DNA of 64,000 nt from Antedon bifida (Eukaryota > Echinodermata > Crinoidea > Comatulida > Antedonidae), in the NCBI GenBank assembly GCA_963402885.1, contig OY727103.1:18564085-18628084 (forward strand), read 5' to 3'. Positions 1-64,000 of the stretch are shown here, in pieces (positions within the stretch are counted from its first letter, which is position 1; each line of letters opens with the position of its first letter). A program made the position numbers and the translations under genes. The notes below the pieces were generated by a model. That model saw nothing but the letters and a program-made list of their open reading frames with translations, was not told the DNA's origin and ran no database searches.

Positions 1-840
1 CTCATTAAAATCAAACAGGAAGAAATGAAGCAATGTCATTTACCAGTCTATTAGAGGATTGATATTCCCGGCTTGGTAATTAATAGCTTTTAAATTGTTT
101 TGTTATCCAAAAATGTGCAGCCCCTATTAACAAATATATATTTGAAATGTTGTCAAATTTATATAGCGCCTTTACTTTAACAGATTGTCCCAGAGCACAA
201 AAAAATTCAGATTTGAGAAAAACAGGTTTTTTAAAGGGTTTTGAACTTTGATAGACCAGTCGTATTTGAGGTATAGGTGTCACTTTTTGCAGAATTTAGA
301 GGTGAATTAGATTTAGAAATATTGTTCCACAGTTCAGGAGCTGCAACTGCAAAAGGTCTTCAGGCGACTAGGTGGAATAAAAAGTACAAATGTACTAGCA
401 GTCGACCTAACAGATCTTTTACAGACTGATAGGTTCATTAAGCTATATGATTCATTTAATTTTTAAAAACAGGCCAGACTGCAGGGGCCAAGGTTTCAAC
501 AAGGCCTACACATTTGTGTTTTTTCGGTGTTAAAATATTCTCTGTATCAATAAAGGAACACTATTAAGTGTATCTGCAGATTCAGACATTTGCTTATGGG
601 GCTGGAAAGACAGCAACTACAAATATCGGACGATAATTATGAATATGGATTTGTAATTTGGTACCACTTTTGATGAATTTAAGTTTAGAGGGAAAAGTAC
701 CAGAAAGAATAGACATATGGAAGATATGTGTTATGGGATTGCTAAGTGAATAATAAGTTTTATGATACTCATGTTTAAATCATCGTATCCTGAGCTTGAG
801 TTTCAATAAGGTAAATTGGATGTATTAATAATGAATGAAT
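1..840. other. Intergenic, no recognised feature
   Basis: AT-rich sequence; no splice-bounded exon, domain or repeat recognised on either strand. Confidence 0.5.
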
Positions 841-845
841 TAGAA

Positions 846-925
846 CCGTCTGTGTAGTCGAGTGGATTATACTATGGACTTTGCATGTCAATGTATGGGG
901 TTCGAATCCCATGAGCTACTTCTTT
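846..925 (+). repeat. tRNA-like sequence (possible SINE head)
   Basis: Contains an A-box-like stretch (tgtagtcgagtggatta) and a B-box ggttcgaatcc with a flanking T-stem tgggg/ccca. The 5' acceptor side pairs poorly, so a tRNA-derived SINE or pseudogene is likelier than a functional tRNA. Confidence 0.5.
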
Positions 926-2350
926 TACTTTATAGTGAGAGAGAGATTATTTAGAGGGTTAGGTTTAGTTATAGGAAGGAGTTCAGCTATCTTTCACATG
1001 GGGTCTCTAACTTATGTATGAAAAAAAAAACTTGGAAACCTTTCAAACAGCAAGCCAGTGGCTAGATAGGGGCTAACCGCCATAACTTGTGTCTCAAAAC
1101 AACCGCCATACTCTGTTAATTACAGTCCCTTTCTTTTAATGGTATCAGGAGGTAATAAGCCGATAACAATTTACAGTATTTGTGTCAAATAAAACCTTAA
1201 TTACATTACTGTGCAAATAACGGTACACCGTTGCTACGATAAAAATAATACTGTAATACAATTTGTTAAAGCGCACATATCCACAAAAAAACGTCAAGGC
1301 GCTTAAATTAATATGTAAACCTAAAACTACCAAAACAAGACAAAAACTGCATAATTGCATTCTGTTTACCAGCAATTTAAGGTGTATTGTATATAACTTT
1401 AGGTGTTTTCAGTTATGTGAGCACCTAACTAGACAATTAAATATTGCAGAATCTAAAAAAAACATGCATCCTGTTTTAGCAATTTATCTATAAGGTGACC
1501 AGGGAACACACTTCCGTAATTAACAAATTCTTCAATTTTCTTTTATTTTTCTACCCCATCATTTCTAACCGTTATTTCCGATTTGGGGCCATATGACCTA
1601 TATTTATTATGAATAAATTGCCTGTTTGGGGATAACGAGAGTAATTAAATATATTTACTCTCAAACTATAGGATATATCTACAGTATAAATGTATTTCTT
1701 CCAAAAGGTCAAAGGTAAAAGTTTCTGATAAAAAGTAACAGAAATGTTTAATATAGAACAATAAAAAGATCCAGAAGACGTTTTGTAGGGAAATGAAAAC
1801 TACAGAACTCTCAATTTAGACAGGGCCCCATGTTATCAGTGTACGACCTACCTTCATGAACCTCTCGTGATGAGTAAGATTCCAATTTGATGTGACTCAA
1901 CATAAAAATCTGTTAAAATACCAAATATATTCCAGTTAAAAATGAAAAAGATCATTAAAAATATCTTTAAGAAAGAAATTAGTTGGTAAACGGTTCGATG
2001 AAAAAAAGAAAATACTATCCCAGCGTGCTAATGAACTTTCTACACAGGTTTTCATTTGCAGCGTAAAGGAGATTCTTACGATAGATTATCGTACCGGGTA
2101 CTTCCGTAATTTCTAGCAAGCTGACTCACAGACCGTGCAAGGCTGCTAAGAAGTGGATCGTGCCTGTAATTATAATTGGCGCATGACGTCAGGTAGTAAA
2201 GAAGCCCTAATCATTCTCAGGAAACAAATTTTACTTGAGTCATAACCTGTAGAAAATACTACAAAATTGGCGCTAATATCCTAAATAAACACAACATCAT
2301 TTAACTAGAAAATACTGACAAATTTATAATTTACCAATTCTAAATTAAAA
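926..2350. other. Intergenic, no recognised feature
   Basis: No domain-bearing frame or clear repeat seen; only short AT-rich frames. Confidence 0.4.
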
Positions 2351-2363
2351 TTGCAGAAAAGAG

Positions 2364-2388
2364 ATGATGATGATGATGATGATGATTA
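2364..2388. repeat. (GAT)n microsatellite
   Basis: About seven perfect gat triplets followed by imperfect ones. Confidence 0.9.
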
Positions 2389-2629
2389 TGATGGTGGTAT
2401 TAGATGTAAAAGTTTCATTCATGTGGAGCATTTGGATCATCCTATGAAACTTTAGAAATAAATGATATGTTTTTTAATAGAAAAATTATATAAATTATCA
2501 AAATATCTTAAAATCAATATTGTTTCCTATGGCCTGTAAGTTTACACAGTAAGATAAGGCAGTATAAAAATGCATTATTGACCAATTGTTGGTTCTCCTG
2601 TATATTGTGAAATTTTCATAAATGTTCAG

Positions 2630-2870
2630 AATTATGATGATTAAATGTATCTATATCTATATACTATCACTAGAGGCCACCACCATAACTTAAGAAGTGA
2701 GTCGGCCTCGAATGCCTATATTGTTGACTCTTTAGGTATGGTAAATGGTGCCAATGCCATAACCGCTTGGCCATTTGACTTGCTAATTAACTTTGCAGCA
2801 ATACAATTTCAAGAATCATTTCATATTTTTTGATGGATGTTCATGGAATCAAAATACTGTTCTTGTACAC
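2630..2870. repeat. Duplicated block, copy 1
   Basis: Nearly identical to 3730-3975 (gttcagaattatgatgatt ... tttttgatggatgttcat). Both encode the same spurious short frame; a segmental duplication, the second copy lying within minisatellite DNA. Confidence 0.85.
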
Positions 2871-3549
2871 AAGAACATTCAAATACTGCACATCTCATGG
2901 GTTTACCTAAATCCGCAGAACAATGCCAATTGTGTGAATTCAGTGCTCTACTTTTAACAGCACCTACAATATTTCTCAGTAAAACAAACTTTTAAAATAA
3001 AATAAAAACAATATCTATCAAAACAGAAGCATACCTTTCACTCAGAATTTCTTAACACAGACAAGCAGGAAACACTAATTTCCCATTTGAAATCTAGAGT
3101 AAAGTCATTCAGCCCAAAATAGTTCTTAAGCTTTCTTCTGTGGTAGAATTCTTCAGATGTCGCCATACACTGTATGAAGGATCACTTACTAATAAACATT
3201 ACCACATCTGCCAGTTACTTTTCTGATTGAATGAAGAAAAAGTAAACTTTAATACAAAAAGTAATGCATGGCACTGAGTGGGTGTATTTCATGACGATTT
3301 AGATTTGCATAACGTTAATCTATCAAATCAAATTAAGAAAAATATTAACAATGTCCTCTAGGGAGAATGCAGTTCTGTATTTTGTAAGTAGATAAAATAT
3401 TATTCTGCTAATAGAAATTAAAAGCTATTAATTAAAAATAGTATTTACCATTCTAGGTGCTAAATTTCTTGCTAGGCCTATTCATAGTCAGCTGACTATC
3501 TTCTGATAAATACGTAGTTGACCTCTGCACAGACTAACTATCAGCATAA

Positions 3550-4912
3550 AGAGTACCTGTATTTCAGCACCTAGTACCATTTACACCTGTAGTTCAGCCA
3601 CAGGTACCATTTACACCTGTAATTCAGCACCAAATACCATTTACACCTGTAGTTCAGATTCAAATACCATTTACACCTGCAATTCAGCACCAAGTACCAT
3701 TTACACCTGTAGCGCCTTGAACACCATAAATGTTCAGAATTATGATGATTAAATGTATCTATATCTATATACTATCACTAGAGGCCACCACCATAACTTA
3801 AGGAGCGAGTCGGCCTCGAATGCCTATATTGTTGACTCTTTAGGTATGGTAAACGGTGCCCATGCCATAACCGCTTGGCCATTTGACTTGCTAATTAACT
3901 TTGCAGCTATTCAATACAATTTCAAGAATCATTTCATATTTTTTGATGGATGTTCATGGAATCAAAATACTGAGCACTTGAGCACTTTGTGGATATGTGT
4001 GCTCTATAAATCTTATTATCTCATCTTAGTTCAGCACCAAATACCATTTACACCTGTAGTTCAGCACAAAATACCATTTACACCTGTAGTTCAGCACTAA
4101 GTAGCATTTCCATCTATAGTTCAGCACCAAGTACCATTTACACCTGCAGTTCATCCCAAGTACCATTAATACCTGCAATTCAGCACCAAGTACCATTTAC
4201 ACCTGCAGTTCATCCCAAGTACCATTAATACCTGCAATTCAGCACCAAGTACCATTTACACCTGCAGTTCATCCCAAGTACCATTAATACCTGCAATTCA
4301 GCACCAAGTACCATTTACACCTATAGTTCAGCACCAAGTACCATTTACACCTGTAGTTCAGCACCAGGTACCATTTACACCTGCAGTTTAGCACCAAGTA
4401 CCATTTACACCTGTAGTTCAGCACTGTATACCATTTACACCTGCAGTTTAGCACCAAGTACCATTTACACCTATAGTTCAGCACCAAGTACCATTTATTT
4501 ACACCTGCAATTCAGCACCAAGTACCATTTACACCTGTAGCGCCTTGAGCACTTTGTGGATATGTGCGCTCTATAAATCTTATTATCTCATCTTAGTTTA
4601 GCACAAAATACCATTTACACCTGTAGTTCAGCACCAAATACCATTTACACCTGTAGTTCAGCACTAAGTAGCATTTCCATCTATAGTTCAGCACCAAGTA
4701 CCATTTACACCTGCAGTTCATCCCAAGTACCATTAATACCTGCAATTCAGCACCAAGTACCATTTACACCTGTAGTTCAGCACTGTATACCATTTACACC
4801 TGCAGTTTAGCACCAAGTACCATTTACACCTGTAGTTCAGCACTGTATACCATTTACACCTGCAGTTTTTCACTGCATACCACTTACACCTGTAGTTCAG
4901 CACGGGTTAACA
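3550..4912. repeat. 30-bp minisatellite array
   Basis: Tandem units of the type ttcagcaccaagtaccattt followed by acacctgtag, about 30 bp, at 3560-3715 and 4028-4905, with higher-order reuse: a block containing gcgccttgagcactttgtgg recurs at 3975 and 4540. Because the period is divisible by three it gives a meaningless periodic frame with a ten-residue repeat. Confidence 0.93.
3730..3975. repeat. Duplicated block, copy 2
   Basis: Second copy of 2630-2870, inserted between two stretches of the 30-bp minisatellite. It differs by a few substitutions and a short indel near its right end. Confidence 0.85.
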
Positions 4913-5189
4913 ATTTAAACCTAATTGTACTACATTGTAATTTTCACTTTTTTTTGTCTTGTTTGTTTTGTAGCTGTATTTTTTATCTTGTCTTGAATTT
5001 CATACCCAGGAAACTGCATATCATGTATGTATTTATATGACGATGAATAAAGAATTTTGAATCTTGAATCTTGAACCTGTAGTTATGTACTTCTGCACTC
5101 TTTACCACTGACATCTGTAGTTGTGCACTGTTTACCATTTTCACTAGCACATCAGTTTTACCATAGTTCAAGACCCATTCACTACAATG

Positions 5190-5600
5190 AATATTACTTT
5201 AAAAATATTAAACCAGATAATTACTTGTCTTAAATGTACGTTTTATGATAAATTATGATAAAAAGAGAGAAACAATGCACTACCTAAGTAGCTCACGATG
5301 AATGTCCTCCCGTGGACGATCTTTAGGCCTAGCCTTAGTTTTGTAGGCCTAGCTGGTAAACAGCAGTGACGTACGAATATGGTACGCTAGCTATAGACCT
5401 AGCCGGACATTGTCTAGTTGCTGCACTGTCTTTCTGTGTTTGCCAGAATCTGTTAATACAAATTGGGGGAAACCTGGTATTTTCGCTGAAAAGTTTTGAT
5501 TCTTCCATTTGTTTTTGGCCTTCACGATCGATCGAAAGTGGGTGAAGAAGAAAAACTAAAAATCAATCCGTCAAATCTGTTCACCACTTACAACTCCACT
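5190..5600 (-). repeat. Dispersed element, inverted partial copy of 27330-27720
   Basis: Shares with the other locus, in opposite orientation, stretches around the acgatcgatcgaaagtgggt end, the cgctgaaaagtt segment, an AGGCCTAG-rich centre and the agtagctc/aaacaatgcactacctaa end. The copy at 27135-27768 has terminal inverted repeats, so this is probably a truncated MITE of the same family. Confidence 0.75.
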
Positions 5601-7800
5601 GTGTAGATTGTTAATGTCATAATTATTGGCCAAACATGTGCATATTTTTATCTACTGACAAGGTCAATGTAAATGATCAAATTTTTTTCTCAGTTCATCC
5701 TTACGGTTTGGATCAAAATGGCTTCCTTCAGCACATTCTTTCAATAGAAGCCTTATCAATAAACACCAGTAAGAATATTCTTAATGGATGATAAAGAATC
5801 GTGTTTAGATTACCTATTACCAGCTAACTAATGTCAAGATTCTTCACCATTATGTTTTGATCCATTTGTAATCCGACCCCCTGTTCATTAAGAGATCTAG
5901 CTAGATCAAATGAACATAAATTATCATATCCAGCAACTTCTTGAATTTTCTATAGTGATGTTCTTGATAGATATGGAAGCATCTTTGACAGACATCTCCA
6001 GTTTCTTTATTATCTTCATGTTTGTTTGTAGGATGTGTACCAGAAAGCGGCTGTAATCTGGTCCAGGATACTGTACCCTTCCATAGATCTTTTTAAGGGT
6101 TAATAATGACCATGATCTTGCTTCACTGCATTGCTTGGTCCTTTGTGGTTGTTGTGAATTGCAAACAATATTGTATAACTCACTTTTTCCAACAACAAAA
6201 TTTTGTGCTACAGTGGGGGCGCTAGACAAGTTTAATTTGATATCATATACACTATTGACATAGTGTGCAACAGTAAAATGTATATAAATAATACATCCTT
6301 GTTGGTACACCATAAATCCGATCTCTTTAAAATGACATTAGGCCTACAGTATAATTTAGCACCAAAATTTAGACTTAATGACATTCAATGAATCCTTAAA
6401 ACCATTATGATGACATCTGCTCTTCTGCGTTTGAAGTAAAAATACAAAAGAAGAATAGGATGCAGATATTTTAAACAATTTCAAGAAAATGAATAATTGT
6501 GTACAGTATTTATTCAGTAAACATTTCAGTAAAATTTTACAATAACCGATTTTTGACTATTTATACAAAATATAATTATTTACCGAATTGTGTATCCTTG
6601 CCATTGAATAGTTGTTATTATATCACATGCAATATTCTCTTATTTCAACTACTGAAAGTACTATATTAGTTTTTTTGTATATAAAAAATGTGAAATTGTA
6701 GTGTAGTGCAGAAGGCCTGAATAAGGCGCAATGAAAGAGTTCACCTCGGAGATGACTTGAGATATTGGAAGAGATGGGAGATCACACGGACTTGTTTCAC
6801 TTTTTAATGAAATCAACAATCATAAAAAACGAGACAAGACATTTGCAAGCTAAATTGATAATTTTATTAAAAATACAAACACTAAATGATTATGCTAATC
6901 ATAATTGTATAATTATACATATAGATAAATGCAGACAGCTCACAATGTGTACTATATTAATAGCGAGTTTAGTGGAAGGCATAAATCTATAGAGAGTTCC
7001 ATATGACTATCATAGCTTATAAAGTTAGTTAAAATAGTGAGGCAATCATCGGATATGTTGCTGCATATGGATAGGCCTACACCAATTTGAAGTCACACCA
7101 CCTACTCAGTTACGTACCATTACACAGGCCTGTATGCCTAAAAAAAGGGGATGTGTTGGTCTTTGTCCTAAAAAACTCCCATTCCTTATGAAGTTTTAAA
7201 CCGTCCTGTATGCTCGATCGGGACTTCACCCCTAGTTCATAGATGCCGCTATCTATTATTATGGGTGTATTGTTCTCATCATTTTATTAAAATTAATTGG
7301 GACATTTATCATATTTATGAAATACAAACTCAAACAGAGCCGTTGCCTAAGCTTAAGGGTCCGGTTCGGCAAATCAAATCAAATGTGAATGTTTCGTTTT
7401 TTCATGACACTCCACCCGTAGACATGCACGTAGCCGGCACCGGACCGGAACTGTGCTGGAATAGATGTGAAAGACCTTTTCCAGTAGCTCGCAAAGTACT
7501 CAATAAATAGAAGTCATTTATATCAAAATGCACTTTTACCAAGAGACTATTCATTGCCATTTATCCCTATTATTAAACTTGTTTGCTTTATGTACCTTAA
7601 TAATAATGTACTATAACATACCTAACATATCCTTACCAATTGGTTGATTTTGTATCATATATTTTGCTATATTGAACAGATGGCTTTAAACTTTGTTAAA
7701 ATCTTCGAGATTTTTGTGCACCCAAATAATCTAATGAAAACAAAGCTATAGCAGCCATTGCCATCTGATCAAAGGATGTACTGAAAAAAATATTATATAT
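5601..7800. other. Intergenic, no recognised gene
   Basis: Includes an unassigned 129-codon minus-strand frame (5924-6313) without recognised domain or splice context. Otherwise AT-rich sequence with nothing I can name. Confidence 0.4.
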
Positions 7801-8099
7801 TTAAATCTGCATAGCTTGAGTATATAAATATTATATTCAATTTAGTTTAGTATTTATATATTTACTTGATTAACCAACCATATTTAGTTTTTTGTCTTAT
7901 GACATATAAACAACTTATTTAGGGTTTTATATTTTTAACTCGTTAGTCAGTCAACATTTTGTATAGTAATATAGCATATAATAATAATTAATATAACTTT
8001 TGTAAACATATTTGTAATCCTTAAAGAAAAAATCCAAAGTAATTAAAATGTATTAGACACTTTAAATGACTGGTACTATGGCAAAGTTCTTACTTAAAT
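7800..8099. repeat. First copy of a roughly 300-bp direct duplication
   Basis: Matches 8106-8460 over most of its length with small indels; the right copy has a 100-bp extra segment before its last block. Confidence 0.8.
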
Positions 8100-8579
8100 C
8101 TTTGCATTTAGCTTGAGTATATAAATATTACATTCAGATGGACAATTTAGTATTTATATATTTACTTGATTAACCAATCATATTTAGTTTTTTGTCTTAT
8201 GACATATAAGCAACTTATTTAGGGTTTTAAATTTTCAACTCGTTAGTCAAAATTTTGTATAGTAATATAGCATATAATAATAATTAATATAACTTCTGTA
8301 AACATTAGCCTATTTTTGTAATCCATACTTTTAATGTTATAAACATATATAACAATCATGAAAGAATGATAAAAAACACGACGACTAGAATAGAAGTCCT
8401 TGTGTTTCTGGTACACACAAACCTTAAAGAAAAAATCCAAAATAATTAAAATGTATTAGAGGATACTTATATTAGTATAGTAATATTTGAACACATAATG
8501 CAACAAAGTATTGAAAAATCTTCACACTGTTAATAGAGATAACAGCATAGTAGTCATGATGTATTCTTACCTTTTGACT
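8100..8579 (-). other. Probable 3' UTR with a duplicated block
   Basis: Sequence immediately downstream of the receptor stop on the minus strand. 8106-8460 is a diverged direct copy of 7808-8055 (shared words include agcttgagtatataaata, gttttttgtcttatgaca and aataattaatataact). The polyadenylation site is not resolved: ATTAAA occurs on the minus strand near 8331 and AATAAA near 7280. Confidence 0.4.
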
Positions 8580-8745
8580 CTAGTTTTTGTATTCATCATA
8601 AATATGTTCCATATCCTGCTCTGTGGCATTGTCAGCAGGCAACTGGGAGTCATCATAATATACACTGTTAATGTGTGTACTTATTGCTGGTATGACAACA
8701 TTTTTAGGAACTATGTTCGTATTCGTATTATCCATTCTTCGGCAC
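8580..8745 (-). CDS. Receptor exon 23: cytoplasmic tail with paired tyrosines, stop TAG
   Basis: 166 nt; acceptor ttgtttacttag, entered in phase 2 (one base, G), which completes the AG left by the TM exon to give Arg. This creates a basic stop-transfer sequence CRCRR directly after the helix. The tail carries [10 protein letters not shown] and, at the C-terminus, HIYDEYKN before TAG at 8582-8580: acidic-flanked tyrosines typical of kinase substrates, including a terminal Y-x-N. No consensus ITAM or ITIM. Frame, splice phase and charge pattern all agree, so I am confident although the exon is short. With the two-codon alternative in exon 8 and uncounted tiny exons aside, this is the last coding exon. 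Confidence 0.87.
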
Positions 8746-11700
8746 CTAAGTAAACAAAATGTATTGTTGTTCAGTTTAGGTTGGTATTAGGGACGACATT
8801 ACAAAACACGACGGGAAGCCACATGACGGTGTTCATGAATAATTTATGCATGAGCTTTAACAAAGTGGGTGGAGCTTAGCGTGACATTCCAAGAAGTTGC
8901 CATTTTCCCATTTATGACTAGAAATAATGTATATATAACCTTAAATATACAATTCAAATTACACTTAAACATGGAATTTTCAAAACTCTAAATAATATTT
9001 GAAATTTTATTTAATTGTTTAAATAATAGTAATAAATTATATTGTTATTGGGTTAAAATGAATGTGTTAAAGCGGCATTTGAATGCGAGGCTCTAGCTAG
9101 GAAGGCCTATGCTGTATCACCAGAGCCAAGCGATTCAGAAGGATCCCGTGCCATGAGACAGGAGAGGGCTCAGAGAGATATACTGCCGGCCCTCGTCTTT
9201 GCGCAAAGATGCGTAACTAATAAAATGGCTATATTGACTGTATATGACTTTACGCTCTAGCGAACACAGGATATTCGTCGTCCTCCCCTAACCGTCGTGT
9301 TTCGTAAAGTTGTTGTTATGTCATAAAATTAATGAGTTATGTGGATCTCTCCTCAGTGTTTAAAAAACACAACATTGCAAAAAGCCAGTTGTTTAAGTTG
9401 ACTATAGAAAAATAGAGAAATGATAAGAGCAATAAATAAATAATAATAAATATAGTATCACCGGGCGGTTTAGAATTAATGTTCTTTGCCTGTTGTGTTT
9501 ATAATAAATATAGTAATATAAGTACAGTAAATTAATCTTCATTTTAAATGCAGGCAGTAGATGACAAAAAAAAAACATGATATATATCAAAAGATATATG
9601 AAGTAAATGAGCAAGTATAAAAATGAGGCAGTTCATCATGATTACAAAATCAAAAGGGTATTGGAAGTGTTTTTGCTTCTTAAACTAGTCATCTATTTGT
9701 AAAGTACTGATGAAGGAGACTCTGATTTCTAGTGGTGAATATGGATTGGACCAAAGGCCTGACTCTTAGATTGGTAGCCAAGCATCATAACCACCAAGCC
9801 ATAACTCCACTCCCAAAGTTGACAGAATATCAATAATCTTACAATTACGGTAACTACTGATTTTTAGTAGTGGAAAAACATGTGGGGCAGCAAAGATCTG
9901 GCACAATGATGTGGAACAATGATGTAGAGAAGCACAGATGTGGAATAACAATATGGAAAAACATGTGGAGCAGCAAACATGTGGAATAATGATGTGGAAA
10001 AACATGTGGGGCAGCAAAGATCTGGCACAATGATGTGGAACAATGATGTGGAGCAGCAAAGGTGTGGAATAACGATGTGGAAAAAATGTGGAGCAGCGAA
10101 GATTTGGAACAATGATGTGGAGCAGCAAAGATCTGGCACAATGATCTGGCACAATGATGTGGAGCAGCAAAAATGTAAAATAATGATGTGGAAAAATATG
10201 TGGAGAAGCAAAGATCTGGCAAAATGATGTAGAGCAATGTTATGGAACAACAATGTGAAGCAGCAAAGATGTGGAACAATGACGTGGAGCAGCAAAGATG
10301 TGGAACAATGACGTGGAGCAGCAAAGATGTGGAACAATGATGTGGAACAACAATGTGGAGCAGCAAAGATGTGAAACAACTATGTGGAGCAGCAAAGATG
10401 TGGAACAATGATGTGGAGCAGCAAAGATGTGGAACAATGATGTGGAACAATGATGTAAAACAACAAAGACAAGGAACAATGATGTGAAATAATGATGTGG
10501 AAGGACGATGTGGAGCAACAAAGCTAGAGCGATGGAATCAAATCTTGTTATATATGTAATTAAATCAATTATTTTAAAAAAAATCTGAAAAAACAATAGA
10601 TCAACTAGTACTGTATGTAAATGTGAAGTATTTTTAAACCACTGAACAAAATGCGATGACCAGAAAAACATTTTCAATGGTGTAAGTATGTAAGTAAATC
10701 ACTTAAAAACCTATGAAAGCATGACAATTAAATATGGAGCAAACAGCAATTTATTATGTAGCAATTTAAGATAATGAAAATTAGAATGTACATTGCAAAA
10801 TAATCATATTTAAAAATCCTTTATTAGAGTAATAATTATATTGAATGTAATTTTACAAAATAAATATGCAAAGAATCAATGAATAACACCTGCAATAAAT
10901 GACAAGAGCTGTAGATATCATCAAGATGACACAAGCAAGAATTATTATTCCTATCAAGTACTCTGGTAAAGATGAAGTCCCTTTAAAAAAAAGGAAAAAA
11001 AAGTGTTTAAAATCTCAGTATTCTGACATACTGTATATACATCCTGTTGTCATAGCTTAAGCAAATCGTTAAGGTTTGTATTACTGTATGGGGTGGAAGA
11101 AATTGTTCTGATTCAACTTTAAGAAATATTTAAACAAGTTTAACTATTCTCTATGCTTACTTACGCTGGCTAAATTATGATTCACTAATGAACTACATAG
11201 GACAACATAATATAAAGAGTAAAATAGAATTAGAAACTTTTATTTGCCGAGGGTAGGGGGTGAGGGTTTGAGTTGCATTCTATTCTTAAAAAAAGGGTAA
11301 TTAAATAAATGTACAGTATGACTTACTCTTAACAATCAGAACTGTAAATGTACAGATTCCTTTATTATCAGCACTATCAATAACAAAACAAGTAACATCA
11401 GTTGAACCAGTTTTAAATGATGAACCAGAAAGTGGATTACAGGTAGCTGACAGACCAATTTCAGCATTGTCAGTGACTGAAGGGTTATGCCAGGTCACTG
11501 TAGATTGGTCTGTCACTGTATCTTCTTCAATATTTCCCGGGCAGGTCACAACGGGAGAACCAATATCTAAAAGAAATGCTCATCATTGTGGAATATGATG
11601 TTCTTGTTGGAATATTCATGTTCGTGAAGAAAAAATAATTTAATTTATTTTGTGTTATTGTTTTACTTGTTGCAGTGCATACAAGTTAAAGGAGTGCATA

Positions 11701-14700
11701 GGGCAGATGGTGTGTCTTTCGGGTTGGAACTGCTGATGCTAATGCGTATGTTCAATATCAGGCGATTCCTTGTATCTCTCACTGAGAATCTTATGCATCC
11801 TTTTTAATATAACAAAGTAAGTGAAAACATTCCATGTATAATTCCGATAAGCAGACAGTGTTTTTCTTCTCGAGTATTGAATGAAAAAATGTTGTTAGTT
11901 ATTACCTACTGGGCAGAAACCAATGAATTATACTGTATGTGATTTTTTATTAGAATGGGCTCAAGTTAATGCCACTGTTGACATGAAAAACAGAGGCATA
12001 ATTTGAATCTATGACACTGAGATTCCTCAGGATGTTAACTCATGCCCTCTATTTGAATTCATTATTTAATATTGTCTGAAGGTTACAAAACATCTTTCAA
12101 TGTTTATTGCATTAAATTTACTGAAGAAAATTGACTATATTAAATATAAAATACAATTACCATTAATAGTAACTGTTAATACACAGCTTCCAGTATTACC
12201 AGCAGAATCCGTAGCAGAACAAGTAACAACAGTAGAACTTATATGAAAAGGTGAACCAGAAGGTGGATTACAAATAGCTGACAGATCACTATCAATATTG
12301 TCAGTGACAGAGGGATCATCCCAGGTCATCATAACTTGGTCAGTGGTTGAATATTCTTCAATGTTTCCTGGACAGGTCACAATGGGGGTATCAATATCTG
12401 TAAGAAATAGTTAAGAAATGTCCTTTTATTAAAAACACATATTGTGTATGCCTTGGGTTAAACACAACAAGCAAGATACTGTAATGATTTTGGGGGAGAA
12501 AAGATAGAGGGCGGCAGATGAGCAGGGAGTTGAAAAGGAGGAGAAGCAGAGAGCAGACGTATAAATAATAGTAGAGATTTAAAGAGATTGAAAAACAAAG
12601 TGTCAAAGAGAAAACTAAAGTGGAGTAATAAAAAGAGAGAATTATAGAAACAGTAAGTAGTAAGTGTAATTTATTTCGTGATTTCTTGTTACAAAAAGAG
12701 TGAGAAAGTTACAGGTTAGCCCGAGGCTACGCTCGCTGTTTTGTATTGGAGGTTACACCATTGTGTTGGTGTACGTTGCTGTGGAGGTTACACCATTGTT
12801 GGTGGCTACGTTGCTGTTAGAGGTTACACCATTGTTGGTGGTGTACGTTGCTGTGGGAGGTTACGCCGTTGTTGGTGTACGTTGCTGCGGAGGTTACACC
12901 ATTGTTGGTGGTTACGTGCTGTGGAGGTTACACCATTGTTGGTGGTTACGTTGCTGTGGAGGTTACACCATTGTTGGTGGTTACGTTGCTGTGGAGGTTA
13001 CACCATTGTTGGTGGTTACGTGCTGTGGAGGTTACGCCATTGTTGGTGGTTACGTGCTGTGGAGGTTACGCAAATTGTTGGTGGTTAAGTGCTGTGGAGG
13101 TTACACCATTGTTGGTGGTTACGTTGCTGTGGAGGTTACACCATTGTTGGTGGTTACGTTGCTGTGGAGGTTACACCATTGTTGGTGGTTACGTGCTGTG
13201 GAGGTTACGCCATTGTTGGTGGTTACGTGCTGTGGAGGTTACACCATTGTTGGTGGTTGCGTTGCTGTGGAGGTTACACCATTGTTGGTGGTTACGTGCT
13301 GTGGAGGTTACGCCATTGTTGGTGGTTACGTTGCTGTGGAGGTTACACCATTGTTGGTGGTTACGTTGCTGTGGAGGTTACACCATTGTTGGTGGTTACG
13401 TGCTGTGGAGGTTACGCCATTGTTGGTGGTTACGTGCTGTGGAGGTTACGCCATTGTTGGTGGTTACGTGCTGTGGAGGTTACACCATTGTTGGTGGTTA
13501 CGTTGCTGTGGAGGTTACACCATTGTTGGTGGTTACGCTACTATTGGAGGTTACGTCATTTGTTGGTGGTTACGCTACTATTGGAGGTTACGTCATTACT
13601 GGTGGTTACGCTGTTGTTTCAAGTCCGGCGTAATAGCAGAACTAATCTAATTAATTATTATAATCGGTTGTTACTAATAATTTGGAATCAAAGAAGAATA
13701 AAGGAGGTCACTCCAAAAATTGTAATTGATTTGTTTGTTTCATTCGAGTGTACCGTGGTACCGCAGACCCTTCCCCAAAGGGAACGAACCCGAGAACGGA
13801 TTTTCGTTACAATACTCAGGTTCACTCTTGTAATGTCCTTCAACAAATAGTTGGGCTCCTTGCTTATTAAATAAAATGAAAATTATTATTAAAATTATGA
13901 ATTAAATGTCTATACCAAATTCAATGTTTTAAAAGCAATTTAATTCCTGATGGAATGGTTACTCTCCTGTGGCTGTTAAGAAAGAAGTATTTTCCTTTGG
14001 AAATGTAATTGGAATGTGTGTAGATGTGTAGAGATGAGTTTCTAGTAATATTATTCTAATTATGCAGCGGTTCCAGTGGGAGTTTAGTAACTTGTAAAGT
14101 ACACAGAAAAATGATTGATATAGGTTAACATTCCATGTTTGGCTAAAAAGTGCAGCCAAAATAAATATGGATGTGGAATGGATGGAGAATGGTAAGATCT
14201 TGACACTTTTTTTTATTGTCTGAAGATTATAAAAATTCCTTTTCAATGTTTAGAATTCGTTGACAGTCTGATGATAACTATGTAAAAAATACAATCACAT
14301 TACCAATAATAGTAACTGTAAATACACAGCTTCCTGTATTACCAGCAGTGTCCATAGCAGAACAAGTAACATTAGTTGAACCAATATTAAATGATGAACC
14401 AGAAGGTGGGTTACAAGTAACTGACAGACCAGTATCAACATTGTCAGTGACAGAAGGGCCAGTCCAGGTCACTGTTGCTTGGTCAGTGGCTGAATATTCT
14501 TCAATATTTCCTGAGCAGGTCACAATGGGGGCATAAGAATCTAGAAAATAGGAAAGGAAAATAGGAAAATAAAAGCTTATCTTTCAGTATTAAATGAAAT
14601 ATTTTTAATTAGAAATTGTAATAGAAAATATCAGGTATATATATTTTATTACTTTGGTATAGAGTGTAGTGTATGGATATTTCTTTATGCTTTGATGTTA

Positions 14701-17700
14701 CAGTAGGTCAAAAAAAATATCTAGTGTACGTCTTAACTTCTACACTACAAGCATGTTTTAATATATGGCATTCTTGCAAGTTGCATATATATCGTCAATA
14801 TATTAAATATAGCACAACTGATATTTCCACTAGATTGGATGCTTAGAAAGCAAATTGAATCCCTGACCTAATAGTTGCTATTAACCCAAAATCCAGTAAA
14901 TTTGATCTAAAATACAGTGAAGTATGTTGAAAGGAAAATGTGCTAGCAGCTGAGGAATAGTGTAATTGTTAAAAACATGCTATCTCAAAGAACATACAGT
15001 ATATCTATCAGTAAGATCTTAAACCATGTTGTAATATTGTTTGAAAATTAGGTAGGTAAACTAATATTTGCTAATGGTTGTGGGCCCAGCTCCATTTTAT
15101 CAATAAAATTTGGGCCACTAGATTCCACCTTGTACCACAGAGAGACAATAATATAAAAAATAAATTCATATTACCATTAACAGTAACTGTAAATACACAG
15201 CTTCCTGTATTACCAGCAGTATCTGTAGCAGAACAAGTAACATCAGTTGAACCAATATTAAATGATGAACCAGAAGGTGGAGAACAAGTAGCTGATAAAC
15301 AAGTATTAACATTGTCAGTGACTGAGGGGTCATTCCAGGTCACTATAGTTTGGTCAGTGGCTGAATTTTCTTCAATGTTTCGTGGGCAGGTTACAGTGGG
15401 GGCATCAACATCTATATAAAAAAAAAGTTAAAAGATTTACAAATAACTTTTTAAAAATTACACAAACTATTGTTGTTATACTGTGACAATGTTAGTACCC
15501 CAACACAAACTTTGCTTAATTAGGTAAATATTATAAATGTGTGATCAAAACAAGAATTTTGGAAAAGTTTTTTAATGTAATCCTTGATCTTTGCTATCCC
15601 ATAATATCAGTTGTCTGGGAAGTCAATAAAAAATGCTCTAAAACACTGATGTAAAACTGGAAGAAAAATCTGTATGCAACTGACAAAGGCTACTAATATC
15701 AACTGGACAGATATTTCCCTTTCGGTAATGAAAGGGTTAAAGTAAGTGTAACATGCTATTCTAAAGAAACTACTATATGTCTGAAAAAACATCTTCGCAA
15801 TGTTTGTATAGTATTAGACAGACAATGATGATATAAAAATAGGCAATAACTTTATTATTAATATTATTCTATTACCATTTACTGTAACTGTAAATATACA
15901 ACTCCCTCTATTACCAGCAGTATCCCTAGCAGAACAAACAACATTAGTTGAACCAATATTAAATGATGAACCAGAAGGTGGAGTACAAGTAGCTGATATG
16001 CGAGTATCAATATTGTCAGTGACAGAGGGGTCATTCCAGGTCACAGTTGTTCTGTCATTGACTAAATCTTCTTCAATGGTTCCTGGGCAAGTAACAATGG
16101 GGGAACCAATATCTAAAAAAAAAAAAAATGGTTTTACAAATTAACAAATAAAAAAAAATAGTATAATCCACTTTTTTGACATTCACTTTACTAAGCTACT
16201 CTTAAAAATATAATTCATGAACAACAAGCTCAGTTGATATAGGTTCAAGGTATTTTAGATACTCAACTTTAGTACTATAAAATATCACAATAAACTTAAA
16301 CCTCAACTTAATAAAGTGTAAGTGTAATAACTAGTATGAGGACAGGATGGTAGATTACATAGGAAATATGTCAAGATGACGACATATATACCTCAATAAC
16401 TTCTTCTGAGACAGCAACAATTTGAATAAAACTGTGTTACAATAATTCTCAATTTTTGACATGAAAAAAACCATACCTTGATTATTTTTTAATACTGTCA
16501 GAAGACTACAAAACTTCTTTGCAATGTTTTTTTATAATTGAATGCAAGGCAGAAGGATAACCACTGATGTAAACAAATGGTATTACCATTGATATTAACT
16601 GTAAATACACATCTTCTCGTATTACCAGCAGTATCCGTAGCAGAACAAGTAATATCAGTTGACCCAGCATTAAATGATGAACCAGAAGGTGAAGTACAAG
16701 TAGCTGACAGACCAGTATCAACATTGTCGGTGACTGAGGGGTCATTCCAGGTCACTGTAGCTTGGTCAGTGGCTGAATTTTCTTCAATGTTTCCTGGGCA
16801 GATCACAATAGGAGAACCAAGATCTACAAGAAATAGTTGACAGATTTTTAAAAAGAACAAAAATTACATAAATATATATTTGTTAGATACAAGTACAGTA
16901 CTTCAAAACATTATTTGGGTTCTCTATTTTGTTACATATTATGAATGTGTTTGGGAAATCGGTAAATAATGTCTGAAAGAAGTTTGGCTGCAGCCTTTAA
17001 GGGTACACAGTACATCAACTTAGCAGAAGTATGACATTTTGCAACATGCTGTCTCAAAGAACCTATGTTTGTTGGTAAGATTTTTAAACCATGCTGCAAT
17101 AATTGTCTCACAAGCAAATTATTTCTTTGCAATACTTATAATCCTTCATCTGGCAAACGATGACTATAATTATAACAAATTAAATGCTATTACCATTAAC
17201 AGTAACTGTAAATACACAGCTTCCTGTATTACCAGCAGTATCTGTAGCAGAACAAGTAACATTAGTTGAACCAATATTAAATGATGAACCAGAAGGTGGA
17301 GAACAAGTAGCTGAAAGACAAGTATCACCCTTATCAGTCACTGGTGGGTTATTCCAAGTCACTCTAGCTTGGTCAGTGACTGAATCTTCTTCAATGCTTC
17401 CTTGGCAAGTCACAATGGGGGCATCAATATCTATAAGAAAAAGTTAAAAGATAAATAAAACAAAATTACAGATATAATTCATAATTATCAGATATTTCCT
17501 TCTAAGAGGCGTAGTATAATAATGAGATATTACAAAGGTGTTTTGTACAAGAATGAATCAAAACTTACTAATGACAATAACTGTAAATACACAGCTTCCT
17601 GTATTACCAGCAGAATCCACAGCCAAACAAGTAACTTTACTTGAACCAGCATTAAATGATGAACCAGAAGGTGGAGTACAAGTAGCTGACAGACCAGTAT

Positions 17701-20700
17701 CAACATTGTCAGTGACCAAGGGGTCATTCCAGGTCACTCTAGCTTCATTAGTGAATGAATCTTCTTCAATGTTTTCTGGGCATCTCACAATAGGGGCATC
17801 AATATCTATATTTTTAATGATATAAATAAAACTTACAGAAACTGTGCAAATTCTATGCATGCCATCATTCTTTGCATACTGATGAGCATACAGTATTTAT
17901 CTTGAAAAACTAGCCATTCAGTTAGCTAGTTATGTGCAAATGAAAACCAAAGTGTGCGTAAAGATAAAGAAGGCAAATGATAGTAGGCCTAACAAAGTGG
18001 CTACTTTCAACTCTAGGACATTAAAACTTGTGCACGTAAAAAGAATTGATAATTTTATGAACAGCAGTTTGTTTATAACCAAATGAAAGTGATGATTAAA
18101 AAAAGAATTAAACTATACATTTAACTGTACAACAAAGTAGATTTATAATTCATAGGTAAAGAATAATTTAAAACTTACTGATGACAATAACTAAAAACAT
18201 ACAGCTTCCTGTATTGCCAGAAGTAGCTTCACTATCCAGAGCAGCTGAACAGATAACATCAGTTGAACCAGCATTAAATGATGAACCAGAAGGTGGATTA
18301 CAAGTCACGTTCAAACCAGTATTAACATTGTTAGTGACTGTGGAGTCATCCCAGGTCACTGTAGTTTGGTCTGAGGTTGTAACTCTAACTTGGTCATCAG
18401 GACATACAACATTGTCTTAGAAGCAAAAACAATGTAGTATGATGTCAAACTCATTTATATGGACTGTTATGGGTTTCAACGTTTACTACAAAAGGATTAT
18501 ATATGAGCAATCTGTAAGGAGTGTTGAATATATTTAATTTAGCTGCCCATTAATACATTGAAAAAATATTAATGTCTTCTGAAGCAGAATTTTGTATAAA
18601 AAATATCAATCAATTTAGAAAATATAATTCCTATCCATCTCATTTTGGTCTCATTGATACTATCTATATATTAATGTTACTAAATTTTTCACGTAATTTT
18701 ATGTATCTCTTCCAAAACTTTCCTGAATTTTATGGATAAACACTAAAAAAAGGCAAAAAATAACATTAATTGGACGTCTCAGCGACCAAGTTATGTCACT
18801 GTATAAACTATTCAACCTCTTTTATTGTGTACCACCATGGCCGGATCTACGAAAACCATGCCGAGCCACCAAATTAAAACAGTGTTTGGTCTCGACAGCC
18901 GGTCAACCGTATCGAATGATCGCGTCGTTGAAGTTTTAATTAATTACACCTATCCTTTGAACAGAATTTTTTGTAAATAACGGTTTGGCTCAGTGAGTAA
19001 AATGCCATGGCCATTGATATCAATCCGTATGTGTAAATAATAAGTATCACCGGTTATAAAGCTAAAATTCAAAACTAGACCACAATGTAATTACAAAACT
19101 TGCAAAAAAGAAAACAAACCTCACATAAACAAAATTGCAAAATATAAAAAACCATTGACATAAAAAAAAATGTAAATGAAGAAAAAAAAAAAACACACAA
19201 ATAAAACGAATCCAAATGGATGTCCAAATATCAACGAAAAAATACACCCAAAATGTAAAAGTTTGTGTCATCTAATTTCGCTTTTTGCGTTGATTTCAAA
19301 GTCCGTAAGCAGCTGTAGTTTTAGTATTCCAATACTTCACATCTTAATTATATAACTTACCAATTCATATTTTATCATTAAAATGTTTTAATCTGACAGA
19401 CTTGTCACTTTCTGAGGCGCATACCCTAGATTAATATTCACACAGCACAGTACCATATCCAGTATTGCTTTCATTTTGTAGCTTACAGTATTTCAAAGTA
19501 AAGGAATACTTCGTAACAAAATCAATGGTCGTAAATAGTTCCAAATTTGATCCTTGACAATTTGTTTTTTTTTTTAATAATTTGTCTGGGGCCGGGAAGA
19601 GTGCGCTTTTATTATACTTAATCATGCCATGCAAATATTATTAAGGCATACAAGACGGGTTACTGCTAGACCACAATTTAATTACAAAAGTGCAAATAGG
19701 TAACAAAAAAAATTGCAAAATATCAAAACCATTGAAATAAAAATAAAATGTAAATGAAAAAAAATGAACACACACAAACAAAATGATTCCAAATGGTTTG
19801 ATTTGTTAAACATGAAAACAACTTAACAATTTGTGTTCCATATCCAGTATTGCTTTCATTTTTTAGCTTACATTTCAAAGTGAAGGGATAGTTTATAACA
19901 AAATCAATGGCCGTAAATAGTTCTGAATTCTTTTATTTTAATAATTTGTCACTTTGTTTACTTTTATCAGAGTGCGCTTTTATTATACTTGCCCATGCAA
20001 AGTCTATAACCATATATTAAGGCAGAAAAAGACCGTGCAGAGTAATTCTGCTAGTAATCAATAATGACACTGTATACACCAGGATCCCACTTGAATTTAA
20101 AAAGAAAACGATCGGGATTTGCGTAAAATCCCACCGGGATTTATGGTCGGGATTCCCGGTGGGATTTGCATATAATTCCACCGGGATCCATCCCCACTTA
20201 AAAAAAAAATTGATCGGGATTTCCGGCAGGATCGCGCTGGGATTTGCGCAAAATCCCACCGGGATTCCCGTCGGGATTTGTGTAAAATCCCATCAGGATT
20301 CCCGCTTTGGTTTGCGTAAAATCTCACTGGGATCCTACTTGAATGAAAAAAAAAATATCAGGATTTCCGGCAGGATCCCGATGGGATTTGCGTAAAATTC
20401 CACCGGGATTTATATTTGGGATTCCCGCTGGGATTAGTACAATCCCATCAGGATCCCACTTGAATTTAAAAAATTTTTTTACTAGGGTTAGAGTTGTTAT
20501 TCATCTTCTGAGCAGTTTCCAAAGCAATTTTTTGTTTCATTGGAAGAAAATAGTTACTCTTACCAGATGTGTGGCACTGTAACATTGTTCATAATAAAAA
20601 AATATATATACTTACAATTTACAGTAACTGTAAATGTACAGATTCCTGTTTTACCAGCACTATTTGTAACATAACAAATAACAACAGTTGAACCGATACT

Positions 20701-23700
20701 AAAATATGAACCAGAATATGGAGCACAACTTGCTGACAAATAAGAATCATCATAATTTTGGATATAGAGGTCATCCCAAACCACTGTAATTTGGTCTGTG
20801 TCTGAACTTTGTTCAATGTTACTCGGGCAGGTCACACTGGGATAACCAACATCTACAAGAAGAAACTTTGTGTTTAATCGAACTACCTGTACATTACAAA
20901 AAAAATGTTCATCTTAAGCCTGTTTTTCAGTCGACATTGAGTTGCGTTGTGTTACGTTGAGTTTTCATATGGTAAAACGACTAGTAGGTACCTGTCCAAT
21001 GGATGGGCACCGTGATAAATTAAGTGCATACATGTTCTAGAAATGGATATGTCAATATATGTATATGGCACGTCATGGTGAGAGTTAACAACAAAACCCA
21101 GAGTATTTATATTATATAATAAAGCACTTTATGTTGTGAAACCTCTCTAAGCGCTGATCATACAGTAGAAACTGAGGAAAAAACTAAACCCAAACCAGGG
21201 TTAAGTCAAACCAGTTGTGGCTTGGTCATCTCAGACTCGAGCGCCTCCTACCCTAGTAAAGAAACTGAAACGGTGAATGGGTTTATTGTATTCTTAAGTT
21301 AGAGAAGACAGAAAGTTTGTTTCCCTGCTCACACTTATAAATATTGTACTTTGATTGATGTATAATTCTTTCTTTTTTTAAATAAAATGCACATGACATT
21401 ACTATACCATCCGACATGCGTCAAGATCGAGATGAGATTATACAGTCGTTTGCTGCACGTGTTCGTGGACAGTCGTCTGTTTGTCTGTAAAGTGTACGGA
21501 TTCCCAGACCGTTATCTATTATTCCGATGAGATAGTGAAAGATGTTTTGATACGTGGCAATCAGGAGATTCAGCTTGACCTACTTGGGAGCGCAACCAAG
21601 ATATGACACTGGAAGCTGTAATTTCGTATATCAAGGCAAAAGAACCTGGTAAGCGCTCTTCATCTCATCTTACTACTACAGGAGCATCAGCCAGCAGCTC
21701 ATATCGACAACTGCAGAAGTAACCGGCTAAGATTGGCTCTGACCCAATTTGTACATATTGCGGTAATAAAGGACATGGTGTGAGGAGTTCACCAACGATG
21801 CGCAGGCAGTTATGCCCTGTGCCTATGGTAAAACCTGCTCCAAATGTGGAATTAAACATCATATCAGTCAGGAAAGGTGATGCTAACAATACCACTGCGT
21901 TGTGTTCAACATTCCATGCAGATATGGTCGTTGCTCGGCCTCTTGCTCTTGACCATCACATATATGATGACTTGAATGACACTTGGATTCGAAAGAAAGC
22001 AGGACCACATCCATTCACCAAGCTTATAGTACAAGCCTTACCAGATGACTATCAAGAACTGGGGTATAACCTCTCACAAAGTACTCCAAAAATTGAAGCC
22101 TTGAGACGAGTTGCTCTCCTATGGACCCCCTCAAGCCGATCTGACAAAGACTTCATCCATGGAAACCAAGCAGGTTGCGCATACTCCAGACCGGGCAAAA
22201 CAAGATTTTTGTACAAAGACAAAATGCACTAGTCGAAGCATGTCCAGTCACACTCAAAACAAAGCCCAACATACGTTTAGCTTTGGAAAAAATGACATGA
22301 ACATGGTCATCCCAGGTCAATTTTGAGTTAAAAGTAATACCAATGTATTTAAAAGATGTCACTAGACTAATATGAGAGCCAAACAAAAGGTATTTAGACA
22401 ACTGACTGTTACGCGAACGTGTGACAAGCAGGACATTCGTCTTCAGAACATTGAAGGCATGCGATTTGCTTGGCTCCACAGACCAAGTCGGTCCAGATCA
22501 GCTTAAACGTTTAGAGAATCCTGAGGAGAGTTAATTGCATTATAAATAAAAGTATCATCAGCAAAAATACATTTAAGTAAAGAAATAATATCGTTAATAA
22601 AAAAGTTTTAAAAAATGGGACCGAGTACACTGCCTTGAGGTAACCCCACTGGTTACCTCCACCCAGTTAGATGCAGACCCTTTAAATTGAACCTTTTGGT
22701 ATCTTTTAATTAAAAATGACTTCAACCAGTACCATATATCACCAGTAATGTTAAATTGCTGGGAAAGCTTATTGAGGAGAATGTCATGAGGCATCCAGTC
22801 AAAGGCCTTCGAGATATCTAAAAAAAACAAGGCCAACAGCCATCAAGTCGCGTGCTACAATGCATAGTGATACCGGACCGACAGACAGACCGACAGACAG
22901 ACCGACTGACCGACCAACCTACCAACTGACCGAAATTACTGAACATGTTTAAAAATGTTGAAATGTTTAAAAACATTTATATTTTTTTAATTTACACGTG
23001 CGTAGCCTGTCACTTTTGACGTGCTCGTATAACGTAATTTCGAGTTGAAAAGTAAGTCAAGAAAACAGAAATCGGGCAAAAAGAGAGCGCAATAACATTT
23101 AACGCCCAGTGCGCGCGCAAAAATCTGCGCACTCATGGCAATTTTGTAAACGCTTAAAATTGCCTGAAACGTACTGTTATTTCATCGAAAATAAATTTTG
23201 AAAATTTTAAGCGCACGTACGCATGCGTTACATGCGCTACGCACATAATTGTAATGCCATATGATGATTTATGCCCTGAAATTTATGAGTACCAAATTTT
23301 ATTTAATTGTGATTCATGGTTGTGAAGATATGATTACAAACGTGATTTCGTTAAATCGTGCGTAGACCGCGTAATTTTTTATTGCGCACCGCGAAAACAT
23401 AACCACATCGATTCCTGGCCATAAGGAATATACTGTGAAAAATTGACTTAGCTAGATTAAACTGATATCAAGATAAGGTCAGAAAGCGATAAAACGCATA
23501 GTGATACCGGACCGACAGACCGACAGACAGACCGACAGACAGACCGACCGACATAGTGAACTATAGAGTCGCGTCCACGCGACTAAAAGTCAATATGGGG
23601 TGGAGATCTTTGATCTAAAATAGAGGACCAGTCATGGATAATAGTTGTAAGTTGTGTGGCACATGATTTATTAGGTAAAAACTCATGTTGGTTTTCGATA

Positions 23701-26700
23701 TTGTCAGTAGCATGTTTTAGAAGTGCTTGCACCACAAGCCTCTCCATCAATTTACCCACAACAGATGTTGCCACCGGACTGTAGTTGTTAAAATCGGCAG
23801 TCACTCCTTTCTTAAAGATAGGGGTGACATGTGCTCTCTTCCAACCCTCTGGCACACAACCTGATGAAATTGAAATTTTAAACAACTCGTAAAGAACTGG
23901 GGCATATGCCACAAGGCACAGAGCTGGAGAAGCTTGGGAGACAACTTGTCTGGGCCTGCAGCCTTGTTTGTTTTAAGCTTCTGCAGCCTTGGTAGTGATT
24001 TGTGAAACAGAAAAATAAACATTAGATAAGGTTGGTAGTGGATATAAACAAGGTAAAGGAATATCTGGAATATTCTCAGAATAATTAAAAACGGACGAAA
24101 AGACATTTTGAAAACACTGAGCGATATCTTCCGGCTTTTCAATTTGTGTTCCATCGAGCATGAAAACACTAGCACAAGAAGATTTACGTTTCATGTCCCC
24201 AGAATCTACATTTGTTATCAGGAGATGAAAACAACTTATTTACATAATTATAATACGCTCTTTTGGTCTTTTCTAATTTGTTTATATTTAGTCCAAATGT
24301 CCATTGATCGAATCTTTACAAACTTCCTAAACAAAGCTCGTTTCTTGTTGGCTAGCCGTAAGATGTCGGTCGTAATCCATGGTTTGTTCTTGGATTTCTT
24401 GCATATGACCACTGGGACACTGTCTCTAACCGCGGCCTCTAGTAGATCCAGGCAGCCTTCTCAAGATGAGTTGATGTCTTGATGGTCAATCACAATATAC
24501 CACAGGGCAAGGTGCAATAACTGGTTAAGATGATTAGTGTCAGCATTCGCATAAGACAAAAACTGCCTTATAAGTGCTGGTCAGGTTGAGCTTTTCGCAT
24601 TTGAAATTTGTATTCAACAGCAAAGTGGTCAGATTCAAGTGGATTGTCTGCGGTTTGTATAAACGAAAGACTGTCAGACGGATTCATGTAGAAGTGATCA
24701 ATAAGAGTTCCTTCTGTTGGATCATCCAATGAAGGTCGAGTGAACGTTGGGACTAATTGAACAAGTCCATATGTTTCCGTTATATCAACTAAATGACGTT
24801 TGCCAGATGTGTTCACCAACCAGTTGATGTTAGGACCTACAAGCATGATGATACCTGTGACGTCATGAATCTTGTGCTCAATGTTGGTTAATGCAACTTG
24901 GAGTTTCTCCCAGTATGCAGCTGTGGATGACGTAGGACGGTATATGGTGCCAATTAGCCACTTATATTTGTGACCACTGCGCATCACCCATATCAGCTCA
25001 AGATCGTCAGGTTCAAGGTCATTTAGACGAATTGGTGCAAGAGAGGTATGTACTGCAGTAAGAATACAATCCCTCCGAAATACGATGTTGGTTGAAGGCA
25101 TACTCAGGGGAAGGATAGTATCCAAGGATAACCAAGTTACGACAATAAAGATAAAATCAAGCTGATGACTGTTGAGGAACATTTATCTAACTCACCTCCT
25201 ACCAGTCTTGATGAAAATGAAAGCTGCAAATAATGGCGGAATCACGATACTTAGTGCCGCCATCCTTCGGTATAGTGGTGTGGACGAACTTGACAAGACT
25301 GTCACTATTAGACAGGTTATGTATATCGCCGAAAGCGCAGAAGAAATATTTTCTTAGTCGTGAGGCATGTACTGTATAGCACTCGGTATAGTCTCCAAGT
25401 CTTTCCCAATGATAGGTGAAACACCTAGGTCGGTGCTGCTGATGACAACCCTCTCCGCCCAGGAACTTGAGACTGTTGCGTGCAAGTGCCCACACAGAAA
25501 AGCACCACCACATATGCCAAACAAACTGCCCTGTGAGGCTACAGACGGGAATCGAAAACGACTTGAAAACTTTTATTAGAATATTATGGATCAAGCACCT
25601 TTAATGTCTGTGAACACCAACCACTGCCTCTTATGAAGGTTAAGCCTATGAAGTTGCTGATTGATCCCGGAGCCAAACATGTTGCACATCACACTCCAGT
25701 CCCAGTTCATCTCCACTGGCGAGAAGCAGTTAAGGCTGGCCTACATCAAGACGTCCGACTTGGGGTTATTGAACCTGTTCCAGCTGGTGAACCAGTCACT
25801 TGGTGTCATCGTATGGTCATATGCGCTAAGAAGAATGGTAAGCCAAGACGCACAGTCGATTTACAGTCATTGAAAGGAAAGGTGTTAAAATATTCAACAA
25901 TATGCGACCTACATGTCTTGCTATTAGTTCAAGACGGGTATCAGATTCTGGCTGCTTCAGAAGCATTGCGAATGTCCATCTACCATCCCATTCTGCTGTA
26001 GTACGGGTTGGAAGATCACGCTAGTTGGTAGTTGATTTACCATCTCAGCCGAATCACGATATGCTCCAGTTGAGGGTGAAGCGTTGGCGGTCACATATGC
26101 ACTTGAGAAAGCACGCTATTTTGTCCTAAGCTGTAATTACCTCACTATTGCAGTTGATCATAAGCCTCTATTAAAAATATTTGGTGACAGATCGTTTGGA
26201 GGACATTACAAATGGACGTCTACGAAACCTAAAAGAGACACTTCGGTACAGATTTCGAATGATTTATTTAGTCAGGTTCTTTTTTTTTAGGTAACTGTGC
26301 ACAGATGCTGTTGGATCAATCCACAGTTTTTTCTGTAACAATAATGTTTTCCATGCGGTAGGGTAGAATGTATATAACGTTTTGTGACGGTCACACTAAT
26401 TTAAGCCTGGACAACTTTTCATGATAAAAAATGTTATCAACCAAATGTTAACATCATGTTAAATGCTATTTGGATATATAATTGTTCATTTTATGCAATT
26501 TATTTAGTAAGAAATTGACAAATAGACAGTTTGCGTCAACTACCCGGGCACCGTTTTCGCAAAGGATAGTTGAATAATATTTCAATATCTAAATTTTTTC
26601 TGGTAGAAAAAATAAATATTAATTAAATTTGACATTTTAGCCTATTAAAAACATATATTTTATAGTAATTTTGATTTACCGGGCAATAGGCAATTCTGGG

Positions 26701-29700
26701 TAACCTTTTTAAAACCTTTCTTTGAACTAATTTACATGGTGGTAAAATTCTAGAATTGAACGTACAATAGTTTGTTTTTAAATATTTTCTATGAAATGTT
26801 ATATAAAATGAAAATATCTTATCATAATTTTATTTAATGTACTGACATGTATAATATTCATTTAAATTAAGTCTTCTTTAGTCGTGTGAGGGCGGGCACC
26901 ATGCTCTGTTAAAAGTGATACAAATTTCCAATGTAAAAATTGTGGATTGCTCATACTTCTGATATATATTCTTTGGTATCGAGTCTTAGTAATGGGTCAC
27001 ACTATATGAACATTTATTTATTATAAATATTAAAACCTAAAACCCTACACTTTCAAAATTCCTTTTTATGTTATAATTGACCAATTAATAGTGTTTATTT
27101 GAATCAGTTTTTGTTAAATTATATATCAATTACTTTAAAGCCCCCTTCCCTACGTTTTTTAGATCTAATTTAAGATCACAAACTATATTTAATGTAAAAA
27201 TAATACTATATGGTCCTATTGCGATAACTGTTTTCGTCTTTAAACGGTTAAAAATGTGAAAAATAAGTCGATTCTAATAATTATAGCGGCCCGCTATAAA
27301 TCCCAAAATGCATTGCGCGCGGATTGATATGTTTGTTTTTCACCTGTAATTCGCCCACTTTTCGATCGATCGTGAGGCCAAAACAAATGGAAGACTCCTA
27401 ACTTTTCAGCGAAAATACCGGGTTTTCCCCAATTTGTATCAACGGAGTCTGGCAAAAATAGAAAGACAATTAATGCAGGAACTATACAACGTCAGGCTAG
27501 GTATATAGCTAGCGTACGATGTTTGTACGTTACCGATGTTTACCAGCTAGGCCTACAAAACTAAGCCTAGCTAGGCTAGGCCTAAGACCGTCCACGAGAG
27601 GTCGATCGCCGCGAGCTACTTAGGTAGTGCATTGTTTCTCACTTTTTATCATAATTTACCATAAAACGTACATTTAAGACAAGGAATGACATGGTTTAAT
27701 GTTTTTAAAGTGATATATATGTATTATTTTCCAAAAAACGTCCAAAATTGCAGGGAAGGGGTCTTTAATTTCACAAAATGTTCCCGAAAATTGTTTAGAT
27801 TAATTAATAAGATTAAACTGAAAGTTAAATTTAACAAAACTTAAAAACATCATACTTACAATTTACATTTACTGTAAATGTACAGTTTCCTGTATTGCCA
27901 GCTCTATCAGTCGCATTACATATAACTTTAGTTGAACCAATAGGAATATTTGTATTAGATGGAGTACAAGTAGCTGACAGATCAGTATCAATATTGTCAG
28001 TGACTAAGGGGTCTGGATAATGGAACCTTATTAATCCTGAGCTAGACAACACTATTTCATCTTGGCATACAACAACAGGTTTCTCATTATCTATAAAAGA
28101 AACCAATTTCTTTTATTATTTATGAAAATAAATAATAATATAATAAGAACTTTCTTTCACTCCTATATTATCAAGTACATCATTGTTGATTAACAATTTA
28201 AAAACAATATGTCTACACCAGCCACAATCTAAATATAAATAAATATATCAAAATGAAAGAAGAACTAATATAAATAAGAAAAGCCTAAATAAATGAACTA
28301 TAAATGATCTAATTCAATGATGAACAAATAAAACAAAATAATATCTAAATCTAAATATCTAAATAAATACATTAGAAGTGTGCAAATGTCATTAACTTCT
28401 CGAGTCTTTTGTTTTGAAACTGGGTTCATACATTCCGACCTGATTTTACTACCAAATATAAACCAGTTTATTAATTTAAACTGAGTTATTGACATTTAAA
28501 GCAAATTTAAGTTTAAACCATTTGCCCCGAATATAGGTAATGTTAATATAAAATCAAAAATATAATGGCAAAATGTGGTGGTGTAATGATAAATCCCTGA
28601 TCAGCAGAAATGTTAAAATTGTTTTACTCGATCAAGTCAATATTTTTATACTATGGTACTTCATACTGTATTCTAGCATACCTTCTAAATAGAATTGTAC
28701 AGTAAAAGTGCATTGACCAGTATTACCATCGCTATCAGTTGCAGTACATGTTACAGTAGTAGGACCAGCAGGAAATGAAGAACCAGAAGAATGAGTACAA
28801 TTATTAGCAACCACACTAGAGGAAATGTCATCCATTACTGTGGGTGGATCCCATGTTACAGTTGAGGGTATACCAATAATACCAATGTTACTTGGACAAG
28901 TCACAATTGGTATAATAGGGACTAGAAAAAAACAAACAATAAGTATATTACACTTGTATGTACCAACAAATCTTATTAATGTCTACTTAATCCAAGTTTC
29001 TATTTTACTGCTATATTGTTAGTTTATAGTTTTTATTAGTTTTCATCATTATGATAAAGTTAAATTACTTGAATACTACAAAACACCCTATGTTATTTTA
29101 TATTGAAGAAGTTTAGGTTAAAAATTATGTAAATGGCAAAATATGATGTGAACTCAACTTAACCCAAGCAGAAATGTTCTTTGAGATGTTAAAATCAATA
29201 ATTAAAAAAACAGAATTATTGAAAACAAATTATATATTCACAAGCATTTGTTGTTTGATTTCAAATTCCTTATAATTTTGCTTTGCTTCATAAAAATAAA
29301 TCATCCATATAGTTGTAAATAAAAAATTATTTACTTCCATAAACCTGCACTTCACAAAGAGTGATCTCAATACTTCTCTTTTGAAAAAGAAATACAAATC
29401 GTCCAATTCTATATGGCCTACAGTATACATACTGGTCATTTCTTGAACCAATGGATCCACATTTGTTGCTGGAATTTAAAGGTGAATCTTCACTATCAAC
29501 AACGTACACCTCTGTCCCAAAATTAGGTACTAAATAAACAATTTTTAAAAAGTACATTTGAAATCAACAGTAATGATAAAAATAACTTATTTTAAATTAC
29601 TAACTTTTAATTTAGATATACAATCAGTTTTGTGTTGTTATAGACTTTGCACTGGCTGCAGTGAAACTGCCACTTACAGGTTTGATACATTAAACAATGC

Positions 29701-32700
29701 AACATCAAAAACAGTGATCTTTCCTTATATTTTGATGATATAGATGATGAATAAAGCATATTTGATTTGATTTAGGTGTGTAATAAAAATAATGAATGTT
29801 TCGTATTCATTGAGCAGAGAGAATGTTTCATTCGTTGAAAGATTGACTATTAAATAGAGCAGTAAATTCCATAGTCTGATGATTTGTGAATGTCAGTGTA
29901 CATACCTTCGTATCCATATGGTGTATATACATTAATGTATTCAATGCTGTACACACTGCCTAAATCAACATACCAAAAAGGATTCTGATCTTCTGAAACT
30001 TATAAAGGAATAATAGAAATGTTCTTTTTTTTAAATGTATTAAATTAAATCTCATGTTTTAGTAATCATTGGGTAAAGGATTTTAGAATATTTTAGATTA
30101 TAGTGTAGTGTACCTATTTCGTTTTTTGTATAAATCGCATTCTACTCACCATCCTTAGTACATTCATCAAATTTGAGTCTATTCCAACTTTAAATAACGC
30201 TATACGAGCAGGTTAAAAATGACAAAATGTGCACATTAATTGAACAAAAGTGTTGAAAATGGTAAAAAATAAGGCCTTTTAAAAATTAAAATAACTCTTC
30301 AGAATGCATGGTAACCCCCTATTTTTTTAACTGATTATGAAAGTCAATGAGTTGTAGATATGAATTCATGTACACATTACATGTACAAAATAGTATATGA
30401 CATCATCATTTGGCCACCTGAATTTAAAAAATAGGATTTTTTCCTTTTTGTCATAGACAATCACATTCAACAGAGCGCATCTCGCTTTGAGCCATGTTTT
30501 CTATCAAATTTGTATATGTTTTCTCAATCAATTATATTCTTATGAGAGGCCACCATTTTCATTTTGATAAGGTCATGATCATGCCTAAAAAATATGAAAA
30601 ACGTAGGTCGTGTAATTTCATCTTCCATGTACATTTTGATATCTTACAGCTCTTCAGAATTAAAGTGACCTTGATGATTATAATTTATTATGAAAGCTGA
30701 TGAAATGTAGATATTAATTCATATAAAAATTAAGCCCATCGGATGTTGTGACGTTATCATATGGCCAGTTAAAACTAAAAAGTAGTTTTTTAATTTCTTT
30801 AGTCAAAGTTATACAAATTTCAAAGAGCGCTCACCACGCTTCTGCGTGCCAAATTTTCTTCCAATTGTTATATTTTATTGCTCAATTCATTATCTTTCGA
30901 TATTGTTATCCACAAGTTTATTTTGATAATTTCATCATACCAAAAAATTAGAACATGATGTCTGTCCGTAATTTCACCAATGCTACACTGTATATAGATA
31001 TACAGTACTGTACATAATGTATATGGCATATAATAGGCACAACTCAGCAATAAGCGTATAATAGGATGGCATACATCAACATTTTCCGATCGTACGTGCA
31101 TGTTTAAAAAATATGTCAATAAAATTATAAAATGATCACCTATAATTCGTCAAAGTGACGAATTAAATTCTAGTTAATTATTAATTTTATCAAAAAATTA
31201 CCCCACAAATTTATAAACATGTAATATCAAAATTAGTTTTTATGGAATTTTAAAGGTCATTTTGATTATTAAATTTTTATCAGAATATTTTTAGCTAACA
31301 GCCAATATGCACATCATTTTAAACCTACTTACCAACCGTACGTGAACATGAACCAATTTTGAAATTTCTATTTATGTTAACATCAACAGCTAAACTGGCA
31401 TCATATGATATACCACCAGAGGAATAAGTTGCACTCTGGTAAGCAGGCTTGCCTTGTGATACTCTAGATTTAACAGAGACTACATTGAACAGAAACAAAC
31501 AAAAAGTATATTTTAATATAGGTGATGTTTGTGATAAAAAACAAATTTCCCAACATTTAATAAAAAAAAATCCAAGCAAACACAGCATGCATATACATTA
31601 ATACATGTGCACAGAAAGAGATTAAACCAAAAAGTCAATACATACAATTTTTTAGAAATGAATCTATATATAAATTTACATAAGGGCAAATTTGGGTAAA
31701 TCGCGCGTTCCAGACTTTTTACTCGATGGTATATAAACGTTCAGCACTGACTTTAACCACCTAATGTAACCCTGTTTACTAATTAAGTTGAGTTAGATAA
31801 TTAGTTATTGACAATTAAAACGAATTGAGTTTCAACAATTTGCTCCAAATAGGGGTGTTTTCTGATTGTGGTATACACTGGATGTCGATGCCAAAAAATA
31901 CCCGCACACAATGAGGATACTTCGCATTTACTATCTCCTTCTACGGTTGTTTCTAATAGCTGAAAATTGGTTAAACAGCTAAACAGTTCGAGTACAGCAT
32001 CATAATGTTGAAGACAAGCCGATTTTCTTTAAAAAATATTATTTTAACTATTTAAAATATATGTTTGCAACATTCCAATCTCATTCCAAGTGTCTTTCTT
32101 AGGCGTCGTAATAACACAAAGGCAAGTGCACCCATAACGGAAATTCGATCTATTTTTTTCAATCTGTGACTGCAGAGGTGGAATATCTTTACAATCAGTT
32201 CAACCATGGAGGTATTTTATACCTCCATGGTTCAACCAATGTTTTACTGTGTTTAGTGGTATATTTGTAAAACATAAAAACAATTAATATTTCAATACTG
32301 AATGGATAAAGAATATATTTGAATGTTACATACAAAACACAAATTGGGTTTGTTTAAATTTGACTCAAACAATAATTAGTAAGTAATTAGTAATTCCCAG
32401 GGTGCTAATTTTAGGTGACTACATAAATCACTGCGTACATACATTTGAAATTACCAATTTTTTACGCTTAAATTACTGTGTATTCAAGAACCATCTGTGG
32501 ACACGAACTAGATAGATGGTATGCAAGCGAACCATCTAGTGTTAATAATTTGTTCACAAATTATGTGTCACATTTACCACTCTACAATATCTTGAATGAG
32601 TTGCCACACTATCATTAATCATTTCAAATAAATTTTTAAAAGTGCGTATGTAAATAGTTGTTTACCTTGGTACTTGCATATTTCCCCTTTATATCCACTT

Positions 32701-35700
32701 CTGCATAAACATGTAAATGTACTTTCACCAATGACAATATGACAGGTTCCACCATTCAGACAAGGATTAGGTGAACATGGATCAGCTAGTAAGTTAGTTA
32801 AAACATAATGAAGCAACTATAGTGAACAAGAAAAGTGTACTGCTTATATTTTGCGCAGAACTGTGGATTTAAACATTCCCAAACATTTATTTTTTGTTCT
32901 GCATTGCCTGGCCAATAACTCTTACTGTAGTTGGTAAACTTGTGAAACTTTTATTCAATATTATTAAATCGTATGATTTTTAACTACAATGTATGTACAG
33001 GGCCATTGCTGTCTATATAATAGAGGGTTGCATTATCATTATTACGATATCACTACACCTTTAAAATCAGATCTGTGCATATCTGTATTCTTTCTAAATA
33101 AAACATTTGAATGAAGTTCATTTATTTTATGTACCAGTAATACTCTTTAGACTTTACCTGCACAAATAACACTAGCATCATCATAATGTCCACAATTGTG
33201 CATCCCAATTCCAGTATGAGTACAGCTTGTGATAGAGGTTTCATTTCCTGAACACTGAACATTATCTAGCATAATCACACCGGCCCCTTGGCCAAAATGA
33301 GCTCGTCTTGGTGCTTGCATCGCTTGTCCTAGTCCTAATTGTCTACATACAACTTGGGCGTCATTTATGTCCCAGCCATCATCACATATTGTACTCCATT
33401 CTGTACCGATGTATACTTCAACTCGTCCCTCAAAGCTATTGCCACCGTCCACAAGTCTAATATCTAATTTTTAATCATGAAAACAATCTTCAAAATTTAA
33501 AAGCTATTATTAATTTGAATTTAAAAATTAATTAATCAGCATAATTAAATAATATCCAAGTGGCCCCCATTACATTACTTCTGTCAACATTATCTCTGGA
33601 TCTATTCATTCATTACGAATTAAAAAACATTTACTATATTATAACCTTCAAATATAATTAAATTTACCTGAACAAACAACACCAGCATCCTTATAATGAC
33701 CACAAATGAGCTCCCCAAATTCATGATAACAGCTTGTAATAGAGACTTCACTTCCTAAACACTGAACATCTTTGAGAATAAACAAACCAGTTCCTTGGCC
33801 AAAATGAGCTTGTCCTGGTGCTTGCATCGCTTGTCCTAGTCCTAATTGTCTACATACAACTTGGGCGTCATTTATGTCCCAGCCATCACCACATATTGTA
33901 CTCCATTCTGTACCGATGTATACTTCAACTCGTCCCTCAAAGCTATTGCCACCATCAACAATTCGAATGCCTAAAGCAAAATACAAAAAGTTATATATAT
34001 ATATATCAATTTGGGTTCGAATCTCGGTTGGGGTGACTTTTTTTCATTCCCACAGATTTCCTCATTTATCGTTTCTAACGTTTCAACTTATTTGATCTTG
34101 ATTTTTTTCTATTTCCTGCCTATGCAGCTCTTTGATTTATATATATATATATATATAAATCCAAAGGCAAATTACTGAAAAAATGACAATTTTGTGGGTT
34201 GTCAGTGGCTGAATCTCAATGGAGATAAAGTAAAACAGCTGGAAAAGTTAGCAGAGCTTTCGGGCAACACTAGCCCTTCATATCTATATATAAATTTACG
34301 TAAGGGCAAAATTCGGTAAATCGCGCGTTATTTCTAGAATGTTTACTCGATGGTATTTAAAGTTGGTTAGAATCTCGGTACTGATTTTAACCACCTGATG
34401 TAACCCTATTTACTAATTAAATTGAGTTAGATAATTAGTTATTGACAATTAAAATGAATTTAGGTTCAACGATTTGCCCCAAATAGGGGTGTTTTCCGAT
34501 CGTGGTATACACTGTCTAATGGATGTCCATCTTGGAAAATACCTGCACACAATAATCTCCCTCCAACCTAATAAACCACTTGTTTGGTTTAGATACATTG
34601 ACGACATCTTCATGATCTGGACCCATGGTGAAGATAATTTGGAATCTTTTCTTCTCAATATTAATTATAGTAGTAATTATGATTTTTTGGACATTATAGT
34701 TACCATAGAAAATGGTACACTCAAAACTGACCTATTCCGTAAACCCACGGATAAAAATATGTACCTGCTCCCTAGCAGTTGTCATCCCCGACACTGTACT
34801 AAAAACATACCGTACAGTCAAGCATTACGTATTAGACGTATCTGTTCAGATTTAGATTTTCAGAATCGTACCGAAGAGCTAACCGGATATTTCCGGAATA
34901 GAAATTACAAGAAGGAATACATCAAAACTGCTATAAAGAAAGCAAAAGATATTCCTCGATGTTAAACACTGACGTACAAACCACGTCAGCCAAATTCGAC
35001 CAGAGTGCCATTGGTCACAACCTATCACCCTAGGTTGCCTCCATTACGGGCTATATTGAGAAACATATGCCCATTCCACAGCCCACAGAATGTCTCAGGA
35101 CTGTTTTTCCGAAACCACCCATTATTGCATTTCGTAGACCTCCCAACCTTCGTGATATGTTAGTCAGATCCAAATTTAAGAGTGAAATTAACTCTCATGA
35201 CAGCCAAAATTTGGGCAGTCACCTTTGCGGCAAATCTTGCAAAACTTGTTCATTGGTTGATTCTACTGAAAATTTAAGAGTAACCAAACTGGCCGCATTT
35301 TTCGGATAAGACAATCAATTAATTGTCTAACCAAAAACGTCATTTATCTCATATACTGTAATATTTGTGGCAAACAGTACGTCGGAGAAACAAAAAACAC
35401 TCTCCGTATGAGAATGACACAACATAGATCAGCTATCAAAACATTAAAGCTTGATCAACCTGTAGCCAAACATTTTAATTCAGCTGGTCACTCGATTGCA
35501 AATTTCAGAGTCATTGCAATAGACCACGATGTCAAATGGACAAAACTCGCAAAGACAAAGAAAACCACTGGGAATTACAACTTAAAACCACAAAACCTTT
35601 TGGACTTAACATTAGGAACATACTCCCAGATCGGTAAAATTATTCCATTGACTAAGCTGTTTTTTAATTTCATTCCAAAATTGTTTATATTAGGCCATCG

Positions 35701-38700
35701 GCTGTAGCCTGTATTGTTTCATCCCGTTCCAGTGGAAATGGCACTACATAATTTCACTTGAAACATATTGTAAATAAAATAGATGTGAAAATAAGATTTC
35801 TAGTTCTAGTAGTGAAAGTAGTAAAGGTAGTAGCGATGAAGGCTTGTATCCAACAACAACAACAAAACTACGATCATCTTCGGTACTGGCCTCGTCCATC
35901 ACCAGCAGGGTGCCTTATCCAAGGTCGTCATCATCTAGGCCTAGTCGCTCAGTCTTACCATCTGTTTGCATAATTTGCAACAAGGTTGATTGCTACATAA
36001 CAGTCTATGTCTATAACTAGGTATGTGACACCACGACTTGCATTTTCAAAGTGTATTATCTATCTTTTTTTAGAACGGATGCTTCACTAAAACCAGAGTA
36101 TGTTAGATAGATAGATAGAAATCTTTCTTTATTCTGGATATTCATTCAATATTTGTACATTGTTCTTCCTTGAAGTCCAGTTAACACTTACAAATTGCAA
36201 ATATAAACAGTAAAAGTGGAAAATTATGAAAACGTTTTTAAAGACTACAATATCACAAGAAGCAAGAGGAAAATACAGTTAGATCAAATTTTTAAACGAT
36301 TGCAAAGTTAATGAATTTATAGAGCTGCGAATATCTGGTGAAAGATTATTCCAGAGTTTGACTGAGAGGTATTGAAATGTTCTTTTACCAGAATCATTAT
36401 GCCATTTTGGTAAGACTAAAGTGTTTTTCGATTTGCTTCTTGTATTTAAATTGTGATAATTATCAATAAAATCATAAAAATCAATTAGGTAATCGGGAAC
36501 AGTACCTGTTAAACATTTAAAGGTCATTATAAGAATATTATGGTCCCATCGTTGATTTATATGTTTCCAATTGAGTGATGTCATGAGATCATCGACAGGT
36601 GTTCTAATATCAGCATATAGGATAATTCTGGCAAGTCTATTTAACAATATTTGGAGTGAGTTAAGGTGCGCTGATGAACAGTTGGACCAAACGGGACTAC
36701 AATAATCAAAAAATGGTAAAACTAAGGCATTTGCTAAGAGCTTAAGAGAAAAATTTGGAATGAAACTTCTTAATCTACGTATAACACCAATACGTTGGGA
36801 AATCTTTGAGCAAAAATTCTCAATATGTTTTCCCCACGTAAAAAATGTATCAAACGCGATTCCTAAATACTTAAAACTATCGACCCTATCTACAATGTTA
36901 TCATTAATTAAACAAGAAATATTACAAAAGTTTGGAAAATTATGTTTGGAACTAAATAGCATGAATTTGGTTTTCTTAACGTTAATTGTTAGTTTGTTTG
37001 TTTTAAACCATTTTGATATATTAGCAACATTTTTATCAATAATAGATTGTAATTCGATAGGATCAGAGGCAGAACAAAGGACATTAGTTTCATCAGCAAA
37101 CATTGCACATTTTGAATTAGTAGTTATAATTTCTGGTAAGGAATTTACATAAATAATAAATAGAAGTGGCCCAAGGATGGATCCTTGAGGCACACCAATA
37201 GTAACATCTTTAGGTTCAGATAATTTTGAGTTAATTTTAACAATCTGTGACCTTCCAGAAAGGTATGTTGAGAACCAGTTCAGTGTAGTACCTCTGATTC
37301 CATATTGTTCAAGTTTAATTAATAAAAGTTTATGGTCAACTGTGTCGAAAGCCTTTTTTAAATCAAGAAAAATGGCAGCAGTGACTTTGCCATTGTTAAG
37401 ATTATTAAGCACGTATTCAGAAACATCAATAAGTGCAGTATTAGTAGAGTGAAAATTTCTAAATCCTGATTGGCATTGAGTTATATAATATTGTTATATG
37501 TTAGATATTCATAAAGTTGATCGTAAACAAATCGTTCAATGATTTTTGATAATATAGGTAGGACAGAAATTGGTCTATAGTTTTCTGTATTAGATCTGTC
37601 CCAATCTTTAAAAATTGGGGTAACTTTAGCAACTTTCCAGGCTGATGGAAATGTTGCTGTGGTTAATGATAAATTTATAATGTGAGTAAGTGAGTGGCAA
37701 TAGGAGAGGCAAGTTTAAGTAACTTTAAATCAAGATTATCAATACCAGAAGCTTTGTTGTTTTGAAAAGCGTTTATATGATCAAAAACTACTTCTGGTGC
37801 AATCAAATCAAAAGAAAATTTACTGTTAAAAGAAGTGTCATTAGTATTGTTAGAATCACTGACAATTTTACATGCTAAAGACTCTCCAATAGAAGAAAAA
37901 TAACAGTTAAATTTGTTAGCTATTTTAATGTCATCAGAGACAACTTCATTCTCATTTATAAGAGAGTTAATTGATTGTTTTTTATCATCATGTATAATAC
38001 TTTTAATAGTTTTCCAAATCATTTTGGGGTTTTTAACATTTTCATTAATTGCAGTAGAACAACATTTCTTTTTAAGGTGACGATTCATGTTGTTAGCTTT
38101 ATTTCTGAATTGTTTAGCTTTTGCCCAATCAGCAGGGTCATTTGTTTTATGAGCTTTAGAAAAGAAGTAGTCTCGGTCTTTACTTAATCTAAGATATTCT
38201 GGAGTGATCCATTCAGGCATAGAGTTCTTAATACGCTTAATTTTGAATGGAGCATGGATATCACACGCTTCTTTAAAGAGGTTTGTCCAAATTTTTAGCT
38301 TCAAAGCTTCATCCGTATTAGTTGATTGAAACACTAAGTTCCAATTTAAATGTCTTATTGTTTCAGTAAATTTATGTTCATTGAATTTCCTAAAAGATCT
38401 AATATTTATAGTTTTTGGTTCAGATTTCATTTTTTGGTTTTTCTGAACAATATAAATTAGTGAATGGTCACTTATTCCAATACTCCTAGTACCATAATTT
38501 GTATACTTATTTGGATTTGATACAAAAATTAAATCCAAAATTGTTTGAGTTGAGTCAGTGATTCGTGTTGGTTGATCTATTAGTTGTGATAGACCACTAT
38601 GGTTATAAAGTTTGTTAATTTTTGACTGGTTACATTTTTTCTTGATATCAAGGTTTAAATCACCCATAATTATCATATCATTATATCAAGTTTTCAAGCA

Positions 38701-41700
38701 AACAGTCATTCAGGAGCGTCTCATAAAAAATCAAGACATTTTAAGGATGCGGAAATTGGTACAATTGTTTACAAAGATTGTTAAACAGCATGAAGGGCTT
38801 GAAATGATTAATTACAGGTACATATAAAACGAAATACATAATCTAAAGAACAAAAACATAATACAAACAAATTAAAGTTTTAATTAAGTATTTAAATTTA
38901 AACTACAATTACAATCCTGTTGGTGCAGTACCCGCTGCTTACTTGGGCTTGAATCTAACCACTAGCCATCAGCGCAAGCTCGGTGGTCTAGAGGTATGAA
39001 CGCCAGGCTAGTGATCTGGAGCTCGTGGGTTCGAGTCCCACCCGAGAACTACTTGCAAATTTTTTCGCAAGTATTCTCAAATGTACTTAGTATAAAGTAC
39101 AAATTACGTCAGAGTAGGGCAAAACATCTAATTACTCAACTCCCTGACGCAAAACTACAATTACAATCCTGTTGGTGCAGTACCCGCTGCTTACTTGGGC
39201 TTGAATCTAACCACTAGCCATCAGCGCAAGCTCGGTGGTCTAGAGGTATGAACGCCAGGCTAGTGATCTGGAGCTCGTGGGTTCGAGTCCCACCCGAGAA
39301 CTACTTGCAAATTTTTTCGCAAGTATTCTCAAATGTACTTAGTATAAAGTACAAATTTCTTTTTTCTTTCTTTTATTTACCCATAAATATAAATTATAAA
39401 CATTGTAATAATATACAAATAATAATAATTATATCAAGGGAAGGGCTAAAAAATAGTTAAAACTAATCAAGTTCAGCCCCTAAACATTGAAGTATAAATA
39501 GTTATATAAATAAATTAGGGCTACTTTTCTAAAATAAAATTAATATACATAAACATTTTTTTTTTTTTTTTTTTTTTAAATACACTTTCTCTTAAATATA
39601 TACAATATAATTCTCTTATAAAATAAATAAATATCACTATACAAACAGATAGTATGCTTTCATTTCTTTTTTGAATTTGCTTTTTGTTAGAAACCTTAAG
39701 TCATCCGGGATTTCATTCCAGATCTTTGCACCAGAATACTTGATGGAATGTTGTCCTATGTTTGTTCTATATTTTGGTACATACAACTTTTCTCTAGTCT
39801 GAGACCTTGATGAATAACGAAAATTAATATACAAAAAATATTTAGGTGTTGTATCTGGAAATTTACCATGTAAACTATCATGAACAAATAAAGTAATTAA
39901 GTACTGATGCTGCTGATAAATATTTAAAATTTTAAGTTCTTTGAATAATAATGATGTTGGTGCTAGTCTATCAGAATAAGTCAATGTGCGTATAATACGT
40001 TTTTGTGTTAAATATACTGGTTTTAAATGAGTTTTATAAGTGTTACCCCAAGCTTCTAATGCAAATGAAATATGAGGCAAAATAAAACAATTATATAAAA
40101 GCACCAAAATTGATTGGGGTACAACATATTTAAGTTTGTACAATAAACCAGCCTTAGAACTAATAATTTTATTAACCTTATTAGAATGCACTTTCCATGT
40201 AAGTCTATTATCTATATCTACCCCAATGTAAGTTGTAGCTTCAACTTCATCTAATTTTGATTCCTTTATGTATATATCCCCCTTTACTTCAATTATTGTA
40301 TGCTGATTACGAAATATAATATAATTTGTCTTTTTAGAATTAATTGTCAACTTATTAACATCACACCAATCTACTATATGTTTCAACTGCTCATTTACAT
40401 TTGTTAGGTCAACAATTTCATGTGGATTAAAAGAACAAAATAAACTAGTATCATCTGCAAATAATCGTGTATCAAAAAAGTCAGAAGAATTTACAATATC
40501 ATTTACATAAATAAGAAACAATGTAGGTCCTAAGATCGACCCTTGTGGTACTCCACAAGTTATTGAATTCTCATTAGACTCTATTCCATTTACACTGATA
40601 CACTGTTTCCTATTATATAAATAATTTTTAAATAAAGCTAATGGCAACCCTCTTATCCCATATGCACTTAACTTATCCAGTAGTATTTGATGATTGACTG
40701 TATCGAATGCTTTCTTTAGATCTAAAAATATTCCAACAACTATGTTTCCCTTATCTAATTTCTCAGACAAATTTTGTACTAACTCAATAATAGCAAGTTT
40801 TGTGCTGTACCCTTCTCTAAATCCATACTGTTGATGATATAATAAATCAAATTTACTTAAATAACACAAAAGTTGCTTATTTATAATTTTCTCAAATACT
40901 TTACTAAATTGTGGCAATACAGATATTGGTCTGTAATTCCCTGGATCTGATGGCACACCCTTTTTAAATAATGGAAATACCTTTGCTTTTTTTAAGTCAT
41001 CAGGGAAGATCCCTGTAGATAATGACAAATTAATTATATACGTAAAAGGTCTAGATATATAATCTGCTGCATATATAATTAATTTAGGATTAATTTGGTC
41101 CAAGCCTACAGCTTTATTCTTATCTAAACCCTTTAAGATATCATTAACTTCTTCATCAACAACATAATTGAAAAATAATGAATTTTGGGGTACAGTTGAT
41201 AAATATATATTATGATTTACATTTGTGTTATCAGTACATTCTTCTGCAAGATTTTTTCCAATTGAAACAAAATAATCGTTGAAACCATTAATTATTGCTG
41301 TTTGATTAGTTTCTATATTAACATTGCCATCACATGATTTAATTTCTAATTTATTAGGTAATTTCATTTTCTTCTTACCTCTTCCTAAAATATCATTAAT
41401 AATTTCCCATATTTTATTTGTATTACCACACTTTTCTTCAAATTGATCTGAGTAATATTTCTGTTTTGCTGTTCTTAAGGTGTTTGTAAGACAATTTCGA
41501 TATCGTTTATACTTTGCTAACATATCTACATTGTAATTACTTTTTATTACCTTTGAAAATAACCTATGTTTATGCTTAATTGATTTTTTTATACTAGAAT
41601 TAATCCATGGTTTCTTTAGTTTCTTTCTTGGGTTAACAGTTTTTAAGACTAATGGTGCATGTTTATTACACACTTCTAGAAATAACCTTTTAAACTCTGT

Positions 41701-44700
41701 GTAAGCAGAATTTACCTCTTGACTATCAAATACTTCAGACCAATTTACATTCATAAGATCATGTTGGAAGTGTTGGATATTAAACTTGGAAAATTTTCTA
41801 AATTTGATTTGATCAGTCTGTTGGAAGTAGTCATTAAAGTTTTCTAACATACAAAAAGTAGCCAAATGGTCTGATATATCTAATTCTATGGTTCCTGAAG
41901 TTAAAAATCTAGAATGGATATTTGTATATACATGATCAATTGTTGTTCTTGAACTACTGGTTATTCGTGTATATACATTAATAAGTTGTATAAAGTTTAA
42001 GCAAGACAAGCTATTTTTTAGACTTAAAGCATAAATTACGTCAGAGTAGGGCAAAACATCTAATTACTCAACTCCCTGACGCAAAACTACAATTACAATC
42101 CTATTTAAATGTCAATGAACAGTATTATTCTATATTGATTTGAATAATACTGTCCTCCTAGTGTCCATTAATTAGGCATAGTGAAACAATTTTTTAATGT
42201 CATTTAATTCCTACTTTAGATCTGATAGACCTAAAGAACTAATGAAGCAAGACTTTCCGCAATTGTGCTTTCACAATCCTTATCGTAAAAACCAATGTGA
42301 GATGGTATTTACAGAGGAACTTTCAACTAGAAGTGTGTTAGATCGTATCAAGTCATCTGAAGAGGAGTCTTCAACAACTGGTGAATCTAGCTCTGAAATA
42401 GAAATTAAAAACACCATTCCAGCAATACATCATGACATAAAGTCTAGAAAAGGTTAGAACTGTTTTTAATGCAGGTACAATTGTACACAACGAAATAAAA
42501 GATTCACCTGCTATGAGTTGTAATTGGCCTCCAACATCAGACGATATAAATTTGAAGGAAGCAATAAAGATGATTCCATTTCACCTTTACAACTTAATTG
42601 CATGGTGCCACATTTGAACCAAACATGGCAACTTATGCTGATGTATCTCCTGAGACCCATGTTAAAATTTTATCCATTTGCCAGGACATTGTTTATTTGA
42701 CATCAAAAGGTAAAAAGCAAACTCCGAAGTGTCTTGGACTTGGATTGACAATCGACATTTGACTGGTTCATCCCAAGTGTTGAGTCTGTTGAATAAATAT
42801 GGACACTGTGCTTCATGGGACACCATTATCGACATGGAAATAAGTATAGCAAAACTTCAGCTATTAACTGTAAATGAAATTCCAAGTGGGTTTGCTAAGC
42901 ATGCACCAACAACTCTTGTTTGGGACAATATTGATTGACAAGTGCCTTTTATGGCAAAGGAAAAAAAAGCACTGGCACTTGCTTTAGAAAGTTGTGGAGT
43001 TGTGGCTTGGTGGTTATGATGCTTGGCTACCACTCCAAGGGTCCTGGGTTCAAGTCCGGTCACATGTCAGGATTTTTTCTGAGGACAAAATTACAACTCC
43101 ACTCCCAAAGACTTGTAATAAGACTTTGTTTATGTAGAGCATCTTGTGTATATGTTTGTCTTGTGAACCTCTGAGGGTCCCTAATGATCAGCAATTGCTG
43201 GATGGATCACCCTCATTAAATATGGTTTAAAAAAAAAAAAAAAAATGAAGAATATATAGAAGCCTTTAGAGACATTGGCAGAGAATTTACTCTCAAGCAG
43301 GAGACTATCAACACACTTGAGTCGTTTGTGTGTATGCTCTATGGACAAGCTTCTACGAGTATTAATGACACAAGATACAAAGTTTTCTGTCTGTCATCCT
43401 CAGCTACAGAACAAAGTCTACCACCAACAAGGGACGCTCTCATCCAGCATTGTAAACGCTGTAATTATCAGGCTGCAATCCATAGGCGATCATTCCAACA
43501 ATGTATCCATGCCCCGTCTCCAGTTGGACATGGATGGCAAATGAAGGACAAACAGCTTGCAATCACATGGATAACAAATCCACCAGCTCCTCAGGTCCTA
43601 TTACAGTCAATTCACTGTAGCTGTAAAGTGGGAAATTGTGAAAAAGGATGATGTTCCTGTTTGAAATCTGGACTACCATGTACAGACTTATGTAAATGTA
43701 AAAACTGCCAAAACATAAAAACACCCCCTACCGATTCAATGAATGATAATGAAGATTATAATATTAGTGACGACGAGTCGGATGATGATCTAGAATATTA
43801 TGATCTATGAAGAAAAACAGTTACATTATAAATATTATAAGTATGGGTATATATATATATACATATATATAAAAAAAAGTTTTACATCCGGGTATGAAGC
43901 GTCTCAGATACACACAGAGCCAAGATATAAGGAGCTTGGACTTGCACAGTGTATGGACTCTAACCTTACGGTTTTCATTAAATAGATCATTCCATGCTAT
44001 CCATTCTAAATATCTTATTTTTCAAACTCTTGCATTCTTCTTACACATCTCATTCATTTTTGTCTTGGTGAAAAGGGAGGATATTTTATATTCCTCCACT
44101 GAGTTTATAGCCTCTCTACCCGAACATGAACACAAAAAACGAGCTTTATAGAATAATGACAACTGTCAAAAGTACGTTTTTAATCAACTTTTATCGTCTT
44201 TATATTGCCATTTTGTTACTTACTTTATATATTTAAATTACTTTTTTAAAATGTAAAACAACGAATGCAAATATGGTTTTAATGATTTTCAAAATCAATC
44301 ATTTTATGTATATATAGCAAATGTTTTTATTACAACTACTTCAACGTCTGTTACTGTATAACATTACTGTATAATGAGAACTTAAAAGTTTTGTAGGAAA
44401 ATGTCAATAGAGGGCATCATCAAATGTATGGAAGGCCACTGCAACCGACCAAAAAAAAATCACAATTTTCTTTGTTTCTTATTATTTTTCATTTTTTAAA
44501 ACCAAACCAACTGTTTATATTTAGTACATAACAATATGTTTATTATGTATATACAATTAACCGATTCGTTCGTTTTTTATATTGCTGTATTCTAGTAATA
44601 AGCCAACGGCGGCAGCACCGTATCATACAATTTGCCTCGCGACGCCATTTACTCGTTGTAAACATTCACGGCAGAAGGTCTAACAACTCGCACTTTTTCA

Positions 44701-47700
44701 GTTACTGTTATTTTAAGGATTTTTACATTTGAAATTAAAAATTTTGGATTTGTGATACAAACTGTGTTTGGAATACGTGTTAAAAATTTCAAATGCTTAA
44801 GGTATTTATAAATAAAGTTACAGCTACCCAAACATGGGCTCAGACCTCAAAATAGGCCTTTTTTATGGTACCATCACGAGTTTAAATCACTCCTGACAAA
44901 AAACAGCAGCATATTTTTTAAAGAAACTTTAACATAACATGTATAAAGGGTTAAATTATCAGTATATGCTTTCAAAAAGTAGTGCCGTCAAGTCATTTTC
45001 TAGCCACTTTTTGAGTTACAGCTGATGGCCTATATCTCTACCAAGCTACCTTCTTTGCTTTCTACTCTTATTCAGTCTCCACCCAGCATTCACCACCCTT
45101 TCTCCTTTTGTTGTATTTCTTTTATTCCTGCCCACCCAGGCAGCACTTGCCAGTTCTTATTCTATGACGTTATCCAAATTCCTTCACTTGCACTGATGAA
45201 AGGCTAGTGTTGCCCGAAAGCTCTGCTAACTTTTCTGGCTGTTTTACTTTATCGTTTTGATTTAGCTTTTCGCTTTTTTTGTATCTCCATTGAGATCCAG
45301 CCACTGATACCAACAGCATTATCATTTTTTTAGCAGAGCTTTTGGGCAACACTAACCCTTCATCAGTGCAAGTGAAAGTACTTGGACAAAGTAGATAGTT
45401 AAATAAGACAAACGCTGCACGAGTAGATAGGAATAAAAGAAATAAGAAAGGAGGCATAGGCTGGTGAATAGAGGGTGGAGAGGGTAAGAGTAGAAACAAA
45501 GAAGATAGCTTGGTAGATATAAACAATTTTGGAATGGAACTAAAAAAACAAATCAAATGGTGGTTAATATTGAGGTAACACATGATTTAGCGAATTTTGC
45601 CCTTACATAAATTTATATTTAGATCCTCTTGATCATATAATTACCAATTCAAAAGAAAAAATATTACAATATGGTACTTTAGATGTTGGTCTAAGTGATC
45701 ACTTGATCACATATTGTACCCGTAAAATATGGAGATGTCAAATTAACAAACATAATACAATACATATTCGCAGCATGAGACATTACAATAAGGAGTCTTT
45801 GCTTAACAAACTTGCTAATGTTAAGTAAATGAGGCTTGGTTTAGGTTTAAAACTGTATTTTTAGGTGTCATTGACGAAATAGCTCCTGTGAAAGAATTTA
45901 GAATTAAATGTAGAACTGAACCTTGGATGAATGATAATATCCTTCTGGATATTCGTCAAGGCGATGATAGCCTTAATATAAGGTTGTGTTCAACTTCACG
46001 ATGACCAATGTTTGATGAGTTTTAAGTCAGCCTAATTCAGAGAAATTACTCTTTTTTTGGTGAGAATGTTTAAAAAAAATCGACGTCAGCCTAGCTAGCT
46101 ACAGTAGGCCTAGGTCCACCTCTGTCATAATGTTAAATTATACACTGGGACTTTGCCCGGGGATATGCTTGCATGCGAAGGTGATCGTAAAGTCGGGGGT
46201 GGGATTATACCCGAGGTGGGATTATACCCGAGGAACTACGGTAAATGTATTATTTGTAATGTCCGTAATTTATGTTATCACTTTGTATGTATTTTTTATG
46301 ATGATTTTCCAAATAAATTCAAATCAAATCAAATCATCCAAAATATAGTAAATTTAAGTTTTCACAAAACTAAAATTATACGATTTCTTTATGATATATC
46401 AAACACATGCTAAATTAATGTACAGTATGTAATGTAATCATGGTATTTTTTATTCATTCATTTAGTTTGAAAGACTTAATTACATCAAATACATACCTAA
46501 CGAGAAAGGCACTCTTGGAGTGCATACCTGCGCCTCCTGTAAAATGAGTGAATTTTTGGGCTTATTTACCTCCGCCAAGGAGGTATATGTAATCGATCGT
46601 GATTGTCTGTTTGTTTGTTTGCAGGATTACTTAAAAAGTAATTACATGAACTTTACCAAAATGAAAATACAGATAGATATGTGGTCAAGGACCACTCCAT
46701 TAAAGTTTGGAGGCAATCCGGACCACGGTCCCAATTCTGGACTACTTTTTAGTATAATTTTCTAAAAGATTATTATTATCTTTTTAAAAGATAGGACAGA
46801 ATTTTCAAAAGCCGGCGAGCAGTCTTAAAGTAACAAGTACACTGAAATTGCATTTTCTCGAGAACTACATGTCCAAAAAAACTTCATTTTTGTACAAGAG
46901 GCAAGAGTTATAATTTGTGATTTGTAATTTTAAAACATAATTTGATTTAATTTACAGGCTTTTTAATACGAGTAGTTTTAAAAAAACATATTTAGTTTGT
47001 TTTTGGCGTTGCTGTTCTATTGTTAGTCAACTGATACTATTGTTAGTTGAAAGGCTGGTTACATAACCATTACACCAAATTCGCATACACATGCTTGTAG
47101 TGAAATTAGCCTAAATCACACACAGTAAGACACACAAATATATATATATCCTCAACTGACCTAGCACTACTATACTAGATATTTGCAACAAATCTCCTCT
47201 GCTAAATCTGAAAATAAACACACTGTTGGAGTCTTTATGGATCTATCGAAAGTCTTTGACACTATTATTCATATCATTTCAAAATATAAACTTGAAAATT
47301 ATTGCATCAGAGGACTCCCTCTTCTATTATTATCAAATTATCTTTACGATACAGTGAATTAAAACAGTTTACATATAATATATAATATATTGCAAATCTC
47401 CGGGGACCACAAGGATCTACTTTCGGTCCTCTACTTTTCCTTACCTATGTATATGATATCCCAAAATCTTCTGAGTTATTAAATTATATATTATTTTCCT
47501 GATGTAAATGTAAATGGGGGAATCTGTGACTTGCAGCCTACTGGGCTGAATTGCGCACAGGTGTGGACGACACATACCACAACTTTCTACTCCCCTAAGG
47601 GTCCCTTCTTGTGGAGTGCTGCCACCAAACGGCACTCGTTTGTCTGTTCAGATGATACCATAAATATATTAATACACTTTCCGAAACACTTAATAGGGAA

Positions 47701-50700
47701 TTTTTGTATGTCTCATATTGGTTCAAAGCTAATAAACCATTGTTGAATATTGATAAAACTAATTTGTTATATTACATAGCCTATTTAAATATGTGAACGT
47801 GATTGTTTGAAACTGCATCACATGACTACTGCTGCGAGGATCGTAAAGCGTAATTATCGTGTCCATGTCATTAAACATATAAAATCCAGTAAACTCTTGA
47901 GTACGATGATATTGACTGTGTAATTTTCATGTGGCAACAATCGCATTTGGCGATAAATAAACAAAAGTCATCTGAGACTTGAACTTCACCAGACAACGTT
48001 TTACATGCTGCGCCATGCAACTTGCTTGAAGAAAATAATCAACTAAACTATTCAAACCATGCATACATAGCGCCCTCATTTGTTATTAGCCCTCTCTAGA
48101 CGCGATGAAACTAGAAACTCGAAATAAACTATATAAAAAATACATCAAATTACCTAATATAACTAATAAAACCAATTATTTTACATATCGAAACAACCTC
48201 ACTAGATTGATCAAAGTATTTTGCAAACAACATTTTGCAAACAAATTTAACAATTATAACAGTAATATAAAAAAAACTTGGCAAACAATAAATAAACAAA
48301 AAAAACCTAGTTTCTTCTTACATAATAAAACTAAATTTACTGATCCTCTAGTCATTGCATCCAAATTTATGATTTTGTGAATATCTCTTGAATATTAATG
48401 AGCTTCCCTAAGCTACTGAAAAACAGACTTTCCATGAATTTACCCTAAAATGTATATGAAATTTAATTTCTTTAATTTCTCGTTATTACTTCTTCATTCT
48501 GACATGTCTATGTTGTTATAATATTTGTTATTTAATAAATAAACGATATTTAAAAGCAATTTTAAACCCAGAATCCCTCTTTAAAGCTCTCTGAGCTTAT
48601 TTGAGTTTCTCCAGATACAAGGCATTTACTATTAATTTGATTCATATTTTGTTAACATATTTTGAATTTTGCTTTGTGTAAATGAATGAATGAATGGTAC
48701 GCACAGAGCGCTGAACATCCAGTGATTCGGCTCCTCGAAGAAGACGAATTATCTGAATTAAAAAATTGAAATTGGAAAATGTAACCCTCATGGAAATCAA
48801 AACTGAGAGCAACAAAATGTATTACTAACCATAGAATTTAAAAAGGTTGGTACAGTACAGTAGTTCGGTTCTGCTGCTTGGAGAATTTTGTTCATGTACT
48901 TTGTTTTGGTGATTTCTACATAATCATTGTTGTATCTATTTATATACCATTGTATGTTAAACTTCAATTTGAATCAGTATAATTGTTATTGGCTGATTCT
49001 GCTGCTTAAATTACTTTACCTGCACAAATAACACTAGCATCCTCAGAATGTCCACAATAGTGCGTCCCAATTCCATTTTGAAGACAGCTTGTGATAGAGG
49101 TTTCATTTCCTAAACACTGAACATTATCTAGCATAATCACACCGGTCCCTTGGCCAAAATGAGCTTGTCCTAGTGCTTGAAGTGCTTGGCCTAGTCCTAA
49201 TTGTCGACATACAACTTGGGCGTCATTTATGTCCCAGCCATCATCACATATTGTACCCCATTCTGTGCCATTGTATACTTCAACTCGTCCCTTGATGCTA
49301 TTGCCACCATCCACAAGTCTAATTTCTATTTTATAAGTAAAATTGAAAAAATCACAGAAAATGCAAATAAGTAGATGTTCATGCAAATTGTGTATATAAT
49401 CAAAATCAGCGAAGAAATTGGTTTTGTCTTTGTTACTTCTTTAAAATTGCACTTAATGAACATCCTTTTAATGATGGTTTTATTGACCTTAGATGCCTCC
49501 CTGATAAAGGTTTTATAATTGGTAATTTAAACATTCAATGTTTACATAACAAAATTGATCATTTAAGAGATTTTTTAAACACAAACAAATTTGACATCCT
49601 ATGTATCACTGAATCATGGATAACTAACAATATAGATAATTCTGAAATAACGATAAATGATTATGAAATATGTAGAGTTGATAGAAATAATGGGAAATCT
49701 TTATGCTATGTCAAATGTCGTATTGTATACAAAGAGGTAAATACTGTTAGATGTGATGATATTGAGGCTCTAATGGGTTGAAGTTAATCCACCCTGTACA
49801 AAAACTATGCTAGTTGGAACTGTATATAGGCCACCCAATGCAAATGCAGACTATTTATCTAAACTTGATTCTATGTTCCAGCAATTTACCACACTATATG
49901 AGGATGTTGTAATTTTAGGGGACTTAAATTTTTTAAATTAATAAACAAACTAACCTAAGAATTTGGCAAAACAAAGTAGCTATTATCAAATTATAAATGA
50001 TATTACAATGATAACTGAAATTACAATATACTTAATAATGTATCTGTTACAAATCAAAATATTTCCTCTGCTGGAGTTCATAGTCTTAGTGACCATTCAT
50101 TAATTTATTTAATTCGTAAAAATAAAAAAAATTAAGACCACTCCTAAAATGATAAAATCACAAGCTTATTAAAACTTGCAAATGCCTTTATTAATGATAT
50201 TAAATCTGCCAATTGAGATCAAATAAGTGTTTCTGATGTTGACACTGTATGGTCAGTTTGGAAATGTTTATTCGAGAATATCTGTAATACCCATGTATCC
50301 CTTAAAACAAAGAGAGTCAAAGGCTCTCTTCCTGAATGGATCAGAGTGATTACATAAGACCAACAAAAGATCGAGATTATCAATATAACAAAGCCCACAA
50401 GACTAATAGTGTCCAGGATTGGAAACAAGCAAAATCGCTGAGAAATAAAGTTAACAATTTAAATAAATAGTTAAAAAGAAAATACTGCACAAAATCATAA
50501 GGGAAAATGTTAAGAAACCCAAGAAGCTTTGGAGTACAATTCATAAACTAATTCCAAAGAATGTAGTAAATGTTGTAGACTAGTCCAGATAGTCATATTT
50601 CCACTCTAATAAGATGCTGTAGGCATTTCGTGTTAAAAGCGAATAAACATGTGTTTTAGGGTAATTTTGGGGTGCTGAATTCAAATTTGCTGTTTACCCA

Positions 50701-53700
50701 GCTCAATTTTTAGATCTTCACCCTTAAAATGTGAAAAACAAAATGGCCGCCATTTCAGACTTATAACTTGACTTCTAAGTGACGTAGCAAGTTAAAAATG
50801 GTGTCTATACCTATGTTTGTGATAGTGAAGATTCCAACTATATTGTTATTAAAGTTGCAAATATTCTTTTTCAGCCGCCATGTTGAAATCCAAGATGGCC
50901 ACCATTTTAAACGTATTTTGGCTTATAACTTGACTTTTAATTAACATAGCAAGTTAAAAATATATATACCTATGTTTGTGATACTGAGGATTCCAAATAT
51001 ATTGTTATTAAAGTTGTAAATATTCTCCGAGATTCAAACCCGGAACCTTCTGCTTGATATGCAGGTGCGAGGCATAGTTTACAATTTCAAAAAGGTGCGA
51101 GGCATATCTTAACGTGCTATTATGCTACATTATAGGCCTAATAATGAATTATTTATATTTTTAAAATAGGCCTAGCGTATCGAAATAGATTCGTGTATAC
51201 ACTCATTATGTTATGTTGTTTATTTTTATGTAACGATTGTTTTTTTCATTCAAGTCATATCCTGTATAAAGGCTGGTATAAGTTGACTACAATGTTCAAA
51301 TTGTTTGTTCATAATGATAATGAAAGAGTTGGTCAAGAAGACTTCACAGAATTAATTCGATACAACAACAACGTATTTATATCAAAACATTTCTCGGAAT
51401 AGAAATAGATTGTAAAATTGGTAAAAAAACAAACATGTTAAATGTATACAAACAACAATTGACAAAGACATCAGTATAATATATAAATTGAGAAAACTGC
51501 TAAAAAGTAGTGTATAATTTATTTTTTTTATGCATTGATATTACCATATATTAATGATTGTTGTGAAATTTGGGGTAACACTTTTACAAAAAAAAGGTAC
51601 TGTAATTTATAAAATTATCAATAGTGTAAGATGATAGCATTAGCCATAGTAGTAAATGATACTGGATACCAGAGGAAGTAGAGGTTTCGCTTTCAGGTTT
51701 TTTCATCTACAGTATTATATATAATAAAGAAATGATAAAATGATGCCTCGCATTTTTTGCCTCGCACTGTTAATACCCATTCGATTGTATAGTCTCTCAG
51801 CATGGTATGGCTGAATTTATGTACATAGCTGTGCCTACTGTATACTGGTTACTATATCTAGATATTAATGCTACTAAATTTGTCGCATAATTTTACGTAT
51901 CTCCTCCGAAACCGCTGAATGGTACGTGCTCACATTTGGCACACTAATGTTTCTTGATGGGCCGCACACGATAGGCTATATCACTTTCATGAATTTTAAG
52001 GATAAACACTAAAAAGTGCAAAAAATAATAGTAAATGGATGTCTCAGCGGCCATGTTTCACAAATTGTTACGTCACGTATCAACTACGCAATCTCCTCTG
52101 TGTGTACCGCCATGGTTGGATCTACAAATACCATGCCGGCGAGCTCAAGTGAGTAAAACTCATTTTGGGCATATCCTAGGCCTGTTGTGCATGTAGTTCT
52201 TTGTGCCCTGGGGACCTGTGAACACCTGCACATAGCCGGCCTAGCCCATTAAACAATTATTACGCAATAAACATTGTTTCAAATTCTTCATGTGATAAAG
52301 ATATAGCTAATAAATTAAATTAACCCTTTTTTTCAATTTAAATAAACATTATTTCTTTCATTTTCAAATTAAAATTAATACATTATAAATTCTGAGATTT
52401 TCTTTTTGAGAATCATAATAAATCATAATGTATAAAAAGGTGATTAAATTATATAAAAAATGAAAGAGGCAAAAAAAAACCCAAGAAGTATGAATCAATT
52501 GAAAAAAAATAAAATATAATTGAAAACTTGTATATTGGGAAGCCATGTAAGAATATATATAAATCCAAAGGCAAAATTCTGAAAAAAATGACAATGCTGT
52601 GGGTATAAGTGGCTGGATTTCAATACTAGCCTTCATCAGTGCAAGTAAAGGTACGTGGACAAAGATAGATATATAAATATAAACATAAAAACACAACAAA
52701 CAAATAAATAAATAAATAAATTTACCCCTATAAACCCCAAACATCACAGACACACACGCATACACACCAACAGGACAGAAAGCAATTTCATAAAGTTGGT
52801 AAAGTATTAGAAAATAGAGAAAACAATTAGTTATAATTTGAAATAAAATGTTCTTTAAGTTTGAAAGAGAACATTTTGCTAGAGGATGCTGATGAAATTT
52901 CATTAATTTCATTGAATAGTTTGGTCCCACTATAGCGAATATCATGTTTCATTTTAGTAAGTTTGGTTCAGCAAGATGAAGGTCGCGTAATGCTCTAATG
53001 TTATACGAATGAATTTCATAGTTAAAAAATTACAAGAACAATTTGAGAGCAGTTTGAATGAATATTTGCATAGATGAAAATACATTGTTGGAGTTGATTG
53101 ATATTGTGCACAGTTTAAGGTTAGGAAAAAGGATATTAGAATTAGTCCAGTCATTTTAGCCCAAAATTTAGGCAAACTTGAATCAAATTACAACAGAATT
53201 TTTTTCAACGCAATGCATTTCTTTGAGGTCCCCAGAACACCATACTAAAAGTCCCAAAATATCCGAATGGGGAAAAGACGTGTAATTTGCATAAATCCAA
53301 AATGGCCGTCAAAATTCAATATTTTGACATATTTTGACTTGTAGACGACCTATTTGAATGTTTTAAAGTTGCAGAGTAGGGCATTGGCTCATAGGTTTCA
53401 TTTTAAAAAGGGTACAATGATTTAGGACTGGTTAATTTGCATATTTTTAAATAGCTGCCAAATTCGTAACATAAATCCTATTATCTGCTGGTTTTATGAA
53501 TATATAGACTAAATTTGTTGATACCATAGATCTTTTTTCTGACTTCTTGGTAGGTGGTATAAGCATGTTTAGGATGTTATTGAATGTGTTGAAAAGAATT
53601 AGATGCAAACTTAATGATGTCAGACAAACAATGACATCGAAGACGGCTATTCTTTGGTTCCAGTACATGGACATGGTGAGCATTCTCCAACGTTTTATCA

Positions 53701-56700
53701 AGGCTGAACGAACCAGAAACTGGGAATTACATCTCCAAACTGTTTACGACATGTTGCCATACTTTTCTGCCTCTGGTCATGCTCTTTATGCCAAATGTGC
53801 ATAAGTATACCTGCAAAAAACGCTCAGTCTACCAGAAACCCATCAGACTGCAGAGGAATATGCTGCAGGAATTACGAGCCACCAGACTTGCGTGAAAATT
53901 GATTGACGCTATTAGTGAGCAAGATGTTTACAATACAATACAATAAGAAACAAATAAATACCAACGTGACTTTATTGAACTATGATTATTTTGATAACTC
54001 CATGTATAACTTTAAACGAGATACAAACTTTTATTCAGCTTTTTACACAGATGTCTATTTCACCAAATATCCATCTGATATTCATAAACATTTTAAACAT
54101 GCTTGGATCACCTCTAAAAAGAAGTCTTACTACTTCTTTCTACTTGAAAAGGTGTGAACAAATTTAGTCTATATTAATAAAACCAGCAGATAATAGGATT
54201 TATGTACTTATGCAAATGAATATGCAAATCAACCAGTCCTAAATGATGTTGGCCTTTTTCAAATGAAAAGCCCATGGGCCAATACCCAACTCTGCACCTT
54301 TAAAACATTCAAATAGGTTGTCTACAAGTCAAAATATGCCAAAATATTGAATTTTGACGGCCATTTTGGATTTATGCAAATTAGACGTCTTTCCCCCATT
54401 GGAATGTTTTGGGACTTTTAGTATGGTGTTCTGGGACCTCAAAAAAATGCATTGCGGTGAAAAAAATTCTGTGGCAATTTGTTCCAAGTTAAAAGTTAAA
54501 ATGACTGGACTAAATGGGCAAGACGTGAAGTACCTGAAATTAGAAGAACAGCTTTTTTCTAAAACGTGTATTTTATTAAGATTTAAGAATGTTGGGCCCA
54601 TACAATGTAATACAGTAACTAATAAATCGGAAAATAAGGAAACAGTAGATATTGCGTAAAATATAAGCAGGTAAAAAGGAAGAAAGACAATAAAGTATGT
54701 CAATGTCCTTAGATATTTTTAATTCAATTTCTTTTATATGGTTTTTACATTTAGCTCTTGGTCAATTAAAACACCTAGACATTTGGTTTGCTTAACATGG
54801 GGAATTATTTGATCACCAATCAGAATTTTATGAGACTCGTCGGTCAGTTTTTGGTGACGAAATTCAAACAACATAAAGTTGCATTTGTTTAGATTTATTT
54901 AAACTTTATTCACATTAAAGTAATTATTGATATTAATTAATTCTTGGTTAAAAGTATGAAAAATTAACTCAAAATTAAGATAAAAGTCGTATCATCTGCA
55001 TAGAGATAAAAAGTAAGGATATCTGAGGCGTTTGGTAAATCATTGATTTTTTATTTTATGTCTTTAGGCAATGTGGCCAAGGATTTACCAATAGTAAATT
55101 TATCACTGTCCTATCAGATAGGTGGTAATCTCCCTGATACAGGGGCTATTTTGTGAACCAGTTGACCGGTGTATCCCCCTACTCTTCTCGAATAATGAAC
55201 TAGGTTCTTTAAAGTGCACATATTCATTCATTCATTCATATTGTTATCACTAGTATTTCTAAATTTGAGATTGGTATCAATTACTCGCTTTCTCGATTTT
55301 TTTGAACTGATATTAAAAACAGGAAGATGATCTGTAGCATCATTAATAATGATACCACTGACAGACGATTTAAGATCATTTGTGAAAATGTTATCAATTA
55401 ACGTAGTGGAATGTTCAGTGATGGGTGTCGGTCTATGATATAGCGAAATGAGAGAATTATTGAAAAGACAATGAACAAAATCATTGATATTGTTATCATT
55501 ATCATAGATTCAAATTTGAGTTAATCAATGTTAAAATCACCAAGGAGAATTATTTGTTTATTTTCTTTTGTTATGTTTTTAATAAGGAATTCAAAATTCT
55601 GTGTAAAAAAAGGGATAGAGATATCATAAGGTCTATATATAGTTCCGATTATTATATTTTTTTTCCGGTTTTTACTTCAATAAATTGAGATTGAGAAAAT
55701 AGAGTAAAGGCGTTAATTCATCTCTAATTGTATAATGACACTTATTATTGATAAACATGTTGATACCTCCACATTTATATGAACGGGGTTTGATAACTAG
55801 TGAATAATTTGGTAAATGAATAAGTGGACTAGCAAAGTCCATCCAAGTTTCCGTTACCGAAATGACATCAAAGTTGAAATTAAGAGATTGAATACACTTT
55901 GAAATAGATTCAAAGTTTCTAGCATTAAAATGTATACAAGAGAAACAATTTCCAAAGTCATTATTATTGAATTTCTAGTGACTTCATTTGTTAAGTAGTA
56001 ATTAGAAAGATTTTAATCATTTTTTGTCCGGGTCGTCAAATTGACTAGCAGTTGATGAGGGTTTAAATAGATGGTTTGATAATCGATTTAAATTCTCATT
56101 GTTACTAAAAATTGGAGCTCTATAAGAATCAAATTAGGAGTTTAGAAAAATTGGAGTATAGTAAGTAACGTATTTGAAAGTAAATTGTAATTTAAAACCG
56201 CCCAAAAGGCTCTATGTATCAATATGAATCATACCAATTGACAAAAAAAATTGCATTAAAGAGTTTTTAATTAATATGATCAACATGATCTCCCCACGAG
56301 AGTGAATTGTCAAAAACAACATTTCCAACTTTTCTGTTGCTGCTGACTTTTTAAATGTAATATTTTTTGTTTCAACTTTACCTGAACAAATAACACCAGC
56401 ATCCTGATAATGACCACAACTGTGTATCTTAATTCCACGATGACGACAGCTTGTGATAGAGATTTCATTTCCTAAACACTGGACACCACTAAGCATAATT
56501 TGACCAGTGCCTTGGCCAAAATGAGCTTGTCTTGGTGCTTCAATTGCTGGTCCTAGTCCTAATTGTCGACACACAACTTGGGCATCATTTATGTCCCAGC
56601 GATAATCACATATTGTACCCCATTCTGTACCGATGTATACTTCAACTCGTCCCTCAAAGCTATTGCCACCATCCACAAGTCTAATATCTAATTCATAAGC

Positions 56701-58201
56701 AAAATACAAACAATTAAAAACAAACTATTCAGGCACAATCCAAATCCAACAAAAGAATTAATTTCCACTTTCCGTTGCTCATCCAATGGAAAAGTCTATG
56801 AGGGTTCAATGTTTAAACGATTTTAGATTCTCGCCCTTTTGATTAGTTGACCCGAATCAACACACTATGGAAGAATTGTGTCGCATGTGCCGTGAAGTCA
56901 TGTTGTCTCTGTGAACTGTCCAACAAACAGGAAAATAATGTATTGTTTTTCATAATTTTTTCTTTATTATAATATTGATACAAAATATTAACAGGCAATG
57001 TATGATTTGTTTGAAAAATATTAACTTTTAATGTTGCATTGCATATTTACCAACCTGAGAGATTTTAAATGATTTTTCATATTTTTAGTTGAGCAGCATA
57101 TTAGTCAGTTTACAAAATTCCAAAACAGTCAGATATATAGCTTTCGCGTTGATAAAGCTTCTTAAAGATGTATTGTCCCCCAAAAACATGAAAAAATGAA
57201 GATTAATAAAATCAGATTTTGAATAGGCAATTTCAGTTTTAATAAAGATATTCACTTCTGTAGAAAAAAAAATCATTAAAAATAATTATTTCACTTATAA
57301 AAAGACAAAAGAAATGGTTCATTTCAACCAAAAACCATTGTCTTCCAGACAATTTAGGTATATTATGCTTTAAATTACATTTTTTTGGTGGAAAATGTTT
57401 TTTTTTTGGTTCAAGTTTTTGGTCATAGTGAATAACTATTATGTGATATTAAAATGGCATATTAAAAAAAAAAAAAAATTAAAAAATTATTTTTTAGGGG
57501 GACAATACATCTTTAATGATTGTCCTCTGGGTATAGCTGCCTGCGTGGCGCGAAAATATGCTTACTGCTATCCTAGGATTAATTGGGTTGTCCAGAATTT
57601 ACAATACAAGTTCTTCAAAATCATGCAGCAAAAGATGTAACTAACAAATCTCTAACTGACTCTAGTATACTCAAGCTCTACAAAGCTTTTTGGATGAACT
57701 TAGATAGATTGTACATAAATGAAGCTATTACTATGGTTTAAAATTATGAATAAACTTGCATCTCCATATTTATTAGATAAGTTCAATATCAGAAACAATA
57801 ACTATAGAACTAAGCCGAATTTAATACCAAAACAAACAAACAGCTTTTGACTGTTTATACTAAACAAACTACAAAAAAAGTAGCTTATAGAGGTGCCAAT
57901 TGTGCATGTTACGATTTGTACTGTAGACAAAAAGACAGACAAAAGATACAGTGCGTTTTCATGAATTCCGAGGATTTATCTTATACAAACTAAATTGTTA
58001 GTGTTGTTATTGCCTGAAGTGATATCCGGGAACATTAGGTCTTGTTTATAATATCAATTATAATTGTTATTAAAGATATGATTATAAAATAGATGCATTG
58101 ATGGTCCCTACTAGTTCTAATTACTTACTTTGAGATGAACATGTAGAACATTGTAGAATAAACAATATTATTATTATAACAACACAATTTTTAACCAACA
58201 T
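8580..58201 (-). CDS. Multidomain type I receptor: SP-SRCR x4-EGF-F-lectin-like-HYR x12-TM-Tyr tail (24 exons)
   Basis: Gene model assembled by hand from splice sites. Order in the protein: signal peptide (residues 1 to about 24), SRCR1-4 (25-431), EGF (432-471), F-type-lectin/F5-8C-like domain (472-614), twelve HYR modules (615-1562), one transmembrane helix (about 1570-1593) and a 54-residue exon-encoded tail. Every extracellular intron is phase 1 with GT donors and AG acceptors; the TM/tail intron is phase 2. The exon lengths add to 4944 nt, exactly 1648 codons with stop. SRCR, lectin-like and HYR domains are known in recognition and adhesion proteins, so a cell-surface recognition or adhesion receptor is likely (inference). 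Introns carry many transposons; the intron between SRCR2 and SRCR3 is about 15 kb. Because the exons are symmetrical, an extra 3n exon could have been missed without breaking frame. I do not recognise a named orthologue. Confidence 0.88.
8802..9304. mobile_element. Candidate mariner-type MITE in the last intron
   Basis: 503 bp bounded by inverted ends caaaacacgacgg (8802) and ccgtcgtgtttcg (ending 9304), 12 of 13 positions matching, each flanked by TA. No coding capacity. It lies 57 bp upstream (transcript sense) of the receptor tail exon. Confidence 0.6.
9755..9815 (-). repeat. tRNA-like SINE fragment
   Basis: The reverse strand reads gttatggcttggtggttatg followed by atgcttggctacca, matching the A-box part of the SINE at 42990-43240. 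Only the 5' part is present. Confidence 0.6.
9878..10525. repeat. 29-bp minisatellite array
   Basis: Irregular tandem array built from acgtggagcagcaaagatgt plus ggaacaatg, with shorter variants. Since the dominant period is not a multiple of three, all three minus-strand frames stay open and look like proteins; they are artefacts. Lies in the intron between the TM and tail exons. Confidence 0.92.
10890..10980 (-). CDS. Receptor exon 22: transmembrane segment
   Basis: 91 nt. Acceptor after an excellent pyrimidine tract (cctttttttttaaag), entered in phase 1. Encodes RTSSLPEY and then an uncharged stretch [18 protein letters not shown] continuing VIYC, enough for one helix. The donor CAG|GTGTTA leaves phase 2. 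If the donor were skipped, translation would stop after eleven more residues, giving a nearly tail-less protein; the matching phase-2 tail exon at 8745 makes splicing far more likely. Confidence 0.9.
11327..11566 (-). CDS. Receptor exon 21: HYR module 12 (membrane-proximal)
   Basis: 240 nt, phase 1-1 (acceptor tcttttag, donor A|GTAAGT), one codon longer than its neighbours. Standard module with [38 protein letters not shown] and CTFTV; the AGN turn is ADN. The exon joins the transmembrane exon in phase 1. Confidence 0.94.
12161..12397 (-). CDS. Receptor exon 20: HYR module 11
   Basis: 237 nt, phase 1-1 (acceptor tttcttacag, donor G|GTAATT). Reads [61 protein letters not shown]. Four cysteines. 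Confidence 0.94.
12725..13625. repeat. 34/35-bp minisatellite array
   Basis: About 26 units of tgctgtggaggttacaccat plus tgttggtggttacg, alternating between 34 bp (gtgctg) and 35 bp (gttgctg) versions, with occasional ttacgcc variants. Overlapping long plus-strand frames are a by-product of the mixed unit length. Intron between HYR modules 10 and 11. Confidence 0.94.
14304..14540 (-). CDS. Receptor exon 19: HYR module 10
   Basis: 237 nt, phase 1-1 (acceptor attttctag, donor G|GTAATG). Four cysteines; [49 protein letters not shown] and [13 protein letters not shown]. The intron downstream in the transcript contains the 34/35-bp minisatellite (12725-13625). Confidence 0.94.
15175..15411 (-). 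CDS. Receptor exon 18: HYR module 9
   Basis: 237 nt, phase 1-1 (acceptor ttatatag, donor G|GTAATA). Standard module with the same extra cysteine as module 6 ([14 protein letters not shown]). From [11 protein letters not shown] to CVFTVTVNG it is nearly identical to module 6, so the two are probably duplicates separated by other modules. Confidence 0.94.
15876..16112 (-). CDS. Receptor exon 17: HYR module 8
   Basis: 237 nt, phase 1-1, donor G|GTAATA; the acceptor follows a long T-rich tract (an A-run on the plus strand). Standard four-cysteine module: [60 protein letters not shown]. Confidence 0.94.
16587..16823 (-). CDS. Receptor exon 16: HYR module 7
   Basis: 237 nt, phase 1-1 (acceptor atttcttgtag, donor G|GTAATA). 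Reads [52 protein letters not shown] and [13 protein letters not shown]. The glycine-serine before the last cysteine is arginine-arginine. Four cysteines. Confidence 0.94.
17194..17430 (-). CDS. Receptor exon 15: HYR module 6
   Basis: 237 nt, phase 1-1 (acceptor tttcttatag, donor G|GTAATA). Standard module except for an additional fifth cysteine in [14 protein letters not shown], shared only with module 9. It starts [10 protein letters not shown]. The odd cysteine number leaves one potentially unpaired thiol. Confidence 0.94.
17569..17805 (-). CDS. Receptor exon 14: HYR module 5
   Basis: 237 nt, phase 1-1 (acceptor aaaatatag, donor A|GTAAGT). Standard module: [56 protein letters not shown]. 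First of the tightly packed series of near-identical exons (modules 5 to 12). Confidence 0.94.
18179..18415 (-). CDS. Receptor exon 13: HYR module 4
   Basis: 237 nt, phase 1-1 (acceptor ttgcttctaag, donor A|GTAAGT). Core features are [34 protein letters not shown]. The usual DTAGNTG turn is expanded to [12 protein letters not shown]. Closest to module 5 in its I-V-I linker ending. Confidence 0.92.
18620..18870. repeat. Dispersed repeat, copy 1
   Basis: Same-orientation similarity to 51850-52140: tatattaatg-ttactaaatt, ggataaacactaaaaa, gtctcagcg and ccatggccggatctacgaa. Copy 2 has an internal segment absent here. Confidence 0.7.
19070..20010. repeat. Two diverged tandem copies of a roughly 590-bp block
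   Basis: 19072-19630 and 19668-20000 share, in the same order, ctagaccacaat-taattac, aaaccattga-ataaaa, atatccagtattgctttcat, aaaatcaatgg and gtgcgcttttattatact. The second copy has a deletion. Confidence 0.75.
20095..20462. repeat. GGGATT/AATCCC repeat region
   Basis: Repeated words such as ccgggatttgcgtaaaatcc and ccgggattcccg, with a larger unit starting cgggatt and ending ggatcccacttgaatt (seen at 20080, 20330 and 20450). Reverse-palindromic content (aatcccgg/ccgggatt) could form hairpins. No coding function. Confidence 0.85.
20616..20852 (-). CDS. Receptor exon 12: HYR module 3
   Basis: 237 nt, phase 1-1 (acceptor tcttcttgtag, donor T|GTAAGT). Keeps [24 protein letters not shown] and CTFTV but has lost the VTDN motif (IQNYDDSYL). 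Sits between a long TE-filled intron and a 2.2-kb intron with degenerate duplicated repeats. Confidence 0.92.
21395..22229 (+). pseudogene. Ty3/gypsy retroelement fragment: gag and pol start
   Basis: Degenerate gag-like sequence ([17 protein letters not shown]), then a broken zinc knuckle ([10 protein letters not shown], last Cys lost), then the segment preceding the protease ([19 protein letters not shown]). Frames are interrupted. The element breaks off where a minus-strand LINE begins and resumes near 25190. No LTRs recognised. Confidence 0.75.
22230..25189 (-). pseudogene. Degenerate LINE inserted in the gypsy element
   Basis: On the minus strand: APE-type endonuclease (24568-25182, with GTIYRPTSS and [10 protein letters not shown]), linker, RT start (23583-23912, [11 protein letters not shown]), RT core (22594-22836, [15 protein letters not shown]) and C-terminal part (22153-22479, [18 protein letters not shown]). 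Several frameshifts and stops. It is itself split by a TIR element at 22847-23585. Confidence 0.82.
22847..23585. mobile_element. Non-autonomous TIR element inside the LINE
   Basis: 739 bp with inverted ends agtcgcgtg.../...cacgcgact, splitting the LINE RT frame. Just inside both ends, in the same orientation, lies gcatagtgataccggaccga followed by a GACA/GACC tetranucleotide tract (22862-22920 and 23499-23560), an unusual direct subterminal repeat. No coding capacity. Confidence 0.7.
25190..26290 (+). pseudogene. Ty3/gypsy retroelement fragment: RT start and RNase H
   Basis: Continuation of the element at 21395: protease-RT linker, RT entry ([30 protein letters not shown]), then an internal deletion joining to an RNase H piece ([32 protein letters not shown]). 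Most of the RT palm and the integrase are missing, so it is dead. Confidence 0.8.
26300..27130. other. Intronic, no recognised feature
   Basis: AT-rich intron between HYR modules 2 and 3; I see no exon or repeat family here. Confidence 0.4.
27135..27768. mobile_element. MITE with TTAA flanks
   Basis: 634 bp. Left end TTAAAGcccccttccct, right end agggaaggggtCTTTAA; inverted ends agree over most of 17 positions, and the TTAA at both sides suits a piggyBac- or Kolobok-type target duplication. The interior holds the AGGCCTAG-rich block also found inverted at 5190-5600. Confidence 0.7.
27860..28090 (-). CDS. Receptor exon 11: HYR module 2
   Basis: 231 nt, phase 1-1 (acceptor cttttatag, donor T|GTAAGT). 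Two residues shorter than the standard 79-codon module. Shows [18 protein letters not shown], then [19 protein letters not shown] and CTFTV; the PPSGS loop is replaced by PSNTN. Followed in transcript direction by a 7.2-kb intron filled with nested retroelements. Confidence 0.93.
28100..28680. other. Intron between HYR modules 1 and 2
   Basis: AT-rich, nothing recognised beyond normal splice sites at its ends. Confidence 0.5.
28682..28921 (-). CDS. Receptor exon 10: HYR module 1
   Basis: 240 nt, phase 1-1 (acceptor ttttttctag, donor G|GTATGC). Divergent HYR repeat: [33 protein letters not shown], then [13 protein letters not shown]. Four cysteines as in the other modules, but the VTDN core is VMDD. 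Together with module 2 it is the most diverged member, consistent with being outside the recently amplified block. Confidence 0.93.
29335..29529 (-). CDS. Receptor exon 9: F-type-lectin-like domain, part 3
   Basis: 195 nt, phase 1-1 (acceptor gtttatttag, donor A|GTAAAT). Continues the fold with [31 protein letters not shown] and the typical end [10 protein letters not shown]. This matches the family C-terminal pattern C-x-GRYV...L-x-LCEV-x-V. The canonical fucose-binding arginines are not visible, so sugar binding is doubtful although the fold is clear. Confidence 0.9.
29906..29992 (-). CDS. Receptor exon 8: F-type-lectin-like domain, part 2
   Basis: 87 nt, phase 1-1, donor G|GTATGT. Encodes [19 protein letters not shown], the family's [14 protein letters not shown] strand. 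Two in-phase acceptors exist: tttcag before 29992 (chosen, stronger pyrimidine tract) and ataag before 29998, which would add two residues. The loop that follows the INV strand reads YTPYGYE in place of the RGDCC-type loop of fucose-binding members. Confidence 0.88.
30330..30950. repeat. Diverged tandem block, two copies
   Basis: 30330-30620 and 30660-30950 share the order tatgaaagt/ct...gttgtagat, tggcca, tttctttagtca/tttgtcatag, aaagagcgc/cagagcgc, and a closing attttgata segment. Old duplication in the intron splitting the lectin-like domain. Confidence 0.55.
31333..31479 (-). CDS. Receptor exon 7: F-type-lectin-like domain, part 1
   Basis: 147 nt, phase 1-1 (acceptor tcaatgtag, donor G|GTAAGT). 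Encodes the start of a fucolectin/F5-8 type C fold: [14 protein letters not shown], then [15 protein letters not shown] and SCSRT, which match the family pattern GKPA-x-QSS-x-Y...A-x-AVDGN...SCSHT. The usual Gly after AVD is Val here (AVDVN). Confidence 0.9.
31650..32050. repeat. Dispersed non-coding repeat, copy A
   Basis: Same-orientation match to 34280-34530 (tctatatataaatttac, ggtaaatcgcgcgtt, actcgatggtat, gttattgacaattaaaa, aaataggggtgttttc). The right part (31870-32050) also matches 59155-59360 (gtatacactg, cgcatttac, aacagct, catcataa-gttgaagaca). Confidence 0.8.
32202..32232. repeat. Perfect 14-bp-arm inverted repeat
   Basis: aaccatggaggtat, spacer ttt, atacctccatggtt. The ggttcaacc flank is also repeated. 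Confidence 0.9.
32666..32785 (-). CDS. Receptor exon 6: EGF-like domain
   Basis: 120 nt, phase 1-1 (acceptor aacttactag, donor G|GTAAAC). Encodes a single EGF module: [14 protein letters not shown], then FTCLC and SGYKGEIC, giving all six cysteines in the standard order. The calcium-binding D-x-(D/N)-E start is absent, so this is a non-calcium EGF. It forms a short spacer between the SRCR block and the lectin-like domain. Confidence 0.93.
33158..33463 (-). CDS. Receptor exon 5: SRCR domain 4
   Basis: 306 nt, phase 1-1 (acceptor aaaaattag, donor G|GTAAAG). Six-cysteine SRCR domain with intact CDDGWD and SGNETSIT, so the acidic cation site appears preserved. The loop [17 protein letters not shown] matches SRCR2 closely. 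Last SRCR domain before the EGF module. Confidence 0.94.
33668..33970 (-). CDS. Receptor exon 4: SRCR domain 3
   Basis: 303 nt, one codon shorter than the other three SRCR exons owing to a deletion in the loop before GHYKDAG. Phase 1-1; acceptor tttgctttag, donor G|GTAAAT. Reads [19 protein letters not shown] and ends VVCSG. The first aspartate of the CDDGWD motif is glycine (CGDGWD), while the later LGSEVSIT glutamate is kept. It lies only 204 bp upstream of the SRCR4 exon and is very similar to it, so the two are probably a recent duplication. Confidence 0.94.
34280..34480. repeat. Dispersed non-coding repeat, copy B
   Basis: Second copy of the 31650 family; it abuts a truncated hammerhead-like Penelope terminus on its left (34222-34277, ending cccttcat) and Penelope coding sequence on its right. 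Confidence 0.75.
34474..35710 (+). pseudogene. Penelope-like element: RT C-terminus and GIY-YIG endonuclease
   Basis: Plus strand, 5' truncated. The RT part shows the Penelope catalytic context [13 protein letters not shown], then [27 protein letters not shown] and the [13 protein letters not shown] block. After a frameshift comes [13 protein letters not shown] and a C-x(2-3)-C zinc-like GKSCKTCS, then in another frame the GIY-YIG domain ([27 protein letters not shown]). At least two frameshifts; inactive. Confidence 0.85.
36103..38690 (-). pseudogene. CR1/jockey-like LINE, 5'-truncated, frameshifted
   Basis: Minus strand. 38676-37675 encodes the end of the APE endonuclease ([35 protein letters not shown]) and linker; 37412-36279 encodes RT ([31 protein letters not shown]) and the C-terminal region ([13 protein letters not shown]). 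Frameshifts lie near 37675 and 37480. The catalytic FADD motif reads FADE. The 3' end carries a (TCTA)n tail at 36103-36120, typical of CR1-superfamily insertion. Confidence 0.87.
38901..39356 (+). repeat. Tandem 252-bp units with an embedded tRNA-Thr-like sequence
   Basis: Two direct copies (38901-39152, 39153-39356 and continuing after a LINE at 42033-42084). Each has a tRNA-like core: A-box tggtctagaggta, anticodon arm ccagg-ctagtga-tctgg (anticodon AGT), T-arm gtggg-ttcgagt-cccac, and partial acceptor pairing ctcgg/ccgag. The array starts and ends with the same 18-bp stretch, aactacaattacaatcct. Confidence 0.85.
39357..42032 (-). mobile_element. CR1/jockey-like LINE, 5'-truncated with a long intact frame
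   Basis: Inserted in the second 252-bp unit; a 5-bp repeat aaatt flanks both ends. A single minus-strand frame of 805 codons (42054-39637, starting in flanking DNA) covers the endonuclease end ([27 protein letters not shown]), linker, and complete [59 protein letters not shown] and intact catalytic FADDTSLFC. The uninterrupted frame indicates a young insertion. It lacks the first part of the endonuclease, so it is unlikely to be autonomous. Confidence 0.9.
42033..42102 (+). repeat. Right end of the tandem 252-bp array
   Basis: Completes unit 2 (acgtcagagtagggcaaaac ... ctccctgacgca) and begins a third unit that stops after aactacaattacaatcct. The array is flanked by atttaaat on both sides (38892-38899 and 42103-42110). 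Confidence 0.8.
42197..43808 (+). pseudogene. Broken ORF with a C-terminal CXC (tesmin/TSO1-like) cysteine motif, split by a SINE
   Basis: Plus-strand remnants in shifting frames. The first part has [30 protein letters not shown]; after a SINE insertion the second part (43239 on) has [39 protein letters not shown] and SPVGHGW, then [11 protein letters not shown], a stop, [19 protein letters not shown] and an acidic end. I recall similar ORFs as high-copy uncharacterised proteins in marine invertebrates; the clustered cysteines resemble CXC DNA-binding motifs. High copy number and origin in a transposon are inferences. Confidence 0.65.
42985..43238 (+). mobile_element. tRNA-derived SINE with poly(A) tail
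   Basis: Head with A-box tggcttggtggttatga and B-box ggttcaagtcc, unique body, and A-rich tail at 43220-43238. It interrupts the CXC ORF. A fragment of the same family lies inverted at 9755-9815. Confidence 0.8.
43810..45015. other. Intronic, no recognised feature
   Basis: AT-rich with a short (AT)n tract near 43848-43870; no exon or repeat family identified. Confidence 0.4.
45193..45228 (+). ncRNA. Hammerhead-ribozyme-like core, copy 1
   Basis: CTGATGA, then a stem-loop aggc-tagtgtt-gcc, then CGAAA, a 2-bp gc-tct-gc mini-stem and TA. This is the order of the hammerhead type I core (CUGAUGA, stem II, GAAA, minimal stem III, UH), as described for Penelope-like elements. I could not find a convincing stem I, so activity is uncertain. 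Confidence 0.5.
45331..45368 (-). ncRNA. Hammerhead-ribozyme-like core, copy 2 (mutated)
   Basis: The reverse strand has CTGATGA with stem II agggt-tagtgtt-gccc, but the essential GAAA reads AAAA, so this copy is probably inactive. Confidence 0.45.
45590..46000 (+). pseudogene. LINE endonuclease/linker fragment
   Basis: Plus-strand degenerate sequence encoding [28 protein letters not shown] (endonuclease end) and, after a stop, [18 protein letters not shown] (linker). Confidence 0.7.
46560..46760. repeat. Dispersed repeat with (GTTT)n core
   Basis: Contains ccgccaaggaggtatatgta, tgtctgtttgtttgtttgca and a caggattac segment. From memory, similar sequence occurs as a dispersed repeat in many animal genomes; family not named here. 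Confidence 0.4.
47190..47790 (+). pseudogene. LINE reverse transcriptase fragment
   Basis: Encodes [33 protein letters not shown], and after a stop and frameshift a degenerate [20 protein letters not shown] stretch; RT sequence seems to resume at 47645 (SDDTINI, catalytic aspartates visible) after a 140-bp foreign segment (47500-47640). Confidence 0.65.
48090..48400 (+). pseudogene. LINE linker fragment
   Basis: An open frame of 91 codons: [39 protein letters not shown]. This matches the region between endonuclease and RT in CR1/jockey-like LINEs. Confidence 0.65.
49020..49325 (-). CDS. Receptor exon 3: SRCR domain 2
   Basis: 306 nt, phase 1-1. The SRCR frame runs from [19 protein letters not shown] to VICAG, with an intact CDDGWD acidic pair and the downstream LGNETSIT glutamate, so the cation-binding trio looks complete. 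Six cysteines. The exon is immediately preceded in transcript direction by a LINE endonuclease remnant in the intron (49430-50580), which has not damaged the acceptor at 49326-49327. Confidence 0.94.
49430..50580 (+). pseudogene. LINE endonuclease and linker, degenerate
   Basis: Encodes the APE start [30 protein letters not shown], and further downstream [24 protein letters not shown] and a broken linker; several stops. Lies in opposite orientation to the receptor in the intron before SRCR2. Confidence 0.75.
50700..51015. repeat. Two tandem copies of a roughly 150-bp block
   Basis: 50740-50875 and 50895-51015 share cttataacttgactt, catagcaagttaaaaat, ctatgtttgtgatact/agtg, and tatattgttattaaagttg, each preceded by a ggccgcc/ggccacc-atttt segment. 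Confidence 0.85.
51020..51070 (-). repeat. Partial tRNA-like sequence
   Basis: The reverse strand shows gcatatcaagcagaaggtt-ccgggtttgaatctcgg, which has a B-box and T-arm but no recognisable 5' half. Probably a SINE remnant. Confidence 0.4.
51850..52140. repeat. Dispersed repeat, copy 2
   Basis: Fuller copy of the 18620-18870 repeat, same orientation, including an extra middle segment. Confidence 0.7.
52800..53141 (-). pseudogene. LINE 3' coding end
   Basis: The minus strand encodes a typical LINE C-terminus: [18 protein letters not shown], then in another frame [16 protein letters not shown] and [14 protein letters not shown] followed by stop. Belongs with 54514-55990. Confidence 0.7.
53142..54513. 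mobile_element. Foldback element with arms of about 430 bp
   Basis: Inverted arms, from ttagtccagtcatttta at the left end to its complement at the right, continuing through ttgcataaatccaaaatgg and cctattatctgctggtttta to aagcatgttta near 53580/54090. The left arm and centre carry a plus-strand protein fragment: [53 protein letters not shown]. It splits the minus-strand LINE. Confidence 0.8.
54514..55990 (-). pseudogene. LINE: endonuclease and partial RT
   Basis: Minus strand: endonuclease end ([39 protein letters not shown] near 55300-55450), then, after loss of most of RT, catalytic YADDTTF (about 54990) and [14 protein letters not shown] with [14 protein letters not shown]. 55095-55245 is a separate inserted sequence ending in (ATTC)n. 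Non-functional. Confidence 0.75.
56382..56687 (-). CDS. Receptor exon 2: SRCR domain 1
   Basis: 306 nt, phase 1 at both ends (acceptor after ...gaattag, donor G|GTAAAG). Translation shows the SRCR signature [47 protein letters not shown] and a closing VICSG. It has six cysteines (IC, VVC, VQC, TSC, SC, VIC). The usual CDDGWD segment reads CDYRWD, so one of the two aspartates that commonly form the SRCR cation site is missing. Most membrane-distal domain of the receptor. Confidence 0.93.
57162..57516. mobile_element. MITE with perfect TIRs and TTAA flanks
   Basis: 355 bp. Left end TTAAAGATGTATTGTCCCCC, right end its exact complement, so TTAA plus 16 further bases are perfectly inverted; the A/T-rich interior is also partly self-complementary. 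No coding capacity. In the receptor's first intron. Confidence 0.9.
58129..58201 (-). CDS. Receptor exon 1: start codon and signal peptide
   Basis: ATG lies at 58201-58199 with A at -3. The peptide begins MLVKNC, continues into an unbroken hydrophobic run [10 protein letters not shown] and ends with small/polar residues QCSTCSSQ, which is a classic signal peptide with a plausible cleavage site after the run. The exon ends A|GTAAGT at 58129, a near-ideal donor in phase 1, matching the phase-1 acceptor of the first SRCR exon. Secretory-pathway entry is inferred from this composition. No earlier in-window exon is needed. Confidence 0.85.
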
Positions 58202-58571
58202 GTTTTCTTTTTCGTTCTTTCCCATCAAACATGAACTGATCAAAAATGTAAAATTTGATTTCAGTTCAATTAATAATAATACTAGTTTCTTCCATTAACC
58301 AGGAAAGGTTTAATATTTCCTGGTATAAAATGGGTCCTCATATTTCTAGTTCCTGATATTATCGAAGACCTGTTCTTATTTCAAATAAAACATAAACTTA
58401 TAAAATGTGAAGCTTTTATCCTAAAAGTCCCAGTATAAACATCCTCATAATATCAATTACTAGATAGATTCCGGTTCCTGATTAAAGATATATTCTTACT
58501 TTCACATTAAAAGTAAATTCTTTACATATGGATGTCGTACTCCCTGCTCGCTAGTCTCACATTCAATGCAG

Positions 58572-58579
58572 TATTTATA
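58572..58579 (-). promoter_or_regulatory. Candidate TATA box for the receptor gene
   Basis: TATAAATA on the minus strand about 370 bp upstream of the receptor ATG. In an AT-rich genome this match has little weight by itself; it would imply a 5' UTR of roughly 340 nt. Confidence 0.2.
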
Positions 58580-58599
58580 ATATAGCACAGTATCTATAT

Positions 58600-59150
58600 A
58601 TAAATTATGCTTAATTCAGAGATAGGCGAGCACAATGAAAAACTTTGGGAAAAATCTTCGCCTTGGATACCTACCCCATCTATTTACCTATCTATCTCAG
58701 ATGTACTGCAAAACGTAGATTTGATAACATTACTTTTCGATTACTACATTGATTGTTCCATTTTTGTCTTTAAAACAACAAAATTTAGCGTTTCCGATCG
58801 AAATGTGTGGATATCGCAGGGTTATTTTCACATACTCGGGCTGACATAGCTATTTCTCATGCATTCATAAAAAATATTCAGAAAAACATTATTATGAAAT
58901 TAACTTGTCTATTTTGAAGGGAAAGTAGCCTAGGACTACACTTTAATTAATTAATTTGAGCATAATTAGCCTAGGCCATTGTTTATTTGTATTTAATGGT
59001 TGAGGTAGTACAGGAACACCAAACTCAATTTGGCGAAAAATTAAACATAGAAGGCGTATTTTGCGATTATTTTGAGTTATAACATAGAGGGCGCTACATA
59101 CAATTTTAATTTAATGTCTCGCGCATTGGCCACTGAAAAAGTTGGCAGGT
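58600..59150. other. Upstream intergenic region of the receptor gene
   Basis: No exon or repeat recognised; a short frame at 58607-58849 has no domain or splice context. Confidence 0.4.
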
Positions 59151-59154
59151 ATAG

Positions 59155-59370
59155 TATACACTGTCTAATGGATGTCCATGCTGAAAATGCCGCACACACA
59201 AATGCAAGGATGATTCGCATTTACCTATCTCATTCTACACAATAATTGTTTTTAACAGCTGAAAACCGGTCAAACAGCTCAAGTGAAGCATCATAAAGTT
59301 GAAGACAAACCAAATTTCTTTTTAAAAAAAAACTAATTTAATTTCAATAGATTTAATATACATTTATATA
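59155..59370. repeat. Dispersed repeat, copy C of the 31650 family (right part)
   Basis: Shares tatacactg-ctaatggatg, gcatttacctatctc, aacagctgaaaa-cggt and catcataaagttgaagac with 31870-32050 and 34500-34530. Confidence 0.75.
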
Positions 59371-59589
59371 AACGTATTGAGATTGTTAAAACGCTGTAGC
59401 TATCCTTACAAGTCGTAAATGTAGCCCGAAGGCTACCCATATGACAATCAAAAGTGCATTTAAACACTGAGACTATCGGCCTCCTCCAGCACTCTCAATC
59501 AGGCCTCCGAAACTATAAAAAACCATCTCTCTTGTCAAATGACAAGAAAAGACAATTAGATGGTCAATATAGAAGATGGAAAGTAAAAA

Positions 59590-59705
59590 AACTAAAAAAC
59601 TGGCAGCATTGATGGGTTTCGAACCGGCAGGCAAACAATACGGGAGGTCGGTTGAGCACTGACCGCTTAGATGAGCCGTCCAACTGGCTTAACCAGCGAT
59701 ATCAC
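59590..59705 (-). repeat. tRNA-derived SINE head
   Basis: The reverse strand reads gccagttggacggctcatct (A-box region), later ccggttcgaaaccc (B-box). The surrounding 59400-59600 has a pyrimidine-rich SINE-like body. Confidence 0.55.
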
Positions 59706-60040
59706 AACTAATAGTATCTATTGATTTATTTTTATCTATTTATTGAGCATGCGCTAAATTGTTGGTCATCCCACCAATACATACTATTAGTATTACTAGC
59801 CACTGTATGTTGTTAAAAACGCAGTACAAGTTTCCAAACCCTAATATCATTTGCTAACACATTACATGCAACTAAAATATCAATAGAGGCTTATTAAGAA
59901 ACGAAACAACCTTACCTGTTAGACTGACCACCACCTCATTCATCATCTCTCCGCTACTACGTACTAGTTCACCCATGACATCATGGTTCACCTGCCTCAG
60001 ACACCTGGCGCGCTCAGCTCAGTCAGGGCTCGACACGGTA

Positions 60041-60072
60041 TTATATCAGGGAGATCTAAATCTCCCTGATTA
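60041..60072. repeat. Short inverted repeat
   Basis: Near-perfect hairpin atcagggagat ... atctccctgat with a short spacer. Confidence 0.75.
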
Positions 60073-60079
60073 TATACAG

Positions 60080-62380
60080 GCTGGTACTCGTCCTAATGGA
60101 GTTGCACATTATTACATTTACAGTCTCACTCTATCAAATTTATCATAAATAGGTCATACTACATTGTCTGCCATCCGAAAGAGAACTAAATTCATTTATC
60201 ATAGGAACACGTCCTGTTACCTTGCCACTACTGTAATAATGAATACTGGACGTTCGGAATTGGGATTCGGGAATGAACACAATTGGGATTCGGAATCGGA
60301 ATGTGAGAAACATCCTCGAGGAACTCAACTCAATCAGGCCCCTCCCCTGTGTAAACAGTTATAGTGGAAATTGTATTCAACTGTTCTAAAAAGCAATTCA
60401 ACCCCGAATTCAACTTCGAAAAGAAAGAAATTCCTAACTCAAAACCTCAACGATGTAATAATCTGTCCCGTAGGCCTACATTACACCAGTGGTATCCTTA
60501 GAAAATCAAAATTGTATATATCAATTTCTACTGTAAATGATTGATATTGTAACACCACAAGTCAGCCTGCTGCTTCTGATTGTAGACCTACTGTATACGA
60601 TTACGATCTTTTTTTTAACATCGTACAAGAATTGTACTTTGATTCATTTTCAAATTTTCATTTACAAACTGCTAATGAGCAGCATTGAATACATTTACAA
60701 TTATTATTGATTTCAATACATTCATTTAATAGTATGTAGGCCACTGGCTCAAGTACAATTTTAATACATAGGCCTATATTAAATTAGAGTAGTAGCAACA
60801 GCAGGATAAATACTTATTCATCATTCGTTTTATTATGCGAAAAGGGCAAATCTTACCAGATTATTGATTACTGTTTTTTTGTTGTTGATCATTAGTAAAA
60901 TAAACTTTTATTTGTTGGTTGATAAAAATAATAAGGTTTTTGAAAAAGACTGTCGAATATCTTTGTAGTATGGACATTCTAAAACAAAATGATATTCATT
61001 TTTAACCTCGTTACATTTGCAAACTTTACAGATTCGTTTTTCCATTTCAATTTCTGTCCACCTTCCCTTTTCGTTTTCAGGATCTAAAATTCATAATCTT
61101 TACTTAGTTATTATTTGTTTAAACTTGAAGTTTTGAATATCATTATGAAAATCTTATAATTTAAAATCTATCATTGTAAAATTTCAACCTTGGAGAAAGT
61201 TTAATTTCCTCGTTAAGATTTTGTCTTTTAATATCGTTTAGATGTAATTTAATTTCTCTAATAAATATTTATGATCTTCTACATGCTGTGTGCCATTCAA
61301 ACATATCCAAAACATATTTGAAAAAAAGTAAATTCTTATCTTGCACCGCCCAACATTCTTCGTTTCTCTCAACCTTTTTAATCTGAAACTCATCATTTTG
61401 ATATTACTTTACAATGTTTAAAATATACATGCCGTTTCAAAGACAATTCCGGCATGCAAGAAGTAACGTGGAACATGATGCAACAGATATGCTAAATTGA
61501 TTTAGAAATTGTTTCATGAAACTGAAACATTTTAGGCCTATGATGTAGAACTTAAGCCTAAAGCTAAGCAGTCTTGAGGGGCTATTAGGCCTACTTTATC
61601 CGGTGTAGTCTACGTCACGCGAATAAGATGAAGAAGCATCTTAAATCTTTAATTGAAGACCTGGAAAATCGTAGCACAGTCGACATTGTATTTGTTATTT
61701 CTTATTTTGTTCGATATTTATGGTATCATTTATCCTAAATTACTCTTATGCCAGTGTCGATTTAGTCGATTTATTTCCATAATTATAATTATTGACAATT
61801 TATTACTTATTTTATATTCAATATATATTTTTTTATCCATAAATTGCTAGAAATAATCATCAATCATCTTCAGTGAAACATTCACGTTTTCTTTACAAAA
61901 TTGCACTTCACAGGACAGGAAGTAGTGTTGGCAAATCAAATAATTCATACACCTTTACATATCAATTTACTTAACAATGATTTAAAATATATTTTTATGG
62001 AAGCAAATTCTGTAAAAATATAGTAATATAAAACATCGTTTTTCTGACTATTGCATTTATTAATGTCAACACACTGTATCTAGTAACTTGATATCATTAT
62101 CTAAACTCTACTCCAACTTTGAACACTTCATCTAAGTATATATTATGCCTGAAATGTGAAACTAAATCATTTATTTCCTCACTCAAAAATCAAAAACAAT
62201 TTGCTACATCAAGATTGGTCAGTATTATATTATAGCATTGACAAGGATCTTGTGCTTAAAAAAAAACTGCCGCATTTACATGTAACTATTTAAACATTTC
62301 AGAATGATTTACCTGATTGTGTTATCCTGTATAAAGATGTTAATAAATAAATAAATAAAAAATGTTTTTTATAAACACTA
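60080..62380. other. Intergenic, no recognised gene
   Basis: AT-rich; no splice-bounded exon or recognised TE domain between the two receptor-like genes. Confidence 0.4.
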
Positions 62381-62384
62381 AATT

Positions 62385-62450
62385 TTATTTACAGCTACAT
62401 TGGTTGCCAGTAGAGAAGAGAATAATATACAAGATACTATTAAAACACTA
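62385..62450 (+). pseudogene. LINE RT C-terminal scrap
   Basis: Encodes LQLHWLPVEKRIIYKILL, the LHWLPV-x-x-RI-x-(F/Y)K motif of CR1/L2-type reverse transcriptases. Nothing else of the element remains. Confidence 0.7.
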
Positions 62451-62458
62451 CATTATAT

Positions 62459-62488
62459 CATGGATTAAGGAATATTCCTTAATCCATG
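62459..62488. repeat. Perfect 30-bp palindrome
   Basis: catggattaaggaat followed with no spacer by attccttaatccatg. Confidence 0.95.
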
Positions 62489-63185
62489 CTCAAACCTAAT
62501 GTTACAATTTAGTATATTAGGGTTCTGGTACATAGCATATGTGTCTAACTAAGCTCTTTGTTATAATTTCTTAACTTTGTTTACAGTTTAAATTCTTTAA
62601 GCATGTAACACTTCTTTTTTTCCTCACAAAATTAAGAGTATACAGCTCACTATTAGGTCGGTAAACACTAACTCAAATTTGAGCACGCGACTGAAGCCAT
62701 GTATATGGGCCTTGTTCTAATATGGCTCTAAACTGATTCTCTCTTTATCTGTGTATTATTACAATTTAACCTTCAATTCAGCTAAACATATCTCAATAAT
62801 ACTTTCCATTTTAATACAGCTTAATTTTAATTATTTAAAGTTAATATTTTATATTATAGAAAAATATTCCTAATAATTATTTTAGTAAGAATCTTTTGTT
62901 TTTCTAGCGCACAATATGTGCCTTTTCTAGCACTTTTAAATATGTAAAATTCTATGTATCTTTTCTTGATAATTTCTCAGTTATTTAATTTTTCATTTTC
63001 CTTCTTTTGACTTTATAATGAAATCAAACAATCATTGTTTACCATATCAATAATAAACTAATTCACTTAGAATGTAAGCAATTACCTTGTCTAAATGATG
63101 TATTACTTATTGTGTCCAAGGACTAACATTACAAATATTCTTCGTTTAGAATGTAATTATTTAAAATGTGTGATAAAAATCTTCT

Positions 63186-63271
63186 TTAGATGGGCATGAG
63201 CAACTTCCAATCTTCTTTAGATGGGCATGAGCAACTTCCAATCTTCTTTAGATGGGCATGAGCAACTTCCA
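63186..63271. repeat. 31-bp unit, about three copies
   Basis: Perfect tandem repeats of tcttctttagatgggcatga plus gcaacttccaa. Confidence 0.95.
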
Positions 63272-63374
63272 TAGCGAAAACAAATTGAAAATTATTAAAA
63301 CATATATATATATATATCGTTTCAAAATAATTAAAATTTCAGTATATCACCGGGCAGTTTAGAATTGTGTTTAT

Positions 63375-63470
63375 ACATCAAAACTGCTATAAAGAAAGCA
63401 AAATATATTCCTTGCTGCCGAATTCTGACATAAAAACTACGTCAGCCAAATTCCAAACATTTTAATTCAG
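63375..63470 (+). pseudogene. Penelope-like internal-deletion remnant
   Basis: 63375-63450 matches 34919-34990 of the Penelope element (catcaaaactgctataaaga, cgtcagccaaattc) and then jumps directly to the 35467 segment (ccaaacattttaattcag). So it is a deleted copy of the same family, 250 bp from the second gene's last exon. Confidence 0.75.
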
Positions 63471-63721
63471 ATCCGACTAATATATCAAGAAGTATATATA
63501 TACTGTACTTGATTATTTGATTTATATGATAAAAAGAACAAGACTACAAAAGTGCAGTTTGATAGCAAAGTGAATTTCAACAAAGATGTTTGCATTTATA
63601 GTATTGTAAGGTAACTTTTTAATATAATATAATATATTATAATAATTGTTTGAATTGGTGCTAAAATAATAAATATTTGTTATTACTGTGTTATTATTAT
63701 TATTGAGTACTTGTGGATACC

Positions 63722-63983
63722 TTAAGTGTTCAAACTTTCATAAATAGAACTCTGCAATTCAGAATAAGTATTTCTGGTGGGCGTCATGTAGTAGCTTTCA
63801 TATTCTGTATCCACTTGTTTGCTTGTTGTTGGCATGGTAACATTCTCATTGGTAATGCCAGTGGATGGCAAGTAGCTCTCATATTCTGTATCCACTTGTT
63901 TGCTTGTTGTTGGCATATTTACATAATACGCAGTCATGTTCATCGCAGAAATGTTTTGTTTGTTCTTTTGGGAGTAATACAGC
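63722..63983 (-). CDS. Last exon of a second receptor-like gene: tyrosine-motif cytoplasmic tail
   Basis: 262 nt on the minus strand, acceptor tttttcatag, entered in phase 2 with one base (G), exactly as in the other receptor's tail exon; stop TAA at 63724-63722. The 86 residues begin LYYSQKNKQN and contain AYYVNMP (a YxxM and YxN motif), a duplicated block MPTTSKQVDTEYESY at two positions, then NTYSEL and SIYESL. Ten or more tyrosines make this a signalling tail; SIYESL fits the ITIM pattern S-x-Y-x-x-L. The rest of the gene, including its TM exon, lies beyond the right edge. A membrane receptor is inferred from tail composition and shared splice phase, not seen directly. Confidence 0.75.
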
Positions 63984-64000
63984 CTATGAAAAAATGTATA

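Follow-up and report, generated by a model that had tools for sequence, protein, structure and literature searches.

Crinoids branch as sister to all other living echinoderms, and to our knowledge their recognition receptors have received little study. Hyalin and other matrix proteins contain HYR repeats. Scavenger receptors of the MEGF10/Draper type consist of a modular ectodomain with multiple EGF repeats and neither HYR nor F-type lectin domain (FTLD), one transmembrane (TM) helix, and a Tyr-bearing tail that is devoid of a kinase domain and carries YxxL/NPxY motifs. The gene described here, located on contig C16 of the Antedon bifida genome (gene A; the names A-H are labels of this analysis), resembles them in its modular ectodomain, single TM helix and Tyr-bearing tail, but YxxL/NPxY motifs are missing from the tail. 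According to the main text of a sea urchin survey, in which HYR and hyalin are absent, EGF-like (127) and F5/8 type C (36) domains are frequent in SRCR proteins, and the multi-SRCR (DMBT1-like) proteins share with gene A and its genome the tandem SRCRs and the large expansion (PMC10855680). However, in gene A the SRCRs form only a head, and the other family members read are without them. Mosaic proteins such as SpCRL, Drosophila furrowed and MsaFBP32 join an FTLD of ~140 residues to other domains, sometimes including a TM segment; the partners listed in the relevant sections of the review are CCP, C-type lectin, pentraxin, FA58C and factor I-MAC, with HYR and SRCR unnamed there (PMC5712786). 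In contrast to these mosaics, the FTLD of gene A has the His and the RxD of the fucose motif replaced. The sea urchin egg receptor for bindin EBR1_5 has 1243 aa, a TM segment, a SEA domain and seven HYR, and positive selection on it is confined to three of the HYR (PMC5521101, available text). Like gene A it is a HYR-repeat membrane protein, but it contains SEA, and its description in the same text states no SRCR, FTLD or EGF.

Among open-licence PMC papers, none was found that brings together an HYR domain, an F-type lectin and SRCR, and likewise none combining hyalin repeat, EGF, fucolectin and transmembrane; HYR is also absent from the available text of PMC13228809. The original prediction had raised the possibility of an undescribed class of immune or adhesion receptor. 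This has to be narrowed: gene A belongs to an EGF-FTLD-HYR-TM family of ~15 loci, and among the genes read it is set apart only by the four-SRCR head. SRCR accompanied by EGF-like or F5/8-type domains is already frequent in sea urchin (PMC10855680, main text).

Exon structure and domain content

The window is a stretch of 64,000 nucleotides (C16:18564085-18628084). Six-frame ORFs, splice sites and homology yield 23 consistent exons on its minus strand, from 58225 to 8580, in the order signal peptide (SP), SRCR1-4, EGF, three-exon FTLD, HYR1-12, TM and Tyr-rich tail (Table 1). The introns listed start with GT and end with AG, and the junctions are of phase 1 from the SP through the TM exon, with phase 2 at the TM-to-tail junction only. 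Joined from ATG 58225, the model reads in frame through 1657 aa and a stop. Counted from ATG 58201 it has 1649 aa, against the 1647 originally predicted for a complete gene from SP to Tyr-bearing tail, the discrepancy being one of small boundary differences. The claims of phase compatibility and an exact codon count were confirmed (all junctions are compatible and the frame is complete), as was the domain set, with four SRCR, EGF and 12 HYR recovered by Pfam and the lectin part by a PDB profile. Exon 1 resembles the 5' SP exons of genes B, C, D and E (E 7e-5 to 0.03), and phmmer returned no second SP-like exon within the window at E 5 or less. HYR4 (18416-18171) was detected with a profile built from the other HYRs, the remaining 11 having been found without one. 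The tail acceptor has the same phase in genes B, C, D, F and G, a comparison of acceptors and not of TM donors.

Table 1. Exons of gene A, with the related genes; positions refer to the window unless a contig is named
Feature	Position	Strand	Basis or remark
Exon 1, start codon and signal peptide (...CSSQ)	58129..58225	-	second ATG at 58201; donor AAA/GTAAGT (exon/intron)
SRCR 1	56382..56687	-	Pfam PF00530; phase 1-1; 6 Cys
SRCR 2	49020..49325	-	Pfam; phase
SRCR 3	33668..33970	-	Pfam; phase
SRCR 4	33158..33463	-	Pfam; phase; 372 bp intron to EGF exon
EGF-like domain	32666..32785	-	Pfam PF00008 5.1e-7
F-type lectin domain exon 1/3	31333..31479	-	profile; homologous exon in genes B, C, D
F-type lectin domain exon 2/3	29906..29998	-	profile
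F-type lectin domain exon 3/3	29335..29529	-	profile
HYR 1, positional type 1	28682..28921	-	Pfam; clade with B1, C1, D1, F1, support 0.94
HYR 2, positional type 2	27860..28090	-	Pfam; clade with C2, D2, support 0.95
HYR 3, positional type 3	20616..20852	-	Pfam; clade with B3, C3, D3, F3, G3, support 0.88
HYR 4, positional type 4, shortened N-terminus	18179..18415	-	Pfam 3.4e-7; clade with B4, C4, D4, F4, G4, support 0.90
HYR 5	17569..17805	-	Pfam; phase
HYR 6	17194..17430	-	Pfam; phase
HYR 7	16587..16823	-	Pfam
HYR 8	15876..16112	-	Pfam
HYR 9	15175..15411	-	Pfam
HYR 10	14304..14540	-	Pfam
HYR 11	12161..12397	-	Pfam
HYR 12	11327..11566	-	Pfam
Transmembrane helix exon	10890..10980	-	most hydrophobic 19-residue windows; like TM exon of gene B, E 2.9e-5
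Cytoplasmic tail, 4 Tyr, and stop codon	8580..8745	-	splice sites; phase
Tail exon of sister gene B	63725..63983	-	next gene upstream; other exons beyond window end
Gene B			SP-CUB-EGF-FTLD-5 HYR-TM-tail; CUB second half by eye
Gene C			SP-CUB-EGF-FTLD-6 HYR-TM-tail
Gene D			SP-EGF-FTLD-8 HYR-TM-tail
Gene E	C16 window-relative 140059-114880		SP-5 EGF-3 HYR-TM and tail-like ORF; five EGF exons alike
Gene F	C11 ~296-289 kb		FTLD, six HYR; no module detected between SP and EGF
Gene G	C11 ~312-299 kb		FTLD, six HYR; SP-like frame by eye
L032, shuffled relative	C16:19016396-19022600	+	SP-HYR-FTLD-3 EGF-HYR-TM; tail ends YSTIEPEYIELIM

Matches to PF00530 cover four stretches (whole-protein 3.2e-121, 396.8 bits against a cut-off of 26.1). 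The number of Cys, six in each of the four SRCRs, led to rejection of the eight-cysteine (group B) type. In the first 1018 residues of a preliminary model with 11 HYR, Pfam found the four SRCR stretches, one EGF and five HYR stretches; one and six further HYR stretches bring the total to 12, each passing E 0.1 alone (whole-protein scores 189.5, 30.9 and 278.6 bits, cut-off 21.7). No SEA domain, which together with HYR marks the EBR1 type, appeared in the Pfam scans of the model. The predicted layout is that of a type I single-pass protein, with an N-terminal SP and one C-proximal TM helix; the hydrophobicity maximum of the model, at residues 1576-1603, coincides with the TM exon.

The lectin region scores 28.6 bits with the Pfam family F5_F8_type_C_2 when taken alone (cut-off 27.8) and 24.7 bits, below the cut-off, inside the long model; the same family is matched in all six members compared (E up to 1). 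A profile of the six lectin domains matches the PDB entries for MsaFBP32 (3cqo, 2.9e-28) and 1k12 (1.3e-14). The fucose motif of F-type lectins is given as H-X24-R-X-D-X4-(R/K) in the relevant section of PMC5712786. It is absent from all six members, where Arg occupies the position of the His and YTPYG or a similar sequence that of RxD. A functional fucose-binding lectin was therefore rejected, and no such activity is claimed for the FTLD of the family. At the site of the cation motif, h2-D-G-x (where x is N, D or S), four of the six members have LAVDG, in two of them followed by N, gene A has LAVDV and gene D has LAVNG.

Tyr makes up 8.8% of the last 57 residues of the model, compared with 2.6% of the first 1580, and seven family tails contain 39 Tyr in 481 residues. 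Over these seven tails YxxPhi is not enriched (11 occurrences versus 7.5 in shuffles, P 0.098), nor is YxN (4, P 0.53 in the shuffle test), and the tail of gene A has no YxxPhi. An ITAM/ITIM tail was rejected, given that YxxPhi does not exceed the shuffles and is missing from gene A.

An exon scan over ~133 kb of the minus strand, using a codon score, splice sites and phase 1-1, served as a control. It gave 50 candidates, 48 of which overlap known family exons; one of the two others is a CUB exon (Pfam). The plus strand gave five, and the other eight phase combinations 4 to 28, mostly known exons cut at other sites. The codon score had been trained on the same exons, so the control partly favours them. 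Of the 60 training exons, which include an unrelated EGF located beyond the scanned region, ~11-12 were missed. Within the introns of gene A the phase 1-1 scan gave no nameable further domain, unassigned frames with at least four Cys having been viewed by eye.

The surrounding gene family

Sister genes B, C, D and E lie within 100 kb upstream of gene A and share its orientation. The common core of the family consists of EGF, FTLD, HYR1-4, TM and tail, and the number of membrane-proximal HYR varies. The slot between SP and EGF is also variable: nothing was detected there in D and F, B and C have their CUB exons in it, and only A, among the genes read, fills it with four SRCR, the heads being of phase 1-1. 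An FTLD was not detected in gene E, and the EGF exon was not found in gene G. A tree was built from 48 HYR repeats of eight genes. Its HYR1 sequences from A, B, C, D and F fall into one clade (0.936), adjacent to those of G and H (0.936), and HYR3 (0.875) and HYR4 (0.90) of six genes each form one clade. The fact that HYR1, HYR3 and HYR4 from six genes cluster according to their rank in the rod indicates that the EGF, lectin and HYR blocks belong to one gene. HYR5-12 of gene A are mostly expansions of the membrane-proximal type.

A genome search with the lectin domain, in which all 57 candidates were scored, gave 40 matching rows that were grouped in this analysis into ~15 FTLD loci, a number that may include pseudogenes. 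Five lie on C16 (18.59-19.02 of 19.35 Mb) and ten on C11 (0.19-0.38 of 28.2 Mb), near contig ends and thus presumably near chromosome ends. From 276 to 377 kb the C11 copies are spaced at 15.5-18 kb; this cluster was read over 280001-314000, which covers 2 of its ~10 loci. The genome-wide SRCR and HYR searches scored the best 150 of 409, 365 and 1376 candidates, and among the matches listed large HYR exon clusters were seen at C9:1.56-2.2 Mb and C14:10.33 Mb.

Fifteen pairwise comparisons among six genes, covering the exons for EGF (except in G), lectin and HYR1-4, give dN/dS values from 0.48 to 0.93. The genes of the family change fast and keep their frames. The longest DNA matches (best eight for each of four sister-gene pairs) are mostly of 200-280 bp, the size of an HYR exon. 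Genes A and B also share three matches of 360-500 bp, including two in inverted orientation, and A and D one of 362 bp; these longer matches are probably repeats. The tails of genes D and C (ORFs at C16 window-relative 102402 and 90662) close with ~36 residues that are almost the same in both (GRDNAGFESYMTSTGITDDATELQDLQDNTG...), which may reflect a recent duplication or gene conversion.

The SRCR head and the role of the protein

SRCR3 and SRCR4 are separated by an intron of 204 bp, and SRCR4 is joined to EGF by one of 372 bp. This intron of 372 bp, the sister genes and the finding of just one SP-like exon in the window led to rejection of a division into separate SRCR and lectin/HYR genes. 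Exon phases, the same short intron and the core order repeated in the sister genes support, at the level of sequence, a single predicted type I receptor with the full domain set, whose exons would all be joined in one mRNA. Counted against the single-gene reading are the SRCR1-2 and SRCR2-3 introns of 7 and 15 kb and the lack of SRCR in the other family members read. The TM exons of genes C and D, accepted by eye on a weak match to that of A (E 0.03-0.09), also count against it, as does HYR2, for which the only firm group comprises A, C and D (0.947), with G2 placed elsewhere.

The four SRCRs are mutually 73-83% identical and show 63-78% identity to three SRCRs at C9:9.41 Mb, from which they are set apart in an unrooted tree of the seven (support 0.989). 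Clusters with 69-75% identity to SRCR1 were found on C9, C12 and C15 (best 150 of 365 candidates), and no SRCR at C11:0.19-0.38 Mb is among the best 150 of each SRCR search. Further large SRCR exon clusters among the matches listed are located at C12:23.36-23.92 Mb, C9:25.4-25.9 Mb and C7:25.28-25.45 Mb. A fragment of gene E that resembled SRCR by eye (window-relative 120730) was rejected, as Pfam gives no SRCR match. Among the SRCR copies dN/dS is 0.51-0.96, which points to loose constraint, at dS 0.12-0.27. In a drift simulation with 0.06-0.12 substitutions per site, four stop-free SRCR copies had P 0.022-0.002; four such exons are unlikely under unconstrained drift from intact copies.

The dN/dS of 0.96 between SRCR3 and SRCR4, the slot between SP and EGF in which nothing was detected in D and F, and the absence of SRCR from the sister genes read would also suit four SRCR exons that intruded as a duplicated block into the first intron and are either left out by splicing or part of a different transcript, in which case the functional gene would be SP-EGF-FTLD-HYR12-TM, as in D and F. 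This is quite improbable, however: four copies at such dS have kept their frames open and free of stops and their phase 1 splice sites intact, the SRCRs take the slot that holds CUB in B and C, and the window was found to have one SP-like exon.

On balance, the evidence leans towards a single type I receptor gene with four SRCR, EGF, FTLD, 12 HYR, TM and Tyr tail, which belongs to a tandem family with swappable heads and has a role in surface recognition. Its product would be located at the surface, where the head (four SRCR and EGF) may bind microbial or cell-surface ligands and the rod of twelve Ig-like HYR repeats may act as a spacer holding the FTLD away from the membrane. Clustering could then allow a cytoplasmic kinase to phosphorylate the tail tyrosines, with recruitment of SH2 adaptors. 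This signalling step is weak for gene A, as its tail contains no YxxPhi and the motif is not enriched over the seven tails.

Two other roles would use the same architecture. Since EBR1_5 is an HYR membrane protein under positive selection (PMC5521101, available text), gamete or egg-surface recognition of the EBR1/EBR1_5 kind, in place of an immune function, is a serious rival. The dN/dS of 0.48-0.93 fits either role. The Pfam scans contain no SEA, however, and SRCR, CUB and FTLD heads are generally more typical of pattern or ligand recognition, making a gamete protein unlikely. An epithelial or matrix adhesion protein without recognition role, whose variable heads reflect neutral shuffling of phase 1-1 cassettes, would agree with the occurrence of HYR in hyalin and other matrix proteins, with tails in which YxxPhi is not enriched and with an FTLD lacking the fucose motif. 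However, a tandem multigene set, fast change and head replacement are generally unusual for structural adhesion proteins, and this role is somewhat unlikely as well.

For the family of recognition receptors that we favour, the cassettes are of phase 1-1, so duplication, exon shuffling or skipping alters the ectodomain without breaking the frame. It is tentatively proposed that tandem genes near chromosome ends, with a common core and tail type, frame-neutral head cassettes (none, CUB or four SRCR), a varying HYR rod and perhaps alternative splicing, form a crinoid system of diversification for immune, allogeneic or gamete recognition. Literature searches found no description of cassette-based diversification of that kind for echinoderms. 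If true, this would be a clear case of exon phase letting animals without adaptive immunity build receptor diversity.

Genome setting and repeats

The genome searched comprises 315.6 Mb in 27 contigs. Mitochondrial COX1 is found on contig C27, and translation with table 9, the echinoderm code, restores AAA = Asn, ATA = Ile and AGR = Ser at sites that we take to be conserved in animals. COX1 has 46.2% T and 13.5% C, with 64% T and 1.2% C at third positions. The whole mitogenome of the crinoid Florometra has 44.9% T and 12% C, termed a crinoid-specific bias (PMC7748595). The mitochondrial code supports an echinoderm, and with the T-rich, C-poor bias it makes a crinoid likely, a judgement of composition and code and not of phylogeny.

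An 807-codon frame with RVT_1 (3.7e-32) at 42063-39640 on the minus strand, within the SRCR2-SRCR3 intron, marks a LINE-like element and was also counted against the single-gene reading. A transposon-derived exon chain was rejected, as this frame sits in an intron. More RT-like frames, identified by eye, are at 38685-37678 and 37493-36282. The region 38900-39357 contains 1.8 copies of a 252-bp unit with 100% match and two Rfam tRNA matches 252 bp apart, and may be a repeat of tRNA origin next to the LINE-like element. The HYR10-HYR11 intron carries a minisatellite at 12747-13617 with 35/69-bp units (~25 copies of the 35-bp unit, 92% match). Downstream of gene A, 30-bp minisatellite arrays at 4027-4903 and 3555-3712 are open in several frames.
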